Shown here: positions 1 to 64,000 of the stretch, one piece after another
Numbering within the stretch: position 1 is the first letter of the stretch
How the letters are laid out: every line of letters begins with the position of its first letter
Source: Parahaliea mediterranea
GTDB lineage: Bacteria > Pseudomonadota > Gammaproteobacteria > Pseudomonadales > Halieaceae
Length of the DNA stretch: 64,000 bases
Direction: 5' to 3'
NCBI RefSeq assembly: GCF_003402235.1
Contig: NZ_QEWO01000005.1
Location: 496,001 to 560,000 of the forward strand
The notes under the pieces: model-generated
Told to the model about the DNA's origin: nothing
Databases searched by the model: none
The model's input: only the letters and a program-made list of their open reading frames with translations
Made by a program: the position numbers and the translations under genes

Positions 1-2016
1 GCGCTGCAGAGCATTACACCGGGGCTGGTGGTCAATAATAGCGGCACATCGGCCCAGATCTACTTGCGCGGGGTGGGGACCCGTTTCGCCTTTGCTGGCC
101 TCGATCCGAGTGTGGCTACCTATGTGGATGACCGCTATATAGGTCGTGCCCAAGCCAGCATCTTTGACTTTGCAGACGTGGAACGCATCGAGGTGCTTAA
201 GGGCCCGCAGGGCACCTTGTATGGCCGTAATGCAACCGGCGGCGCAATTCGTGTGGTAACCATGGATGTAGACGACGAGTTGACGGGAAAAGTCACTGCC
301 ACTGCCGGTAACTATGATCATTGGGGCTTTTCCGGCACTGTCAGTGTGCCGTTGACCGACGACCTGGGAGTGAGGCTGTCGGGGCTGGTTAAGCAGCGTG
401 ACGGCTACGCCGACAATCTTGACCCACGAGGCGTTGCTGAACTGGATGACCAGGACTACCAAAGCTACAAAGCCAAGTTCCGCTGGGATATGTCTGACAC
501 GTGGACCGGTCGCCTGTCGCTGGAATATTCCAACCGGAACGATCTTGAAGGCTCCGATCAGGTAGACATCAGCCCGCCGGGATTAAACCGCGCGGTAGCC
601 AACGGCGGACTTTCTGGCAACGATGTGGATGAAGTCTATACGGCGACTAACCAAAAGGCTGATTCCGAAGACTATGCGGCCACGTTAAGGCTGGATGGCG
701 TATTTGATGCGTTTGATTTTGCGTCGATTACAACGTATTGGGATTTTGACCTGGTTGCCTCTGTCGATGCCGATGGCACCAGTAGGCGCGACAGCGATGC
801 CTACCGTGTACCGCAGGCTGCGGAGAGTTTCTCACAGGAACTCCAGTGGTTGTCTAACACTGGCGGTGACTGGAACTGGATTGTCGGACTTTACTACTTT
901 CGGGAAAACAACCGCCTGTTCGAACTGGAGGTGGGGTTGCAGGACTTGCTTGGTACCGAAACAATCTTCACTCAGGGAAATCAGTCATCGCTTACTACCG
1001 CCTATGCGGGCTTCGGCCAGTTGACTTACGACTTCAACGAAGCCTGGTCGCTGACCCTGGGCGGCCGCTACAGCAGCGAAGAGAAAGAAGTGGCCGTAAA
1101 GGCGCCAAGTTCCACAGGCGTCGTCAGCCTGGTGCCCTATCCCTTTGACGACGAAGCAGATTGGAACGAATTCACTCCAAAGCTCACACTTGAATACAAC
1201 TTTGATGTTGGCATGGCTTACCTGAGCTATGCCCGCGGCTTCAAGAGCGGTGGTTTCAACTACCCCGCCAGCACACCCAATCCACTCACTGGCGAAGCAC
1301 AGGCGGCGCTGGATCCCGAAATTCTCGACATGATTGAACTGGGTTGGAAAACCGAGTTACTGGACCAGCGCCTGCGGTTCAATGGTGCCCTGTTCTACTA
1401 CGATTATCAGGATCTCCAGGTTACACGTGGCGTTGCCGACGACAACGGGGCTGTTTTCAACGTAACCGAAAATGCCGCTAATGCGGAGGTAATGGGCCTT
1501 GATCTCGACATCACCTGGTTGCCCACCGATCGCCTGATCCTGACCGCAGGGTTGAATCTGCTCGATTCCGAGTATCAGGACTTTGCCGCGTCTGCCAACA
1601 TTTTCAACAATGTAGTCACTCCCGGTAGACCTGGTATGACGACGGTGGCCTTTGATGCGGACGGAGAGAGCCTACTGCGTGCGCCCGACTGGTCGGCCTT
1701 TGCCTCCGTGAGCTATGAGTTCAGCGCGGGTGATGCGCGGATACCGGTGGTACTTACCTACGCCTATAAGGACGACTACAACTACGACTTTGTGGCGCAT
1801 CCAAGTTCGAACGCTCTGATTCAAGAGGGCTACGGTTTGCTGAGTGCTCGCGCCACGTATGTAAGTCCATCAGAGACTTGGCAGGTGGCAGTGTGGGGCA
1901 AGAACCTGACGGATGAAGACGAGTACTTCGAAGATGTCGTCGGTAACGCCGCGGGCATTCGCGGTTCCCACGGCGCGCCACTGACCTACGGCGTGGATGT
2001 TATGTATAACTTCTGA
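1..2016 (+). CDS. TonB-dependent receptor, 5' end missing
   Basis: This is the C-terminal 671 residues of an outer-membrane TonB-dependent receptor; the frame is open from base 1, so the signal peptide, TonB box and first part of the plug lie outside the window. The plug end is visible (ERIEVLKGPQGTLYGRNATG, then GGAI), followed by a long series of amphipathic beta strands rich in Tyr, Asp and Trp. The protein ends in the usual aromatic residue (VDVMYNF), the signal for outer-membrane insertion. These receptors import scarce ligands using energy from TonB/ExbBD. The substrate cannot be read from the sequence. The next gene downstream is a beta-keto acid cleavage enzyme in the same orientation, 462 bases away, so a shared substrate is possible but unproven. 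Confidence 0.93.
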   Translation, partial: ALQSITPGLVVNNSGTSAQIYLRGVGTRFAFAGLDPSVATYVDDRYIGRAQASIFDFADVERIEVLKGPQGTLYGRNATGGAIRVVTMDVDDELTGKVTATAGNYDHWGFSGTVSVPLTDDLGVRLSGLVKQRDGYADNLDPRGVAELDDQDYQSYKAKFRWDMSDTWTGRLSLEYSNRNDLEGSDQVDISPPGLNRAVANGGLSGNDVDEVYTATNQKADSEDYAATLRLDGVFDAFDFASITTYWDFDLVASVDADGTSRRDSDAYRVPQAAESFSQELQWLSNTGGDWNWIVGLYYFRENNRLFELEVGLQDLLGTETIFTQGNQSSLTTAYAGFGQLTYDFNEAWSLTLGGRYSSEEKEVAVKAPSSTGVVSLVPYPFDDEADWNEFTPKLTLEYNFDVGMAYLSYARGFKSGGFNYPASTPNPLTGEAQAALDPEILDMIELGWKTELLDQRLRFNGALFYYDYQDLQVTRGVADDNGAVFNVTENAANAEVMGLDLDITWLPTDRLILTAGLNLLDSEYQDFAASANIFNNVVTPGRPGMTTVAFDADGESLLRAPDWSAFASVSYEFSAGDARIPVVLTYAYKDDYNYDFVAHPSSNALIQEGYGLLSARATYVSPSETWQVAVWGKNLTDEDEYFEDVVGNAAGIRGSHGAPLTYGVDVMYNF

Positions 2017-2478
2017 TGGCTTGTGCTTGTTCTTGTCGCTGCCGTCACACGTGAATGTGGGTAAACCCGGTCAGCTCGCGCACCAGCACGAGCGGCGGGA
2101 TGGTTCTGCGGCAATCCCTGAGTCGATGATAGTGCACCTCCCGATACGTCCTGCCGGCGTACGGGAGGCAGCGCTGAAGCTGCTGGCGTTCAACGCCGCA
2201 GGGTCGGTCTGAGCGGGCGTGTTCCATACCAACGCTCTATACACTATACCGTCGGCTTTTTGATGCTTCAGAACAGAAGCCTTTATAGAAGAAGGGCCTT
2301 AAATGAACGCTTATTCTTTGTTTTTTCGTCGCGGCGCTATGTCGTGAAATGAAAATCGCTTGACGCCAAATGTTAAGCGAAGCCGATCTTGCATTCCTAT
2401 ACTTGATCGCAACGTAATTATTGTCGACGCGGTTTTTCTGGCGTTTTCGCTCATTAATAGCCTTGTAATGGAGATTCC
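2017..2478. other. intergenic stretch without a recognisable gene
   Basis: This 462-base gap holds only short ORFs that match nothing I recognise. The first half is GC-rich like the genome; the second half (about 2220-2465) is clearly AT-richer, which suits a promoter region for the gene at 2479. A weak stem (GCTTC/GAAGC near 2265-2280) might end the receptor transcript, but it has no proper T run. A Shine-Dalgarno GGAG lies just before the ATG at 2479. Confidence 0.5.
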
Positions 2479-3537
2479 ATGAACTTTCTTGATGGCCACC
2501 TCTTTCCCGAACACCAGCAGCCTCTGATCATCACCGCAGCCCCCTATGCCCCGTCGTGGATTCCATCCGACTTCCCGGAAGACATCCCCGTTACGATGGA
2601 AGAGCAGGTTCAAAAAGCGGTGGATTGCTACAACGCGGGCGCCACTGTGCTGCATTTACATGTGCGTGAACTTGACGGTTCGGGCAGCAAGCGCCTTTCC
2701 AAGTTCAATGAATTGATTGCCGGTGTGCGTGAGGCCGTACCCGAGATGATTATCCAGGTGGGAGGGTCAATCAGCTTTGCGCCAGAAACGAAAGGTGAGG
2801 TGGCGAAATGGCTTAGCGATGATACGCGGCACATGCTGGCGGAACTTACGCCCAAGCCCGATCAGGTCACAGTGACTGTGAATACATCACAGATGAATGT
2901 TGTTGAGCACTGGGACGATAAGGATGTCAGGGGTACTTCAATGGAAGGGCCCGAAGGCTACAACGCCTTCAAGGAAATGACGGTGCCGGCTCAGCCTGGG
3001 TGGGTTGAGGAACACGTGCGGCGTTTGACGGATGCAGGCATCCAGAGTGCTTTCCAGTGTTATAACCTGAACAGCTTCGAGTCGGTAGAGCGGCTGATGC
3101 GCCGGGGTATCTACAAGGGGCCCCTCGTGATGAACTGGGTGGCGATCGGTGGCGGCATGGACTCGCCAAATATCTACAGTTTGGCCAACTTCATACGTGC
3201 CGTACCAGACGGTGCAGTGGTAACGCTGGAGAGCTCAATGCGAAATGTGCTGCCAATCAATATGATAGCCATTGCTATGGGGCTTCATGTCCGCTGTGGT
3301 ATTGAGGACAACCTCTGGAACCAGGCGCAGACAGAGAAAATGTCCACGGTTGAGCAGGTCGAGCAACTGGTGCGAATTTCGAATGAATTCGGCCGCCCAA
3401 TCGCCACCGCTCAACAGGCGCGTGAGATCAGCAGAATCGACGTATTCTATGAAACGGCCGAAGAAAGTTTGCAGGCGAATGGCTTTGCACCGAACCGCAA
3501 TGGCGGCAACCAGGGCTTCCTGCGAAAGACAGGTTGA
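2479..3537 (+). CDS. beta-keto acid cleavage enzyme (BKACE, DUF849 family)
   Basis: Members of this family condense a beta-keto acid with acetyl-CoA and cleave it to acetoacetate and a new CoA ester; the founder cleaves 3-keto-5-aminohexanoate in lysine fermentation. The protein is a TIM barrel. The zinc-binding His pair is visible at residues 59 and 61 (ATVLHLHVRE), and a later VVTLESS motif supplies a conserved Glu. At 352 residues it is longer than the usual 280-310. The start is an ATG preceded by GGAG at good spacing. The substrate is unknown: the family is very broad, and the neighbours (a TonB receptor, an MBL hydrolase and an acyl-CoA synthetase) do not fix it. Confidence 0.88.
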   Translation: MNFLDGHLFPEHQQPLIITAAPYAPSWIPSDFPEDIPVTMEEQVQKAVDCYNAGATVLHLHVRELDGSGSKRLSKFNELIAGVREAVPEMIIQVGGSISFAPETKGEVAKWLSDDTRHMLAELTPKPDQVTVTVNTSQMNVVEHWDDKDVRGTSMEGPEGYNAFKEMTVPAQPGWVEEHVRRLTDAGIQSAFQCYNLNSFESVERLMRRGIYKGPLVMNWVAIGGGMDSPNIYSLANFIRAVPDGAVVTLESSMRNVLPINMIAIAMGLHVRCGIEDNLWNQAQTEKMSTVEQVEQLVRISNEFGRPIATAQQAREISRIDVFYETAEESLQANGFAPNRNGGNQGFLRKTG

Positions 3538-3690
3538 GGCCGGGGGTGTTGACCGGTATCAGCTGAGCGCCGGCCGATCCAGCCTTTTTAGAGCCAGTCC
3601 AAAACCCTCAAACGTTTCGATGCACCCGCATCGGCGCAGGCAACGCGACGTTCTGCTTTGCGTGTATTGCCGGGCATTGGGAGGGCCCGC

Positions 3691-4767
3691 CTAGTCGAAG
3701 GCGGCGCCCTCTGGCAGCTGCCGGTACCACTTCACACCCTGGTCATCCAGTTCGTAGGTTGCCTGGCGTCGGCGTACCAAGCAGTTCAGGTTGGCCATGG
3801 TTTCGCCGGTGGCAAGGCCAAAGTTGTGGCCTTCCAGTGTGCGGTTGAACAGGGCGGGGAAGCAGTCCACGGCACGCCGGGGCTCACTCAGGTAGTCGTA
3901 CAGGGTGGCCAGGTCGCGCTTGTGGGATTCGATGATCTGGGTGAGGCGGGTGTGCAGGCCGTAAAAGGGCGCCTCGTGGGCCGGCAGCACCAGCAGGTCG
4001 TCGGGCAGCATGGCGCGGATACGGTTGCAGGAATCCAGCCACTCGGAGATGGGGTCGCCGTGGGGTTCGTTGGGGAACACGCTGACGTTGGGGGTGATTT
4101 TCGGCAGCACCTGGTCGCCGGAGATCAGCAGTTTCAGTCCCGGGCAGTACAGGCAGGCGTGCTCGGGTGAGTGGCCGCTGCCGACGATCACCTGCCAGTA
4201 ACGATCGCCGATGGTGAGGGTTTCGCGGTCGGTCAGGCGGCGGTAGCTGTCGGGCAGGGTGTACACGGCCTTGCCGAAGCCGCCGAATTTTTCCCGGTAG
4301 TTCTGCAACTGTTCTTCGTTATAGCCGGCGGCGTGGTAGAAGCGGATGGCAACCTCGGGCGCGGGGCGCCCGGTATCGCCCACCATGGCCCGGCACATCA
4401 GGAATTCGTCGCGGGTCATCCACAGTTCGCAGCCAAAGCGCTCCACCAGCCAGCCGGCCAGGCCAATGTGGTCCGGGTGCATGTGGGTGACGATCACCCG
4501 GGTGACGGGCTTGCCGGCCATGAAGCCGCTGAACAACTGCTCCCAGATTTTCTGGCTGTCGGGCAGGTTCAGGCAGGTGTCCACCACGGTCCAGCCGTCG
4601 CCGTCTTCCAGCAGCCAGATATTGATGTGATCCAGCGACATGGGCATGGGAAAGCGCGCCCAGTACACCCCGGGGGCGATTTGCTCGGGCTGGCCAGGGG
4701 CGGGGTTGGCTTTGCGGCCGAAGGGGTAGGTCAGGCCGCGAAAGGTTTCGCTGGGGTCGTTAAGCAT
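3691..4767 (-). CDS. MBL-fold metallo-hydrolase
   Basis: The 358-residue protein belongs to the metallo-beta-lactamase superfamily. The metal-binding motif HMHPDH is at residues 95-100, with further ligands likely in GSGHSPEH and the LLISGDQ motif that follows. The C-terminal part (VLPAHEAPF and after) fits the glyoxalase-II/LACTB2-like group, many of which hydrolyse thioesters or act on xenobiotics. No signal peptide is present, so it should be cytoplasmic. It lies downstream of an acyl-CoA synthetase on the same strand with a 178-base gap, so it may act on an acyl-CoA product; that is inference. It converges with the BKACE gene. Confidence 0.85.
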   Translation of the reverse strand: MLNDPSETFRGLTYPFGRKANPAPGQPEQIAPGVYWARFPMPMSLDHINIWLLEDGDGWTVVDTCLNLPDSQKIWEQLFSGFMAGKPVTRVIVTHMHPDHIGLAGWLVERFGCELWMTRDEFLMCRAMVGDTGRPAPEVAIRFYHAAGYNEEQLQNYREKFGGFGKAVYTLPDSYRRLTDRETLTIGDRYWQVIVGSGHSPEHACLYCPGLKLLISGDQVLPKITPNVSVFPNEPHGDPISEWLDSCNRIRAMLPDDLLVLPAHEAPFYGLHTRLTQIIESHKRDLATLYDYLSEPRRAVDCFPALFNRTLEGHNFGLATGETMANLNCLVRRRQATYELDDQGVKWYRQLPEGAAFD

Positions 4768-4873
4768 GGTGGGGTCCGCTGGGATCAGAGGCGGCTATGG
4801 TGGGCGTTGGGGGCGTGGCTGTCCAGCCTGCAGGGCGCCCGCCGGCGCTTTTGGATGGGCACTGTGCGGCTAT

Positions 4874-4893
4874 TCAACCCACGTCAACCCACG
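4874..4893. repeat. two tandem copies of a 10-bp unit
   Basis: TCAACCCACG occurs twice, head to tail, in the gap between the acyl-CoA synthetase stop and the MBL gene start. No function is evident. Confidence 0.6.
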
Positions 4894-4945
4894 GCTGCGC
4901 CCATCCGGCGCCGACGGGCACGCCAGCGCCCACAGTGAGCGCCGC

Positions 4946-6523
4946 TCAGCCGACGCCGCGCTCGCTGCCCTCCCAGTAGCTGGCGCGCACGGCCTTTTTG
5001 TCGGGCTTGCCCACCGGGGTCAGGGGAATGCCGGCCACGTAGTCCACGCTTTTGGGGGCCTGTACCGAGCCTTTGGCGTCCTTCACCAGCTGCATCAGCT
5101 CGGCGCTCAGCGCCTCCGACGCCTGCTGCTCGGGCTTTAGCACTACCACGGCTTTGACGGCCTCGCCCCAGCGCTCGTCGGGCACCCCAACCACCACCAC
5201 CTGGGCCACCGCCGGGTGGGTGGAGAGCACGTCTTCCACTTCCCGCGGGAAGACGTTGAAGCCACCGGTGACAATCATGTCCTTGGTGCGGTCCACAATG
5301 TAGAGAAAGCCGTCGTCGTCCAGCCGGCCCACATCGCCGGTGTGCAGCCAGCCGCCGGCGAAGGCCTCGGCTGTCTGCTCCGGCATGTCTTTGTAGCCCT
5401 TCATCAGCAGGGGGCCGCGCACGCAGATTTCACCGGGCTCGCCAGGTGCCACGGGCTGGTTGTCGCCATCCAGCAGGGCCAGGTGTACCCAGGGCGAGGG
5501 CCGCCCGCAAGAGGCCAGCCGCTCGGGCTTGGACAGGTCGTGCTCGGCCCGGCGCATGTTGGCAATCACCATCGGCGCCTCGGACTGGCCAAAGAACTGG
5601 TAGAACACCTGGCCCCACTTCTCGATGCCCTCTTTAAGCCGCGCCGGGCTCATGGGTGAGGCGCCGTAGAAGATGGTTTCCATGCTGCTCATGTCGGCGC
5701 TGGCCGAGCGCGGGGAATCCAGCAGGAAGTAGAGCATCACCGGCACCAGCATGGTTGCGGTAATGCGGTGCTGCTCCACCATGTCGAAGAATTCATCGGG
5801 GCTGAAGCCCTGCATCACGTAAAAGGCGCCGCCTTTTTGCAGCACTGGGATCAGGAAGGCCGCCGCGGCGTGGGACAGGGGGGTGGCGATGAGCATGCGC
5901 AGCTCTTCGGGGAACTCCCACTCGGTCATCTGGATTTGCGTCATGTAGGCGGTGGTGCGGTAGGCGCTCATCACGCCCTTGGGCTTGCCGGTGGTGCCCC
6001 CGGTGAAGTTGATGGAGGCGGTGTCCTCGGGCTGCACATCCGGGGCCACCAGGGGCTGGGGCGTGAAGCCGGCGGCCAGGGCCAGGTAGTCATCCCCACA
6101 GTCCGCCGGGCCGAAGGACAGCAGCTTGAGGCTGGGGATGCGCTCTTTCAGCGCAGCGGCGACCGGCGCGAAGGCGGTGGGGTCGAACACCAGCGCATCC
6201 ACCTCGGCGGCCTGCAGCACGTAAGTGTGGTCGTCCAGCGAGCCCAGCGGGTGCAGGGGGGTGCCAATGCAACCGGCCAGCTGCATGGCGGCAATGTTGG
6301 ACAGCACCTCGGGCCGGTTGGTGGAGATCACCGCCACCCGGCTGCCCTTGCCCAGGCCGCTGGCGCGCAGGGCCTGTACGAGCTGGCTGGTCTGCTCGCG
6401 CACGTCGCGGTAGCTGGCCACTTTGTCGCCAAGGAACAGGCAGGGCTCGTCGTTGTAGCGGTTCAGGCCTTCCACCAGCAGGTGGGGCATCAGCGGCGGA
6501 TGGTAGAGGGCGTCTTGGCTCAT
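4946..6523 (-). CDS. AMP-binding acyl-CoA synthetase / long-chain fatty-acid CoA ligase type
   Basis: This ANL-superfamily enzyme (525 residues) activates a carboxylic acid with ATP and joins it to CoA. The phosphate-binding loop is visible (FTGGTTGKPKGVM), as are the Y-G-x-S/T equivalent FYGAS, the hinge Asp in GDVGRLDDDGFLYIVDRTKD and the C-terminal catalytic Lys in TPVGKPDKK. The start was set at MSQDALYH because a strong GGGGAG ribosome site lies just upstream; the open frame continues 16 codons further without support. It may form a transcription unit with the MBL hydrolase downstream. The acid substrate cannot be assigned. Confidence 0.92.
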   Translation of the reverse strand: MSQDALYHPPLMPHLLVEGLNRYNDEPCLFLGDKVASYRDVREQTSQLVQALRASGLGKGSRVAVISTNRPEVLSNIAAMQLAGCIGTPLHPLGSLDDHTYVLQAAEVDALVFDPTAFAPVAAALKERIPSLKLLSFGPADCGDDYLALAAGFTPQPLVAPDVQPEDTASINFTGGTTGKPKGVMSAYRTTAYMTQIQMTEWEFPEELRMLIATPLSHAAAAFLIPVLQKGGAFYVMQGFSPDEFFDMVEQHRITATMLVPVMLYFLLDSPRSASADMSSMETIFYGASPMSPARLKEGIEKWGQVFYQFFGQSEAPMVIANMRRAEHDLSKPERLASCGRPSPWVHLALLDGDNQPVAPGEPGEICVRGPLLMKGYKDMPEQTAEAFAGGWLHTGDVGRLDDDGFLYIVDRTKDMIVTGGFNVFPREVEDVLSTHPAVAQVVVVGVPDERWGEAVKAVVVLKPEQQASEALSAELMQLVKDAKGSVQAPKSVDYVAGIPLTPVGKPDKKAVRASYWEGSERGVG

Positions 6524-6715
6524 GGTATCTCCCCGGTTTGTTAGGGTCGGCGCGCTACCAGGGCAGCACACACTGTCTGTGGGATGATTCTAGGGCCGCA
6601 GGAAGGGGGGTGACAGGGACAATTAGGCCAGTTTTCGGTGGTCTATCGTCTCACCGGGGGTGTTGCCCAGCGCGCACGGGCGCGCCGGGCAGGGCACATC
6701 AAGGCGCCGCCCGTT

Positions 6716-7675
6716 TCAGCCGGCGCTATCGACCCCCAGGCCCCGGCGCAGCACGGCCAGGGTATCGGCCAGCTCGCGCTGGTGGATGGCGGTATGGGCG
6801 AACACGCTGGAGCCGTGGAAGGTGCCGGGGTAATTGTGCAGCTCGCAGGGCACCCCCGCCGCCAGCAGGCGCATGCCGTACTGCAGGCCCTCGTCCCGCA
6901 GGGGGTCGAACTCCATGGTGGTGATGTAGGCCGGCGGCAGGCCGGCAAGGTCGCTGGCCCGGGCCGGCGCGGCGTAGGCCGGCACGTTGTCATCGCCCGC
7001 CGCCAGGCCATCGCCCAGGTAGTACTGCCAGCTGAGCTTGGCCTTGCCGCTGTCCCAGCAGGGGGTGTTGGTGAACTGCAGCATGCTGGGGGTGTCCATG
7101 CGGTCGTCCAGCACTGGAATGCCCAGAAACTGGAAGCACAGGGCGGGGCCGCCCTCGTCGCGGGCGCGCAGGGCGCAGGCCGCCGCCAGGCAGCCGCCGG
7201 CGCTCTGGCCGCCGATGCCCAGGCGCTGGGGGTCGATGCCCAGCTCGCCGGCCTTGGCGGCGCTCCAGGTGAGGGCCGCGTAGCAGTCGTCCTGGGGGCC
7301 GGGGTAGGCGGTTTCGGGCGACAGGCGGTAGTCCACCGACACCACCACAATGCCCAGGGCGCGGCTCAGGTTGGCGCAAATGCCGTGCTCGCTGTCCAGG
7401 CTGCCGAGCACAAAGCCGCCACCGTGAATGTAAACCAGGCCGGGGACGGGGCCGCTGGCGGTGCTCGGGCGGTACACCCGCACCGGCACGTCCGGGGCGC
7501 CGTTCAACCCCGGCACGGCGTGGTCGGCAATGTCCAGGCCACTGGTGTCCAGGTCGGCAATCAGCGCGGCGGTGGCGCCGGCAAAGGCGGCCCGGGCGGC
7601 GGCCGGGTCGGCCACGTCCACCGGCGGCATGAATTCCAGCAGGGGGGCAATCTCGGGGTCGAAGTTGTAGCTCAT
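6716..7675 (-). CDS. alpha/beta hydrolase, hormone-sensitive-lipase family esterase
   Basis: The 319-residue protein has the HSL-family oxyanion motif HGGG (VYIHGGGFVLG) and the nucleophile elbow GQSAGG, with the acid in EFDPLRDEG and the catalytic His in the GTFHGS motif near the C-terminus. It should hydrolyse short or medium acyl esters in the cytoplasm; no signal peptide is seen. The start at MSYNFDPEI is the natural one, since the much longer open frame upstream reads through an intergenic region of unlike composition. It lies between the ABC exporter and the acyl-CoA synthetase on the same strand, 192 bases before the latter. Confidence 0.9.
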   Translation of the reverse strand: MSYNFDPEIAPLLEFMPPVDVADPAAARAAFAGATAALIADLDTSGLDIADHAVPGLNGAPDVPVRVYRPSTASGPVPGLVYIHGGGFVLGSLDSEHGICANLSRALGIVVVSVDYRLSPETAYPGPQDDCYAALTWSAAKAGELGIDPQRLGIGGQSAGGCLAAACALRARDEGGPALCFQFLGIPVLDDRMDTPSMLQFTNTPCWDSGKAKLSWQYYLGDGLAAGDDNVPAYAAPARASDLAGLPPAYITTMEFDPLRDEGLQYGMRLLAAGVPCELHNYPGTFHGSSVFAHTAIHQRELADTLAVLRRGLGVDSAG

Positions 7676-7886
7676 GGTGTTGGCCTTTTTATTGATCAGG
7701 GTTATCGAAAGGGTTACAGGGCTGCTTGCAGCGTGGCTAAAGGGCAATCGAATGCATGAAGGCCCGGTGTTGGCTTGGGGCACACGGCAGGGTGACAGCA
7801 TATCCCCTGGCGCCGTGATGCGCAGCGCCGCAGGTACAAAAATGGATACCTGCCAGTGGCCATTTTGCGCCACCTGTGCGGGCTGT

Positions 7887-8993
7887 TCAGTCCAGGCGCT
7901 TGTTGAAGCGCGCGGTGGCCACCAGCAGCACCACTGCGGTAAAGGCGCACAGCCAGAGTATGTCGCCGGCCAGTTGCTCCAGCTGTGCCCCGCGCAGCAC
8001 CACCCCACGCACCAGGCGCACAAAGTGGGTGGCCGGGAAGGCCTCGGCAATCCACTGGGCCACCTCGGGCATGGCGTCGTAGGGGAACATAAAGCCGCTC
8101 AGCAGGATGGACGGCAGCAGGATGAACACGGTGAGCTGCATGGCCTGCAACTGGGAGCGGGCGATGGTGGACAGCAGCAGGCCCAGGGTCAGGCTGGCGG
8201 CCACAAAGCTGAGGGTGGCCACCGCCAGAGTGCCGAGGCCCCCGGCAAAGGGCACCTTGAAGATCACATGGCCCAGGCCGAGGATGATGGCCACCTGCAC
8301 CAGGCCGGCCAGGGTGTAGGGCACCAGCTTGCCCACCATCAGCTCCAGCGGGTGAATGGGGGTGGTGATCAGCAGCTCCATGTTGCCCAGCTCGCGCTCG
8401 CGCACCAGCGCCAGGGAGGTGAACAGGATCATGGTCATGGTCAGCACAATGGCGGTCAGCCCGGGCACTATGTTCACCGCCGAGCGCCGCTCCGGGTTGA
8501 AGAACAGGCTCACCTCAAAGCTGGGCTCGCTCGCCTGGTAGGCCCCCGCCGGGGCGCCGGCCTGCAGCTGCAGGGGCATGTTGCGAAGGCCAAGCAGTAC
8601 CTGGCTGACGGTGGTGTCGGAGCCATCCACCAGCCACTGCCCCACGGTGTCGCCGCTGGCAATGCGCCGCGCCAGGTCGCGCGGGAAGATCAGCGCCGCG
8701 CGCACCTCGCCGGCAATTACCGCCGCCTCTGCCTGCTGGGGGGTGTGCAGGTAGCTGACAATGTCCACTACTTGATTCACCCGCACCTGCTCGGTAATCA
8801 CCCGGGCGGTGGCGCTGCCGCTCAGGTCCACCACGGCGATGGGAATGTTGCGCACCATGGTGTTGATGGCGTAGCCAAACAGCAGCAGCTGCACCAGCGG
8901 GATCATCACAATCATGCCGAAGCTCATGCGGTCCCGCGCCAGTTGCAGGAATTCCTTGTGCGCCACCGCGGCAATGCGGCCGGGGCTGCTCAT
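7887..8993 (-). CDS. ABC-2 type exporter permease
   Basis: This 368-residue membrane protein has the YbhS/YbhR layout: one N-terminal transmembrane helix (near MIVMIPLVQLLLFGYAI), a large periplasmic loop, then a block of five hydrophobic segments with the family signature around LVRERELGNMELL. It overlaps the ATPase gene by ATGA, so the two are translationally coupled. Related systems usually have two different permease genes; only one is found here, so it probably works as a homodimer. The substrate is unknown; drug or membrane-lipid export is typical for the family. Confidence 0.9.
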   Translation of the reverse strand: MSSPGRIAAVAHKEFLQLARDRMSFGMIVMIPLVQLLLFGYAINTMVRNIPIAVVDLSGSATARVITEQVRVNQVVDIVSYLHTPQQAEAAVIAGEVRAALIFPRDLARRIASGDTVGQWLVDGSDTTVSQVLLGLRNMPLQLQAGAPAGAYQASEPSFEVSLFFNPERRSAVNIVPGLTAIVLTMTMILFTSLALVRERELGNMELLITTPIHPLELMVGKLVPYTLAGLVQVAIILGLGHVIFKVPFAGGLGTLAVATLSFVAASLTLGLLLSTIARSQLQAMQLTVFILLPSILLSGFMFPYDAMPEVAQWIAEAFPATHFVRLVRGVVLRGAQLEQLAGDILWLCAFTAVVLLVATARFNKRLD

Positions 8994-9907
8994 GCGCGCC
9001 CGCCGCTGGTGGCCGCCATGAACACGTCTTCCAGGTTGGGCCTCGCCAGCTGGCAGGTGTGGCCCTGCGCGGCGCTGTGCAGCTGCTCCAGGGGCGCTTC
9101 GGCCCCGGCGTCGAACAGCACCCGCAGGCGGCTGCCCTGCTGGGCGGCGGAAACCACCTCGGGCCGCACCATCAGCTGGGCGCGCAGGGTGCGCAGGTCG
9201 CTGCCGCTCACCTCCACCACGCGCCCGTCCAGCGCCCCCATCAGGGCCTGGGGGCTGTCGTCGCGACGCACCCGGCCGCGCTCCAGTATGGCCAGGCGGT
9301 GGCAGCGCTCGGCCTCGTCCATGTAGTGGGTGGATACCAGAATAGTGGTGCCGGCTTCGCTCAGGTCGAACAGTTTTTCCCAGAAATCACGGCGATTTTC
9401 AGGGTCCACCGCCGAGGTGGGCTCGTCCAGGAACAGCAGGGTGGGGCGGTGCAGGGTGGCCACCGCCAGGGCCACCCGCTGGCGCTGGCCGCCGCTCATG
9501 GCCTGCAACTGCCGGCCGCGCAGCTCTGTCAGGGCAAACTGTTCCAGCACCTCGTCTATGCGCCGGCGGCGCTCGCCCCGGCCCAGCCCGTACACCCGGG
9601 CCATAAAACGCAGGTTTTCCAGGGTGGTGAGGTCGGTATACAGGGAGAACTTCTGCGTCATGTAGCCGATTTCACGGCGCAGCGGTTCCGCATCGGCGGG
9701 AATGCGCCGGCCCAGCACCTCCACGTTGCCGTCGCTGGGGGTGAGCAGCCCGCAGAGCATGCGAATGGCGGTGGTTTTGCCGGAGCCGTTGGGGCCAAGA
9801 AAGCCGAAGATGCGGCCCTTCTCCACGCTGAGGTCGATGTGATCCACGGCGGTGAGCTCGCCGAAGCGGCGGGTCAGCCCGCGGGCGCTGATGGCAAGCC
9901 CGCTCAC
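8990..9907 (-). CDS. ABC transporter ATP-binding protein
   Basis: The 305-residue protein has all ABC ATPase motifs: Walker A GPNGSGKTT, the Q-loop (GYMTQKFSLY), the signature MSGGQRQRVA, Walker B LLFLDEPTSAVDP and the switch His in VSTHYMDEA. The C-terminal 80 residues match the accessory domain of the YbhF/CcmA-like exporter ATPases. It starts at GTG, overlapping the stop of the adaptor gene (GTGA), and ends overlapping the permease start, so the three genes form one operon in the order adaptor, ATPase, permease. Confidence 0.95.
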   Translation of the reverse strand: MSGLAISARGLTRRFGELTAVDHIDLSVEKGRIFGFLGPNGSGKTTAIRMLCGLLTPSDGNVEVLGRRIPADAEPLRREIGYMTQKFSLYTDLTTLENLRFMARVYGLGRGERRRRIDEVLEQFALTELRGRQLQAMSGGQRQRVALAVATLHRPTLLFLDEPTSAVDPENRRDFWEKLFDLSEAGTTILVSTHYMDEAERCHRLAILERGRVRRDDSPQALMGALDGRVVEVSGSDLRTLRAQLMVRPEVVSAAQQGSRLRVLFDAGAEAPLEQLHSAAQGHTCQLARPNLEDVFMAATSGGRA

Positions 9908-10905
9908 TGGGGGGCTTCGCCGCTATCCAGCAGCACTTGTACCGGCACGCCGGTGGGCAGTGTGTCGGCGTCGCTCAGGTCGAACTCCGCCAGGTACACC
10001 AGCCGCGCGCGGTCGCTGGCGTTCAGGGCGTAGTAGGGGGTAAAGGCGGGCTCGGTGGCAATCCAGCGCAGGCGGCCGGTGAAGGGGTGGTCTATGCCGT
10101 CCACCTGTACCGGTAACGCCGTGCCCGGCTGCAGGCGCGCGCGGTGTTGTTCCGGCACGTAAACCCGGGCAAAGGGGCTGCTGTTGGCCAGCATGATGGC
10201 CAGGGTGGCACCCGCCGGCACCCGTTCGCCCACATTCCAGGGCAGGCTGTCCAGCCAGGCGTCGCGGGTGGCGGTGACGCTGAGTTCGTCCAGGTGGCGC
10301 TCTTCCAGCGCCAGTTGCGCACGGGCGGCCTCCAGCTCGGCGGCGCCCTGCTCCAGTTGTTCTGGCCGGGTGCCGTTGGTCAGGCGCAGCAGTTGCTCGC
10401 GGGCAGCTTCCAGCGCGGCCTCGGCGGCGTCGCGGCTGGCCAGGGCCGAATCCAGCGTGGCCTTGGCGGCCAGCTTCTGCTGCACCAGCTTGCTGGCCCG
10501 CTGGTAGCTGGCCTCGGCATCCAGCAGGGTGGCACGGGCGCCGGATACCTGGGCGCTGGCGGCGGCAATGTCTTCCTTGCGAGCGCCGTTGCGCAGTTCT
10601 GTCATGCGCGCCGCAGCCCGCGACGCCTCGGCCCGGGCGCGGGCGACCACCGCCTGCTGGTTGCGTGTGTCCAGTTGCACTAGCAGTTGCCCGGCGCGTA
10701 CTGGCTGGCCCTCCTGCAGCGGCTGTTCGGTGATGATCTCGCTGGCGGTGGCGCGCAGGATGATGCGGTCGCGCTCCAGGGTGCCCAGGGCCTGGTCTGG
10801 CTCGTTGCCGCCGCAGGCGCCAAGCAGCAGTGTGAGCAGTGTAAGCAGCGCGGGCCACAGCCGGTAACGGCAAAGGTGCAGGCGGGTGTGCAGGATGCGG
10901 GGCAT
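9904..10905 (-). CDS. HlyD-family membrane fusion lipoprotein of an ABC exporter
   Basis: The 333-residue protein is the periplasmic adaptor of the exporter encoded downstream. It begins with a hydrophobic signal ending in the lipobox LLGAC (Cys31), so it should be a lipoprotein. A lipoyl-like hairpin (EGQPVRAGQLLVQLDTRN) is followed by a long Ala/Glu/Arg-rich coiled coil (about residues 80-215) and a beta-barrel domain, as in YbhG. It heads the operon. Its ribosome site GGAG lies inside a 9-bp inverted repeat just before the start codon, which suggests regulated translation or an operator there. Confidence 0.9.
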   Translation of the reverse strand: MPRILHTRLHLCRYRLWPALLTLLTLLLGACGGNEPDQALGTLERDRIILRATASEIITEQPLQEGQPVRAGQLLVQLDTRNQQAVVARARAEASRAAARMTELRNGARKEDIAAASAQVSGARATLLDAEASYQRASKLVQQKLAAKATLDSALASRDAAEAALEAAREQLLRLTNGTRPEQLEQGAAELEAARAQLALEERHLDELSVTATRDAWLDSLPWNVGERVPAGATLAIMLANSSPFARVYVPEQHRARLQPGTALPVQVDGIDHPFTGRLRWIATEPAFTPYYALNASDRARLVYLAEFDLSDADTLPTGVPVQVLLDSGEAPQ

Positions 10906-10910
10906 GGTGC

Positions 10911-10937
10911 AACTCCGGGCGGCGAGGTCCCGGAGTT
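10911..10937 (-). promoter_or_regulatory. inverted repeat covering the ribosome site of the ABC exporter operon
   Basis: A perfect 9-bp inverted repeat (AACTCCGGG / CCCGGAGTT, 9-base loop) ends 5 bases before the ATG of the adaptor gene. In the mRNA the Shine-Dalgarno GGAG is inside the right arm, so a hairpin would hide it. The same element could be a DNA operator for a TetR- or MarR-type repressor. Both readings are inference. Confidence 0.55.
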
Positions 10938-10965
10938 ATAACACGCTATGAGAGGGGTGCAAGTC

Positions 10966-10984
10966 GGCCCGCGGTTTGCGGGCC
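10966..10984 (-). terminator. GC hairpin after the citrate-synthase-family gene
   Basis: GGCCCGC and GCGGGCC form a perfect 7-bp stem with a 5-base loop 25 bases beyond the stop of the minus-strand gene. No T run follows on the minus strand, so it is a weak terminator candidate or an mRNA 3' end stabiliser. Confidence 0.3.
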
Positions 10985-11008
10985 GGGTGGGTTGTTAAGC
11001 GGGCTTGC

Positions 11009-12127
11009 CTATGCCGGTGTGTCATCCGCCACGTAGCGCGCCCGGGGGCGAATGAGGCGGCTGTCGCGGCTGAACTCCAGGAAGTGGGCGATGTAGCCGT
11101 ACACCCGGGCCATGGCGAACATGGCGGTAAAGAAGTGGCTGGGCAGGCCCAGGCTGTGGAACACGGCACCCTTGTAGAACTCCACATTGGCCCAGATTTC
11201 CTTGTCGCGCTTGGCAAATTCCTGCTGGCAGGCCTGCTCCACCGCAATCAGGGTGTCCAGCAGGCGCCGGCTGTCGGCGTCGTGGCACAGCTCGGTCGCC
11301 ATGGGCTTTAGCAGCTTGGCGCGCGGGTCCACGGTGCGGTATTCGCGGTGGCCCATGCCCATGATCTTGGTTTTTTCCGCCAGGCAGCGGGCCACGTAGG
11401 CTGCGGCCTTTTCCGGCTCGCCGATGGCCTGGGCCATTTCCAGTGCAGCCTGATCCGCGCCGCCGTGCAGGCGCCCGTACAGGGTGCCGATGGAGGCGGA
11501 AATCACGCTCTGGATGGGCGCCAGGGTGCTGGCGCAGACACGCCCGGCAAAGGTGCCGGCGTTGAAGCTGTGCTCCATTTGCAGGATCTGGGTGGCGTCC
11601 AGCATCTTCACCGCGTCGGCATCGGGCACCTGGCCGTGCAGGCGGGTCAGGAAGTTGGCGTGAAAGTTGTCGTCCGGGCCGCCACCGAGCGGCGCCAGGC
11701 CCTGCTCCGCCCGATACCAGGCGGCGATCAGGCCAGACAGCTTGGCGGCCAGCACCAGCCCCTGCTCGGCGTCCAGGCCAAGGCCCAGGGTCTGCTCGGT
11801 GGGCAGCTCAATCAGCGGCACCATGCCCTGCAGCACCAGCATGGGGTGCAGGTGCGGGGGCAGGCGCTTTAGAATGTCGCACTCCTCCTGGGTCAGGTCG
11901 GCGTGCTCGCACAGGAAGCGGTTCAGCTGCAGCTGCTGGGCGGCGTCGGCGCTGCGGCCAAACAGCACCAGCCAGGCTACTTCCGCGAAGGGGCGCTGCA
12001 CCAGGTCGTTGATGTCCACGCCGCGGTAGGACAGCCGGCCGGCCTCGCCCTCCACGTTGGAGATGGCGGTTTCGCCCACCACCACGCCGGCGAGGTCGAA
12101 GGATTCCAGGGTTTGGTTGGTTGTCAT
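11009..12127 (-). CDS. citrate synthase / 2-methylcitrate synthase family protein
   Basis: The 372-residue protein aligns with type I citrate synthases, which join acetyl-CoA (or propionyl-CoA) to oxaloacetate. Two of the three catalytic residues are present: His221 in RLHGGAD and His260 in GMGHREY. The third, normally Asp in a NVDFYSG-like motif, is Glu316 here (NVEFYKG). Length fits the short bacterial form. The gene stands alone and is divergent from a LysR regulator, which suggests an inducible role rather than the housekeeping citrate synthase. No prpB or prpD neighbour is seen, so methylcitrate synthase is not established. An ATG start with GGAG upstream supports the 5' end. Confidence 0.88.
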   Translation of the reverse strand: MTTNQTLESFDLAGVVVGETAISNVEGEAGRLSYRGVDINDLVQRPFAEVAWLVLFGRSADAAQQLQLNRFLCEHADLTQEECDILKRLPPHLHPMLVLQGMVPLIELPTEQTLGLGLDAEQGLVLAAKLSGLIAAWYRAEQGLAPLGGGPDDNFHANFLTRLHGQVPDADAVKMLDATQILQMEHSFNAGTFAGRVCASTLAPIQSVISASIGTLYGRLHGGADQAALEMAQAIGEPEKAAAYVARCLAEKTKIMGMGHREYRTVDPRAKLLKPMATELCHDADSRRLLDTLIAVEQACQQEFAKRDKEIWANVEFYKGAVFHSLGLPSHFFTAMFAMARVYGYIAHFLEFSRDSRLIRPRARYVADDTPA

Positions 12128-12198
12128 GAGGGGGTCTCCATTGGGGCCCGGCCAGTGACAGGCGGCGGGGCGATGTTGCGGCGGCCAGTATAAATTTC

Positions 12199-12212
12199 AC
12201 TGTTCAATCAGT
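12199..12212. promoter_or_regulatory. small dyad in the citrate synthase/LysR divergent promoter
   Basis: ACTG-TTCAAT-CAGT forms a short dyad in the 124-base AT-rich region between the two divergent genes, with related ACAGT and ACTGAT sequences nearby. LysR proteins typically bind interrupted dyads in such positions. The match is short, so this is only a candidate. Confidence 0.3.
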
Positions 12213-12251
12213 AGAGTTAAACAGTCTTATTAATTGATAAGTAAAACTGAT

Positions 12252-13139
12252 ATGCGTTTGGAGAACAGCGAACTGCGCGCCTTCCGCGCCGTGGTGGAAG
12301 CCGGGGGCTTCCGGCGGGCTGCCGAGGCCCTGCACCTGAGCCAGTCGGCGGTGAGCCAGGCGGTGGCGGGGCTGGAGGCCAAGCTGGGCCTGCCCTTGAT
12401 ACAGCGCGGTAAAAACCTGAGCCTGAGCGACGCCGGGCGGCGCGTGTTCGATCACGCCGTGGAGGTGCTGGGGCGGGAGCAGCAGACCCTGGAGGACATT
12501 GCCCGCCTGCGGGACGGCGCCAGGGAACGCCTGAGCCTGGCCATCAGCGGGTCCATCAACTACTTTCACGCGCAGGAGTTAATAAGCGCTTACTACGCAC
12601 AGAACCCGGCTGTAACGCTGCGCCTGCAGGAACTGCCCAGCCGCAGCATGATCTACGCGGTGCTCGGCGGGCAGGTGGAACTGGGGCTCGGGCCCTTCCA
12701 GAAGCAGATGTCCGCCTTTCACACGGTGCCGCTTTATGAAGACACCCGTCACCTGGTGGTCAGCCCGCGCCACCCGGCCTTCGACGCCATGATCGCCGGC
12801 GATGCGGGGGCGTTGCGCCGCACGCCGCTGATCGCCTCGGCCCTGGACAACCCGGAAATGCGTCCCTCCATCCAGCGCCTGCGGGACCAGTTCAGCACCG
12901 TGTGGGAGGTCAGCAGCCTGTCCCTGCGCATCCACATGGTGGCGCAGGGCATGGGGGTGACCTTCTTGGATCGCCGCCTGCTCAAGGAGCACCCGCGCTG
13001 CCGCGACCTGCACATCATGGACGACCTGTCCTTTGGCCGCATCGACAAGCGGGTGGGGTTGTACCACCGCGCCAACCTGTCGCTGAGTCCGGCCGCCCGG
13101 GCCTTCATTGCATTGTGCGAACAACACTGGCAACGGTAG
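12252..13139 (+). CDS. LysR-family transcriptional regulator
   Basis: The 295-residue protein has the N-terminal winged helix-turn-helix of LysR regulators (residues about 4-62, with AAEALHLSQSAVSQAVAGLE) and a C-terminal periplasmic-binding-like effector domain. The effector is unknown. It is divergent from the citrate-synthase-family gene across a 124-base region and probably controls it. The ATG at 12252 was chosen; an in-frame TTG six codons upstream is possible, and neither has a strong ribosome site. The glpD gene begins 30 bases downstream, so the two may be co-transcribed. Confidence 0.92.
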   Translation: MRLENSELRAFRAVVEAGGFRRAAEALHLSQSAVSQAVAGLEAKLGLPLIQRGKNLSLSDAGRRVFDHAVEVLGREQQTLEDIARLRDGARERLSLAISGSINYFHAQELISAYYAQNPAVTLRLQELPSRSMIYAVLGGQVELGLGPFQKQMSAFHTVPLYEDTRHLVVSPRHPAFDAMIAGDAGALRRTPLIASALDNPEMRPSIQRLRDQFSTVWEVSSLSLRIHMVAQGMGVTFLDRRLLKEHPRCRDLHIMDDLSFGRIDKRVGLYHRANLSLSPAARAFIALCEQHWQR

Positions 13140-13169
13140 AGTGAAGGCCACGCCGCCGGAGGGGCAGGG

Positions 13170-14777
13170 ATGACCATCAGTCTTCGCAACAGTAATGTAG
13201 AGCGGCTACGGCAGCAGGATTTCGACGTACTGATTGTGGGCGGCGGCATCAACGGCGCCGTGTCGGCCGCGGCCCTGGCCGGGCGCGGTGTGAAGGTGGC
13301 GCTGATCGATCGCGGCGACTTTGCCGGCGGGGTCAGCTCCAATTCCTCCAACCTCGCCTGGGGTGGCATCAAGTACCTGGAAAGCCACGAATACCTGCTG
13401 GTCAACAAACTGTGCAAATCGCGCAACGCCCTGATGCGCGCCTACCCCAGCACCGTGAAGGAAATCCGCTTTTTCACCACCATCCAGAAGGGCTTTCGGT
13501 TCTGGTCCTTCTTTGTGTTCCTTGGCAGCGTGCTGTACTGGCTGATGGGCCGCTGCGTCACCAAAGCCCCGCGCTACCTCACCGCCCGCTACATTGAAGA
13601 GCAGGAGCCGGAAATCAACACCGAAAACGCCGCCGGCGGGCTCGAATACAGCGACTGCTACCTCTACGACAACGACTCGCGCTTTGTCTTCAACTTCATT
13701 CGCAAAAGCCTGAACTACGGCTGTGTGGCGGCCAACTACGTGGCCTCCGAAAGCGCCACCTTCGAGAACGGCCAGTGGCACACCCAGGCCCGCGACGGCG
13801 AAAGCGGCGAGACATTCAGCATACGCTCGAAAGTGCTGATTAACGCCGCGGGCCCCTGGGTGGACGCCAACAACCGCCGCGATGGTATCCACACCCGCCA
13901 CAGCCACCTGTTTTCCAAGGGCATTCACCTGATTGTGGATCGCATCACCGACAACAAGCGGGTGCTGACTTTTTTTGCCAGCGACGGGCGCCTGTTTTTT
14001 CTCATTCCAATGGGCCCGAAAACCTGCATCGGCACCACCGACACCCAGGTGAACAGCCCCGAAGTGGAAGTGACCGACGACGACCGGGACTTTGTGCTGG
14101 CCAATGCCAACGCCCTGCTGGACCTGCCCCGGCCCCTGACGCGAGCGGACATTATTGCCGAGCGCGTTGGCGTGCGCCCGCTGGCGGTGGAGGGGCGCGA
14201 CGGGCAGGCCGACTGGGTGCAGCTGTCGCGCAAGCACGCCATCGAGTGCGACCGCACGCGGCACCATCTCAGCATCTTCGGGGGCAAGCTCACCGACTGC
14301 CTCAACGTGGGCGATGAAATCACCGAGTGGGTGGCCGAGCTTGGGGTGCATGTGCCCATGCCCAAACACCGCTGGTACGGCGAGCCCGGCAAAGAACTGC
14401 GCGACGAATTCATGCTGCAGGCGCAGCTGATGAATCTGGATGCCCTCACCGACCCCAGCTCGCCCGAGCCATTGTCTGAGCGCTTTTGGCGCCGCTATGG
14501 CGAGGCCGCCTTTGGCCTGCTGGAAGACATTCGCGAAGACCCTGCCCAGGCCAAGTTGTTGATACGGCGCGCGGAGTACACCCGCTGCGAAATCGAACTG
14601 GCGGCGCGGCGGGAGATGATCGTCAAGCTCGAAGACTTCATGCGCCGGCGCTCCAAAATCGAGCTGGTGGTGCGCCGGCAGGAAATTCTCGACGCTCCCG
14701 GCCTGCGCGAGGCCTGCGCCATCCTGTTCGGCGAGCGCGGCGAGGAAAAGCTGGCGGAGTACCTGGCCACCCTCTGA
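13170..14777 (+). CDS. glpD: aerobic glycerol-3-phosphate dehydrogenase
   Basis: GlpD oxidises glycerol-3-phosphate to dihydroxyacetone phosphate with FAD and passes electrons to the quinone pool at the inner membrane. The FAD-binding motif GGGINGA is at residues 24-30, followed by the family motif GGVSSNSSNLAWGGIKYLE. GPKTCIGTTDT and the C-terminal SIFGGKLTDCLN region also match. At 535 residues it is slightly longer than the E. coli enzyme (about 500). An ATG with GGAG upstream sets the start. It follows a LysR gene closely, with no glpK or glpF in view. A strong rho-independent terminator lies about 125 bases after its stop, beyond the first LacI-type operator. Confidence 0.93.
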   Translation: MTISLRNSNVERLRQQDFDVLIVGGGINGAVSAAALAGRGVKVALIDRGDFAGGVSSNSSNLAWGGIKYLESHEYLLVNKLCKSRNALMRAYPSTVKEIRFFTTIQKGFRFWSFFVFLGSVLYWLMGRCVTKAPRYLTARYIEEQEPEINTENAAGGLEYSDCYLYDNDSRFVFNFIRKSLNYGCVAANYVASESATFENGQWHTQARDGESGETFSIRSKVLINAAGPWVDANNRRDGIHTRHSHLFSKGIHLIVDRITDNKRVLTFFASDGRLFFLIPMGPKTCIGTTDTQVNSPEVEVTDDDRDFVLANANALLDLPRPLTRADIIAERVGVRPLAVEGRDGQADWVQLSRKHAIECDRTRHHLSIFGGKLTDCLNVGDEITEWVAELGVHVPMPKHRWYGEPGKELRDEFMLQAQLMNLDALTDPSSPEPLSERFWRRYGEAAFGLLEDIREDPAQAKLLIRRAEYTRCEIELAARREMIVKLEDFMRRRSKIELVVRRQEILDAPGLREACAILFGERGEEKLAEYLATL

Positions 14778-14828
14778 GGGTGGCATGCACACCCGGCTTG
14801 TGATGTGTGGTGTGGCTGTGCTAATTTG

Positions 14829-14842
14829 TGTAAACGTTTACA
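14829..14842 (+). promoter_or_regulatory. LacI-family operator, copy 1 (sulfatase genes)
   Basis: TGTAAACGTTTACA is a perfect 14-bp palindrome with the central CG typical of LacI-family operators. Identical or near-identical copies occur at 20660, 23438 and 24611, each before a gene of the same locus. This copy is 180 bases before the first sulfatase start. Confidence 0.85.
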
Positions 14843-14902
14843 TTATGCGCGGCGCACACTCAGGTGGTGTGCATGCGTGCGGTGTCAGCGCAAGGCGGTT
14901 TG

Positions 14903-14928
14903 CCCGGGCCAGCTGGCCCGGGTTTTTT
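14903..14928 (+). terminator. strong rho-independent terminator in the sulfatase leader
   Basis: A perfect 20-bp palindrome (CCCGGGCCAGCTGGCCCGGG) is followed directly by TTTTTT on the plus strand. It may end the glpD transcript. It also lies between the LacI-type operator (14829) and the sulfatase start, so transcripts begun at the operator would meet it. Confidence 0.8.
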
Positions 14929-14949
14929 CCATGCCGTTGCGCGCAAGGC

Positions 14950-15020
14950 AATAACAACACGCCGCAGCAACAGGCGGGAACGACAGGCTGCAATCGCAGG
15001 CAACAGCACAACAACAATAA
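14950..15020 (+). promoter_or_regulatory. A/C-rich leader with Hfq/Crc-like CA motifs
   Basis: AATAACAA (14950-14957) and AACAACAATAA (15010-15020) fit the AAnAAnAA pattern bound by Hfq/Crc in catabolite repression in pseudomonads. The second ends two bases before the ATG at 15023. Binding is inference, and no crc gene is in the window. Confidence 0.35.
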
Positions 15021-15022
15021 TC

Positions 15023-16693
15023 ATGGGTGGCGGTGTGCAAAAACATGTCCGGGCAGGTGTGTATAGCGGGATACGCAAGGCGTTCCCCTGGCGGGCGCAT
15101 AACAGAGTGCGGCAAAACCGGCGCAGGCTCGTACCGTTGCTGGCATGGCTGCTGCCGGTGTGCGCGCTGTCAGCAACCGCAACCGCAACCGCAACCGCAA
15201 CCGCAACCGCAACCGCTGCGGCCCCGGGCCTGGCACAAGTGCCAGCTTCCGCTTCAACTCCCGCCGCAGCGCCCAACATCATCTTCATTTTCGCCGACGA
15301 CCTCGGCTACGGCGATCTCAGCAGCTTTGGTTCCACCACCATCGCCACCCCGCGCATCGACTCCCTGGCGCGGGACGGCATGCGCTTTACCGACTTCTAT
15401 TCCGCCTCGCCGGTGTGTACGCCCTCCCGGGCCGGCCTGCTGACGGGGCGCTACCCGTCGCGCATGGGGATTCGCCACGTGTTCCAGGCGGATTCGGTGG
15501 ATGGCATGCCCCCGGCGGAAATCACCCTGGCCGAGCAATTGCGGCAGGTGGGTTATCGCACCGGCCTGGTGGGCAAGTGGCACCTGGGTCACCGCGACCC
15601 CTACATGCCGTGGAACCAGGGCTTTGATGAATTTCACGGCGTGCCCTACAGCAACGACATGGGCAACTTTTTCTTCTACCACAACCGCGACATCGACTGG
15701 ACGCCCATCGACCAGCGCTACCTCACCCAGCGTTACACCCGCCATGCGCTGGACTTCATCCAGGCCAATCGCAATGGCCCCTTCTTTTTGTACCTGGCGC
15801 ATAGCATGCCCCATGTGCCGATCTACGCATCGCCGGAGTTTGAAGGCGCCTCCGCGGCGGGCCTGTACGGCGACGTGGTGCAGGAACTGGACTGGAGCAC
15901 CGGGCAGATTCTGGACACGCTGGACGCCCTCGGCATTGCCGACAATACCGTGGTGGTGTTTTCCAGCGACAACGGCCCCTGGCTGATGATGCGCGATCAG
16001 GCAGGCAGCGCCGGGCCCCTGCGCGATGGCAAGGGGGTGACCTTTGAGGGCGGCCAGCGTGTGCCGACTCTGGTGCGCTGGCCGGCGGGCATTGCGCCGG
16101 GCCAGGTGAGCAGCGCGCCCGCGAGTATGCTCGACTGGTTCCCCACCTTTTCTGCCCTGGCGGGGGTGGCCCTGCCCGGTGACCGGGTGATCGACGGGCA
16201 GGATCTTACCGCGCGCCTGGGCGGTGGCGATGCAGCGCGAAGCGAAGGTTTTTACTACCTGGCTTCGTTCACCACGCGCGCCGTGGCCTATCGCGACGGT
16301 GACTGGAAGCTGAAGCTGCCGCGCAAGGGTTATCCCCGCTTTCTGGATAGCCTGCTGCGCATCAATATGTACAGTCACGACATCCTGCTCTACAACCTGG
16401 CGGACGACCCGGGCGAGCGCAACAACTTGGCGCAGGACTATCCCGAGCGGGTGAGTGCAATGCGCCAGCAGCTGGAGGCCTTTCAGGCCGCCATTGATGC
16501 CAAGGACGTTCGCCCGCTGCACATGGGCGGCGTGGGAGCCGACAGAAAAGGCTACAGCCGGGTGCTGGTGCCGTTGGGCATCACCGCGTTGCTGACGCTG
16601 GGCTTGCTTGCGCTGGTCGGCTGGGGGTTGTATCGCGGGCTGCGCGCCGGCCTGCGCCGCTGGCGCCGGCACAGTGCCGTGGCCAGTGGGTAA
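15023..16693 (+). CDS. secreted type I sulfatase with C-terminal membrane helix
   Basis: This S1-family sulfatase hydrolyses a sulfate ester with a formylglycine made from Cys132 in the motif CTPSRAGLLTG. The metal-binding motif IFADDLGYGD and the SSDNG motif are both present. A signal peptide is clear (RRRLVPLLAWLLPVCALSA), followed by an Ala-Thr run encoded by a hexanucleotide repeat, so it acts in the periplasm or beyond. Unusually, the last 45 residues form a hydrophobic helix and a basic tail (GITALLTLGLLALVGWGLYR), suggesting membrane anchoring. The start is uncertain: ATG 15023 is the only ATG near, but GTG 15107 gives a more normal signal peptide (528 residues). It lies 64 bases before a second sulfatase, and the substrate is unknown. 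Confidence 0.88.
   Translation: MGGGVQKHVRAGVYSGIRKAFPWRAHNRVRQNRRRLVPLLAWLLPVCALSATATATATATATATAAAPGLAQVPASASTPAAAPNIIFIFADDLGYGDLSSFGSTTIATPRIDSLARDGMRFTDFYSASPVCTPSRAGLLTGRYPSRMGIRHVFQADSVDGMPPAEITLAEQLRQVGYRTGLVGKWHLGHRDPYMPWNQGFDEFHGVPYSNDMGNFFFYHNRDIDWTPIDQRYLTQRYTRHALDFIQANRNGPFFLYLAHSMPHVPIYASPEFEGASAAGLYGDVVQELDWSTGQILDTLDALGIADNTVVVFSSDNGPWLMMRDQAGSAGPLRDGKGVTFEGGQRVPTLVRWPAGIAPGQVSSAPASMLDWFPTFSALAGVALPGDRVIDGQDLTARLGGGDAARSEGFYYLASFTTRAVAYRDGDWKLKLPRKGYPRFLDSLLRINMYSHDILLYNLADDPGERNNLAQDYPERVSAMRQQLEAFQAAIDAKDVRPLHMGGVGADRKGYSRVLVPLGITALLTLGLLALVGWGLYRGLRAGLRRWRRHSAVASG
15175..15216 (+). repeat. hexanucleotide tandem repeat, 7 copies of AACCGC
   Basis: Seven perfect copies of AACCGC lie in the coding region just after the signal peptide core of the first sulfatase and encode alternating Ala and Thr. 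The 6-base unit means copy changes would lengthen or shorten the linker without shifting the frame. Confidence 0.95.
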
Positions 16694-16757
16694 GCCTGGC
16701 CAGAGCAGCCAAACAGCGACATCCGGCGGCTCGATACTGAAAGGGAGAGTGAGCATA

Positions 16758-18257
16758 GTGAGTATACGGTGGCGACATTACCGGCAAATGGGGGCCCTGC
16801 TGCTGGGGCTGGCGACGGGCCCCGTGGTAGTGGCAGCAGCGGCCGCGCTGCCCAACGTGCTGTTCATCCTCACCGACGACCAGAGGGCGGACGCGGTGGG
16901 TTATCACTCCAAACCGCTGCTGGGCATCAAAACCCCGCATATCGACCGCCTGGCCCGGGAGGGCGCGCGCTTCGACAATATGTTTGTGGGCACGTCGCTG
17001 TGCTCGCCGAGCCGGGCGTCCTACCTGTCGGGCACCTATACCCACACCCACGGCGTGTACGACAACTTTACCGATTACCCGGCGAGCCTTGAGAGCTTCC
17101 CGGCCCTGCTGCAGCGGGCGGGTTACGACACCGCCTACATCGGCAAGTGGCACATGGGGGAAGAGGACGACAGCGTCCGCCCCGGCTTTGACTACTGGGT
17201 GACGCACAAGGGCCAGGGGCAGTACTACGACACCCGGTTCAACGTAAACGGCGAGCGCAAAACCGTGGCCGGCTACTACACCGACCGGGTGACCGATATG
17301 GCCCTGGACTGGCTGGCCCAGAGAGAGGGCGACAAGCCCTTTGCCCTGGTGCTGGGCCACAAGGCGCCCCACGGCCCCTTTGTGCCCGAGCCGCGTTACG
17401 CGCACCGCTACGACGACGTTCCCTATCCCTACCCCGCCAGCGCCTTTGCGCTGGACGACAAGCCCGAGTGGGTTCGCCAACGCCTGTCCACCTGGCACGG
17501 CATTTACGGGCCCCTGTACGGCTTTCGCGAACACTACCCGGATACACGACCCGAGGCAGTGGCGGATTTTGAGCGCTTTGTGCGCAGTTACCTGGCCACC
17601 ATCAACTCGGTGGATGACAGCGTCGGGCGCCTGTACGCGGCCCTGGCGCGCGCCGGCGAGCTGGACAACACCATTATCGTGTTCGCGTCGGACAACGGCT
17701 TCCTGTTCGGCGAGCACGGCATGATCGACAAGCGCACCATGCACGAGGCCAGCATCCGCGTGCCTTTGGTGGTGCGCTACCCGGCCAGCATCAAAGCCGG
17801 CACGGTGGTCACGCAGCAGGTGATGAATATCGACCTGGCCCCCTCGTTGCTGGAATTAACCCTGGGGGCGGACATGCCGAGTGCCCAGGGGATGTCGTGG
17901 GTTGGCCTGCTCACCGACCCGGGTGCGCCCTGGCGCGAGGCGTGGCTGTACGAATACAACTACGAGGCGCAATTCCCCTACACGCCCAACGTGCGCGGCA
18001 TTCGTCAGGGCGACTGGAAATACGTGGCCTACCCCCACGGTGACGGCGGTCCGCTGCGCCATAAAGAAGAGCTTTACAACCTGGCCAGCGACCCGGGCGA
18101 AGCGCACAACCTGGCCGCCGATGCCGGCAGCGCCCGTCACCTGGCCCGGATGCGCGCCGCCCTGGCCCGGCTGTTGGCCGACACCGGCGCGCAGCCGGAC
18201 CGGATGCCCATCGACCGGGGCATCAAGCGCGAACTGCCGGAGGCCTCGATTCGCTAG
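16758..18257 (+). CDS. secreted type I sulfatase, GlcNAc-6-sulfatase-like
   Basis: This second S1-family sulfatase has its formylglycine Cys at residue 82 in CSPSRASYLSG, and metal-site motifs LFILTDDQRADA and FASDNGFLFGEHG. The overall pattern (GTYTHTHGVYDN, DKRTMHEASIRVPL) resembles N-acetylglucosamine-6-sulfatase/mucin-desulfating types, but the exact sugar is not determined. A signal peptide (MGALLLGLATGPVVVAAAAA) exports it. The start was set at GTG 16758, preceded by AAGGGAG at 10 bases; the open frame runs further upstream into the first sulfatase gene. It shares an operon with that sulfatase and converges with the TonB receptor 18 bases away. Confidence 0.9.
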   Translation: MSIRWRHYRQMGALLLGLATGPVVVAAAAALPNVLFILTDDQRADAVGYHSKPLLGIKTPHIDRLAREGARFDNMFVGTSLCSPSRASYLSGTYTHTHGVYDNFTDYPASLESFPALLQRAGYDTAYIGKWHMGEEDDSVRPGFDYWVTHKGQGQYYDTRFNVNGERKTVAGYYTDRVTDMALDWLAQREGDKPFALVLGHKAPHGPFVPEPRYAHRYDDVPYPYPASAFALDDKPEWVRQRLSTWHGIYGPLYGFREHYPDTRPEAVADFERFVRSYLATINSVDDSVGRLYAALARAGELDNTIIVFASDNGFLFGEHGMIDKRTMHEASIRVPLVVRYPASIKAGTVVTQQVMNIDLAPSLLELTLGADMPSAQGMSWVGLLTDPGAPWREAWLYEYNYEAQFPYTPNVRGIRQGDWKYVAYPHGDGGPLRHKEELYNLASDPGEAHNLAADAGSARHLARMRAALARLLADTGAQPDRMPIDRGIKRELPEASIR

Positions 18258-18275
18258 AGCGCAGGGCAGGGCCGG

Positions 18276-20600
18276 CTACCAGCGGTAGCGCATCTCCAGG
18301 CCCCAGGTGCGGTTAGCGGTTTTGTCGAAGGTCTGCACGTAGCCATTGGGCAGGATGGACTGGTGCTGGGAGCCAATGCCCAGCGGGTAGAATTCGTCGG
18401 TCACATTTTTCACGTAGACGGTGGCCTCCCAGCGTCCGCCCTGGTCCTGCAGGGCAATGGAAGCATCGGCAACGGTGTAGCCGTCCAGCAGGGTGTTCTC
18501 GTCCTGGGTCATGGAAAACTGCACTTCGTCCTGGGAGCGCAACATGCCGCGCAGCACCACATCAAAGCCGTGCTGCAGGGGGATGGTGTAGGCCGCCGCC
18601 AGGTTCACTTTCCAGTCCGGGGAGAAGGGCAGGTCGCCGCCGGACAAATCCTGCAGTCCGCCGGGGCACTCGCCACGAAAGCTCTGGCCGCCGCTGCAGG
18701 GGCCACCGGGGTAGTCCTCGATGGTGGCGTCGATCAGTGCCAGCCCGCCGGACACCCGCAGCCGTTCGCTGAGTAGGGCCGTGAAGTCCAGCTCCAGCCC
18801 CTGGGTTACCACCTCGCCGGCATTGATCAGCTGGTAGCTGCCGGCGGCATTGTCGGGGTCGCAGTTGGGGTTGTCGTCGGGGCAGTTGGGCACTCCATCA
18901 GGGTCAAAGAAGGCCTGGGCCTGGAACTCCTCGTAGGTGGCGTGGAACAGTGCCGCGTTGATCTGCAGGCGGCTGTCCCAGAGGGTGGTCTTCCAGCCCA
19001 GTTCCCAGGCCTCGGAGGTTTCCGGTTCAATCTTTTCCAGGGTGTCCGGCCGGGTCTCGAAGATGATGTCCAGCGCAGGCCCCTTGTAGCCCTGGGTGTA
19101 GCTCAGGTAGGTCATGCCGCGGTCGCTGTAGTCCCACTGCAGGGCCAGCTTGCCGGAGAGGTCGTCGGCGTCCACGCCGCCGCTGGTTGGGTCCACGGTG
19201 CTGGGCAGGGCAAGCGGGAAGCCCTCGGTGGTGCGGCGAAAGTTGTAGTTCAGTTCGTCCTCGGTATAGCGGGCGCCGGCAATCAGCCGCCAGTTGTCGC
19301 TGATGAACCAGGTGGCCTCGCCAAAGGCCGCCCAGTTGTCGGTGTCCACGGAAAAATCGGCCAGGGCGCTGCCCGGCATGCCGGCAATGAACTCAAACTG
19401 GCGCTCGAATTGGCGCTCCACCGTCTGATCGAAGTAGAACAGCCCCGCCACATAGCTGAAGGGGCCGTCGAAGGTGGAGGTCAGGCGCAATTCCTGGGTG
19501 AACTGGGTCTGCTCGGAGCCGCCGTACTGGTTGAACCCCAGGGCATCGATGGGCTGGTCGTCATCGTCGGTATAGCCATCTACTTCGTAACCGCGATAGG
19601 CGGTGATGGAGGTCAGGGTATGGCTGCTGAGATCCCAGTTTACCTCCATCGCGCCGCCCCAGGAGGCCCAGTCGCTGAAGGGGTCCTTGTTGATGTTGAC
19701 GGTCTGGTTGTCATCGCCTGGCACCACCGGCAGCAACCCCTCTAGCACGGCATCGGTGGTGGCTTCTGAGCCCGGTACTGGGTCCAGGCTGCGAATGGCG
19801 CGCACCGTGCAATTGCATGAGCGCTTGCCGTAATCGCCGCTGAGCTTGATTTCCAGCGTGTCGGTGGCCGCCCAGCGCAGCTTGCCGCGCACTGTCCAGT
19901 CATCCGAGCCGTTGAGCTGGCCGCCGTCGAAGGCGTTGTCCACGTAGTCGTCCATGGAGCCACCCGAGGCCGTCAGGCGATAGCCCAGGGTGTCGCTGAG
20001 GGGGCCGGCGATACTGAATCCGCCGCGGTATTCGCCCTGCTCCACCACGCCGGCCATGACCTCGCCGCTGTGCTCCTCGGTGGGGTCCTTGGTGATGATG
20101 TGTACCACCCCGGCAGTGGCGTTTTTGCCGAACAGGGTGCCCTGTGGCCCGCGCAGCACTTCCACCCGCTGGATGTCCAGCAGCTGCATGAAGGCCTGGC
20201 CGGAGCGACCCATCACCACGCCGTCCACCATGGTGGACACGCTGGGCTCCACCGCCGAGCTGAAGGACTGGGTGCCAATACCGCGTATCACAAAGGACGA
20301 CTGACGCGCATTGGTGCCCTTTTGCAGGTTGAGCGATGGCACCAGCCGGGTGAGGTCCTCGGCGGAGGTGATCTGCGCTTCCTCGATGGCAGAGTCGGTC
20401 AGTGCGGTAACCGCCACCGACACATCTTGCATGCTGGCTTCGCGCTTGGTGGCGGTCACGATCACTTCTTCCAGAGCCAGGCTCTGGCCCAGTGCGGGGG
20501 CAATAGCGGTGGCGGCGCACAGGCCGAAGACGTAGTGACTGGCCTGGTGAATGGCGCAAAGCAGCCGTGGGCGGGTTTGGTGGGTGGGACGTTGGAACAT
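18276..20600 (-). CDS. TonB-dependent receptor of the sulfated-carbohydrate locus
   Basis: The 774-residue outer-membrane receptor has a signal peptide, a TonB-box region (LEEVIVTATKREAS), a plug with the usual VEVLRGPQGTLFGKNAT motif, and a beta barrel ending in an aromatic residue (LEMRYRW). It would import oligosaccharides too large for porins. The start at MFQRPTHQ is supported by GGAGG five bases upstream; a TTG four codons earlier is less likely. A 30-bp near-palindrome containing the LacI-type operator lies 51 bases upstream of its start, so it probably belongs to the same regulon as the sulfatases it converges with. Confidence 0.93.
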   Translation of the reverse strand: MFQRPTHQTRPRLLCAIHQASHYVFGLCAATAIAPALGQSLALEEVIVTATKREASMQDVSVAVTALTDSAIEEAQITSAEDLTRLVPSLNLQKGTNARQSSFVIRGIGTQSFSSAVEPSVSTMVDGVVMGRSGQAFMQLLDIQRVEVLRGPQGTLFGKNATAGVVHIITKDPTEEHSGEVMAGVVEQGEYRGGFSIAGPLSDTLGYRLTASGGSMDDYVDNAFDGGQLNGSDDWTVRGKLRWAATDTLEIKLSGDYGKRSCNCTVRAIRSLDPVPGSEATTDAVLEGLLPVVPGDDNQTVNINKDPFSDWASWGGAMEVNWDLSSHTLTSITAYRGYEVDGYTDDDDQPIDALGFNQYGGSEQTQFTQELRLTSTFDGPFSYVAGLFYFDQTVERQFERQFEFIAGMPGSALADFSVDTDNWAAFGEATWFISDNWRLIAGARYTEDELNYNFRRTTEGFPLALPSTVDPTSGGVDADDLSGKLALQWDYSDRGMTYLSYTQGYKGPALDIIFETRPDTLEKIEPETSEAWELGWKTTLWDSRLQINAALFHATYEEFQAQAFFDPDGVPNCPDDNPNCDPDNAAGSYQLINAGEVVTQGLELDFTALLSERLRVSGGLALIDATIEDYPGGPCSGGQSFRGECPGGLQDLSGGDLPFSPDWKVNLAAAYTIPLQHGFDVVLRGMLRSQDEVQFSMTQDENTLLDGYTVADASIALQDQGGRWEATVYVKNVTDEFYPLGIGSQHQSILPNGYVQTFDKTANRTWGLEMRYRW

Positions 20601-20651
20601 CGGGGCCTCCAATGCGGATTTTATCGTTATGTGTGCATCCTAGCCGCAGAA

Positions 20652-20681
20652 GCCAATCGTGTAAACGTTTACATGATTGGC
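20652..20681 (-). promoter_or_regulatory. LacI-family operator, copy 2 (TonB receptor), extended palindrome
   Basis: The core TGTAAACGTTTACA (20660-20673) is flanked by GCCAATC on one side and GATTGGC on the other, so 14 of 15 positions pair over 30 bp. It sits 51 bases upstream of the minus-strand receptor gene. Confidence 0.85.
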
Positions 20682-20742
20682 AGTGCCTGAGCCGGGGTGT
20701 ATCTGTACATGGTGGTATCTGGCCGGGTTCTGCTGCCGCGCG

Positions 20743-22452
20743 CTAGGCGCGCAACTGCTGTTCGTTCAGCTGCCTGACCGCGTGATCGCATGCCCTGGCG
20801 GTGAAGGCCATGTAGGTCAGCGAGGGGTTCACGCAGGCGCTGGAGGTCATGAAGGAGCCGTCGGTCACGTAGAGGTTGTCCAACTCATGGGCGCGGTTGT
20901 ACTGGTTGAGCACCGCCTGGTTCGGGTCATCGCCCATGCGGGCGGTGCCCATTTCGTGGATGCCCGAGCCGCCCTCACTGAGCTGTTCCGCCGGGGCAAT
21001 GGTGGAGATCATGGCGCCGGCGGCGCGCAGGATTTTCTCAGCCTGCACCCCGGTATCGTGCGCCAGGGCGCGCTCGTTGTCGCTCCAGGTGAATGCTGCC
21101 ACCACCTGGGGAATGCCAAAGCGGTCTTTTTTGCGGGGGTGTAGGGTGATGCGGTTGTGCGCCGCGGGCAGGCTTTCGATAAAGCCCGCCAGCGCCCACA
21201 TCCAGAATGCCCCCGGCTTGCTGAGGGCCTCCTTGTAACCGGCGCCAAAGCCCTTGCGGTTGAAGTTGAGTTGCCAGTCTGGGCGGATGGGCATGGCCTG
21301 AAAGCCGTAGCCCCGCAGGAAGCTGGCATCGTCGTCCTGGCCCTGCAGGTTGCGAAAGCGCGGAATGTACAGGCCGTTGGGGCGGTTGCCCTGGTAGTAG
21401 CTGTCCAGGTCGTCGATGAAGATGCCGGTGTGGGTGATCATGCCGTGGTCCATAAGGTGCCGGCCCAGGGCGTCGCTGCGGTTGCCAAGGCCCCGCGGGT
21501 GCAGGTCGCTGGCGGAATTCAGCATGATCTGGGTGCTGGCAACGGTGGATGCGCACAAGAAGAACAGTCTGGCGGTGTAGCGGCGGCGCTCGCCGTTGTG
21601 GGTGTCGATGCAGTGCACGGCGGTGATGCGCTGGCCGCTGGCGTCGTGTTCCAGCTTCTCTACCACCTGGTCGGTCAGCAGGGTGAGATTGCCGGTGGCG
21701 CGGGCCGCGGGCAGGGTAGAACTCTGCGAGCTGAAGTAGCTGCCGGTGGAGCAACCGCGCTGGCAGGGGCCGCAGTAGTGGCAGGGCGCGCGGCCCTGGT
21801 GCTCGCGGGTGAGAACGGCCGCGCGGCCCATGGTGACCTTCACCTGGGGCAGCTTTTCGCCAAGGCGTCGCTTGATGGTGCGCTCGATGCCGTAGTAATC
21901 CATGGGCGGCAGAAATTCGCTGTCTGGCAGGTGATCCCAGCCCTCCGCTTCGCCACTGATGCCGGCAAAGCGCTCGACATGGCTGTACCAGGGGGCGATG
22001 TCCCGGTAGCTCACCGGCCAGGGAATGCCGTGGCCGTCGCGGGCGTTGGCCTCGAAGTCCATGGCGCTCCAGCGGTAGGTCTGGCGCCCCCACAGCAGCG
22101 AGCGGCCGCCGAGGGCGTCGGCGCGCATCCAGTTGAAGGGCTTGTCCTCCAGCTTTATATAGGGGTTGTCGTGGTCGTTGTTCCAGAACGGCAGGGTGGC
22201 TTCATTGCAGGCGTAGGACTGGCGCTGGATGGGGTATTCCCGGGCCATTTTTTCCCGGTCGGGCAGGCCGTAGTAGGGCAGCTTCCAGGTGCCGGCGTGT
22301 TCGCCGCTGTAGTCGGCTCCGTGGCGGATGTTCTTGCCCCGCTCCAGCACCAGCACCTTCAGCCCGCGCTCAGTGAGCTCCTTGGCCGCCCAGCCGCCGG
22401 AGATACCAGAGCCCACCACAATGGCGTCAAACTGTTGCGACTCAGATGGCAT
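20743..22452 (-). CDS. GMC-family FAD oxidoreductase, large subunit of a membrane-linked sugar dehydrogenase
   Basis: The 569-residue protein has the FAD-binding motif VVGSGISGGWAAKEL at its N-terminus and the GMC C-terminal motif SACVNPSLTYMAFTARA. It resembles the large subunits of gluconate 2-dehydrogenase, FAD glucose dehydrogenase and glucoside 3-dehydrogenase. A cysteine cluster at residues 224, 227, 230 and 234 (CHYCGPCQRGC) may hold an iron-sulfur cluster, as in the latter two families. The start follows the small-subunit gene with an 11-base overlap. The longer open frame upstream is not a fusion; it reads through the small-subunit gene in another frame. With no signal peptide of its own, export would depend on the Tat-type partner. 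Confidence 0.9.
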   Translation of the reverse strand: MPSESQQFDAIVVGSGISGGWAAKELTERGLKVLVLERGKNIRHGADYSGEHAGTWKLPYYGLPDREKMAREYPIQRQSYACNEATLPFWNNDHDNPYIKLEDKPFNWMRADALGGRSLLWGRQTYRWSAMDFEANARDGHGIPWPVSYRDIAPWYSHVERFAGISGEAEGWDHLPDSEFLPPMDYYGIERTIKRRLGEKLPQVKVTMGRAAVLTREHQGRAPCHYCGPCQRGCSTGSYFSSQSSTLPAARATGNLTLLTDQVVEKLEHDASGQRITAVHCIDTHNGERRRYTARLFFLCASTVASTQIMLNSASDLHPRGLGNRSDALGRHLMDHGMITHTGIFIDDLDSYYQGNRPNGLYIPRFRNLQGQDDDASFLRGYGFQAMPIRPDWQLNFNRKGFGAGYKEALSKPGAFWMWALAGFIESLPAAHNRITLHPRKKDRFGIPQVVAAFTWSDNERALAHDTGVQAEKILRAAGAMISTIAPAEQLSEGGSGIHEMGTARMGDDPNQAVLNQYNRAHELDNLYVTDGSFMTSSACVNPSLTYMAFTARACDHAVRQLNEQQLRA

Positions 22453-23086
22453 TGGCTTTCGCTCCGAACATAACGCGCAGGGGGATGGTGGTGTTGTAGG
22501 CGGTGTCGTCCGGCGATAGCGGCACACTGCCCTGGAAGCTACCCATGGGATTGTTGCGCAGCACCTCGGTCGCGCCGGTTTCCGACAGGAAAAACCCGAG
22601 CACGGTGAGCTCCTTGAGCTGGCAGATGAAGGGGGTGGTGCTGTCCCACAGGTGCAAGGCGCTGCCCATGTCGTACCAGTGGGAGTCGCCTGCGGCGGCC
22701 TCGGCCTGCTCCAGCAGGTCCAACTGGGCGGTGGGTGCGAGCGCGGCAAAGTCGCCGCCGGCGCTGGCCATGAAGGCGTCCAGCCCCTGCATAAAGGTCT
22801 GACGTTCACCCTCGTCAAACCAGTCCGCCACCATCAGCTCGATAAAACGCGGCACTCCGGCATCAATGGCCCCGGGAGTGTCGGTGGCGGGTATCACCTG
22901 CTCGGCCATGGCCGCCACCGTGGCGCGCTGGGCGGGGCTGAATAGGCTGGGCGTGTGGCGGTCGATGTAGTCCGGTTGGGCGGCCAAAAAGGCCTGTTGC
23001 TCGTGGCTCATAGTCCAGCCACGCGGCACGGTGCTGGCGCCCGCCACCAGCAGCGCCGCTGCCTGTAAGAATTCGCGTCGGTTCAT
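22442..23086 (-). CDS. gluconate 2-dehydrogenase subunit 3 family protein, Tat signal
   Basis: The 214-residue protein begins with MNRREFLQAAALLVAGAS, a twin-arginine signal, and continues with the small-subunit fold of three-component sugar dehydrogenases (FSPAQRATVAAMAEQVIPATDTPGA). In this family the small subunit carries the folded complex, including the FAD large subunit, across the inner membrane. It overlaps the upstream membrane-protein gene by ATGA and the downstream GMC gene by 11 bases. No cytochrome c subunit with CxxCH is encoded nearby, so the electron acceptor is not known. Confidence 0.87.
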   Translation of the reverse strand: MNRREFLQAAALLVAGASTVPRGWTMSHEQQAFLAAQPDYIDRHTPSLFSPAQRATVAAMAEQVIPATDTPGAIDAGVPRFIELMVADWFDEGERQTFMQGLDAFMASAGGDFAALAPTAQLDLLEQAEAAAGDSHWYDMGSALHLWDSTTPFICQLKELTVLGFFLSETGATEVLRNNPMGSFQGSVPLSPDDTAYNTTIPLRVMFGAKANAI

Positions 23087-23346
23087 GCTGTCTCCTTGCG
23101 GCGGTTGCGCCGGTATGCCAGCAAGGCGGCCAGCAGCCCGAGTGCCACGCAGGCAAAGGTGAAGGGCGGCCACTGGTTCAGCAGGTAGTCGCCGCCGCGA
23201 AAAATACGGTAGCCCCAATAGAGCCCGTCCAGGCCCAGGGCAAAGCTGGCTTCGTAGAACAGCCAGCCAGTGGGCGCCAGGCCAAATCGCACAAAGCCGG
23301 CAATCGCCAGGCCCCAGAGCAGGGCTTTAACAGCGGCGCGGCTCAT
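23083..23346 (-). CDS. small membrane protein preceding the dehydrogenase subunits
   Basis: An 87-residue protein with two likely membrane segments: VKALLWGLAIAGFVRFGLAP near the N-terminus and PPFTFACVALGLLAALLAY near the C-terminus, ending in a basic tail. I do not recognise the family. It is the first gene of the operon and overlaps the small-subunit gene by ATGA, which argues that it is real and works with the dehydrogenase, perhaps as a membrane anchor or quinone link. It diverges from the LacI gene across a region with an operator at 23438. Confidence 0.75.
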   Translation of the reverse strand: MSRAAVKALLWGLAIAGFVRFGLAPTGWLFYEASFALGLDGLYWGYRIFRGGDYLLNQWPPFTFACVALGLLAALLAYRRNRRKETA

Positions 23347-23437
23347 GGTGCGCGCCCTGCCAGTGGGCGGTGGTGGCGCGGGTGAGAAAGGTCATCCATG
23401 GTAGTTGCGGGTCTTTATTATCGTTAGCAGCAAAGAA

Positions 23438-23451
23438 TGTAAACGTTTACA
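23438..23451. promoter_or_regulatory. LacI-family operator, copy 3 (LacI gene and dehydrogenase operon)
   Basis: TGTAAACGTTTACA lies in the divergent region, 76 bases before the LacI start and 92 bases before the membrane-protein start. It could serve both directions, including autoregulation. Confidence 0.85.
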
Positions 23452-23526
23452 GTGTTTTTCGTCAAGCATTACAAGGCCGGGCGATTCAGCTACCATGCCA
23501 GCCTGACATACCGGCAAGAAGAACTC

Positions 23527-24543
23527 ATGGTATCAATCAAGGATGTTGCACGCCTTGCGGGGGTATCCATCGCCACCGTATCCCGCGCCCTGGCAGAGCC
23601 AGACAAGGTGCGGCCAAACACCCGCGACAAGGTGCTTGCCGCGGTCAAGCAAAGCGGTTATGTCACCAACAGCCTGGCGCGCAGCTTTCGCACCAACCGC
23701 AACCATTCGGTGGTGGTGCTGGTGCCAGACATCACCAACAGCTTCTTTTCCAACATTATCCAAGGCATTGAGGAAGTGGCCCGCGCCAATGGCTACCGCA
23801 TCCTGCTTGGCGACATGCAGAACGACCCGGCCAATGCCCGCGCTTATGGTGACCTCTGCGCCCAGCGCCAGGCCGACGGCCTGATCTGCCTGGGGCGCAC
23901 CATTCCCTTTGCCTACAACAGGTCGCGCAAAACGCTGGACCCGAAGTGGCCGCCGCTGGTAATGGCCTGCGAATACGACGACCGCATTGCCATTCCCGGC
24001 GTGCGCATCGACAACGAGCGCGCCGCCCTGGATGGCGTGCGGTATCTGGGCGAGCAGGGGCACCGCCGCATTGCCTACATCAACGGCCCGCAGGATTCAC
24101 CCCTGTGCCGCGACCGCCTCAAGGGCTATCGCAAGGGCATGGCGGAACTGGGGCTGCGCAAAACCAGCGACCTGCTGTTTGGCGGCGACTTCTCGCTGGA
24201 TTCCGGCGCCCAGGCGGCGCGGGCCCTGTTGCAGCTCAAGTCGTTGCCCACGGCCATTTTTGCCGCCAACGACGCCATGGCGATTGGCGCCCTGCAGGTG
24301 CTGAAGCAGCGCGGCGTGCGGGTGCCCGATGACCTGTCGCTGCTGGGTTTCGACGACATCAAATTTGCCGCCTACTGCGATCCGCCACTGACCACCATCG
24401 CCCAGCCGCGCCGCCAGATCGGCGCGCTGAGCATGCAGATCATGCTGGACATACTGGCCGGCCGCGACGGCAGTGGCGGCAGTGGCGAAAGCCGCGTGCT
24501 GCCCCATGAGCTGGTACTGCGCGAATCCGTCGCGCGTGTCTGA
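23527..24543 (+). CDS. LacI-family transcriptional regulator
   Basis: The 338-residue protein has the classic LacI DNA-binding head: VSIKDVARLAGVSIATVSRA, then the hinge SLARSFRTNRNHSVVVLVPD, followed by a periplasmic-binding-like sugar domain (FFSNIIQGIEEVARANGY, DGLICLGR). The start at MVSIKDVA matches the family; the open frame begins 25 codons earlier at a GTG inside the leader. Four copies of a LacI-type palindrome occur before the genes of this locus, including its own promoter. It is therefore the probable local regulator, binding a sugar or keto-sugar produced by the pathway. The effector is unknown. Confidence 0.95.
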   Translation: MVSIKDVARLAGVSIATVSRALAEPDKVRPNTRDKVLAAVKQSGYVTNSLARSFRTNRNHSVVVLVPDITNSFFSNIIQGIEEVARANGYRILLGDMQNDPANARAYGDLCAQRQADGLICLGRTIPFAYNRSRKTLDPKWPPLVMACEYDDRIAIPGVRIDNERAALDGVRYLGEQGHRRIAYINGPQDSPLCRDRLKGYRKGMAELGLRKTSDLLFGGDFSLDSGAQAARALLQLKSLPTAIFAANDAMAIGALQVLKQRGVRVPDDLSLLGFDDIKFAAYCDPPLTTIAQPRRQIGALSMQIMLDILAGRDGSGGSGESRVLPHELVLRESVARV

Positions 24544-24610
24544 CTAATCGGCCCGGGCAGGGCGCTCCTCTGTTCTGTTGAATCGTGTCCGGCGCACTTG
24601 CCAAGCAAAA

Positions 24611-24624
24611 TGTATACGTTTACA
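24611..24624 (+). promoter_or_regulatory. LacI-family operator, copy 4 (Gfo/Idh gene)
   Basis: TGTATACGTTTACA differs from the other copies at one position. It is 104 bases before the Gfo/Idh start and directly upstream of the heptanucleotide repeat array. Confidence 0.8.
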
Positions 24625-24660
24625 TTGACTCGCGTTCTGCAGTGAATCAATGCGCTGCGG

Positions 24661-24716
24661 CAGAAAGCAGAAAGCAGAAAGCAGAAAGCAGAAAGCAGAA
24701 AGCAGAAAGCAGAAAG
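24661..24716 (+). repeat. heptanucleotide tandem repeat, 8 copies of CAGAAAG
   Basis: Eight perfect copies of CAGAAAG fill the leader between the LacI operator and the ribosome site (AGGGAG) of the Gfo/Idh gene. The same octamer GCAGAAAG overlaps the start codon (GTGCAGAAAG), so the array may have grown from the gene's own 5' end. A 7-base unit is prone to slipped-strand change. Confidence 0.95.
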
Positions 24717-24728
24717 CAGGGAGAAAAC

Positions 24729-25889
24729 GTGCAGAAAGTTCGAATGGGCATGGTGGGCGGCGGCGAAGGCGCGTTTATTGGCGCCGTGCACCGCATGGCG
24801 GCCGCCCTGGATGGCGAGATCGAACTGGTTTGCGGCTGCTTCAGCAGCAACCCGGCGCGCAGCGAGCGCAGCGGGCTTGCCCTGGGCCTGCCGGCCGCGC
24901 GCTGCTACAGCGACTATCGGCAGATGATGCGCCAGGAGGCGGCGTTGCCGGCCGGGCAGCGCATGGAGTTTGTTGCCGTGGTAACTCCCAACCATTTGCA
25001 CCTGCCGGTTGTGATGGCGGCGCTGAAGGGGGGCTTTCACGTGCTGAGCGACAAGCCGGCCACCCTCAACCTGGCCGAGGCGCGGGCGCTGCTGCCGGCG
25101 GTGCGCGCCAGCGGTTTGCACTACGCCCTGAGCCATACCTACACCGGCTACTCCCTGGTGCAGGAGGCGCGCCGCCGGGTGCTGGCCGGTGAGCTGGGTC
25201 GGGTACGCAAGGTGGTAGTGGAATACAGCCAGGGCTGGCTTGCCGGCAACGAAGACGCCAGCAGCGTATGGCGGCTGGATCCGGAGCGCGCCGGCGGCTC
25301 CTGCTGCATGGGAGATATCGGCACCCACGCCTTCAACCTGGCGGAGACTGTCACCGGCCTCAATGTGGCGCAGCTGTGCGCCGACATTGGCCCGCTGGTG
25401 CCGGGGCGCACACTGGACGACGACGGCACCGCCCTGCTGCGCTTTGAAAACGGCGCCCGGGGTGTGCTGATTGCCAGCCAGATCAGCGTGGGAGAAGAGA
25501 ACAACCTCAACCTGCGGGTTTATGGCGAGCGGGCCGGCCTGTGCTGGCGCCAGCAGGAGCCCAACAGCCTGGTGCTCCAATACAACGACCGGCCCGCCGA
25601 AGTATTGCGTGCCGGCTGGCCTGGCCTGGGCGATGGCCCGCTGGGGCTGGCGCGGGTGCCGGCCGGCCATCCGGAAGGCTACATCGAGGCCTTTGCCAAC
25701 CTCTACCGCGCCTTTGCCGCCCGCCTGCGCGGCGCGCCGAAAGGCGGGTTTCACTTGTGCGGCCTGGAGGCCGCCTGGCGCGGCATGGCCTTTGTGGACA
25801 CGGTGTTGGCATCCAGCGCGGCCGGCGGCAAGTGGCTGGCGCTTCCCGCCGATGGTGTGGGCGCGCCGGGCGAGCCGCTGCGGCCCTGA
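24729..25889 (+). CDS. Gfo/Idh/MocA-family oxidoreductase
   Basis: The 386-residue protein has the N-terminal NAD(P)-binding fold (MGMVGGGEGAFIGAVHR) and the family motif DKPATLNLAEA, equivalent to EKP, whose Lys helps catalysis. It should oxidise or reduce a sugar or keto-sugar in the cytoplasm. The GTG start is set by AGGGAG at the end of the repeat array; the open frame upstream only translates the repeats. It is followed by a TIM-barrel isomerase and an MFS transporter on the same strand and carries a LacI operator upstream, so it is probably an enzyme of the same carbohydrate pathway. The substrate is unknown. Confidence 0.9.
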   Translation: MQKVRMGMVGGGEGAFIGAVHRMAAALDGEIELVCGCFSSNPARSERSGLALGLPAARCYSDYRQMMRQEAALPAGQRMEFVAVVTPNHLHLPVVMAALKGGFHVLSDKPATLNLAEARALLPAVRASGLHYALSHTYTGYSLVQEARRRVLAGELGRVRKVVVEYSQGWLAGNEDASSVWRLDPERAGGSCCMGDIGTHAFNLAETVTGLNVAQLCADIGPLVPGRTLDDDGTALLRFENGARGVLIASQISVGEENNLNLRVYGERAGLCWRQQEPNSLVLQYNDRPAEVLRAGWPGLGDGPLGLARVPAGHPEGYIEAFANLYRAFAARLRGAPKGGFHLCGLEAAWRGMAFVDTVLASSAAGGKWLALPADGVGAPGEPLRP

Positions 25890-25942
25890 GGCCGGGCCTG
25901 TGGCTCTACACGTCGCGGACAGGCTGCCGAGCCTTGAGCACG

Positions 25943-26002
25943 ATCATCAACAAGGTCATCAGCAAGGCCATTAACTAGGCCATTAACTAGGCCATTAACT
26001 AG
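25943..26002 (+). repeat. 12-bp tandem repeat, 5 units
   Basis: Three perfect copies of GCCATTAACTAG follow two degenerate ones (ATCATCAACAAG, GTCATCAGCAAG) in the spacer between the Gfo/Idh stop and the isomerase start. The repeat lies outside any plausible coding frame on the plus strand. Confidence 0.9.
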
Positions 26003-26032
26003 GTAAGCCGCAATGCAAAAAAGGATCACGCC

Positions 26033-27097
26033 ATGAAAGGCCCCGCCCTGTTCCTGGCCCAGTTCGCCGGCGTGCAGGCGCCCTATAACTCACTGGCCGG
26101 GCTGGCCGAATGGGCCGGCGGCCTGGGTTACGAGGCGCTGCAGGTGCCCACCACCGACCCCCGGCTGATGGACCTGGAACTAGCGGCGCAAAGCGTGGAT
26201 TACTGCCAGCAGTTGCAGGGCACACTGGCCGAACACGGCCTGGTGTTCAGCGAGCTTTCCACCCACTTGCAGGGGCAGCTGGTGGCCGTTCACCCGGCCT
26301 ATGACCTGCTGTTCGACGGCTTTGCGCCGGCGGCAGTGCGCGGCAAGCCCGAGGCGCGCACCGCCTGGGCCACCGACCAGCTGCGGCTGGCAGCCCGCGC
26401 CAGCCGCAACCTGGGGCTGGATGCCCACGCCACCTTTTCTGGCGCCCTGCTGTGGCCGCTCATGTACCCCTGGCCCCAGCGGCCGGCGGGGCTGGTGGAG
26501 GCGGGCTTTGACGAACTCGGGCGGCGCTGGCGGCCCATACTGGATGCCTTCGACGAGCAGGGCGTGGATGTGTGCTTTGAGATTCACCCCGGCGAAGACC
26601 TGCACGACGGCGCCAGTTTCGAACGCTTTCTTGACGCGGTGGACGGGCATGGCCGCGCCAACATTCTCTACGACCCCAGCCACCTACTGCTGCAACAGCT
26701 GGATTACCTGGCCTTTATCGACATCTACCACGAGCGCATCAAAGCCTTCCATGTGAAGGACGCCGAGTTCAATCCCGACGGGCGCAGCGGGGTGTACGGC
26801 GGCTACCAGGGCTGGCTTGACCGCCCCGGGCGTTTCCGCTCGCTGGGTGACGGGCAGATCGACTTTCGCGGTATTTTCAGCCGCCTGGCATGTCATGGCT
26901 ACCAGGGCTGGGCGGTGCTGGAATGGGAGTGCTGCCTCAAGCACCCGGAAGACGGCGCTGCCGAGGGCGCCCCCTTCATTCGCGACCACATGATTCGCTT
27001 GACCGACCGCGCCTTTGACGACTTTGCCGATGCCGCCATCGACCCGGCCCTGCTGAACGCCGTGCTGGGCCTTGGGCCCAGGCGCGGCGGGTCTTAA
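26033..27097 (+). CDS. xylose-isomerase-like TIM-barrel protein (sugar phosphate isomerase/epimerase family)
   Basis: The 354-residue protein has the AP-endonuclease-2/xylose isomerase-like fold. Likely metal ligands are seen in CFEIHPGEDLHDG, ILYDPSHLLLQ and AFHVKDAEFNPDG, ending with VLEWEC. Enzymes of this family isomerise, epimerise or cleave sugars, including keto-glycosides. It is cytoplasmic and sits between a Gfo/Idh dehydrogenase and an MFS transporter, a very common pairing in sugar pathways. The ATG start follows AAAAGGATCACGCC, with AAGGA as ribosome site. A role after the GMC dehydrogenase is an attractive inference. Confidence 0.9.
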   Translation: MKGPALFLAQFAGVQAPYNSLAGLAEWAGGLGYEALQVPTTDPRLMDLELAAQSVDYCQQLQGTLAEHGLVFSELSTHLQGQLVAVHPAYDLLFDGFAPAAVRGKPEARTAWATDQLRLAARASRNLGLDAHATFSGALLWPLMYPWPQRPAGLVEAGFDELGRRWRPILDAFDEQGVDVCFEIHPGEDLHDGASFERFLDAVDGHGRANILYDPSHLLLQQLDYLAFIDIYHERIKAFHVKDAEFNPDGRSGVYGGYQGWLDRPGRFRSLGDGQIDFRGIFSRLACHGYQGWAVLEWECCLKHPEDGAAEGAPFIRDHMIRLTDRAFDDFADAAIDPALLNAVLGLGPRRGGS

Positions 27098-27148
27098 GGC
27101 GCGCACCGCCATCATCACCTCAACCACCATCACTACAACAAGCACCAC

Positions 27149-27157
27149 AACAATAAG
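27149..27157 (+). promoter_or_regulatory. CA motif before the MFS gene
   Basis: AACAATAAG, in a C/A-rich leader before the MFS start, fits the AAnAAnAA Hfq/Crc pattern and resembles the leader of the first sulfatase. Function is inferred. Confidence 0.3.
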
Positions 27158-27172
27158 ACGCAGGACTCAACC

Positions 27173-28468
27173 ATGAATGCCGAACATCAGTCACTCAACC
27201 TGTCGCGCCTGTTCCTGATTGGCAACCTGTCCATCTTCATGATTGGCCTGGGCTTTGCCGTGCGCGCCAACATTGCCGGCGATTTGCAGCGCGACATTTT
27301 CGACGTGCTCGATGTGGCCAACTCGGCGGCGATGGTGGGCGAGGCGCTGGGTATCACCTTCACCGGCTTTGCCCTGACCCTGCTGTTCGGCTCGGCCCTG
27401 GTGGACCTGGTGGGCATGCGCGTCATGCTGCTGCTGTCGGCAACGGGCTATATCCTTGGCAGCGCGCTGGTGCTGGCCGCCGCCTGGCTGCCGGTATCGG
27501 CGGATTCCTACTGGCTGGTGCTGGCCGGCCTGCTGCTGACCGGCCTTGGCTGGGGCGCCGTTGAAGCCGCCAGCAACCCACTGATCGCCACCCTCTATCC
27601 ACGGGAGAAAACCCACCGCCTGAATATCCTCCACGCCTGGTGGCCGGCCGGCATTGTGGTCGGCGGGCTGGCGGGGGTGGGGCTGGCGGCGCTCGGGCTA
27701 ACGTGGCAGCTCAACCTGCTGCTGTTGATAGTGCCGGGGTTGGTGATGCTGGTACTGGTGCTGGGCACCGAATTCCCGGTGACCGAACGGGTGGCCTCGG
27801 GGGTGAGTTACGCCGAGATGTTCGGCGAGCTGAAGCGCCAGCCCATGTTCTTCCTGTGGCTGGCGTGCATGTTCATGACCGCGGCGGCGGAGCTGGCCCC
27901 GGGCCAGTGGGTGGATCTGGCCCTGTCGCGGGTGGTGGGCATGGATGGCATTCTGCTGCTGGTGTACATCAGCGCCCTGATGTTTGTGATGCGCCACTTT
28001 GCCGGCCCCATCGTCGTGCGTATTTCCTCGATTGGCCTGCTGTGGCTCAGCAGTGTGCTGGCGGTGATCGGCCTGTACGGCCTGGCCCGGGCCGATAGCC
28101 CGGTGAGCGCTTTTGTTGCCGCCACCGTGTGGGGCGTAGGGGTGTGCTACCTGTGGCCCACCATGCTCGGCAGTGTGGCCGAGCGCTTCCCCCGTGGCGG
28201 CGCGCTGTTTCTCGGACTCACCGGCTTTTGTGGCGGCATGGCCATTCAGTTTGTGCTGCCGCAACTCGGGGCCATCTTCGACCGCGCCAAGCTGGAGGCC
28301 GCCGGCGGCGCCGAACGCCTGGCCACCCTGTCCGGTGAAGAGCTGGACGCCGTGCTGCGCTACGCCTCGGTGGAATCCTTCTCTGCCGTGGCCCTGATAC
28401 CGCTGGCGCTGATTCCGGTGTTCGCCTTTATCGGCTGGCGCGACCGGCGCCAGGCCGCCCCGCGATAG
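27173..28468 (+). CDS. MFS sugar transporter
   Basis: The 431-residue protein has about twelve hydrophobic segments and an MFS pattern like the fucose/glucose permease (FucP-type) group, for example the NPLIATLYPREKTHRLNILH stretch after helix 4. It would move a mono- or disaccharide across the inner membrane, probably with protons. An ATG with CAGGA upstream supports the start. It ends the isomerase operon and is followed by a membrane sulfatase-fold gene 94 bases on. The substrate would be the product released by the periplasmic sulfatases; that is inference from context. Confidence 0.88.
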   Translation: MNAEHQSLNLSRLFLIGNLSIFMIGLGFAVRANIAGDLQRDIFDVLDVANSAAMVGEALGITFTGFALTLLFGSALVDLVGMRVMLLLSATGYILGSALVLAAAWLPVSADSYWLVLAGLLLTGLGWGAVEAASNPLIATLYPREKTHRLNILHAWWPAGIVVGGLAGVGLAALGLTWQLNLLLLIVPGLVMLVLVLGTEFPVTERVASGVSYAEMFGELKRQPMFFLWLACMFMTAAAELAPGQWVDLALSRVVGMDGILLLVYISALMFVMRHFAGPIVVRISSIGLLWLSSVLAVIGLYGLARADSPVSAFVAATVWGVGVCYLWPTMLGSVAERFPRGGALFLGLTGFCGGMAIQFVLPQLGAIFDRAKLEAAGGAERLATLSGEELDAVLRYASVESFSAVALIPLALIPVFAFIGWRDRRQAAPR

Positions 28469-28562
28469 GCCGCCACGGCCCGCAAGCGCCACCGCGCAGG
28501 TGACGCTGCCGGCGAATTCACTTACATTGAGTGGCTTGTCCGTCTGCCAGGCGCCTGCCGCT

Positions 28563-30398
28563 ATGACCCAAGCGCTGTCCCTCCGTTATTTTCTGGTCGC
28601 CAATTACCTGCTGGTGCTGGCCATCACCACCTGGATAGCGCGAGATGCCCTGCTGGGCGCGCTGCCAGCGGCGCTTTTCGCCCTGCTGGTGCTTGCCACC
28701 TACAGCCTGCTGTATTTACTGCCCACAATTGCCATCAGCGCCCTGGCCTGGCGCCTTCACCACCTGGCGGGCAGGGTGTGTGCTGTGGTGCTGGCCTCGG
28801 CGACCGTGTTGTTGCTGCTGGCCGACAGCCGCATTCACGCAATGTACGGCTTTCATATCAACGGCTTTGTGTGGAACCTGCTGACCACCCCCGGCGGCAT
28901 TGCCTCCATGGGCGGCAGCGCCAGCGCCGAAATCACCGCGGCCCTGCTGTGCCTGGCGGTGGTGCTGCTGCAGGCTGGGCTGATGCTCACCCTGGGGCGG
29001 CGCGCCCCGGCCCGGCGCTGGCCCTGGGGGCGCATTGCCGCCCTGGTGCTGTGCGTGATGGTCATCGAGCGCATTGCCTATGGCCTCAGCCACCTCACGG
29101 CTTATCGCCCGGTGCTGGCGGCCGCGCGCGAGGTGCCCTTCTACCGGCCCACCACCTTTCGCACCTTTGCTGCCCGGCTGGGCTATGAAATGCAGCGTCG
29201 CAGCGAGATGAGGGTTGCCGACGGCGGCCGCCTGCTGTACCCGCGGGCGCCAATCGAATTCGACAAAAATGCCCCCACCCCCAATATCGTCTGGCTGGTG
29301 GGGGAGTCCCTGCGCTGGGACATGCTGGACCCCACCATCATGCCCAACGCCTGGCGCTTTGCCGCCAAGGGGCGGCGCTACACCAATCATTTCAGCGGTG
29401 GCAACGGCACCCGCATGGGCATGTTCTCCCTGTTTTACGGCCTGCCGGGCAACTACTGGTCGTCATTTTTGGACGCGCGGCAGCCGCCCATGCTGATCAC
29501 TACCCTGCAGCAGCAGAACTACCAGTTTGGCCTGTATACCAGTGCCAAGTTTAGCTATCCCGAGTTTGATAAAACGCTGTTTGCCTCGCTGCCGGCATCC
29601 ACCATGACCAGCGACGACCAGGGCAAGGGCTGGCAGCGCGACCGGCGCAACGTAACGCGACTGCTGGACTTTGTTGAACAGCGCGATGCCAGCCGGCCCT
29701 TCTTTGCCTTCATGTTTTTCGAGTCGTCCCACGCCCAGTATTACTTCCCGCCGGAAAGCGTGCTGCGCCCGGACTACCTGCGCGACTTCAATTACGCGAC
29801 GGTGGACGTGCAAGCCAATATCGATGGCATCTTCGCCCGCTATGTCAACGCCAGTCACCACCTGGACAGCCAGTTGGGCCGGGTGTTTGACTACCTTGAG
29901 AGCAGCGGCCTGTTGGACAACACCATCGTGGTGATGACCGGCGATCACGGCGAAGAGTTCCTGGAAGAAGGGCGCTGGGGCCACAACTCCGCCTTCCACA
30001 ACGAGCAACTGCATGTGCCGCTGGTGCTGTACGCCCCGGGCCTGGCGCCCGGTGTGTTTGACCACCCCACCAGCCACCTGGACGTGGTGCCCACCCTGAT
30101 GCCCAGGCTTGGCGTTCGCAACCCGCGCCGGGATTATGCCCTGGGCATGTCGCTGGACGAGGTGCCCGACGAGCGCTACCGGCTGGCGGCGAACTGGGAT
30201 GCCCTGGCCTATATCGGCAAGGACCACAAAGTTGTGATGCCGCTCAAGGCCTCCGGGGTGCTGGATACGGTGGTGGAGGAGGCTGACGACGATGCGGTGG
30301 CCAATGACGACCAGGTACTGGCTGGCCTCAGTTCGGAATTGGCGGCGGTGCTGGAAGATCTGGCGCACTTCTACCGGCGGCGGGCCAACGCCAGCTGA
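28563..30398 (+). CDS. YejM/PbgA-like membrane protein with sulfatase-fold domain
   Basis: The 611-residue protein has five N-terminal transmembrane helices (to about residue 190) and a periplasmic alkaline-phosphatase/sulfatase-fold domain (NIVWLVGESLRWDM, HFSGGNGTRMGMFSLFYGL, VVMTGDHGEEF). This matches YejM/PbgA, the LPS-synthesis regulator, more than the true sulfatases: it lacks a CxPSR formylglycine motif. The Thr in GGNGTRMG sits where LTA synthases have their nucleophile. The start is uncertain: ATG 28563 begins right before helix 1, while the frame is open from GTG 28500. It lies beside a sulfatase regulon, but it may be housekeeping. Confidence 0.85.
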   Translation: MTQALSLRYFLVANYLLVLAITTWIARDALLGALPAALFALLVLATYSLLYLLPTIAISALAWRLHHLAGRVCAVVLASATVLLLLADSRIHAMYGFHINGFVWNLLTTPGGIASMGGSASAEITAALLCLAVVLLQAGLMLTLGRRAPARRWPWGRIAALVLCVMVIERIAYGLSHLTAYRPVLAAAREVPFYRPTTFRTFAARLGYEMQRRSEMRVADGGRLLYPRAPIEFDKNAPTPNIVWLVGESLRWDMLDPTIMPNAWRFAAKGRRYTNHFSGGNGTRMGMFSLFYGLPGNYWSSFLDARQPPMLITTLQQQNYQFGLYTSAKFSYPEFDKTLFASLPASTMTSDDQGKGWQRDRRNVTRLLDFVEQRDASRPFFAFMFFESSHAQYYFPPESVLRPDYLRDFNYATVDVQANIDGIFARYVNASHHLDSQLGRVFDYLESSGLLDNTIVVMTGDHGEEFLEEGRWGHNSAFHNEQLHVPLVLYAPGLAPGVFDHPTSHLDVVPTLMPRLGVRNPRRDYALGMSLDEVPDERYRLAANWDALAYIGKDHKVVMPLKASGVLDTVVEEADDDAVANDDQVLAGLSSELAAVLEDLAHFYRRRANAS

Positions 30399-30431
30399 GC
30401 GCATCGCCGGCGCAGTCGGCGCTGCTGCGTT

Positions 30432-30998
30432 TCAGGGCTCCATGCCCAGCAGCGCCCGCCGCAGCTCCGGCCGGCTGGTGTCCGGCGATACCCAGATGGC
30501 GAGAAAACTGGGGCCGAAGTCGGCGTCGGCAATCTCGCCCAGGGTTTCGCCGTTATGGCTGAACTGGCTGCTGCCCTCGTTGATATCCAGCACCAGCACA
30601 TCGCCCTCGCTCACGTTTGGCCAGAGTCCGGCCAGCAGGCTCAGCCACTCAGCCTGTGAGGGGTGTTCCTGCCCCAGGTGGCGCCATTCCTTGGCGGTCT
30701 GCTTCACCAGCGCTGCGCTGTCGATGTCGCGCAGGTAGGTAATTTCCAGGCGCAGCGGGCGCGCATCCGGCTGGTAACGGCCGCCGGGGGCAAAAAGGCG
30801 GGAGTGGTACACCTCCCACAGCAGCACCTGCAGGCGGGCCTCGCCCACCAGTGCCAGGTTGTTGCCGGGCTGGGCTGTCTCGGGCTGGGCTGTCTCGGGC
30901 TGGGTTGGCACGGTCTGAGCTGTCTCGGTCTGAGCTGTCACGAGCACAGCGGCGCCAAGCAGCGCGGTGAGGGTAAGCATGGCAATGGCCCTCTTCAT
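30432..30998 (-). CDS. chalcone isomerase-like periplasmic protein
   Basis: The 188-residue protein has a signal peptide (MKRAIAMLTLTALLGAAVLV), a low-complexity Thr/Pro/Gln-rich linker with repeated ETAQ units, and a domain (VLLWEVYHSRLFAPGG, LRLEITYLRDIDSAALV) that matches the bacterial chalcone-isomerase-like family. Its function in bacteria is not known. It overlaps the preceding DUF2878-like gene by ATGA. From memory, these two families are often found together near fatty-acid-modifying genes. Confidence 0.75.
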   Translation of the reverse strand: MKRAIAMLTLTALLGAAVLVTAQTETAQTVPTQPETAQPETAQPGNNLALVGEARLQVLLWEVYHSRLFAPGGRYQPDARPLRLEITYLRDIDSAALVKQTAKEWRHLGQEHPSQAEWLSLLAGLWPNVSEGDVLVLDINEGSSQFSHNGETLGEIADADFGPSFLAIWVSPDTSRPELRRALLGMEP

Positions 30999-31543
30999 GG
31001 CTGCCGCCGGATGCGGGTGGTGACAAGGCACAGGGCGGGCAGCAGCACCATCCACAGCGGTACCAGTAGCAGCAGGGTCGCGCTGGCGCCCAAGTCGAAA
31101 GCCACCGCCCCCAACCGCTCGCCCACCAGGTAGTTGCCCGCCGCCGGGGCGCCCAGCAGGGCCGCCAGCCAGGGCCGCCGGCGCAGGGCGTCCAGGCTGC
31201 GGTTCAGGGTGGTGGCAAAGGCGAACCACAGGCCCAGCAGCCACAGGGGAATGGGGCCGGCGCTGTCGAAGCGAAATACGCCGGCAAGGCTCAAGGCGCT
31301 GTCGATGCCCGCCCCCAGCAGGGCCACCGGCAGCAGGGCCAGCAGCTCCTGCGCGGCTGAGCGCACCAGCGCCAGGTGCAACACCAGCAAGGCCACCAGC
31401 ACCGCCAGCAGCGGCTCGCGCCCGAGCACGGCGCACAGCCAGCATAGCTGGAACCACAGGGCGTTGAACCACCAGCGCTCGACCAGGGGCGTCGCGGCGC
31501 CGGGGGCGGCGCTATCGTGCTTGGGAGAGTGGGCTGCCATCAT
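30995..31543 (-). CDS. DUF2878-like membrane protein
   Basis: The 182-residue protein has about five hydrophobic segments (for example EPLLAVLVALLVLHLALV and PIPLWLLGLWFAFATTL) and the start pattern WWFNALWFQLCWLCAVLG, which fits DUF2878. Its function is unknown. It follows the efflux outer-membrane factor by 31 bases and overlaps the next gene, so all may be on one transcript with the mdt genes. Confidence 0.72.
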   Translation of the reverse strand: MMAAHSPKHDSAAPGAATPLVERWWFNALWFQLCWLCAVLGREPLLAVLVALLVLHLALVRSAAQELLALLPVALLGAGIDSALSLAGVFRFDSAGPIPLWLLGLWFAFATTLNRSLDALRRRPWLAALLGAPAAGNYLVGERLGAVAFDLGASATLLLLVPLWMVLLPALCLVTTRIRRQP

Positions 31544-31574
31544 GCAGGGGATACGCGGGCAGCGCCGGGGTGGA

Positions 31575-32981
31575 TCAGCCCTCGTCTTCCTCGACCGCCC
31601 AGCCGCCGCCGATGCTGGCGGCCAGTTCCGCCGCCGCCGACAGCTGGTTGGCGGTGACGTTCACCTGGGTGCGGCGGGCGTTGAGGGTGGTGTTCTGGGC
31701 CACCGCCACTTCCAGGAAGGACACCAGGCCGCTCTGGTAGCGGTTCTTGATCACCCGCTCGTTCTCTTCCGCCAGCTGCACCAGCCGCGCCTGCTGCACT
31801 GCCTTTTCCTTGAGGATGGCGGTGGTGGCCAGGGCGTTTTCCACGTCGCGCAGGCTGTCCAGCACGGTCTGGCGGTAGGCGGCCACCTGTTCGTCGTAGC
31901 GGGCGATGGCGGCATCCTCGGCGGCGCGGCGGCGGCCGCCGTCGAACAGGGTCTGGGCCAGCGACGGGCCCACCGACCAGAAGCGCGCGGGGCTGTCCCA
32001 CAGGTCGTCCAGTACGGTGCCATTGACGCCGCCGCTGGCGCTGATGCTGAAGTCCGGCAGCCAGGCGGCAATGGCCACGCCGATGCTGGCGTTGGCGCTG
32101 GCCACCGCCCGCTCGGCCACCACCACGTCGGGGCGGCGGGCAATCAGCTGGCCGGGAATCTGGGCCGGAATGGCGGGCACGCTGGGCATCAGCGGCGCCG
32201 GGGCAAGGCTGAAGTTGACCGGCGCCCGCCCCAGCAGGGCGGCCACGGTGTTCTCCTCGATGGCGCGCTGGGCCTGCAGGTCGTAGAGGTCCGAGCGCTG
32301 GGACTGGAGCTGGGTTTCGGCCTGGATCACGTCGGCCCGGGATACAATGCCGGCCTCGTACTGGTTGTGGGTGAGCTGGGCCGAGCGCTCGGAGGCGGCC
32401 AGGGTCTGCTCCAGAATCTGGTGCTGTAAATCCAGCGCCCGCAGGTTGATGTAGCTGTTCACCACCGCCAGCTGGATGGACAGCCGCACGGCGGCGAGGT
32501 CTGCCGCGCTGCCCTGCAGGGCGGCGGTGTCGGCCTCCACCTGGCGGCGCACCCGGCCCCACAGGTCCGGCTCCCAGCTGATGTCCAGGCTGGCGCTGGA
32601 GCGCTCGTTGACGAAGGCATCGGTAGCATCGTTGCGCGACTGGCTGATGCGTGCGCCCAACTCCGGGTAGTAGCCGCTGCGGCTGGACTGCTGCTGGGCC
32701 AGGGCCGCCCGGTAGCGGGCCTCGGCCTGGGCCAGGGTCAGGTTGTTGCCGCTGGCCTCTTCCACCAGGGTGTTCAGGGAGGCATCGGCAAAGGCCTGCC
32801 ACCAGTTGCCGCTGCCGGCCCAGGGCTGCGCCGGCAGCTGCCGCCAGCCGCTGTCGTACTTCAGGGCCGGGGGCGAGGCTACCTCAGGCGGCTGGTAGTC
32901 CGGCCCCACCGTGCAGGCCGAGAGCAGCCCCGCCGTGAGGGCGGTGGCCAGTATGGGTCGCAGTGTCTTTATCGATGCCAT
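31575..32981 (-). CDS. outer-membrane efflux lipoprotein (NodT/OprM family)
   Basis: The 468-residue protein is a TolC-like outer-membrane channel. A signal peptide ends in a lipobox (LTAGLLSAC, then TVGPDYQPP, typical of OprM/NodT proteins), and two repeats of coiled-coil-rich sequence follow (for example ALQGSAADLAAVRLSIQLAV). The ATG at MASIKTLR is used; a TTG six codons upstream is less likely. It lies 29 bases after the second RND permease and completes the tripartite pump. Confidence 0.93.
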   Translation of the reverse strand: MASIKTLRPILATALTAGLLSACTVGPDYQPPEVASPPALKYDSGWRQLPAQPWAGSGNWWQAFADASLNTLVEEASGNNLTLAQAEARYRAALAQQQSSRSGYYPELGARISQSRNDATDAFVNERSSASLDISWEPDLWGRVRRQVEADTAALQGSAADLAAVRLSIQLAVVNSYINLRALDLQHQILEQTLAASERSAQLTHNQYEAGIVSRADVIQAETQLQSQRSDLYDLQAQRAIEENTVAALLGRAPVNFSLAPAPLMPSVPAIPAQIPGQLIARRPDVVVAERAVASANASIGVAIAAWLPDFSISASGGVNGTVLDDLWDSPARFWSVGPSLAQTLFDGGRRRAAEDAAIARYDEQVAAYRQTVLDSLRDVENALATTAILKEKAVQQARLVQLAEENERVIKNRYQSGLVSFLEVAVAQNTTLNARRTQVNVTANQLSAAAELAASIGGGWAVEEDEG

Positions 32982-33010
32982 GATGATGTCTGGGCGCAAT
33001 TTGGTGAGTG

Positions 33011-36000
33011 TCAGGTGGCGGCCGCTTCGGCCGGGTCCTTGCGCCGCCGCAACACGCGCTGGCGCAGGTTCTCAAAGTACAGGTAGACGGCGGGCGTGGT
33101 GTAGAGCGTCAGCACCTGGGACAGGGCCAGGCCGCCAAAAATGGTAATGCCCAGGGGGCGGCGCAGTTCGGCGCCATCGCCAAAACCCAGAATCAGCGGC
33201 ACCGCGCCCAGCATGCCGGCCATGTTGGTCATCAGGATGGGGCGCAGGCGCAGCAGGGCGGCGCGGTGAATGCCCTCCCGCGGGGCCAGGCCCTCCCGGC
33301 GCTGCAGTTCCAGCGCCACGTCGATCATCATGATGGCGTTTTTCATCACAATGCCGATCAGCAGGAACAGGCCCAGCAGGGCGATCAGGCTCAGGTTCTG
33401 CCCGCCCAGGTACAGGGCCAGCAGGGCGCCCAGGCCCGCCGGCGGCAGGGTGGAAAGAATGGTCAGCGGGTGCAGGGTGCTTTCGTACAGCACCCCCAGC
33501 ACCAGGTACACCGCCAGCAGCACGGCGGCAAACACCCAGGGGTCGTTCAGGGCCTGGCCCAGGTCGTTGGGCGCGGGCGGCGCCTGGTGTACCTCGCTCG
33601 GCAGCACCACGTCGTTGAGGATCCGGGCGATGGCCGCGTCGGCCTCGGCCTGGGTGACCCCCGCCGCCAGGCTGTAGCCAATGCCCATGGAGGCGAACTG
33701 GCCCTCGTGGCGCACCCGGTCCTCGGCCATGCCGTAGCTCCAGGTGGCAAAGGTGGCAAAGGGCACCCGCTGGCCGTCGGCGGTCAGCACCTGCAGGCGC
33801 GACAGGGCGGCGGGGCTGGCGGTGTGCCGCGGGTTCAGTTCCATCACCACCCGGTACTGGTTGAGCTCGTCGTACAGGGTGGCCACCTGGCGCTGCGAGA
33901 AGGAGTTGTTCAGCACCGAGGCCACCGACTGCATGTTCACGCCCAGGCGGCGGGCCTCTTCGCGGTTGATGTCCAGCACCACCTGGCGGGCCTCGTCGTC
34001 ATCCACCGAATCCACATCGCTCAGCAGGGGGCTCTGCTCCATGGCGGCGGCGACAATGCGCGACCACTTTTTCAGGGCTGCCAGCGAGTCCGAGCGCAGC
34101 ACCACCTCGTATTCGCTGTTGCCGAAGGGGCGGCGGGGGGCGTTCAGGTCCTGGTCCACCGCCAGCATCATCATGGCGCCCGGCACTTTGGGGGCGTTGT
34201 CGCGCAGCCGGTCCACCACCGCCTGGGCGGATACCTTGCGCTCGCTCAGCGGCTTCAGCTTGATGGTGAGCTGGGCGTTGGTGAGGCCGCGGCTGCCGCC
34301 GCTGGTGCCGGTCAGGTGCTCCACCGCCGGGTCGGCCAGAATGTACTGGCGGAACACCTCGATCTTGGGCTGCATCACCTGGAAGGAAAACCCGTCGTCG
34401 CCGCGCACAAAGCCGCGAATCTGGCCGGTGTCCTGCTGGGGCAGCGCCTCCTCGGGCAGGTGGGTGGCCAGCCACACACTGGCGGCAATCGCCAGTACCA
34501 GCGCCAGCAGGGCCAGGGGGCGGTGGCCCAGCATCCAGTCGAGCGAGCGGCCGTAGCCCCGGGCGAGCCCGGCGAACAGGGCGCTGGCGCGGCGGCTGGC
34601 GGGCTGGGTGGCGGACTGGCTGGCGGCATCCTGCGGGCGCCGGCGAATCCACGCGGCGCACAGGGCCGGGGTGAGGGTGAGAGACACCAGCAGGGAAATC
34701 AGCATGGCCGCCACCAGGGTGATGGAGAACTCCTCGAACAGCTGCCGCACCATGCCGCCCATCAGCAGGATGGACACAAACACCACCGCCAGCGACAGGG
34801 TCATGGCCACCAGGGTAAAGCCCAGCTCGCCCACGCTTCTGGTGGCCGCGGCAAAGGGTGAGAGGCCGCCTTCAATGTGCCGCTCGACGTTTTCCAGCAC
34901 CACAATGGCGTCGTCCACCACCAGCCCGGCGGCCACGATCAGGGCCATCAGCGACAGGTTGTTGAGGGAGAAGCCCCAGAAGTACATCACCACAAAGCTG
35001 CCGATCAGCGACACCGGAATGGCCGCCGAGGGGATCAGCGCGGCGCGCAGATCACCCAGGAATAGCCACACCACCACAACCACCAGCGCCGCCGCCAGCA
35101 GCAGGGTGATCTGCGCCTCGTGCAGGGTGGAGCGGATGACCGGCGAGCGGTCCATGACGATGGTCAGGTCGGCGTCTTCGGGCAGCAGGTGCTGCAACTG
35201 GGGCAGGCGCGCCTTGATGTTGTCGATGGTCTCGACGATGTTGGCGCCGCTCTGGCGGCTGATGGACAGGATCACCGCCGGGTGGTCGTTGTGAAAGCCG
35301 CTGCTGAGGCGGTTTTCCACTGAGTCGGTCACGCTGGCCACATCCTCCAGGCGCACCGCGGCGCCGGCGTTGTAGCGCACAATCAGCTTGCGGTAGGCCT
35401 CGGCGGTGCGCAGCGGGTCGCTGGTCTGCACCTGCCAGCGGTACTGGCCCTGTTCGGTGTAGCCCATGGGGCGCAGGGCGTTGCTGCGGGCGATGGCATT
35501 GCGCACTTCATCCAGGGCAATGCCGTACTGCAGCAGCGCGCCCGGGTCCAGTTGCACTCGCACCGCCGGCAGCGAGGCGCCGTCCACCGACACCTGGGCC
35601 ACCCCGGCAATCTGCGCCAGTTTCTGCGCCAGAATGGTGGAGCCGGTGTCATAGAGCTGGCTGGGGGAGAGGGTGGCGGAGCTGAGCGCCAGGGCCATCA
35701 CCGGCGCCTGGGACGGGTCCATCTTGCGGTACTCGGGGTTGCCGGGCATGCCCGCGGGCAGCTCGCTGCGCACCGCGTTGATGGCGGCCTGCACTTCCCG
35801 GGCGGCTTCGTTCAGGTCGCGCTCCAGATCGAACATCAGGGCCACATCCACCGAGCCCTGGCGGCTGGAAGAGGAGATGGCGGTAACCCCGGAAATGCTG
35901 CCCAGCTGGCGCTCCATCGGCGTGGCCACGGTGCTGGCCATGCTCTCGGGGCTGGCCCCGGGCAGGCTGGCGCTCACCACAATCATCGGCACATCCAGCT

Positions 36001-36115
36001 GCGGCAGCGGCGCCACCGGCAGCAGGCGCCAGCACAGCAGGCCGCACAGCACCAGCGCCAGGGCCAGCAGGGTAATGCCCACTGGCCGGCCCACCATGGC
36101 GGATACCGGGTTCAC
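33011..36115 (-). CDS. mdtC: RND multidrug efflux permease, MdtC-like
   Basis: The 1034-residue inner-membrane transporter has twelve transmembrane helices and two large periplasmic loops. The proton-relay motif [14 protein letters not shown] in helix 4 is intact. It starts at GTG overlapping the stop of the preceding RND gene (GTGA), so the two are coupled. Two different RND permeases in tandem after one adaptor is the MdtABC arrangement, in which B and C form a mixed trimer. Substrates in E. coli are bile salts and novobiocin; here they are not known. Confidence 0.9.
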
Positions 36116-39100
36116 GCGGGGGCTTGCGCCGGCGCGGCAGCGCCATGGCGACGGCCGGTGAGACGATCAAAAAACAGGTACACCACCGGCGTGGTGAACA
36201 GGGTCAGCACCTGGCTCACCAGCAGGCCGCCCACCATCACCACCCCCAGGGGCTGGCGCAGCTCGGCGCCGGAGCCCCCCGCCAGCATCAGCGGCAAGGC
36301 GCCGAACAGGGCGGCCAGGGTGGTCATCAGAATGGGGCGGAAGCGCAGCAGCGCGGCCCGGTGAATGGCCTGCCGGGGGCTGAGGCCCTGGTTGCGCTGG
36401 GCATCCAGGGCGAAGTCCACCATCATGATGCCGTTTTTCTTCACCAGCCCGATCAGCAGCACAATGCCCACCACCGAGATCATGTCCAGCGCCCGGCCGC
36501 TGAGCAGCAGGGCCAGCAGGGCGCCCACGGTGGCCGAGGGCAGGGTGGACAGAATGGTGACCGGGTGCACGGTGCTCTCGTAGAGCACGCCGAGCACAAT
36601 GTACATGGTGAGCACCGCCGCCAGAATCAGCCACAGGGTGTTGGCCAGGGAGTTCTGGAAGGCCGCGGCGGCGCCCTGGAAGGTGGTTTCGATGGCCGGC
36701 GGCAGTTGCAGCTCGGCCTGCACGGTTTCGATGGCCGCCACTGCCGCGCCCAGGGATGCCCCCTCGGCGAGGTTGAAGGACAGGGTTGTGGCCGGGAACT
36801 GGCCCTGGTGGTTGATCAGCAGCGGCGCGCTGCGCTGGCGGATGGTGGCCACGGTGGACAGGGGCGTGGGCGTGCCGCTGGCGGTGGTGACAAAAATCTG
36901 CCGCAGGCTGTCGGGGCCGGTGAACAGGGCCGGGTCCACTTCCAGGATCACCCGGTACTGGTTGGCCTGGGTGAACAGGGTGGCAATCTGGCGCTGGCCG
37001 AAGGCGTTGTAGAGGGTGTCGGCAATGTCGGTCACATCCAGCCCCAGGCGGGCGGCGGCGTCGCGGTCGATGTCCACGTAGGCCTCCATGCCCTGCTGCT
37101 GCAGGTCGGCCGCCACGTCGGCGAGTTCCGGCCGCGCATTCAGGGCCGCCACCAGCGGCGGCACCCATTCCCTGAGCATGTCGCTGTCCAGGCTGGTGAG
37201 GGTGAACTGGTACTGGGTGCGGCTCACCCGGTCCTCGATGGTGAGCTCCTGCACCGGCTGGAACCAGGCGGTAATGCCTGCAACCTCTGCGGCGCGCTGG
37301 CGCAGGCGCTCCATCACCGCGAACACGCTCTCGCTGCGCTCACTGTGGGGCGGCAGGTTGATCAGGATGCGACCGCTGTTGAGGGTGATGTTGGTACCGT
37401 CCACGCCGATGAACGACGACAGGCTGTCGATGCCCGGGTCTTGCAGCAGCGCCTGGGCCAGCTGTTGCTGGCGCTCGGCCATGGCGCTGAAGGAAATGTC
37501 CTGGGGGGCCTCGGTCACCACCTGGATCACGCCGCTGTCCTGCACCGGGAAGAAGTCCTTGTCCACCAGCAGGTAAAGCAGGCCGGTGAGCACAATGGTG
37601 GCCACCATCACCAGCAGGGTCGGGCCCTGGCGGTCCAGCACCCAGTCCAGGCCGCGGCCGTAGCGGGCAATCACGCCGCTGAGGAAGTCCTCGCCCTCGG
37701 CGGCCGGCGGGTTGGCCAGCATGCGCGCGCACATCATCGGGGTGAGGGTGAGGGACACCACCAGCGAAATGATGATAGCCACCGCCAGGGTGACGGCAAA
37801 CTCGTGGAACAGGCGCCCGACCACATCCGGCATGAACAGCAGCGGGATCAGCACCGCCACCAGCGAAAACGTCAGCGAGGTGAGGGTAAAGCCGATCTCC
37901 GCCGCGCCCTTCAGGGCCGCCGCCATGGGCGATTCGCCCATCTCCCGGTGGCGGGCCACGTTCTCCAGCATCACGATGGCGTCGTCCACCACAAAGCCGG
38001 TGGCGATGGTCAGCGCCATCAGGGTCAGGTTGTTGATGGAAAAGCCCATCAGGTACATGAAGGCAAAGGTGCCCACCAGCGACAGGGGCACGGCGATGCT
38101 GGGGATCAGCGTGGCGGGCAGGCTGCGCAGGAACACAAAGGTGACCGCCACGACCAGAAAGACCGCGAACAGCAGCTCCTTCTGGGTGTCGCGCACCGAG
38201 GCGCGAATGCTGTGGGTGCGGTCGGTCAGCACCGTGACGTCCACCGAGTCCGGCAGGGTGGCGGTGAGCTGGGGCAGCAGTTCGCGCACCCGGTCGGTCA
38301 CCTCAATCACATTGGCGCCGGGCTGGCGCTGCACATTCAGCAGCACGGCGGGGGCGTCGTCCGCCCAGGCGGCGAGGAAGCGGTCCTCGGCGCCGTCGAT
38401 CACCGTGGCCACATCCCCCAGCCGCAGGGGGGCGCCGTCCTGCCAGGTGACGATCAGCTTGCGGTAGTCGGCCACCGAGCGAATCTGGTCGTTGGCGTCC
38501 AGCATGGTGCTGCGGGTCGGCCCGTCAAAGCTGCCCTTGGGCTGGTTGGTGTTGGTGGCGGCAATGGTCTGGCGCACATCGTCCAGGCTCAGGCCATAGG
38601 CCGCCAGCGCCATCGGGTTCACCAGCACCCGCAGGGCCGGGCGCTGGCCGCCGGCCAGGCTCACCATGCCCACGCCCGACAGCTGGGCCAGCTTCTGCGC
38701 CATGCGCGTGTCCACCATGTCGTGCACCTGGGGCAGGGGCAGGCTGGGGGAGGTAATGGCCAGGGTGAGGATGGGCGCATCCGCCGGGTTTACCTTGCGG
38801 TACACCGGCGGCGTGGGCAGGTCACCGGGCAGCAGGTTTTGGGCGGTGTTCATGGCCGCCTGCACCTCCTGCTCGGCCACGCCCAAATCCACCCCCAGGT
38901 CAAACTGCAGGGTAATCACCGAGGCGCCGCCGGAGCTGGTGGAGGACATCTGCTTGAGGCCGGGAATCTGCCCCAGGTGGCGCTCCAGCGGAGCGGTGAT
39001 GGTGCGCGCGGTCACCTCCGGCCCGGCGCCGGGCTGGAAGGTGAAAATCTGGATGATGGGGTAATCCACCTGGGGCAGGGCCGCCACCGGCAGCAGGCGC

Positions 39101-39189
39101 CAGGCGATCAGGCCGGTGGCCAGAAAGGCCAGCATCAGCAGCGAGGTGGCCACCGGGCGCAGAATAAAGGGGCGGGACAGGTTGCTCAC
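36112..39189 (-). CDS. mdtB: RND multidrug efflux permease, MdtB-like
   Basis: The 1025-residue protein is the first of two tandem RND transporters. It begins at GTG ([19 protein letters not shown]), ten bases after the adaptor stop; the longer frame upstream runs into the adaptor gene and is not used. The helix 4 motif [14 protein letters not shown] is present. The position next to the adaptor corresponds to MdtB. It would pair with the MdtC-like protein as a heterotrimer. Confidence 0.9.
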
Positions 39190-39199
39190 AGGGGCGGCC

Positions 39200-40498
39200 T
39201 CAGCTGCGGCCGGGGGGCGGCCCGCGGCGCTCGCCGCCTGCCGGGCGCTCGCCGCGCGGGCCCCGGGGCGCACCCTCGGGGCGCTCGGCCCCGGGCGATG
39301 CTGTGCTGGCGGCACCGGTGGTGTTGGCGGAAATCTCCTCCCCGTCGGCGCCAATCAGGCTGACCGCGCGGCCGTCCCGCAGCCGGTCCAGCCCTTCCAA
39401 CACCACCAGTTCGCCCGGGGCGAGGCCGCTGTTCACCGCCACCCGGTCGTCGGCAGACACGCCCAGGCTCACCTCGCGCACAAAGGACTTGCCGTCTTCC
39501 ACCACATACACATAGCTGCGGTCGGTGCCGTACTGCACCGCGTCGGCGGGGATGGTCACCACCGACGCCAGCGTGTTCAGGCGCAGCTGCACGTTCACAA
39601 ACTGGTTGGGGAACAGGGCACCGTCGTCGTTTTCAAAGCGGGCCCGCACCCGCAGGGTGCCGGTGGTGGTGTCGATCTGGTTGTCCAGGGTGGTGAGCAC
39701 GCCGCTGGCCAGCACCTGCTGCTCGTTGCGATCGAGCACCTGTACCGGCAGGGCCGTATCGCCACCAAAGGCCCGGCGCAGGGCCTGCACATCGCCCTCG
39801 GGCACCGTGAAATTCACCGCGATGGGCTGCAACTGGGTGATGCTCACCAGCCCCTCGGCATCCGAGCTGGTGACCAGGTTGCCGGCATCAACCCGGCGCA
39901 GGCCGAGCTTGCCGGCAATGGGTGCTTCGATGCGGGTCCAGGACAGTTGCAGTTTGGCGTCCTGCACCTGGGCCTGGTTGGCGCGCACGGTGCCCTCCAG
40001 CTCCTTCACCAGGGCGCGCTGTGCGCTGAGCTGCTGGCGGGCGATGGAGTCCTGCTGCCACAGGTCTTCGTACAGGGCGAGGTCGGTGCGGGCGTTTTCC
40101 AGTTTGGCGGTGTTCTGCTGCAGCTGGCCCTCGGCCTGATCCAGCTGGGCCTGGTAGGGCAGCGGGTCAATCACCGCCAGCAGGTCGCCCTGCTGCACCG
40201 CGGCGCCCTCTTCAAAGGCGATATCCTGCAACACCCCGTTGACCCGGCTGCGCACCGTGACGGTGTTCAGCGGTGTTACGGTGCCGATGGACTTGAGCTG
40301 CACATTGAGCGCGCCCAGCTCGGCCGCCTCGGCGCGCACCGCCGCCGGGGCGTCGAAGGCCATGCGCCGCCAGTTTTGCTGTGGGTCCGGCGCGGGGCTG
40401 CCGCTCAGCAGATACCAGCCGCCGATCAGCACGGCCAGGGCGCAGCCGCCGGCGATCAGACTATTGCGGCGCGAAGGGGGCGTGGGTAACTCGGTCAT
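39200..40498 (-). CDS. mdtA: RND efflux membrane fusion protein, MdtA-like
   Basis: The 432-residue adaptor links the RND pump to the outer-membrane channel. It has an N-terminal membrane anchor ([21 protein letters not shown]), a lipoyl-type domain ([17 protein letters not shown]), a helical hairpin (about residues 105-165) and beta domains. The C-terminus is an unusual Gly/Arg/Pro-rich tail (about 35 residues). It heads the operon adaptor, mdtB, mdtC, outer-membrane factor. Confidence 0.92.
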
Positions 40499-40507
40499 GG
40501 GCGGGGT

Positions 40508-40544
40508 CTAAAGTCGGCTGAGGCTACTGAATGCCGAACTTTAG
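40508..40544 (-). promoter_or_regulatory. inverted repeat upstream of the RND efflux operon
   Basis: CTAAAGT and ACTTTAG form a 7-bp dyad spaced by 23 bases, beginning 10 bases before the adaptor start. It may be a regulator site or leader hairpin; evidence is the symmetry only. Confidence 0.35.
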
Positions 40545-40597
40545 TGGAGATTACCGCCGATAAGTACCGGATTTACACAATTTTACCCGCTGGGCGG

Positions 40598-41365
40598 TCA
40601 GGCGAAATCACTGCTCATCAGCTGGCGCACTACCTGGGCCCGCTCCAGCGGTGCCATGGTCACCACCTGGGACACCAGCTGGCCCATCTCCTCGGGGAAG
40701 ATGATTTCCTCGTCGCCCCGCAACAGCCCGTCCACAATAATGCGGCCGGCGTCTTCAACGCTGAGCGCCTGGGAGGAATCAAAGGCATTGCCGGCAATCA
40801 TCTCGGTGGCGACAAAGCCGGGGTAGATACCGGTAACCCCCACCGGGGATTCCAGCAGTTCTGCCCGCAGGCCGTCGATCATCATGCGCGCTCCCGCCTT
40901 GCTGGCGTTGTAGGCGTGCTCGAAGGGGCAGCCGGCAAAGGCGCCGAGGCTCGCCACCACCGCAAAGCGGCCAGCGCCGCGCTTGAGCAGCGCGGGCAGC
41001 AGGCGGGCGGCAAACACGTAGTTGGCGGTGAGGTTGGTGTCGATCTGGGCCTTCGCAATGCGCCAGTCGAAGTGCTCAATGCGCTGGGGGGTATCCAGGC
41101 CGGCGTTCAGCAGCACCAGGTCGATGTCCGGGTGCTGGTCGCACACCTGTTCGAGCAGGGCATCCAGCGCCTCGAAATCGGTAACGTCAATGTAGTAGGG
41201 CGTGATGCGGGCGCCATCGCCAAGGCTGGCCATCAGCGCTTCCATCGGCTCCCGCGAGCGGTTCAGCGCCACCAGCTCCACATTGCGCTGGGTAAGCTCG
41301 CGGGCCACGCTTGCGCCAATGCCGCGGCCGCAGCCGGTGATCAAAACCTTGTTGTAGTGGGTCAT
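40598..41365 (-). CDS. short-chain dehydrogenase/reductase
   Basis: The 255-residue protein has the SDR cofactor motif TGCGRGIG, NAG in LLNAGLD, a catalytic Ser in VVASLGAF and the YNASK motif. The substrate cannot be told. A dyad (GCAGGCG/CGCCTGC) lies 44 bases upstream of its start. It stands alone between the efflux operon and rlmJ. Confidence 0.9.
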   Translation of the reverse strand: MTHYNKVLITGCGRGIGASVARELTQRNVELVALNRSREPMEALMASLGDGARITPYYIDVTDFEALDALLEQVCDQHPDIDLVLLNAGLDTPQRIEHFDWRIAKAQIDTNLTANYVFAARLLPALLKRGAGRFAVVASLGAFAGCPFEHAYNASKAGARMMIDGLRAELLESPVGVTGIYPGFVATEMIAGNAFDSSQALSVEDAGRIIVDGLLRGDEEIIFPEEMGQLVSQVVTMAPLERAQVVRQLMSSDFA

Positions 41366-41408
41366 GGTGCGCTCCTGTGCCGTTTGCCCGGTGGGGGCAG
41401 GATGAGTT

Positions 41409-41433
41409 GCAGGCGGGGTGACAAAACGCCTGC
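41409..41433 (-). promoter_or_regulatory. inverted repeat upstream of the SDR gene
   Basis: GCAGGCG and CGCCTGC form a perfect 7-bp dyad with an 11-base spacer in the 152-base gap before the SDR. It could be an operator; nothing more is visible. Confidence 0.3.
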
Positions 41434-41517
41434 GAGTATAGCGGCACCGGGGTGCGCAAACTGTCGGCGCTCAGACAGAGCGCGGCTAGGTTTAGGCAAG
41501 TGCGGCTAAGCGCCGGC

Positions 41518-42387
41518 TCAGCCTGGCCCGGCGGTGAGCGATTCCACCCGGTGAAAACCGTAGGCCGGCGCCAGCTGCTCCTGCACCCGCGGCAGCGCCT
41601 GCTGCAGTTGCTCGGGCAGTTGCCAGGGCGGGTTCAGCATCAGCAGGCCACTGGCGGTCATGCCGTAGCCGTCGTTGTCCGCCTGCAGGCCAAGCTCGCT
41701 CTGCCACAGGTCCGCAAGGCCCGCCGCCACCAGCTGCTGCACCATCGCCCTGACCCGCTCCCTGCTCACCACCGGGTACCACAGCAAAATCACCGCGCCG
41801 CGCATGCGCCGGTGCAGGCGAATCACCAGCTCGGCGGCGCGATCGTAGTCGTCCTTTACCTCGTAGGGCGGGTCAATCAACACCAGCGCGCGCTTGTATA
41901 CACCGGGCAGCAGGCCTTGGCAGCGAAAGCCGTCCTCCTGCTGCACACGGATGCGGCGGTCGCGGCCCATCGCCTCGCGCAGCGCGGCGTGTTCCTGCGG
42001 GTGTAACTCAAACAGCGCCAGGCGATCCTGCTCGCGCAGCAGCTGCCGGGCAATCAGCGGCGACCCCGGATACTGCCGCTGTGCCAGCAGCGGCGATACC
42101 GCCTTCTGGTAGCACCCGATCAGGCTGCGCCCGGGCGCGGGGGTGGCCGCCAGCAGGGCCGGCCAATCCAGGCCCAGCACGCCGCCCCGCGCCTCCGCCG
42201 TCTTGCGCGCGCGCTCATCGTCCAGGCGATAGCAGCCGGCACCCGCGTGGGAATCGACATACAGCAGCGGCGCCGGCTTGCGGGTCATGTAATCCAGCGT
42301 GCCACACAGCACCAGGTGCTTGAGCACATCGGCAAAATTGCCGGCGTGAAAACCGTGTTGATAGGAGAGCAGGACGGACATCCTCAT
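41518..42387 (-). CDS. rlmJ: 23S rRNA (adenine(2030)-N6)-methyltransferase
   Basis: RlmJ methylates A2030 of 23S rRNA. The N-terminal LLSYQHGFHAGNFADVLKH and the catalytic DPPY motif (VLIDPPYEVKDDY) are characteristic. The length (289 residues) is close to the E. coli enzyme (280). Two ATGs are near the start; the outer one is listed, the inner one (MSVLLSYQ) is equally possible. It is a housekeeping gene and marks the left border of the inositol island. Confidence 0.93.
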   Translation of the reverse strand: MRMSVLLSYQHGFHAGNFADVLKHLVLCGTLDYMTRKPAPLLYVDSHAGAGCYRLDDERARKTAEARGGVLGLDWPALLAATPAPGRSLIGCYQKAVSPLLAQRQYPGSPLIARQLLREQDRLALFELHPQEHAALREAMGRDRRIRVQQEDGFRCQGLLPGVYKRALVLIDPPYEVKDDYDRAAELVIRLHRRMRGAVILLWYPVVSRERVRAMVQQLVAAGLADLWQSELGLQADNDGYGMTASGLLMLNPPWQLPEQLQQALPRVQEQLAPAYGFHRVESLTAGPG

Positions 42388-42473
42388 AGCGCGCCGCGGG
42401 CGCGGGGTGGGGCAGTGTACCGCTGGTGTGGGGGGGTGTCAGCAGGGTGGTGGTGGCCGGTTCGGCGCTCGGT

Positions 42474-43274
42474 CTACTCCAGCATCCATGCGTGCGCCGG
42501 GTCGTTGTGAAAAATCCATTCCCGTTTTGGCCCGGCCATGACATTGAGGTAGTACAGGTCGTAGCCATGGGGCGCGCCAACGGGGTGGTAGCCACGTGGC
42601 ACCATGACAACATCGCCGTCTTCCACCGCCATGGTTTCATCGAGGCTGCGATCGTCGGTATACACCCGCTGGAAGGCGAACCCCTGGGGGGGGGACAGGC
42701 GATGGTAGTAGGTTTCTTCCAGGTGGGTTTCCCGGGGAGCGTCGTCGGTGTCGTGCTTGTGCGGCGGATAGCTGGACCAGTTGCCGTTGGGCGTAATGAC
42801 CTCCACCACCAGCAGGCTTTCTGCATCACCATTGCCGAACAGAATATTGCAGATCAAGCGGCGGTTGCTGCCGCTGCCTCGCTCGCTGCGTTCGCAGTCT
42901 TGCGGGTGTATCAGCCGCGGCGGGAAACGGCCACTGGCAGGGGCGGAGCACACGGCCAGTTCCAGGTCGGTGTCTGCGGTGACGGTGTAGTCGCAACCCG
43001 GCGGGACGTAAACTGCGTAGGGGGCTTTGCCTTCAAACGGACCGCTGCGATCGCCAATACCGTCCCAGGCCCGGGCACCGGCACGCACGCTGGCACGCCC
43101 CCCCACCAGCACCAGGCACAGTTCCCGGTCTTCACTGTTGCGCACGAGCGTACGCCCGGCCTCGAGGTGGTAGCAGTCGAACCCCACATAGCGCCAGCCG
43201 GCGGACGCGGGGGTGATGTGCTGGGTGCGCCCGCTGTCGTCGGGCGCCTGGCGGCGGCAGAGCAGGTGAGACAT
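42474..43274 (-). CDS. iolB: 5-deoxy-glucuronate isomerase
   Basis: IolB converts 5-deoxy-D-glucuronate to 2-deoxy-5-keto-gluconate in inositol breakdown. The 266-residue cupin protein shows the metal-site HKHD pattern (SSYPPHKHDTDDAPRETHLE) and the family features EETYYHRLSPPQGF and VPRGYHPVGAPHGYDLYYLN. GGAGG five bases before the ATG supports the start. It is transcribed on the minus strand with the phytase and RpiR genes upstream, away from iolC, iolD, iolE and iolG, so the iol genes are split between two divergent operons. Confidence 0.95.
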   Translation of the reverse strand: MSHLLCRRQAPDDSGRTQHITPASAGWRYVGFDCYHLEAGRTLVRNSEDRELCLVLVGGRASVRAGARAWDGIGDRSGPFEGKAPYAVYVPPGCDYTVTADTDLELAVCSAPASGRFPPRLIHPQDCERSERGSGSNRRLICNILFGNGDAESLLVVEVITPNGNWSSYPPHKHDTDDAPRETHLEETYYHRLSPPQGFAFQRVYTDDRSLDETMAVEDGDVVMVPRGYHPVGAPHGYDLYYLNVMAGPKREWIFHNDPAHAWMLE

Positions 43275-43299
43275 GGTGTCCTCCGGGGTTGCGGGGCGC

Positions 43300-44655
43300 T
43301 CAGCGCGCCCGGTTGCCGGTGTTCAAGGGCAGGTTAAGGGGTTTGGCAATGTCGGCCCAGTCGACAAACTTGAAGTTGGAGCCTTCGCGCTTGCCGCCGT
43401 TTTCATCGTAGACCTGGGGCTGGTTGTCCCCGTCGTGCATCACCAGCAGCCCCGCGGGAAAGGCTTCGCCGAGGGCGACATTGGTCACCATCATGCCGTC
43501 GGTTTCGTTCACGCCATCCACGCCGTCCCCGTCGTCCACCCGGAACGAGCCGAGATAGGTGTTGTCATTGCTACGGTCGTAGACCGCTACGGTGTTGTCG
43601 CCCTGGCTGGAAACCAGCAGGTAGCCCTTGCCCTTGCCAGCATCGTAAATCGTCAGCCCTTCCAGGTCGACGCGCAGGTGTTCGTCGCCCAGCCCCGGGT
43701 TCTGGTCAAACAGCAGCTTGCAGGCGTATTCCCCTTCGGCGTCATCCCAGGTGCGTTGGTAGGGCACGCCGAACTCGGCCGCACGGGCGAACAGTTGCCA
43801 CTGGCCGCTATCCTGCGGTGCATCCAGGGCGATACGCCAGATCCCCACATTTTCCTGCGCCAGGTACAGGGCGTTGTGGGCGGCATCGGCCACCATGCCC
43901 TCAAACTGGGGTCGGTCGGCATCTTCGTCGGTGCAGGGTGTCCAGCGGCTGTCACCGGCGTCGAATGCATGCGGGAAGTCCAGCCTGGCCACCACCGTGT
44001 AGCCGATGGTGCCGGCATCGCGCTCGCCCAATTCCAGTACTGCAACCTGGGTGGTGCTGTTCTGGCTGACCAGCGCCATGGTTTTACCCTGGTGCTGGTA
44101 GGTCGCCAGGCCATAGGCGGTATAGCCTTCGTTGATGGCTTGCTGGCTATCGCTGAAGATCGCCCCGACACCGGATGCGGTGATCTCCGACAGCAGATAC
44201 TGGCCGTCGTTGTTGGGGCTCATGGCAAAGATCGCCAGGGTATCGAGGCCGCGGTCGGAGGCGACAACGAGGTCTGTCGGCTTGCCCTGCAGGGGAAAAC
44301 GGTACACCACCTCGGCGTTGTTCAACCGGCCAGGGGCGTTGTCGCAGTCGCTGTTGTCGTTCGGGCAGGCGGGCGCCGGCCGCCCCGGGATGTGTTGCAG
44401 AAGCTTGCCGTCCAGGGTGTACAGATCCAGGCCCCCTTCCTTGAGTGTACCGGCGACCAGGCTTTCGCCCGGCTGCTGGGGGTGAATCCAGATGGCGGGG
44501 TCATCCACATCGGTAAAATTGCCGGGGGCATCGTCAAAATGGGGCCGCGTTTCCAAGGTGGCGGTAACGCTGATGGGCTCGGCAGCGCCCAGGTGGGCGG
44601 CAGCGAACAATGTCATGGCGCATATCGGGGCTTTCAGTCGGGAGTGCTGTGTCAT
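43300..44655 (-). CDS. beta-propeller phytase, secreted
   Basis: The 451-residue protein matches beta-propeller phytases (3-phytase type), which use calcium to remove several phosphates from phytate. Visible family motifs include DDPAIWIHPQQPGESLVAGT, KEGGLDLYTLDGK, NNAEVVYRF, EGLTIYDAGKGKGYLLVSSQ and GDNTVAVYDR. An N-terminal signal peptide (APICAMTLFAAAHLGAAEP) sends it to the periplasm or surface. The start MTQHSRLK is preceded by AAGGA; the frame upstream into the RpiR end is not used. It is between iolB and the RpiR regulator in one minus-strand group, which links phosphate release from phytate with inositol use. Confidence 0.93.
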   Translation of the reverse strand: MTQHSRLKAPICAMTLFAAAHLGAAEPISVTATLETRPHFDDAPGNFTDVDDPAIWIHPQQPGESLVAGTLKEGGLDLYTLDGKLLQHIPGRPAPACPNDNSDCDNAPGRLNNAEVVYRFPLQGKPTDLVVASDRGLDTLAIFAMSPNNDGQYLLSEITASGVGAIFSDSQQAINEGYTAYGLATYQHQGKTMALVSQNSTTQVAVLELGERDAGTIGYTVVARLDFPHAFDAGDSRWTPCTDEDADRPQFEGMVADAAHNALYLAQENVGIWRIALDAPQDSGQWQLFARAAEFGVPYQRTWDDAEGEYACKLLFDQNPGLGDEHLRVDLEGLTIYDAGKGKGYLLVSSQGDNTVAVYDRSNDNTYLGSFRVDDGDGVDGVNETDGMMVTNVALGEAFPAGLLVMHDGDNQPQVYDENGGKREGSNFKFVDWADIAKPLNLPLNTGNRAR

Positions 44656-44729
44656 GTTATGGATTCCTTCTGGGTTGTGATCCTGAGTCCAGACTACAAC
44701 TCGCGCTTTAACGTCAGACTGGCGGCGGG

Positions 44730-44743
44730 TGAACAATTGTTCA
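44730..44743. promoter_or_regulatory. 14-bp palindrome between the RpiR and phytase genes
   Basis: TGAACAATTGTTCA is a perfect palindrome overlapping the RpiR stop codon and 75 bases upstream of the phytase start. It may be an operator for a separate phytase promoter. Confidence 0.45.
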
Positions 44744-45640
44744 TTTTCTTCTGCGCCTGGCTTTTGTCTTGTCGCCGTTTTGCTTGTTGCGGCCATTGCC
44801 GCGGTTGCTGCTGCGAGCACTGCGTTCGGATGCCAGAGCGGTGGTGAGCGCCTGCGCCAGGCACATAGACGCCGCCAGCGAGCGAAAGCTGAATACCTCG
44901 GCATCGTGAATATCAAAAAATACGGTGGCATCGCGGGCGATGGCGTTGAGCGAGCTGTCGGTCAGTACAATGACCGGAACGTTCTTCTCCCGTGCGGCGG
45001 CAACCACTTTTGCGGTTTCCTCTGAGTAGGGGCTGTAACTGATGGCTACCAGCACATCGCCGGGCGCCATACTGGCGGCGTGCTCCAGCAGCATGCCGCC
45101 CATGCCGGTCAGTAACTGGGCGCGACAATCCAGGTGGTTGAGGTTGTAGTAGATGTAGCTGGCTACCGGGAACGAGCGGCGCTGGCCCATCACGTAGATG
45201 AACTCGGCGTCGCGCAGCAGCGCCACGGCCTGTTCCAGCGCCGCCGGGTCGGTTTCGTCTTGCAGGTGCGTCAGCGCATCGCGATTGGCCTCGCAATATT
45301 CCTGCAACATGCCTGCCGGAGAGCCGCCTGCCGCGGACTCGCGTTCCGCCACCTCGCGGAAGCGCTCCTTGTAGCTGGCGGAACGGGCGGTGACATGGGC
45401 CTGGAAGGTACGTTGCATTTCGCTGAAGCCGGAGTAGCCAAAAGCCTTGGCAAAGCGAATGAGGGCGGAGGGCTGAACGCCGGCCCGTTCGGCGATTACA
45501 GCGGTGGTTTCCATGGCCATAATGGTGGGGTTATCCCAGGCAAACTTGGCGATCTGTCGCAGGCGCTTGCTCAGGGACTCGTAGCGCTCGGACATCAAAG
45601 TGCGCAGCGAGTCATAGTCCTGGGGAGGGTTGGCTGTCAT
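44741..45640 (-). CDS. RpiR/MurR-family transcriptional regulator (IolR-type)
   Basis: The 299-residue protein has an N-terminal helix-turn-helix (ETTAVIAERAGVQPSALIRF, then AKAFGYSGFSEMQ) and a C-terminal SIS sugar-phosphate domain (VMGQRRSFPVASYIYYNLNH, VAISYSPYSEETAKVV). In many proteobacteria the iol genes are controlled by an RpiR-type IolR that responds to a phosphorylated intermediate. It diverges from the Gfo/Idh-iolCDEG operon across a 216-base AT-rich region with repeated GAATAAA motifs. The basic tail (about 30 residues rich in Arg, Asn and Lys) is unusual. Confidence 0.92.
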   Translation of the reverse strand: MTANPPQDYDSLRTLMSERYESLSKRLRQIAKFAWDNPTIMAMETTAVIAERAGVQPSALIRFAKAFGYSGFSEMQRTFQAHVTARSASYKERFREVAERESAAGGSPAGMLQEYCEANRDALTHLQDETDPAALEQAVALLRDAEFIYVMGQRRSFPVASYIYYNLNHLDCRAQLLTGMGGMLLEHAASMAPGDVLVAISYSPYSEETAKVVAAAREKNVPVIVLTDSSLNAIARDATVFFDIHDAEVFSFRSLAASMCLAQALTTALASERSARSSNRGNGRNKQNGDKTKARRRRK

Positions 45641-45699
45641 GTTGGTGTCGTCCTGGCGCCGCCGGCGGGGCGCGTGTCAAAAGGGTGGCCGGCCACTGT

Positions 45700-45788
45700 C
45701 ATTCTGAAATAAATACTCCAAAATTAGAATGAAGGCTTGCGCTTGCGCCACGCTATGGAATAAATTTATCACAATGAATAAAAAATAG
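45700..45788. promoter_or_regulatory. AT-rich repeats in the divergent RpiR/iol promoter
   Basis: This region has an inverted repeat CATTCT (45700) / AGAATG (45726), a perfect palindrome ATAAATTTAT (45760-45769) inside TGGAATAAATTTATC, and TGAATAAAAAATAG (45775-45788). Similar GGAATTTATATAATT and AGAATAAATATTT motifs occur before the TonB receptor at 52741-52784. They are candidate RpiR operators. Confidence 0.5.
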
Positions 45789-45792
45789 AACA

Positions 45793-45798
45793 TATAAT
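45793..45798 (+). promoter_or_regulatory. -10 box of the iol operon
   Basis: A perfect TATAAT lies 59 bases before the GTG of the first gene, directly downstream of the AT-rich repeats. No clear -35 is seen at 17 bases, so activation or an atypical promoter is possible. Confidence 0.5.
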
Positions 45799-45856
45799 AT
45801 TTTTAGGGTGGCGAGGAGAACAGGTCGTCACCCACTGCGCAGGAGGCATCGCAGCG

Positions 45857-46993
45857 GTGCAGACACTCAGACTGGGTTTGATTGGCAGCGGTTTCATGGG
45901 GCGCAGCCATGCGCTTGCCGCGCATGCCGTGGGCCTGGTCTTTCCGCAGCCTGTGGCCCTGGTCTGCGAGCTGCTGGCAGATTGTGAGCCAGGGCAGGCA
46001 GCGCTACAGGCGCAGAATCTGGGATTTCGCCGCAGTACCGGCGACTGGCGTGCGCTGGTGGCTGACCCGCAGGTCGACATTGTGGATATCTGCACGCCGA
46101 ACCATCTGCACTACCCGATGGCCAGGGCGGCGCTGGAGGCAGGCAAACACGTCTATTGTGAGAAGCCGCTGGCGCTGGCTGTCGGACAGTCACGGGAACT
46201 GGCGTCGCTGGCCGGGGCGCGTGATTGCGTGACTCTGGTGGGTTTTAACTATGCCAGGAATCCGGTAATCACTCTCGCTGCCGAGTTAATTCAGTGCGGA
46301 GAACTGGGCCGTATTCATCATGTGCGCGGCACGCATGTCGAAGATTACCTCGCCGATGCCTTTAAGCCCGGTGGCTGGCGCACCCGGCGCGCGCAGGCCG
46401 GGCTCGGGGCGCTGGGAGACCTGTGTCATGTGCTATCCCTGACCCAGCGCCTGGTTGGCGAGCCAACCGAGGTGTGCGCCGATTTCCAGACGGTAGTGAG
46501 CGAACGGCCAGATGGGCCGGTGGAAAACGAAGACCAGGTGCACGCTCTGCTGCGCTTCACCGGCGGTGCCACTGGCACCATCGAGTGCAGCCGCATGGCC
46601 TGGGGGCGCAAAAACGGTTTGACCCTGGAGGTGTCTGGCAGCGCCGGTACCCTGTATTTCGACCAGGAACGGCAAAACGAACTGTGGCTGTACCGCAGTG
46701 ACGAGCGCGGTCCGGAGGGTTTTCGTCGCATTCTGCTTGGGCCGGACCAGCCAGACTACGCGGCTTTTTGCCCGGCGCCTGGCCACGGTCTGGGTTTTAA
46801 TGACCTGAAAGTGATTGAACTGCGCGACCTGCTCGCGGCGGTGGCCGGGACGGCGCCAGCGTGGCCCGATTTCGCAGCGGCGGCGCGCATCGATGCGGTC
46901 ACCGACGCCATGGCGCGTTCCCACCGCCGGGGTGGTTGGGTGGGGGTGAGTGATCCAGCGGCCGGTGGAGCCGGCGGCAACAGTCAGGAGTGA
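45857..46993 (+). CDS. Gfo/Idh/MocA-family oxidoreductase, probable inositol dehydrogenase
   Basis: The 378-residue protein has a GLIGSGFMGRSHALAAH cofactor motif and CEKPLALAVGQS with the catalytic Lys, plus the second conserved cluster GDLCHVLSLTQRLVG. Its position as first gene of the iol operon suggests oxidation of an inositol isomer (for example scyllo-inositol) or a methylated or phosphorylated inositol, in addition to IolG. GTG start with AGGAGG ten bases upstream. It ends just before iolC, whose ribosome site overlaps its stop. Confidence 0.88.
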   Translation: MQTLRLGLIGSGFMGRSHALAAHAVGLVFPQPVALVCELLADCEPGQAALQAQNLGFRRSTGDWRALVADPQVDIVDICTPNHLHYPMARAALEAGKHVYCEKPLALAVGQSRELASLAGARDCVTLVGFNYARNPVITLAAELIQCGELGRIHHVRGTHVEDYLADAFKPGGWRTRRAQAGLGALGDLCHVLSLTQRLVGEPTEVCADFQTVVSERPDGPVENEDQVHALLRFTGGATGTIECSRMAWGRKNGLTLEVSGSAGTLYFDQERQNELWLYRSDERGPEGFRRILLGPDQPDYAAFCPAPGHGLGFNDLKVIELRDLLAAVAGTAPAWPDFAAAARIDAVTDAMARSHRRGGWVGVSDPAAGGAGGNSQE

Positions 46994-46995
46994 GG

Positions 46996-48930
46996 ATGGA
47001 AGAGCGTCGCTTCGATGTGATCTGTATGGGCCGGGCCGCCGTGGACTTTTACGGCCAGCAGTTTGGCGCCCGGCTCGAGGACATGCGCAGCATGGCCAAA
47101 TACCTGGGTGGATCGTCCGCCAACATGGCCGCTGGCATGTCGCGCCAGGGATTGCGGGTAGCCATGCTGACCCGGGTGGGCGACGAGCACATGGGGCGCT
47201 TTGTGCGTGAGGAACTGGCGCGCAATGGGGTGGATGTCAGCCAGGTGCATACCGACCCGGAGCGCCTCACCAGCATCGTGGTGCTGGGCATCAAGGACCG
47301 GGACACCTTTCCCCTGATCTTTTATCGGGAGAACTGCGCCGATGCTGCCCTTGATACAAGTGATGTCGATGAAGACTTTATCGCCTCGGCCCGCGCCCTG
47401 GTGATCACCGGGACGCACTTCTCCCTGCCCGGCCCTGCTGCGGCCTGCCGCCGGGCCATTGATTTCGCACGCGCCAGTGATACCCGCACCGTGCTGGATA
47501 TCGATTACCGTCCGGTGTTGTGGGGCGTTGCCGGCCATGGCCAGGGAGAGAGTCGCTTTGTCGGCAGCGCGGAAGTTACCGGGCACCTGCAATCCATCCT
47601 GCCCCTGTTCGACCTGATAGTTGGCACCGAGGAGGAGTTTCACATCGCCGGGGGCAGCACCGACACCCGCACAGCCCTGTGCGTGGTGCGTGGGCATACC
47701 GATGCCGTACTGGTGCTCAAGCGCGGCGCCCTGGGCAGCGTGGTCTACGAGGGCGCCATTCCGCAGGACCTGGACCGCGGTGTGAGTGGCCCGCCGGTAT
47801 CAGTGGAAGTCCTCAACGTACTGGGGGCCGGCGATGCCTTTATGAGCGGATTCATGCGCGGCTGGATGGGCGGCGAAGCGCTGGCGCGCTGCTGTTTGTA
47901 CGGCAACGCCTGCGGCGCGCTGGTGGTGTCGCGTCACGGCTGCACACCGGCGATTCCCTCGCGGGTGGAACTGGACGACTACCTGGCGCGCTTTGCCGAG
48001 GTGCCGCGGCCGGATCTTGATGCACGCCTCAATCAGCTGCACCGCTCCACCGTGCCGCGCCGGGCTTGGCCGGCAATTTACGCGCTGGCCTTTGACCACC
48101 GCAGTCAGTTTGTTGAGCTGGCTGCCGCCTGTGGCGCCTCCGAGAGCCGGGTGCCGCGCCTGAAGCGCCTGATCGCCGATGCCTTTCTGGCGGTGGTGGA
48201 GCGGGACGGCCTGCAAGGTCGCGCCGGTGTACTGGTGGACGAGCGCTTCGGCGAAGACGTGCTGGAGTCGCTGACAGGTCGGGATCTGTGGATTGCGCGC
48301 CCGGTGGAGTCGCCGCAGTCACGACCGCTGGCTTTTGAGTATGGCGACAACCTCTCCGCGACCCTGCAACGCTGGCCCAGTGAGCAGGTGGTGAAGTGCC
48401 TGGTGTTCTATCATCCCGATGATGAGCCGGGTCTCAAGCAGGCCCAGCAGCAGCGCCTGTGCAGCTTGTTTGAAGCCTGCTGCCAGAGCGGCCATGAGTT
48501 GCTGCTGGAGCTGATTCTGCCAGGGGGCGGTGAGGACCGGGGCGACGATACCGCCCGGGCCATGCGCGAATGCTATCAGCTCGGTATCTATCCGGACTGG
48601 TGGAAGCTGCCGCCGCCCCCTGATCGGGCCTGGCCGGCGATCGAGGCGGTGATCGATGAGTGCGACCCCTGGTGTCGCGGTATTGTCCTGTTGGGTTTGA
48701 ACCGCCCGGTAGAGGAGCTGGTTGCCGGCTTTGCCCGCGCCGTCGGCCGGCGCCACTGTCGCGGTTTTGCAATCGGCCGCAGTCTGTTTGTGGACGCCGC
48801 CAGCGCCTGGCTTGCCGGCCAACTGGACGACAGTGGCCTGAGGCAGGCAGTGGCAGAGAACTTCAGCGCTATTGTCAGCGCATGGCGCGCCCTGCACGAG
48901 GCCGCAATGCCGGAGGAGGAACAACCGTGA
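46996..48930 (+). CDS. iolC: 5-dehydro-2-deoxygluconokinase fused to DUF2090 aldolase-like domain
   Basis: The 644-residue protein combines a PfkB-family kinase (residues 1-about 330; CMGRAAVDFYG, KYLGGSSANMA, VLGAGDAFMSGFMRG with the catalytic Asp) and a C-terminal DUF2090 domain (from about 345; YALAFDHRSQF). IolC phosphorylates 2-deoxy-5-keto-gluconate. The DUF2090 part resembles tagatose/fructose bisphosphate aldolases and probably performs the IolJ step, since no iolJ is seen. The start is ATG 46996 with AGGAG five bases upstream; GTG 46990 would overlap the previous stop. It overlaps iolD by GTGA. Confidence 0.95.
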   Translation: MEERRFDVICMGRAAVDFYGQQFGARLEDMRSMAKYLGGSSANMAAGMSRQGLRVAMLTRVGDEHMGRFVREELARNGVDVSQVHTDPERLTSIVVLGIKDRDTFPLIFYRENCADAALDTSDVDEDFIASARALVITGTHFSLPGPAAACRRAIDFARASDTRTVLDIDYRPVLWGVAGHGQGESRFVGSAEVTGHLQSILPLFDLIVGTEEEFHIAGGSTDTRTALCVVRGHTDAVLVLKRGALGSVVYEGAIPQDLDRGVSGPPVSVEVLNVLGAGDAFMSGFMRGWMGGEALARCCLYGNACGALVVSRHGCTPAIPSRVELDDYLARFAEVPRPDLDARLNQLHRSTVPRRAWPAIYALAFDHRSQFVELAAACGASESRVPRLKRLIADAFLAVVERDGLQGRAGVLVDERFGEDVLESLTGRDLWIARPVESPQSRPLAFEYGDNLSATLQRWPSEQVVKCLVFYHPDDEPGLKQAQQQRLCSLFEACCQSGHELLLELILPGGGEDRGDDTARAMRECYQLGIYPDWWKLPPPPDRAWPAIEAVIDECDPWCRGIVLLGLNRPVEELVAGFARAVGRRHCRGFAIGRSLFVDAASAWLAGQLDDSGLRQAVAENFSAIVSAWRALHEAAMPEEEQP

Positions 48931-50786
48931 AAACAGTCAGGCTGACCAGCAGCCAGGCGCTGGTGCGCTATCTGGCGGCCCAGCAGGTGGATGTCGATGG
49001 CCAGCGCCTGCCGCTGATTGCGGGGGTATGGGCCATATTCGGCCACGGTAATGTCGCCGGCCTCGGCGAAGCGCTGGAGGCGGAACGCGAACGCCTGCCC
49101 ACCTGGCGGGCACACAACGAACAGGCGATGGCCCATGCGGCCATCGCCTATGCCAAGGCCAGCAACCGGCGCCGGCTGATGGCCTGCACCACATCCATTG
49201 GGCCCGGCGCCACCAATCTGGTGACCGGCGCGGCCCTTGCGCATGTCAACCGCCTGCCGGTACTGCTGCTGCCAGGCGACACCTTTGCCTCGCGCGCGCC
49301 GGACCCGGTGCTGCAGCAGCTGGAGGTTCCCGGTGACCCTTCGCTCAGTGTGAATGATTGCCTGCGGCCCGTATCCCGCTACTGGGATCGCATCCAACGC
49401 CCTGAGCAATTGCTGGACAGCCTGCCCCGGGCGCTGCAGGTGCTCACCGACAGTATCGAGTGCGGCCCTGTCACCTTGGCCCTGCCCCAGGATGTGCAGA
49501 CAGAGGCGTGGGATTTTCCCGCCCGTTTTTTTGACCCCTGCCTGCACTATCACCGGCAGCCTCCGCCGGATAGCGGTGAGTTGGCGCGCGCCGTGGCGTG
49601 CCTGCGCAACGCCCGGCGTCCGCTGTTGATTGCCGGCGGCGGTGTTCACTACGCCGGCGCCTGTGATGCGCTGGCAGCTTTTGCCCGGCGCACCGGAATA
49701 CCCGTGGCGGAAACCCAGGCCGGCAAGGGCGCGCTGCCCTGGGATCACCCGGCACAGCTTGGCGCCATTGGTGTAACGGGCAGCAGCGCCGCCAATGCAC
49801 TGGCCGCCGAGGCGGATCTGGTGATCTGTGTTGGCACCCGGCTGCAGGATTTCACCACCGCTTCGCGCACACTGTTTGCCCACCCGGCTTGCCGTCTATT
49901 GGGAATTAATGTGTCTGCCTTCGACGCTGGCAAGCACGGTGCCCTGTCCATGGTTTGCGACGCCGCCCAGGGACTGGCGGCCATCGAAGCGGCACTGCCG
50001 GACTGGCAGGCGGATGCCGACTGGGTTGCAAGCGGTCGGCAGGCGGTGGCTGGCTGGCAGGCGGTGGTGGAGCGGGTTACCGCCGCCACCGGGGCCGAGC
50101 GCCCATCGGATGCCCAGGTGCTCGGCGCGGTCAACCGCCAGGCGCCGGAAGATGCGGTGGTGGTGTGCGCTGCGGGAGGCCTGCCGGGTGAACTGCACAA
50201 GCTGTGGCGCTGTGCCCGGCCCAACGGCTACCACGTCGAGTACGGCTACAGCTGCATGGGTTATGAAATTGCCGGTGGGCTGGGGGTGGCGATGGCCCTG
50301 CCGCAGCGTGAGGTGTTTGTACTGGTGGGGGATGGCAGCTACTTGATGATGAATTCAGAGCTGGCTACTGCCGTGATGATGGGGCTCAAACTGGTGGTGG
50401 TGGTGCTGGACAACCGTGGTTTCGGTTGCATCAACCGCCTGCAGAAAAACTGTGGTGCTGGGCCCTTCAATAACCTGCTGGCTGACTGTGGACAGGGCGA
50501 GTCGGGCGTCCCGGTGATTGATTTTGCAGGCCATGCCAGGGCCCTGGGCGCCCAGGCCGAATCGGTAACCGGTATTGCCGAACTGGAGCAGGCTCTGGTG
50601 CGTGCCCGCGAGGCGGCGGGCTGCTATGTCATCGCCCTGGCCACTGACCCGGGGCCGGCCACCGAAGAGGGCGGCGCCTGGTGGGAGGTGGCCGTGGCGG
50701 AAGTATCGACCCGCGAAGGCGTTCGGCAGGCGCGCAGGGACTACCTGGAGCACAAGCGTGCCCAGCGCCGGGATGTCGGGCGATGA
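48927..50786 (+). CDS. iolD: 3D-(3,5/4)-trihydroxycyclohexane-1,2-dione hydrolase
   Basis: IolD is a thiamine-diphosphate enzyme that opens the inositol ring by hydrolysing trihydroxycyclohexanedione to 5-deoxy-glucuronate. The 619-residue protein has the TPP-activating Glu (WRAHNEQAMAHAA) and the TPP-binding motif GDGSYLMMNSELATAVMMG. The start GTG overlaps the iolC stop and has GGAGGAGG upstream, so translation is coupled; longer frames upstream are not used. It overlaps iolE by ATGA. Confidence 0.96.
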   Translation: MKTVRLTSSQALVRYLAAQQVDVDGQRLPLIAGVWAIFGHGNVAGLGEALEAERERLPTWRAHNEQAMAHAAIAYAKASNRRRLMACTTSIGPGATNLVTGAALAHVNRLPVLLLPGDTFASRAPDPVLQQLEVPGDPSLSVNDCLRPVSRYWDRIQRPEQLLDSLPRALQVLTDSIECGPVTLALPQDVQTEAWDFPARFFDPCLHYHRQPPPDSGELARAVACLRNARRPLLIAGGGVHYAGACDALAAFARRTGIPVAETQAGKGALPWDHPAQLGAIGVTGSSAANALAAEADLVICVGTRLQDFTTASRTLFAHPACRLLGINVSAFDAGKHGALSMVCDAAQGLAAIEAALPDWQADADWVASGRQAVAGWQAVVERVTAATGAERPSDAQVLGAVNRQAPEDAVVVCAAGGLPGELHKLWRCARPNGYHVEYGYSCMGYEIAGGLGVAMALPQREVFVLVGDGSYLMMNSELATAVMMGLKLVVVVLDNRGFGCINRLQKNCGAGPFNNLLADCGQGESGVPVIDFAGHARALGAQAESVTGIAELEQALVRAREAAGCYVIALATDPGPATEEGGAWWEVAVAEVSTREGVRQARRDYLEHKRAQRRDVGR

Positions 50787-51685
50787 GTTTGCGCGTGGGT
50801 ATTAACCCCCTGACCTGGAGCAATGACGACATGCCTGCATTGGGGGCCGATATCCCGCTGGAGCAGTGCCTGCGGGAAGGGCGCAATGCGGGCTACGCCG
50901 GCTTTGAGCTGGGGCATAAATTTCCCCGCGACAGTGCGGTGCTGGCGCCGCTGCTGGCGCGGCACAACCTGGCGCTGGTGTCTGGCTGGTACAGCCTGCG
51001 GTTACTGCAGCGCAGCGTTGCCCGGGAAATTGCCGCGGTGCAGCCTCACCTCAGGCTACTGCGGGAGATGGGCTGCGCGGTGATGGTATGCGCCGAGGTC
51101 AGCCACTGCATTCATGGTGAGCGCCATCGGCCGCTGTCAGAGCGCCCGGTACTGGATGAGCGGCAGTGGTCCGCTTTTGCCGAGCGCCTGTCCGCTTTTG
51201 CCAGCTACCTCACCGACGAGGGACTGACCCTGGCCTATCACCACCACATGGGTACGGTTATCGAAACCGACGATGAGGTACGCCGCCTGATGGCGATGAC
51301 CGGCCCGGAGGTTGGCCTGCTGCTGGATACCGGGCACCTGACTTACGCCGGCGGTGATCCGGCGCGGCTGGCGGATGACTTCCGTCAGCGTGTGGTGCAC
51401 CTGCACTGCAAGGATGTGCGCCAGCCAGTGCTGATGCGTGCGCTGGATGGGGACTGGAGTTTTCTCGAGGCGGTGCTGGCTGGCGTGTTTACCGTACCGG
51501 GTGACGGATGCGTGGATTTCGGTGCGGTGCTCGACGCCCTGCCCACCAGCTACAACGGCTGGGTGGTGGTGGAGGCGGAGCAGGACCCGGCCATTGCCGA
51601 TCCGCCGCTTTATGCGCAGATGGGCTATCGCCATCTGGCCCAGCTTTTGAAACAGCGCCCGCTGGCCTTTGAGGAAAGAACATGA
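50783..51685 (+). CDS. iolE: myo-inosose-2 dehydratase
   Basis: IolE removes water from 2-keto-myo-inositol (scyllo-inosose). The 300-residue TIM-barrel protein has the family features VGINPLTWSNDDMPALG, the metal-ligand region AYHHHMGTVIE, LLLDTGHLTYAGGDP and HLHCKDVR. It starts within the iolD stop (ATGA) and ends within the iolG start (ATGA). The start MSLRVGIN is standard for the family. Confidence 0.96.
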   Translation: MSLRVGINPLTWSNDDMPALGADIPLEQCLREGRNAGYAGFELGHKFPRDSAVLAPLLARHNLALVSGWYSLRLLQRSVAREIAAVQPHLRLLREMGCAVMVCAEVSHCIHGERHRPLSERPVLDERQWSAFAERLSAFASYLTDEGLTLAYHHHMGTVIETDDEVRRLMAMTGPEVGLLLDTGHLTYAGGDPARLADDFRQRVVHLHCKDVRQPVLMRALDGDWSFLEAVLAGVFTVPGDGCVDFGAVLDALPTSYNGWVVVEAEQDPAIADPPLYAQMGYRHLAQLLKQRPLAFEERT

Positions 51686-52695
51686 CAGTTGGAATCTGCC
51701 TGGTTGGCGCCGGTCGTATTGGCGCTATTCATGCCGACAATATCGCTGCGGCAGCCAATGCGCGCCTTGTTCACGTGGTTGATGCAGATGCCGCGGCGGC
51801 TGAACAACTGGCGCAGCGCCATGGTGCCAGCGCCACCGAATTGCGATTGGCGCTGGACGACTCATCGGTAGCAGCGGTACTGATTGCCAGTTCCACCGAC
51901 ACCCATGTTGAACTGATGGATGCGGCCAGCGCCGCTGGCAAAGCCATTTTCTGTGAAAAGCCGCTGGACCTGGATCTGGCGCGTGCCCGCCAGTGCCTGC
52001 AGACACTGGAAGCCCGGGGAACTCTGTTGGCGCTTGGGTTCAATCGGCGTTTCGACCCGGACTTTGCCTGCCTGTGGCAGCGGGTACAGGATGGTGAAAT
52101 CGGCGACGTTGAGATGGTATCCATCACCAGCCGCGACCCCGGTCCGCCGCCACTGGACTACCTGCGCCGGTCTGGCGGGCTGTTCATGGACATGATGATC
52201 CACGACTTCGATATGGCCCGCTGGCTGCTGGGTGAAGACCCGAAGACCCTGTTCGCCAGCGCCAGCTGCTTGGTAGACCCGGCGATTGCCAGCGTCGGCG
52301 ACATCGACAGTGCGCTGGTCACACTGCAAACCGCCAGCGGCAAGTTGTGCCAGATCAGCAACAGCCGCCGGGCGGTGTACGGTTACGATCAACGTATCGA
52401 AGTGCATGGCAGCCACGGCATGCTGCGCGCCGAGAACCGAGGTGCCAGCCAGGTGCAGTGCTTTCGCGCCGGCTCGGTTGCAAGCGACCCGCCACTGGAT
52501 TTTTTCCTGGAGCGCTACGCTGCCGCTTACCGGCTGGAGTTGCAGGCCTTTGTCGCCGCCCTGACGGGCGAGCCGGCGCGGCTGGTGAGTGGAAGCGATG
52601 CGCTCAAGGCCCAGGTACTGGCCGATGCAGCTACCCGGTCCCATCGAAAAAACGCCGTAATTTCACTGGATTACCAGGGCCCAGCGGCGCCCTGA
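51682..52695 (+). CDS. iolG: inositol 2-dehydrogenase
   Basis: IolG oxidises myo-inositol to 2-keto-myo-inositol with NAD, the first committed step. The 337-residue protein shows the Rossmann motif VGAGRIGAIHADNIA and CEKPLDLDLARAR with the catalytic Lys, plus SGGLFMDMMIHDFDMARWL with the conserved Asp-x-x-x-His region. It is the last enzyme of the coupled iol chain; a TonB receptor with its own promoter follows after 171 bases. Confidence 0.95.
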   Translation: MTVGICLVGAGRIGAIHADNIAAAANARLVHVVDADAAAAEQLAQRHGASATELRLALDDSSVAAVLIASSTDTHVELMDAASAAGKAIFCEKPLDLDLARARQCLQTLEARGTLLALGFNRRFDPDFACLWQRVQDGEIGDVEMVSITSRDPGPPPLDYLRRSGGLFMDMMIHDFDMARWLLGEDPKTLFASASCLVDPAIASVGDIDSALVTLQTASGKLCQISNSRRAVYGYDQRIEVHGSHGMLRAENRGASQVQCFRAGSVASDPPLDFFLERYAAAYRLELQAFVAALTGEPARLVSGSDALKAQVLADAATRSHRKNAVISLDYQGPAAP

Positions 52696-52740
52696 GGGCT
52701 GTTTGCCGGCAGTCGGGCCGGTATGCGCTCGTCTATAAAA

Positions 52741-52784
52741 TGGAATTTATATAATTTATTGTAAATTTGTAGAATAAATATTTT
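52741..52784 (+). promoter_or_regulatory. AT-rich repeats before the inositol-phosphate TonB receptor
   Basis: TGGAATTTATATAATTTATT (52741-52760) and AGAATAAATATTTT (52771-52784) resemble the GGAATAAATTTAT-like repeats in the RpiR divergent region at 45.7 kb. The second overlaps the -35 box. They are candidate RpiR operators. Confidence 0.5.
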
Positions 52785-52810
52785 ACCAGAAGGCCGGTTC
52801 TCTCTATACT
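52782..52810 (+). promoter_or_regulatory. sigma-70-type promoter of the TonB receptor
   Basis: TTTACC (52782-52787) and TATACT (52805-52810) are spaced by 17 bases, 56 bases before the GTG start. Confidence 0.6.
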
Positions 52811-52866
52811 CAAACCGAGCTTCGGAACACCTCTCATTACTAGATAAATCAACCGGAGGTTCTACC

Positions 52867-55707
52867 GTGACCCAACGCAGCGTTCCCCTCTCCCGCTCCG
52901 CGCCCTTCCGTCGCCTGGTCCTTGCCGGCGCCATCTCCATGCTGGGGCTTGGCCTTGCGCCGTCGGCACTGGCCCAGACAGTAACCGGTGAAGTTACTGA
53001 CAGCAGCGGTGGTGCCGTGTACGAGGGTGCCATTGTTCGCATTGCCGAACTGGGTGTTTCGACCACCACGGATTCCCGTGGGCGCTTCCGGCTGATAGGC
53101 GTCAGGCCCGGCACTTATACCCTTACTGTCAACTATGTCGGTGCTCCACCGCGCAACGTGCCGATTACAGTCGGTCCAGAGGGCCTGGTGCTGGGCGCGC
53201 TGGTGCTGGGTGAGGGCAGCGAGAACCAGATGGCTCTGGAAGAAGTGCTGGTAACGGGCCAGTCGGCGGCGATGGCGGGGGCCATCAATCAGCAGCGAGC
53301 GGCAGACAACATCAAATCGGTGCTGGATTCTGACACCATGGGCCAGTTCCCGGATCAGAACGTGGCGGAGTCCCTGCGTCGACTCTCGGGTATCTCGGTG
53401 GAAAACGATCAGGGCGAAGGGCGCTATGTAGTGATCCGGGGCATGGATCCTGACCTCAATTCGACGTCCATCAACGGTGTGCGGGCATCGGCGTCCGAAA
53501 ACCGGCGCGCCATGCAACTGGATGTGATTCCCTCGGACGTCCTTGATGGCCTGGAGGTGCAGAAGTCGCTGACCCCTGATATGGATGGTGACTCCATTGG
53601 CGGCTCGGTGAACGTAAAGACCCTCAGCGCCTTCAGCCGCAAAGACGCCTACTTCAAGGCCCGTCTGGAGGGTGGTTATAACGAAATGCGAGAAGACTGG
53701 AGTCCGAAGGCATCCGTTGCCGGCAGCGACATCTTCGAACTGGCCAATAACCGTCGTCTCGGGGTGGCAGCTGCACTCAGCTGGCAGGATCGCAAGATGT
53801 CGACGGACAACAACGAGGCCGATGACTGGGAACAGGCGGACAGTGGCAACGAATTTCCCGAGTCCTTTGAGCCGCGCTATTACCGTATCGAGCGCGAGCG
53901 CATTGGCGCTGTGTTGAACCTCGACTATGACTGGTCCGATACCACTACCCTCTTTGCCCGCTCACTGTACAGCAGGTTTGAGGATACTGAACTGCGCTAC
54001 GGCCAGGGTTACGGCGATCTCACGCCGCTTTCCGACGAAGCCATTGAGAAGCGGCGAACAGCCTACGGCTTTACCGAGATCGATATGAATACCAAAGACC
54101 GGGTACAGACCGCAGAAACACTCTCGCTGTCGTTCGGTAGCGAGAGCCAGTGGGAGCTGTGGGGGCTGGAAACCAACCTCGGCTACTCCCACGGCGAGGA
54201 GGATGACCCGGATGTAGTGAATTCATCTTGGGTTGGCGAATTCGAAAGCGGCAGCGGCGGTATCCCGGACGGTGCGCCGGTATTGAGCCTGAACCGTGGG
54301 TCGGTGGAAACGCCGGTTGTGGAGTCTGACTACTTTGACTTGCTGCGCAACCCCGGCGCCTACGCACTGGATGAGATCGAACACGAGAAGAGCCTGACCG
54401 AGGATACCCAGTGGTCGCTACAGTTCGATGCCAACCGACAGTTCGAGAACTGGGAGCTGAAGTTTGGCGCCAAGGCCCGCCTGCGGGAGAAGGAAAACAA
54501 TGAAGACGCCGCTATCTACAGTGGCGATGATGTATTCACCATCGCCGATGTCTACGATCCGGGCGCCGCAGGGGATTATGGTTTTCGCAATGTGATTGAG
54601 CCGTTACCAAGTACCCGAGGGGTGCGGGAAATCCTGCGCGCCGGTAACGGCATCGAGCTGGAGGATATCGATTCAACGCTGGCCTCGGCCTCGAATGACT
54701 GGACCGTCAATGAAGATGTTTATGCCGCCTATGGCATGTTCAAGCTGTTTATTGGTGGCATCACCCTCACCGGCGGTGTTCGGGTGGAGTACACGGACTT
54801 CAGCTCGGAAGGTAACGCGGTAGAGTTGTTCGAGGAAGGCGATGAGTACAACGGCGCTGAACTGGATGATGACCTGGTGGTGATCGAGAGCATCGACGCC
54901 AGTCGCAGCTACACCGATGTGCTGCCGAGCCTCAATCTGCGCTACGACGCCACCGAAAACATTGTGGCGCGAGCCGCAGTGTCGCGTTCCATTGTGCGAC
55001 CACTGTTTAACGATGTGGCATCGCGTATCAGCGTCGAAGACGGCGAGGCGGAAATCGGCAACCCGGAACTTGAGCCCTATAACGCGTGGAACTACGACGC
55101 GTCGCTTGAATATTACCCGAGCGAACTGAGTGTTCTTTCGGCTGGCGTGTTCTACAAAGACATTGGTGACTTCATCTTCCTGCAGACCTTTGATGACTAC
55201 AGTTTTGCCGGGCAGACCTTTGATGAAGCGACCATCGCAGAGAATGGCGACAATGCCGACGTGCTAGGGGTAGAACTCAACTACCAGCAGTACTTTGGCT
55301 TCCTGCCATCCCCTTTTGACGGCCTGCTGGTGAGCCTTAACTATACCTATGTCGATAGCGAGGCCGAGGTGAACGACCGTGAAATTCCCTTCCCGAAGCA
55401 ATCAGACAACATCGCCGGTTTTGTACTGGGCTATGAAAAATACGGCCTGGATCTGCGCCTGGCGATGAAGTATCGCGATAGCTATCTCGACGAACTGGTG
55501 GATGAAGGGCTCGATCGCACCACCGACGCCCACACCCAGTGGGACTTCACCGCCAAGTACAGTGTCAACGACAACTGGATGGTTTACGCGGAAATATCCA
55601 ATCTCAACGACGAGCCAGAGTACTACTATGCCGGCAATTCACAACGCGTGCTGCAATACGACGAGTACGGCACCACCACGGTAATTGGCGTGCAGTACAT
55701 ATACTGA
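52867..55707 (+). CDS. TonB-dependent receptor with N-terminal carboxypeptidase-regulatory-like domain
   Basis: The 946-residue outer-membrane protein has a signal peptide (LGLGLAPSALAQ), a beta-sandwich extension (VTGEVTDSSGGAVYEGAIVR, to about residue 115), a TonB box (MALEEVLVTGQ), a plug with MGQFPDQNVAESLRRLSG and a barrel ending in aromatic residues (VQYIY). This layout matches the TonB-Xanth-Caul group that imports carbohydrates. Its position between iolG and a phosphate-antiporter-type MFS gene, with a phytase nearby, points to phytate or lower inositol phosphates as ligand. GTG start with GGAGG upstream. Confidence 0.93.
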   Translation: MTQRSVPLSRSAPFRRLVLAGAISMLGLGLAPSALAQTVTGEVTDSSGGAVYEGAIVRIAELGVSTTTDSRGRFRLIGVRPGTYTLTVNYVGAPPRNVPITVGPEGLVLGALVLGEGSENQMALEEVLVTGQSAAMAGAINQQRAADNIKSVLDSDTMGQFPDQNVAESLRRLSGISVENDQGEGRYVVIRGMDPDLNSTSINGVRASASENRRAMQLDVIPSDVLDGLEVQKSLTPDMDGDSIGGSVNVKTLSAFSRKDAYFKARLEGGYNEMREDWSPKASVAGSDIFELANNRRLGVAAALSWQDRKMSTDNNEADDWEQADSGNEFPESFEPRYYRIERERIGAVLNLDYDWSDTTTLFARSLYSRFEDTELRYGQGYGDLTPLSDEAIEKRRTAYGFTEIDMNTKDRVQTAETLSLSFGSESQWELWGLETNLGYSHGEEDDPDVVNSSWVGEFESGSGGIPDGAPVLSLNRGSVETPVVESDYFDLLRNPGAYALDEIEHEKSLTEDTQWSLQFDANRQFENWELKFGAKARLREKENNEDAAIYSGDDVFTIADVYDPGAAGDYGFRNVIEPLPSTRGVREILRAGNGIELEDIDSTLASASNDWTVNEDVYAAYGMFKLFIGGITLTGGVRVEYTDFSSEGNAVELFEEGDEYNGAELDDDLVVIESIDASRSYTDVLPSLNLRYDATENIVARAAVSRSIVRPLFNDVASRISVEDGEAEIGNPELEPYNAWNYDASLEYYPSELSVLSAGVFYKDIGDFIFLQTFDDYSFAGQTFDEATIAENGDNADVLGVELNYQQYFGFLPSPFDGLLVSLNYTYVDSEAEVNDREIPFPKQSDNIAGFVLGYEKYGLDLRLAMKYRDSYLDELVDEGLDRTTDAHTQWDFTAKYSVNDNWMVYAEISNLNDEPEYYYAGNSQRVLQYDEYGTTTVIGVQYIY

Positions 55708-55746
55708 ACTGCTTGGCAGGGGTGTGGGGATGATCGCGGGGCGACC

Positions 55747-55768
55747 CTGGCGCCTTGTTCGGCGCCAG
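55747..55768 (+). other. intercistronic hairpin after the TonB receptor
   Basis: CTGGCGCC and GGCGCCAG form a perfect 8-bp stem with a TTGTTC loop in the 80-base gap before the MFS gene. No T run follows, so it is more likely an mRNA-stabilising or processing element than a terminator. Confidence 0.5.
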
Positions 55769-55787
55769 CGGCGGGGATAGTGTAATC

Positions 55788-57170
55788 ATGCAGTGGTTCA
55801 GGCTTTTTGCCACCGGGGAGGACCGGCCGGTCAGTGCCGACAGTGACGCGATTGACTGGGCGTACCAGCGCCACCGGCGCGACGTGATTGTGATCATTAC
55901 GTTGTGCTACGGCCTGGCCTATGTGTGTCGGCTGGCACTGAACGTCGTAAAAAAGCCGCTGATGGATGCGGGTATCTTCACGCCTGAACAACTGGGCATC
56001 ATCGGTTCAACGCTGCTTTACGGCTATGCACTGGGCAAATTCACCAATGGCTTTCTCGCCGATCACGCCCACGTCGGTCGTTTTTTTGCTGCGGGGCTAC
56101 TGTTGTCCGCCTGCGCCAACCTGGGTATGGGCCTGTCGGATCTGCTCTGGCTATCGGCCTTGCTGTGGGGCCTCAATGGTTGGTTTCAGGGCTTCGGCGC
56201 GCCCTCCAGTGTGGTGTCTCTGGCCCACTGGTACAGCAATCACGAACGCGGCCGTTACTACGGCATCTGGAGCACGGCGCACTCCATTGGCGAAGGGCTA
56301 ACCTACCTTGGCGTGGCCTGGCTGATTGCCGCACCTCCCAAGGGGCTGGGTCTGGACTGGCCCTGGGGGTTCTGGGTGCCCGCCGCAATCTGCGTTGTGG
56401 CCGCCCTGCTGGTGCTGCGCTATTTGCCGGACCGGCCTCGGGCCCTGGGCCTTCCCAGTGTGGCGGACTGGCGCCAGGATCACAGCGCCATCGCCAGTGC
56501 CGCCAGTAATGGCAGCGTGTGGAAAACACAGCTGCGTATACTGGCCATTCCTTCCATCTGGGTTCTGGCCCTGGCCAGTTCCAGCATGTATGTCACACGT
56601 TACGCCATTAACAGCTGGGGTAACGTCTATTTACAGGAAATTCGCGGATTTGACCTGTTCGATGCCAATCTGTTCATTTTCCTCAATACCGCGGCAGGCA
56701 TTCTGGGCTGTGTTGCCTACGGCTTTGCATCAGACAAATGGTTCAATGCCCGCCGTCCACCGGCCAACCTGCTGTTTGGCCTGATGGAACTGCTGCCGCT
56801 GTTCGTGATTTTCTGGGGGCCAGACGACCCGCTCATACTGGCGGCGGCGCTGGTGGTTTATGGCTTTGGCCTCAGCGGTATTCTCGCCTCGCTGGGGGGG
56901 CTGTTTGCCATCGACATCGCCCCCAAGCGGGTTGCAGGGGCGGCCATGGGTTTTATTGGCGTATTCAGCTATGTTGGCGCAGGCCTGCAGGACTACATCA
57001 GCGGCCGACTGATTTCTGCCAGCGAAATTGCCTTGCGCTTCCCGCGCGAGGGCGGCGAGACGGTAGTCTACTTCTATGATTACAGTGCGCCCATCCTGTT
57101 CTGGGTCGGCGCGTCGGTGGTGTCGCTGGTACTGGCGAGCAGCCTGTGGAGGGTGCGTGCAACGGATTAA
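55788..57170 (+). CDS. organophosphate:phosphate antiporter-type MFS transporter
   Basis: The 460-residue protein has twelve likely membrane helices and features of the GlpT/UhpT (OPA) family: a DWAYQRHRRDVIVIITLCYG start, WFQGFGAPSSVVSLAHWYSN, RGRYYGIWSTAHSIGEG and the loop LPDRPRALGLPSV. OPA proteins exchange an organic phosphate for inorganic phosphate. Next to a phytase and an inositol monophosphatase, it probably imports an inositol phosphate; that is inference. The ATG at 55788 is used, with GGGGAT upstream. It overlaps the following lipoprotein gene by 14 bases. Confidence 0.85.
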   Translation: MQWFRLFATGEDRPVSADSDAIDWAYQRHRRDVIVIITLCYGLAYVCRLALNVVKKPLMDAGIFTPEQLGIIGSTLLYGYALGKFTNGFLADHAHVGRFFAAGLLLSACANLGMGLSDLLWLSALLWGLNGWFQGFGAPSSVVSLAHWYSNHERGRYYGIWSTAHSIGEGLTYLGVAWLIAAPPKGLGLDWPWGFWVPAAICVVAALLVLRYLPDRPRALGLPSVADWRQDHSAIASAASNGSVWKTQLRILAIPSIWVLALASSSMYVTRYAINSWGNVYLQEIRGFDLFDANLFIFLNTAAGILGCVAYGFASDKWFNARRPPANLLFGLMELLPLFVIFWGPDDPLILAAALVVYGFGLSGILASLGGLFAIDIAPKRVAGAAMGFIGVFSYVGAGLQDYISGRLISASEIALRFPREGGETVVYFYDYSAPILFWVGASVVSLVLASSLWRVRATD

Positions 57171-57642
57171 ACGCGGGGGGTGGTTGGTGGTAAGCGCCTG
57201 GCTGACTGCCTGCGGCGGGCAGGGAGAGAGCAGTTTTTGCGCTACCCACGGCGGCGAGCACTGGCGACACCGCGACCAGCAGCCGGCGCTGGTAGTTGAT
57301 TATGCAGCACGCGGCAAACTGGCGGTGCAGCTGTTGTTGCCTGCAGAAGGGGGTGCAATCGGGAGCGACCTCGCTCCGCGCGATATTCTCGAGCTGCCTG
57401 CCGGCTGCTCTGCAACCGCGCTGCGGCGGGACCGCCGCGACGGGCGTGTTCGCCTGCGGTTTGAGGCCGACTGTGGTGATGAGCCACCGGCGGATTTGTC
57501 TGTTCCATTGCTGGAGGGGCCGGGCGGGCTGCGGGAAATGGAGGTGACTATGACGACCCCGGCGGTGCGCAAGCACTTTGTCATCCATCGCGATTGTGAG
57601 CGGGCATTGTTCAATGTGGGCGGGGAGGCTGCCGGTGACTGA
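57157..57642 (+). CDS. small lipoprotein of unknown function
   Basis: The 161-residue protein begins with a short basic region and hydrophobic signal ending in SAWLTAC, a lipobox, so it is probably a lipoprotein. The remainder (CATHGGEHWRHRDQQ, LAVQLLLPAEGGAIGSDLAP, EMEVTMTTPAVRKHFVIHRD) has a beta-rich look and matches nothing I recognise. The GTG start overlaps the end of the transporter gene and its stop overlaps the next gene start, with GGAGGG close upstream. The tight packing supports a role with the transporter, perhaps as a periplasmic binding partner. Confidence 0.7.
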   Translation: MQRIKRGGWLVVSAWLTACGGQGESSFCATHGGEHWRHRDQQPALVVDYAARGKLAVQLLLPAEGGAIGSDLAPRDILELPAGCSATALRRDRRDGRVRLRFEADCGDEPPADLSVPLLEGPGGLREMEVTMTTPAVRKHFVIHRDCERALFNVGGEAAGD

Positions 57643-58453
57643 CGCGGAACTGGATGCGCGACTGGCAACGGCCTGTGGCTTGGCGCGTAAGGCAGGATGC
57701 TTTGCGTCCGGCAAATTCGCTGACCTGGGCAGCCTCACCGTGCACAGCAAGGGTGTGCAGGACATGGCCACCGAGGCCGATGTTGAAACCGAGGCACTGC
57801 TGCGCAAGGGGTTGGCCGAACTCTACCCCGGGGACGCTTTTCTTGGTGAAGAAAGTTGCAGCGAATTCCGGTCACAGGCCGGGCGTGGCGTCTGGGTGGT
57901 CGATCCCATTGACGGTACCCAGCCATTTATCAGCAATATCACCTCCTGGTGTATAGCCCTGGCCTATGTGCGTGACAGTCAAACCCTGCTGGGGGTGGTA
58001 TACGATCCGGTGCGGGATGAACTGTTCGCCGCGCGCCGCGGTGGCGGTGCCTCAATAAACAATCGCCCGCTGCGAGTGAGCCCGGCTGCCAGTTTGGCGG
58101 ATGGCCTGGTGGGGCTGGGTTACTCCAATCGAGTGGCGCCAGCCGCCACCGTGGGGCCCCTGTCGCGCCTGCTGGAGGAGCAGGGCATGTTCCATCGCTG
58201 CGGTAGCGGCGCCCTCAGCCTGGCCTACGTGGCAGCAGGGCGCTTGATTGGCTATTACGAGCCGCACATGAATGCCTGGGATGCGGTTGCCGGTGGGTTG
58301 CTGGTGCGTGAGGCGGGCGGCCGAAGTAATCCGGCACTGGAGCGCGAGGGCGTGCTGGAGCACGGCTGCGCGGTGCTGGCGGCCGGTGCCGGGGTCTACC
58401 AAGCCTTGCTGGAAGTGGTGAGTGGCGGCGAGACTGTCACCGGTCTTACATGA
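57635..58453 (+). CDS. inositol monophosphatase family protein
   Basis: The 272-residue enzyme has all the metal-binding motifs of the lithium-sensitive phosphatase family: GEES, WVVDPIDGTQPF and WDAVAGGLLVREAGG. Members hydrolyse inositol-1-phosphate, histidinol phosphate or PAP-type substrates. In this operon inositol monophosphate is the natural candidate, and the reaction would deliver free myo-inositol to IolG. The GTG start (TDAELDARL) has GGGAGG upstream and overlaps the lipoprotein stop by 8 bases. No signal peptide is seen, so it acts in the cytoplasm. Confidence 0.92.
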   Translation: MTDAELDARLATACGLARKAGCFASGKFADLGSLTVHSKGVQDMATEADVETEALLRKGLAELYPGDAFLGEESCSEFRSQAGRGVWVVDPIDGTQPFISNITSWCIALAYVRDSQTLLGVVYDPVRDELFAARRGGGASINNRPLRVSPAASLADGLVGLGYSNRVAPAATVGPLSRLLEEQGMFHRCGSGALSLAYVAAGRLIGYYEPHMNAWDAVAGGLLVREAGGRSNPALEREGVLEHGCAVLAAGAGVYQALLEVVSGGETVTGLT

Positions 58454-58459
58454 AGAATT

Positions 58460-58488
58460 GTTAACCTCAGCCTCATGCGTGTTTAACC
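58460..58488 (+). promoter_or_regulatory. direct repeats upstream of the PepSY gene
   Basis: GTTAACC (58460-58466) and GTTTAACC (58481-58488) repeat with their TTAACC cores 22 bases apart, about two helical turns, 45 bases before the PepSY start. OmpR/PhoB-type regulators often bind such direct repeats, and one is encoded just downstream. Confidence 0.45.
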
Positions 58489-58533
58489 CGCGCCGGGATA
58501 GGGTAGGTGGGCAGTCAACACAGGAGGACGACT

Positions 58534-59097
58534 ATGAATCGCTTATCAATGGGTATTGGTGCCCTGGCAGCCGCCATTGTTGCGGCGCCGCTGCTGGCTG
58601 GCAGTGATCCTGAAGAGGCCGCGGTGGCCCTGTACGCAATCGAGCGCTCCGGGGTAACGCTGGACAAGGCCCTGGCCCAGGCTGAACAGGCGGTGCCTGG
58701 CATTGCCTATGAATACGAGCTGGAAGATGACGACGGCCAGCTCTTCCATGAAATCAAAGTTATGGACCTTGAAGGTGAAGTGCGGCACAAGCTGCGCATT
58801 GCCGTGGCTGACGGCAGTCTGAGCCAGAAGCAGGAGCCGCGTAGCTGCGCCGTGGTATGTCGCGACGACGAGGTGCTGGCGGCCCGCGCCTTGCAGGACG
58901 CCGGCTACAGCCTACGGCGGGCCATTGCCGAGGGGGGCGCAGGGACAAAACAGCTGCTGGAGGAAGCCGAAGTGGAACTGGAGCGCGGCGTGCGTTACTT
59001 CAAACTGGAATGGGTTGGCCCGGAGGGTGAGCGCGACCAGCTTATTGATATCGACAACGGCCAGACGATTCCCTCCTTGACCAGTCCCGGTGGTTGA
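58534..59097 (+). CDS. PepSY-domain periplasmic protein
   Basis: The 187-residue protein has a signal peptide (MGIGALAAAIVAAPLLAGS) and two PepSY-like segments: one at about residues 35-75 (ALAQAEQAVPGIAYEYELED) and another at 110-175 (RALQDAGYSLRRAIAE, IDIDNGQTI). PepSY proteins often accompany OmpR-type two-component genes and may modulate their sensor. AGGAGG lies upstream of the ATG. Its stop overlaps the response regulator start by one base. Confidence 0.85.
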   Translation: MNRLSMGIGALAAAIVAAPLLAGSDPEEAAVALYAIERSGVTLDKALAQAEQAVPGIAYEYELEDDDGQLFHEIKVMDLEGEVRHKLRIAVADGSLSQKQEPRSCAVVCRDDEVLAARALQDAGYSLRRAIAEGGAGTKQLLEEAEVELERGVRYFKLEWVGPEGERDQLIDIDNGQTIPSLTSPGG

Positions 59098-59768
59098 TGA
59101 AGTTACTGCTGGTAGAGGATGACCAGACCACCCTGGCCTACCTGTCGAAGGGGCTGAGGGAGCAGGGCTACACCGCCGATGAAGCCGGCAACGGCGTTGA
59201 TGCCTTGCATCTGGCCACCACTGGCCAGTACGACCTCATTGTGCTCGATCGCATGTTGCCACAGCTGGATGGCTTGGCGGTGCTATCTGCGCTGCGCGCC
59301 GGGGGCAACCGCACGCCGGTGATTATTCTCAGTGCCCTGTCCCATGTGGATGAGCGCATCCGCGGGCTGAAGGCGGGTGGCGATGATTACCTGACCAAGC
59401 CTTTTTCTTTCGCCGAACTGCAGCTGCGTATCGACAACCTGCTACAGCGCGCAACGCACCGTGAGGCCCGCATCACTCAGTTGTGTGCCGACGACCTTGA
59501 AATGGACCTGGTGGGCCACCGGGTGACGCGAGCTGGCGATGACATCGCCCTGCAGCCAAAAGAGTTTCAGCTGTTGCGCTATCTGCTGGAGCACCGGGGG
59601 CAGGTGGTGTCCCGTACCCTGTTGTTTGAGGCCGTGTGGGATTATCACTTCGACCCAAAGACCAATGTGATTGATGTGCATATTGCCAAGTTGCGCAGAA
59701 AGCTTGAGGCCGGAGGACGTAGCCAGCTGATCGATACCGTGCGTGGGGCGGGCTATGTCATCCGGTAG
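59097..59768 (+). CDS. OmpR/PhoB-family response regulator
   Basis: The 223-residue protein has a receiver domain with phospho-acceptor Asp (LIVLDRMLPQLDG), the conserved Lys in DDYLTKPFSFAEL, and a winged-helix DNA-binding domain (QPKEFQLLRYLLEHRGQVVS, ...VDVHIAKLRRKLEAGG). It belongs to the QseB/PmrA-like group. It overlaps the histidine kinase by 14 bases. Its targets probably include the PepSY-to-HAD genes, through the direct repeats at 58460. Confidence 0.95.
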   Translation: MKLLLVEDDQTTLAYLSKGLREQGYTADEAGNGVDALHLATTGQYDLIVLDRMLPQLDGLAVLSALRAGGNRTPVIILSALSHVDERIRGLKAGGDDYLTKPFSFAELQLRIDNLLQRATHREARITQLCADDLEMDLVGHRVTRAGDDIALQPKEFQLLRYLLEHRGQVVSRTLLFEAVWDYHFDPKTNVIDVHIAKLRRKLEAGGRSQLIDTVRGAGYVIR

Positions 59769-61140
59769 CGCGCGGCGTCTTGGCTACCCGCGCACCTCCG
59801 TATGGCGCCTTACTCTGCTGTTTACCCTGCTGGTGTTGCTGGTGAACGCCCTGGTGCTGGGAGCGGTGTACTGGCTGACGGTGTCAGAGCAGGAGCGCCA
59901 ATTACAGCGCAATGTGCTGATGGCCGCCGATACCTTTCGGCAGCTGGCTGCCGTGGAGCGCGGCAGTGATGTCGCTGTTCGCCGACTGGTAGAGGCCCAC
60001 GCGCGGGGCGCCGCCAACACCCTGTTGGCGCTGGAGAGTAGCGATGGGGTCAGCGGCAACCTCAGCGAGTTGCCGCGCCAGTTGCCGCGCTATCCTGATA
60101 CGGGCCGCTTTCCTGTAGCGGTATCCAATCTCAGCGGCGATGCCACCGTAGAGCTGGCCCGTGGCACCTGGATAGAGGTGGGCGCAGGCAGATTGATGGT
60201 GGCCCAGTTGGAGGCGGACCAGGGTGCCTACCGACGCGACTACCTGCTGGCCAGTGTGCTGGCGCTGGTACTGGCCCTGCTGCTGACGCTGGTGGCGGGT
60301 TATCTGTTTAACCGGCGCCAGGTTCGGCGCCTGCGGGATTTGAGTGAGGGCATCGAGCAGATCCAGCGCGGCCGGCTGGATACCCGCCTGCCGAGCCGGG
60401 CGGATGGCGATGAGTTCGACGTGCTGGCCGGCCAGGTCAATCAGATGCTGGATGAGATCGACGAACTGCTGCACTCGGTGGCTGGTGTTACTGACAACAT
60501 CGCCCACGACCTTCGCACGCCGCTCTCGCGATTGCGCCTGCGGCTGGACGATATCGCCTCTGCCCTGCCGACTGCGCCGGCATCCGCTGCCACAGAGACC
60601 CTTGGCCTGGCCCAGGCGGATCTCGATGACTTGTTGCAAACCTTTGATGCCATGCTCGAACTGGCGCGCCTGGAACAGGGTATTTTGCAGATGGAAGGGC
60701 GCCCCTGTGACCTGGCCGCAATTGCCCGCGATGCTGCGGAACTGCTGACACCGCTGGCTGAGCAGCGCGGGCAGACAGTCGCCGTCCACTGCGACGGGCG
60801 GAGTCAGGTGTCGGGAGACGCCAGTTTGCTGTTCCGGCTCATCTACAACTTGCTCGACAACGCCATTCGACACGCTGGCGATAAAGCGCATATTCACATC
60901 AGCCAGCATGGCAGGCAGCTTTGCGTAGCGGATAACGGGCCGGGGATTCCCGCCACTGAGCGCGAGCGGGTGTTCCGGCGGCTGTACCGCCTGGACCAGA
61001 GTCGCCATCACCCGGGCACCGGTCTGGGATTGTCGGTGGTGCGCGCCATTGCCCGCCTGCACGGAGCAAATATCACACTGGGCGAGGCCGCTCCGGGTCT
61101 TGTCGTCACCCTGGAATTTCCACCACAGGAGCCTCTATGA
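59755..61140 (+). CDS. sensor histidine kinase
   Basis: The 461-residue membrane kinase has two transmembrane helices (LTLLFTLLVLLVNALVLGAV and LLASVLALVLALLLTLVAGY) around a periplasmic sensor of about 130 residues, then HAMP, the H-box NIAHDLRTPLSRLRLRL, the N-box NLLDNAIRHAG and the G boxes ADNGPGIP and GTGLGLSVVRAI. The start MSSGSARR overlaps the response regulator gene. The stop overlaps the PhoD-like gene by ATGA, tying a phosphatase directly to its sensor. The signal is unknown; phosphate or a phosphate ester would fit. Confidence 0.95.
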   Translation: MSSGSARRLGYPRTSVWRLTLLFTLLVLLVNALVLGAVYWLTVSEQERQLQRNVLMAADTFRQLAAVERGSDVAVRRLVEAHARGAANTLLALESSDGVSGNLSELPRQLPRYPDTGRFPVAVSNLSGDATVELARGTWIEVGAGRLMVAQLEADQGAYRRDYLLASVLALVLALLLTLVAGYLFNRRQVRRLRDLSEGIEQIQRGRLDTRLPSRADGDEFDVLAGQVNQMLDEIDELLHSVAGVTDNIAHDLRTPLSRLRLRLDDIASALPTAPASAATETLGLAQADLDDLLQTFDAMLELARLEQGILQMEGRPCDLAAIARDAAELLTPLAEQRGQTVAVHCDGRSQVSGDASLLFRLIYNLLDNAIRHAGDKAHIHISQHGRQLCVADNGPGIPATERERVFRRLYRLDQSRHHPGTGLGLSVVRAIARLHGANITLGEAAPGLVVTLEFPPQEPL

Positions 61141-62555
61141 AACCTGCGCGTCGACATTTTCTTAAATCGCTGGCCTACGCAGGCGGTTCCCTGAGCTTGC
61201 TGGCAGGTAGCTGGCGTGAGGCGCTGGCCGGCAGTACAGGCTACCCCCGACTATTACACGGCCCCTTGCCCGGGGCAGTGTCTGCAGACAGTATCCAGTT
61301 GTGGATGCGGGCCAGTGGCCGCTATCCTGTGAGTGTGCGATACGGACAGCGGCCAGACCTGTCCGATGCACGGCAAAGCGAGATTGCGCAGGCCGGCCCC
61401 GGGGACGACTTTGTGGCGCGTATCGCGTTGACCGGATTGCAACCGGGCACCACCTACTACTATCGCCCCTGGGTGGACGGCAAGCCCGCCAAGTACCTGG
61501 ACAATGTGCCGCCCTTCCAGTTCACCACAGCCCCGGCGGGGCCGGCGCGCTTTCGCCTGGGTTTTGGTTCCTGTGCTCGCTGGCAGGAATTTCCCCAACA
61601 GCCCATCTGGCATGCACTGGATCGCTGGGAGCCCGATCTGTTCTGCTGGCTGGGAGATAACATCTATGCCGATACAGTCGAGCCTGGAATTATGTCGGAC
61701 CTGTATAAAATCCAGCGGGCGGTGCCGGAATACCAGCGCTTCGGGAACCGGGTGCCGCAGCTGGCGATCTGGGACGATCATGATTACGGCCTGAACAACA
61801 GCGATGTTAACAATCCGATGCGCGAGGAGAGCCTGGCGCTGTTCAAGCGCTACTGGGCCAATCCGGGTTATGGCACCGCGCAGACACCCGGCGTATTCTT
61901 CCAGTATCACTACGGCGGCGTGGACTTCTTCTTTCTTGACAACCGCTATCATCGCGACCCTAATGAGCAGCCCGACGGCCCGGGCAAAAGCCAGTTGGGC
62001 GCGGGCCAGTTGGCCTGGCTGAAGGCCGGGCTGAAGGCGAGCCGGGCCCCCTTCAAGTTGTTGATCTGCGGCGGTGGGTGGTCACACAACCCGGCGGCCT
62101 TTGGCGAAGACAACTGGACCAGCTACCGCCACGAGCGCGACGGCCTGTTTGATTTTATTCGTGATGAAGAGATCGGCGGGGTAATCCTGATGTCTGGTGA
62201 CGTTCACCGGGCGGAAGCCAACTGTATCCCGCGTTCCGGCGAGGCAGGCTATGACCTTTATGAGTTTGTCAGCTCGGGCCTGGCCCAGGATACGCCCATA
62301 CCCGAATCGATAGAGGTGCCGGAAATTCGTCTTCGGGAACCCTTCACCGGCGGTCACAACGCCGGCATCGTCGACTTTGACCTCACACTCGATGACCCGC
62401 AGGTGCGCTTCAATGTGGTCAATGCCGGGGCGCAAAGCGTCTGGGATGAGCCGGTCACAGTGCGCGCCAGTGAATTGCGCAACGGTGTGTCCAGCTGGCG
62501 GCAGAAGGTGGATCCCGAGTTGCCCTCTCCGCGCAGGGACGACATCAACGCGTGA
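61137..62555 (+). CDS. PhoD-like alkaline phosphatase/phosphodiesterase, Tat-secreted
   Basis: The 472-residue protein starts with a twin-arginine signal (RRHFLKSLAYAGGSLSLLAG) and has an Fn3-like domain followed by a PhoD metallophosphatase domain: FGSCARWQEF, WLGDNIYAD, IWDDHDYGLNNSD and ILMSGDVHRAE. It would release phosphate from esters or diesters in the periplasm. It is coupled to the histidine kinase upstream and to the HAD gene downstream (GTGA). A role in removing phosphate from phytate breakdown products is plausible but unproven. Confidence 0.93.
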   Translation: MKPARRHFLKSLAYAGGSLSLLAGSWREALAGSTGYPRLLHGPLPGAVSADSIQLWMRASGRYPVSVRYGQRPDLSDARQSEIAQAGPGDDFVARIALTGLQPGTTYYYRPWVDGKPAKYLDNVPPFQFTTAPAGPARFRLGFGSCARWQEFPQQPIWHALDRWEPDLFCWLGDNIYADTVEPGIMSDLYKIQRAVPEYQRFGNRVPQLAIWDDHDYGLNNSDVNNPMREESLALFKRYWANPGYGTAQTPGVFFQYHYGGVDFFFLDNRYHRDPNEQPDGPGKSQLGAGQLAWLKAGLKASRAPFKLLICGGGWSHNPAAFGEDNWTSYRHERDGLFDFIRDEEIGGVILMSGDVHRAEANCIPRSGEAGYDLYEFVSSGLAQDTPIPESIEVPEIRLREPFTGGHNAGIVDFDLTLDDPQVRFNVVNAGAQSVWDEPVTVRASELRNGVSSWRQKVDPELPSPRRDDINA

Positions 62556-63199
62556 TATTCACCCACTGTCAGGCGGTGATTTTTGACTGCGACGGGGTGC
62601 TGGTGGACAGCGAATACCTCTGCCATGTGGCGCTGTCCGCCGCTCTGCAGGACCTGGGTATTGATGAGCCCGCCCAGGCGCTGTACACCGAGTTTGGTGG
62701 CGTCGAACTGGCGCGGATTTTTGTAGCCATGGAGCGCCGGCACCGTGTCGACCTGCCGGCGGGATTCGAGGCTCGCTACCGGGCAGGGGTGCAGGCGCTG
62801 TTTGCCGAGCGCCTGCAACCGGTGAGCGGCATCGAGTCCGTGTTGCGCCAGCTCACCCTGCCTTTTTGCGTGGCATCCAACGGGCCGCGGGCCAAAATAG
62901 AATACTCCCTTGGTTTGACCTGCTTGCGGGGCTACTTTGGCGAACGGATTTACAGCGCCTACGAGGTGGGGGCCTGGAAGCCGGATCCGGGGCTGTTCCT
63001 GGCCGCCGCTGGCGGTCTGGGGGTGGCGCCGCAGCATTGCCTGGTGGTGGAAGACAGTCCGGTGGGCGTGCGCGCCGCGCGGGCAGCTGGTATGCCGGTG
63101 CTGCGCTACTGCCCGGATGCAGGGTCTGATGCCGGGGACGTGCCCACTATCCAGCGGATGGCGCAGCTGCCTGCGCTGCTGGGTCTGCCCCGGCGCTGA
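62552..63199 (+). CDS. HAD-family phosphatase (beta-phosphoglucomutase-like)
   Basis: The 215-residue protein has HAD motif I (VIFDCDGVLVDSE), motif II (FCVASNGPRAKIEYSL) and motifs III-IV (GAWKPDPGLF, CLVVEDSPVGVRAA). It is similar to the YieH/beta-phosphoglucomutase-like subgroup that hydrolyses sugar phosphates or related esters in the cytoplasm. The GTG start overlaps the PhoD-like stop. It is the last gene of the operon, with only two bases before the convergent SnoaL-like gene. Confidence 0.92.
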   Translation: MIFTHCQAVIFDCDGVLVDSEYLCHVALSAALQDLGIDEPAQALYTEFGGVELARIFVAMERRHRVDLPAGFEARYRAGVQALFAERLQPVSGIESVLRQLTLPFCVASNGPRAKIEYSLGLTCLRGYFGERIYSAYEVGAWKPDPGLFLAAAGGLGVAPQHCLVVEDSPVGVRAARAAGMPVLRYCPDAGSDAGDVPTIQRMAQLPALLGLPRR

Positions 63200-63201
63200 A
63201 T

Positions 63202-63786
63202 TCAGCCCGCCGGCGCCGTGCCGTGCACTCCCAGGTAGTGTGAGCCCAGGTTGGGGTTTTCCGGCAGCTGGGTGTTGATTTCATAGAGCCGCTCGTAGCG
63301 GGTTTCCTTGATCAGCCACTTGCCGTTCACCCTCTCGTAGCTGTCCCAGTACAGGGCGGTACCGGTAGTGTGGTGCTGGTTGGCCAGAATCCACATGTGG
63401 TCCGCCAGGTACCAGATGCCGCGGGCTTCGGTGGCGCTGAGGATTTCGATCTCCGGCTGGTGGCCGTTGTGGTGGCCCACCGACGCCTTGGTGAAGGCGT
63501 GCTGGATGTTGTCCAGGTAGGCCTGGCGGCCTTCCACCTTCCACTCGTAGTGGCCGCCGATGAAGTGCACCAGCACATCGTCGTGGAACAGGGTGGCCAG
63601 CTCGTCCAGGTTGGCGGTGTCGATACAGCGGAAATACGCGTGCTTGAGCTGCTTGATGGCCTCGATATCCATCAGCTGCTGGATATTGCGGCGCAGGCCT
63701 TCCAGGTCGGTGCCGTCGGCCTCCAGCGGCAGGCCGCCGCCCATGTTCATGTTCTGCTTGTTCAGTACCTGGCGCTGTTCGCTCAT
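63202..63786 (-). CDS. SnoaL-like / NTF2-fold protein
   Basis: The 194-residue protein belongs to the SnoaL-like NTF2 family (IEAIKQLKHAYFRCIDTANL, DELATLFHDDVLVHF, GIWYLADHMWILANQ, WLIKETRYERLY). Members are cyclases, dehydratases or dioxygenase small subunits, often in steroid or aromatic catabolism; the function here is unknown. GGAGG seven bases upstream supports the ATG. It is minus strand and appears to be outside the inositol island. Confidence 0.9.
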   Translation of the reverse strand: MSEQRQVLNKQNMNMGGGLPLEADGTDLEGLRRNIQQLMDIEAIKQLKHAYFRCIDTANLDELATLFHDDVLVHFIGGHYEWKVEGRQAYLDNIQHAFTKASVGHHNGHQPEIEILSATEARGIWYLADHMWILANQHHTTGTALYWDSYERVNGKWLIKETRYERLYEINTQLPENPNLGSHYLGVHGTAPAG

Positions 63787-63887
63787 GGTCGATCCTCCGT
63801 TTACGTGCGACCAGTGTACGGAGGGGGCGCCAGGCGGTTAAGTGCCGCGCGCGCCAGCGGGGGCTAGATAGTTAAGCCGTTGCCGGC

Positions 63888-63913
63888 AAAAAAAGCCCGG
63901 CGCGGGGCCGGGC
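63888..63913 (-). terminator. rho-independent terminator of the right-edge gene
   Basis: GCCCGGC and GCCGGGC form a 7-bp stem with a 5-base loop; on the minus strand seven Ts follow. It lies 13 bases after the stop codon of the truncated gene at 63927. Confidence 0.85.
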
Positions 63914-63926
63914 ACAGGTAAAACGC

Positions 63927-64000
63927 TTACTGGATGCCGAAGTGGCCGGCTGTTTCGTCCAGCGCCATGCCCAGCTTCTCGATCAGGATGTCGATTTCGC
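63927..64000 (-). CDS. C-terminal end of an unidentified minus-strand protein
   Basis: Only the last 23 full codons are in the window (EIDILIEKLGMALDET, then AGHFGIQ and TAA). The terminator just after it shows the stop is real. The sequence is too short to name; the LxxALDE-type ending is seen in several aminotransferases, which is only a hint. Confidence 0.65.
   Translation of the reverse strand, partial: EIDILIEKLGMALDETAGHFGIQ

Follow-up and report, generated by a model that had tools for sequence, protein, structure and literature searches.

Does a single bacterial locus join the capture of phytate, the phosphate store of plants and a major store of organic phosphorus, to the breakdown of its inositol ring? 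The question is raised by positions 42474–63199 of a 64,000-nt stretch (the window) from Parahaliea mediterranea, a member of the mostly marine family Halieaceae. The literature we searched treats phytases and iol genes apart, and this locus holds both. A first-pass annotation, made from the letters alone, had described the segment as an apparently complete island that links a phytase–receptor pair to an iol cluster through import and a last removal of phosphate. We read the island as an inositol-controlled pathway that would use phytate as a source of carbon and phosphorus, and assign this reading a probability of about 0.68.

Profile searches recovered every family that had been named in the segment, each above its curated Pfam or NCBIfam cut-off, and added three elements overlooked at first: a Gfo/MocA oxidoreductase (45857–46993), a lipoprotein-like ORF (57157–57642), and a PepSY–response regulator–histidine kinase set (58534–61140). 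An Rfam search at gathering scores gave no match. The minus strand carries iolB, for 5-deoxy-glucuronate isomerase (42474–43274; TIGR04378 353.5 bits, cut-off 205), the phytase gene, and an RpiR-family, IolR-like regulator gene (44741–45640; HTH_6 34.6 bits, cut-off 28.3; SIS 70.6, cut-off 25). Divergently, on the plus strand, lie the Gfo/Idh/MocA oxidoreductase gene (PF01408/PF22725; LevoglcsnDh 316.5 bits, short of the 650-bit cut-off), whose product is possibly an inositol-isomer dehydrogenase; iolC-DUF2090, a kinase–aldolase fusion (46990–48930; NF047869 844.9 bits, cut-off 600); iolD, with a GTG start (48927–50786; TIGR04377 949.4 bits, cut-off 715, scanned from 48660); iolE, with an ATG start (50783–51685; TIGR04379 397.5 bits, cut-off 290, scanned from 50681); and iolG, for inositol 2-dehydrogenase (51682–52695; TIGR04380 409.5 bits, cut-off 355).

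In a test for an inositol catabolic gene cluster, IolB, IolC, IolD, and IolE all exceed their NCBIfam cut-offs; the accessible part of the cluster's definition does not list iolA among its requirements. A search of the genome with the MMSDH profile found no iolA inside the island. Only one of the 21 matches is over the cut-off (758.5 bits, at G000:C25:372964-374391); it lies ~164 kb from iolB, with no operator-like site at ≤4 mismatches in the surrounding 20 kb. Three phytase–iol loci (L037, L066, and L068) have an iolA of their own. All the families that had been named are present in the island, and "complete" does not fit the full Iol pathway because iolA is sited elsewhere in the genome.

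The phytase gene is placed between rpiR and iolB, 25 nt from the latter. As originally called (43300–44931) it overlaps rpiR because the first ATG sits too far upstream; relatives fit a start at 44655 instead, which yields a 451-residue product (43300–44655, minus strand; PF02333 171.8 bits, cut-off 21) with an N-terminus that, by eye, resembles a signal peptide. The three top Foldseek matches of its structure model (pTM 0.81) are the Bacillus phytases 1qlg, 1poo, and 3amr (TMt 0.80–0.82). By PF02333 and by modeled fold, the product is a beta-propeller phytase, with predicted activity. It shares with the Bacillus enzymes (1poo and 3amr) the fold and most of what we take to be the active-site positions (K76, R122, Y159, E211, E227, D258, E260, Q279, D308, and D314 in Bacillus numbering, assigned by hand), but is longer, only 28–29% identical in the fold alignment, and does not conserve the equivalents of two pocket lysines, K77 and K179. 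Relatives 36–38% identical to it occur unlinked in five genomes (G128, G100, G034, G153, and G071), where no island genes surround them save weak two-component matches in G071.

Downstream of iolG, again on the plus strand, a TonB-dependent receptor gene (52867–55707; TIGR01782 612.9 bits, cut-off 310; plug and barrel both found) is followed by a GlpT/UhpC-like MFS transporter gene (55788–57170; MFS_1 144.8 bits, cut-off 33.4). The best NCBIfam matches of the transporter all belong to the organophosphate:phosphate antiporter (OPA) group, and it misses the curated cut-offs for GlpT (206.7/632.55 bits), UhpT (130.1/497), UhpC (254.7/564), and PgtP (235.7/407.75). Aligned to GlpT (1pw4, E 1.4e-43), it displays equivalents of R45, K80, H165, and R269, which we take, in number and role, to be the GlpT substrate-site residues. 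These are identical in 11/11 sequences, one of them partial. The protein shares its sequence family and four substrate-site residues with GlpT, UhpT, UhpC, and PgtP; a point of difference is that its 11 loci adjoin phytase, TonB-receptor, or iol genes. We propose it as a candidate inositol-phosphate:phosphate antiporter, with the substrate suggested by residues and neighbors.

The small ORF that follows (57157–57642, plus strand) has a lipobox-like LTAC, no Pfam match, and a poor structure model (pLDDT 51.6). It sits between the transporter and phosphatase genes in seven other loci, at 29–55% identity, and has no match in G254, G942, and G1068. Next comes an inositol-monophosphatase (IMPase) family gene (57635–58453, plus strand; PF00459 166 bits, cut-off 27), which has two further copies in the genome. 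Its product contains DPIDGT, presumably the inositol monophosphatase motif, has inositol-1-monophosphatases as its best PDB matches, and bears no export signal discernible by eye. It scores 141.6 bits against the SuhB equivalog NF008027 (cut-off 332); none of the family members in the loci reaches an NCBIfam equivalog cut-off, and the G942 member fits histidinol-phosphatase (146.9 bits) marginally better than inositol monophosphatase (137.1 bits).

Phytate might instead be fully dephosphorylated outside the cytoplasm, with free inositol entering by another transporter, the OPA protein carrying some other phosphate ester, and the IMPase serving another purpose. Three phytase–iol loci do lack an OPA gene in the stretch compared: that of Aliiglaciecola (L068) combines phytase and iol genes with a sugar-type ABC transporter, that of a Kangiellaceae MAG (L066) has no polytopic ORF that we could find, and G076 has a TRAP transporter instead, with its phytase 17 kb off. 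The OPA route is therefore not obligatory. A tblastn search with the OPA protein found no match in iol loci L049–L061. Ten membrane ORFs from seven of these loci, drawn from a longer list and classified by Pfam (ORFs of L054, L055, L056, L057, L060, and some others being left aside), include sugar-type ABC permeases in three phytase-free loci (L051, L052, and L053), TRAP DctM in L049 and L053, MFS_3/MFS_1 in L051, MFS_2 and MFS_1 in L058, MFS_1 in L061, and a transhydrogenase in L059. L049 belongs to G076, whose phytase is the one ~17 kb away, and several other iol-locus genomes have a phytase elsewhere. Extracytoplasmic dephosphorylation also agrees with the PhoD or related metallophosphatase that accompanies many clusters. 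Against this alternative, searches of the P. mediterranea genome with Sugar_tr and Peripla_BP_4 turned up neither a sugar porter nor an ABC-type sugar-binding protein with a strong match: the highest Sugar_tr score, 64.5 bits, is weak, and Peripla_BP_4 finds its best match in a LacI regulator. Other MFS proteins (one at 27173–28468) or sodium symporters could carry inositol. Also counting against the alternative, all 11 OPA loci have an IMPase gene within ~3 kb of the OPA gene, with phytase, TonB-receptor, or iol genes alongside. We therefore regard this alternative as unlikely, though worth keeping in view.

The remaining island genes, all on the plus strand, encode a PepSY-domain protein with a signal-peptide-like N-terminus (58534–59097; PF03413 24.8 bits, cut-off 24), an OmpR-type response regulator (59097–59768; PF00072 and PF00486), a sensor histidine kinase (59755–61140; HATPase_c and HAMP above cut-off, HisKA just under), a PhoD-like phosphatase with, by eye, a Tat-like leader RRHFLK (61137–62555; PF09423 95.2 bits, cut-off 27), and a HAD-family, 6-phosphogluconate-phosphatase-like enzyme (62552–63199; Hydrolase 79.5 bits, cut-off 26.4; NF007854 178.4, short of its cut-off of 211). 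Such a complement could mean that the island mainly scavenges phosphate and that the iol genes merely dispose of the ring, as might be suggested by a Colwellia locus (L067) in which phytase, TonB receptor, metallophosphatase, and PepSY–regulator–kinase genes stand together with no iol genes in the stretch. This is improbable here: the response regulator scores higher with a metal-type profile (240.5 bits) than with PhoB (184.8 bits), neither attaining its cut-off; the window contains no Pho-box-like site at ≤3 mismatches to what we take to be the consensus; and each of the two operons is preceded by operator-like sites of inositol type.

Those IolR-type operator-like sites, read on the plus strand, lie ahead of two operons, that of the iol genes and that of the TonB receptor, OPA, and IMPase. 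TGAAATAAATACTCCA (45705–45720), before the oxidoreductase and iol genes, has two mismatches to TRGAATAWATATTCYA; a second site there, TGGAATAAATTTATCA (45756–45771), has three, and relatives have a similar site; TAGAATAAATATTTTA (52770–52785), before the receptor gene, has one, and none of 500 local shuffles produced a site as good. The window's four matches to TRGAATAAATWTT all fall within these two island gaps. The sites have the form of the Caulobacter IolR motif GGAA-N6-TTCC, as given in the accessible part of its description (PMC2597717), with one half decayed. The exact motif is absent from the island, where the 16-mer is present with 1–3 mismatches and conserved. As a search pattern the exact motif was rejected, since its one window match, at 40696 and outside the island, is at chance level; with one mismatch allowed there are 15 matches against 15.6 expected.

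The 16-mer consensus is the conserved AT-rich site from a comparison of intergenic gaps and was chosen after seeing those gaps; only the iol loci that played no part in choosing it test it independently. The best site in each of 12 gaps was equalled by 0–4 of 500 local dinucleotide shuffles. Among further iol loci without an adjoining phytase in the stretch compared, 9/12 (L052–L059 and L061) have a site with ≤3 mismatches within 400 nt of rpiR, and the site is therefore taken as that of the inositol regulator; in L051 and L060 such sites lie farther from rpiR, and L049 has no rpiR match. Site counts against first-order Markov expectation (three shuffles per locus) are 16/18.3 in L053, 23/26.3 in L054, 26/20.3 in L055, 13/16.3 in L056, 9/8.0 in L058, 14/18.3 in L067, and 32/26.0 in G174, and in AT-rich loci the numbers are not clearly above expectation. 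G254 has sites near rpiR and none at ≤3 mismatches near its receptor gene; the G942 and G1068 sites are weak ones, at 2–3 mismatches and outside the shuffle control. The case for a common operator rests on the GC-rich loci, the position of the sites, and the local-shuffle control.

The co-occurrence in related genomes proposed as a check by the first-pass annotation is borne out. The island is colinear in other Halieaceae, Seongchinamella and Parahaliea among them: throughout in G134 and G180, and over the stretches compared in G637, G654, and G632. The core set of phytase, TonB receptor, OPA, IMPase, PhoD, and iol genes is found again in three genomes from outside the family, one from the same class (G254) and two from outside it (G942 and G1068), all with another phytase type. 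In G174 the receptor differs (29% local identity) while phytase, RpiR, iol, OPA, lipoprotein, and IMPase genes are still together. In G654, a 78-nt, phytase-free gap separates rpiR from iolB and another phytase (29% identity) adjoins phoD; judged by gene content, this is a cluster whose phytase is exchanged and whose remainder is retained.

A chance neighborhood of separately acquired operons would fit the patchy spread of the OPA gene, found in 7/140 family genomes (including its own) and 0/2 other genomes of the genus; in these two, rlmJ, sought as an empty-site marker, has no match at E ≤ 1e-20. Where tblastn matches overlapped at one position, the tables kept the stronger and dropped the weaker. 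Synteny contradicts the chance explanation, as do the conserved order in the family and the recurrence elsewhere with another phytase type. Twelve of 244 genomes of the order (own included) have PF02333 and an above-cut-off iolD, ≤20 kb apart in five; in a phylum sample of 398 genomes, 11 carry both, ≤15 kb apart in four. Genes on separate contigs were scored as unlinked (G147, G100, and G071 in the order; G147, G1040, G839, and G1017 in the phylum). Minus our own genome, four and three linked genomes are seen against 0.09 and 0.07 expected, shared ancestry being ignored. We consider chance highly improbable.

Taken together, colinearity, recurrence with a non-orthologous phytase, intact OPA residues, and the same type of operator ahead of each operon support the joining of a phytase–receptor pair to an iol cluster by import and final dephosphorylation, with substrates assigned by inference. 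In the pathway we propose, the TonB receptor would bring phytate or lower phosphates across the outer membrane, and the exported phytase, probably helped by the PhoD-like enzyme, would strip phosphates outside the cytoplasm, in an order that we suppose. Most likely inositol monophosphate would then cross the inner membrane through the OPA antiporter against phosphate, and the IMPase would remove the last phosphate, usable for the next exchange. IolG, IolE, IolD, IolB, and the IolC-DUF2090 fusion, by family, would break the ring, with IolA presumably supplied from elsewhere in the genome. An RpiR-type IolR may control the iol and receptor/antiporter/IMPase operons through their common operators. 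The balance tips slightly towards a broader reading: that the OPA protein represents a new functional subfamily of inositol-monophosphate:phosphate antiporters, around which a recurrent phytate-to-central-metabolism module, under IolR control and with interchangeable phytases and receptors, is built in and outside Gammaproteobacteria.

Phytase–receptor pairs and iol clusters are already known; what appears new is the joined locus with a candidate new transporter function. We found no description of such a locus, in open-access papers only, which is weak evidence of absence. In Citromicrobium bathyomarinum JL354 phytase and TonB receptor genes are adjacent, as in the island, and the accessible part of that report mentions no iol genes, antiporter, or IMPase (PMC3400609). 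Caulobacter, in the portions of two reports available to us, uses the ABC system IbpA-IatAP to take up free inositol (PMC2597717, PMC9430895), whereas our locus points to a transporter that would import phosphorylated inositol directly. With IolCatGC and the Caulobacter iol module, as far as the same sources describe them (PMC9430895, PMC2597717), the island has iolB, iolC, iolD, iolE, iolG, RpiR, and GGAA-N6-TTCC-like sites in common. Beyond that module it holds a phytase, a TonB receptor, an OPA transporter, an IMPase, and PhoD, with the same site type before the receptor operon, and so sets phytate capture behind an inositol-type operator.

The gene cluster at window positions 42474-63199, located in a 5.09 Mb assembly split into 29 contigs, is a real, conserved phytate utilization island that is probably regulated by inositol. 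The genes for the IolR-like regulator (rpiR), the phytase, and IolB lie on the minus strand. On the plus strand, a Gfo/Idh/MocA oxidoreductase gene (gfo1) is followed by iolC, iolD, iolE, and iolG with overlapping gene ends; 171 nt past this run begins a set encoding a TonB receptor, an OPA transporter (55788..57170), a lipoprotein-like ORF, and an inositol-monophosphatase family enzyme (IMPase). PepSY, response regulator, kinase, PhoD, and HAD genes, also on the plus strand, begin 80 nt past the IMPase gene. Judged from this spacing, these sets would correspond to the operons of the island. Elsewhere in the window, positions 1-4000 have a G+C content of 0.56, compared to ~0.65 across most of the window; genes for a TonB receptor and for a beta-keto acid cleavage enzyme lie there. 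A second catabolic-looking cluster (18276-28468) contains a TonB receptor, a GMC oxidoreductase, a LacI regulator, a Gfo/MocA dehydrogenase, a sugar-isomerase-like TIM barrel, and an MFS transporter, and appears to resemble a keto-glycoside type locus. Two neighboring RND efflux pump genes and an HlyD-type adaptor gene occupy 33011-40498.

Island genes are identical in content and order in two comparison genomes (G134 and G180), and gene order matches over the extent of the fetched stretches in three more (G637, G654, and G632). In G654, from the Halieaceae, the rpiR-iolB gap is 78 nt with no phytase inside (L104:2085-2163, L099:1920-4536), and a different phytase (29% identity) adjoins phoD. 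In G642, a partial phytase (39%) at a contig end abuts the OPA gene, followed by the lipoprotein and IMPase genes, with iolC, iolG, rpiR, and a TonB receptor beyond. G174, from another family of the same order, keeps the phytase, rpiR, gfo1, iol genes, and PepSY-response regulator-kinase set, along with the OPA (75%), lipoprotein (29%), and IMPase (58%) genes. Its TonB receptor differs from that of the window, iolA is present, and the phosphatase in the PhoD position matches Metallophos, and PhoD weakly. Frame breaks occur inside iolD, iolE, and mfs in G654 (L099), and inside iolE and near the iolC end in G174 (L037), and may reflect sequencing errors or decay.

Among nine named loci retrieved with the phytase alignment (L062-L070), the phytase lies beside iol genes in six (L062-L066 and L068); the other three, all from Colwellia (L067, L069, and L070), have no iol genes by the phytase within the stretch examined. 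A Kangiellaceae MAG (L066; 7089-13000) and Aliiglaciecola (L068; 7011-19034) differ from the Halieaceae in that the phytase is immediately downstream of iolE and iolA is in the neighborhood; no OPA gene was found in either neighborhood. We also sampled 398 genomes of the phylum, in which the phytase model PF02333 matches 43 and iolD scores above the cut-off in 79. Both are present in 11 genomes, four of which (the window genome, G254, G942, and G1068) place them within 15 kb of each other. By tblastn, the OPA transporter, IMPase, PhoD, and TonB receptor share the cluster in all four. Family models confirm PhoD and IMPase in G254 and PhoD, IMPase, and MFS in G1068; PhoD, OPA, and the IMPase family were checked in G942. 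The clustering of these families in relatives and in G254, G942, and G1068 supports the joining of phytate and inositol functions proposed in the first-pass annotation.

By kinship label, G942 and G1068 fall outside the Gammaproteobacteria. Because these genomes were chosen by phytase and iolD searches, the presence of OPA in them is an independent result. The transporter (E <= 1e-60) is rare: of the genomes searched, 2 of 369 from the class and 7 of 140 from the family have it, own genome counted. Neither OPA nor rlmJ was detected at the thresholds used in the two other genomes of the genus examined (G732 and G733); the region is patchy and was perhaps transferred. The linked phytases of G254, G942, and G1068 contain two side-by-side phytase stretches; such double phytases, seen at L085, L091, and L094 in these genomes and at L050 in G076, may strip more phosphates.

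The window phytase model (pTM 0.81) matches Bacillus phytases at TMt 0.80-0.82. In the alignment (residue numbering counted by hand), the protein retains the calcium-site positions and most of those at the phosphate site, but not two lysines. Among solved structures, the best relative of the OPA protein is GlpT (1pw4, E 1.4e-43), and the glucose-6-phosphate exchanger SLC37A4 comes second. Positions aligned to GlpT R45, K80, H165, and R269 are invariant in all 11 OPA sequences (54-91% identity to the window protein; G654 partial). The natural reading of this sequence is a phosphate-ester:phosphate exchanger, and its pairing with IMPase suggests a monophosphate as the substrate. The OPA query had no match in the other iol loci examined, where the transporters are of the ABC or TRAP type or belong elsewhere in the MFS. 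The PepSY-response regulator-kinase set is a two-component system that follows phytases. It adjoins the phytase in Colwellia L067 (2908-9469) and L069 (6945-9576), where the response regulator is 67% identical to that of the window, and since neither stretch has iol genes, the set is probably part of the phytate machinery.

The best matches to a 16-base palindrome, TRGAATAWATATTCYA, carry one mismatch in the gap between iolG and the receptor gene (window, G134, G180, L065, G654, and G174) and 0-3 mismatches in the rpiR-gfo1 gap (six genomes). When the dinucleotides of each gap were shuffled, 0-4 of 500 trials equaled the match. Allowing <=2 mismatches, TRGAATAAATWTT matches four times in the whole window (0.28 expected), always within these two gaps. 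No site was found near the receptor in G254, and those in G942 and G1068 are weak. Of 12 further iol loci, 9 have such a site <=400 nt from rpiR, so the site appears to belong to the inositol regulator rather than to the phytase. If binding holds, the receptor and antiporter would be under inositol control. The site resembles in form the experimentally supported IolR motif of Caulobacter (PMC2597717). The island is a variant of the inositol catabolic cluster already known, and its transporter is a candidate for a new function.
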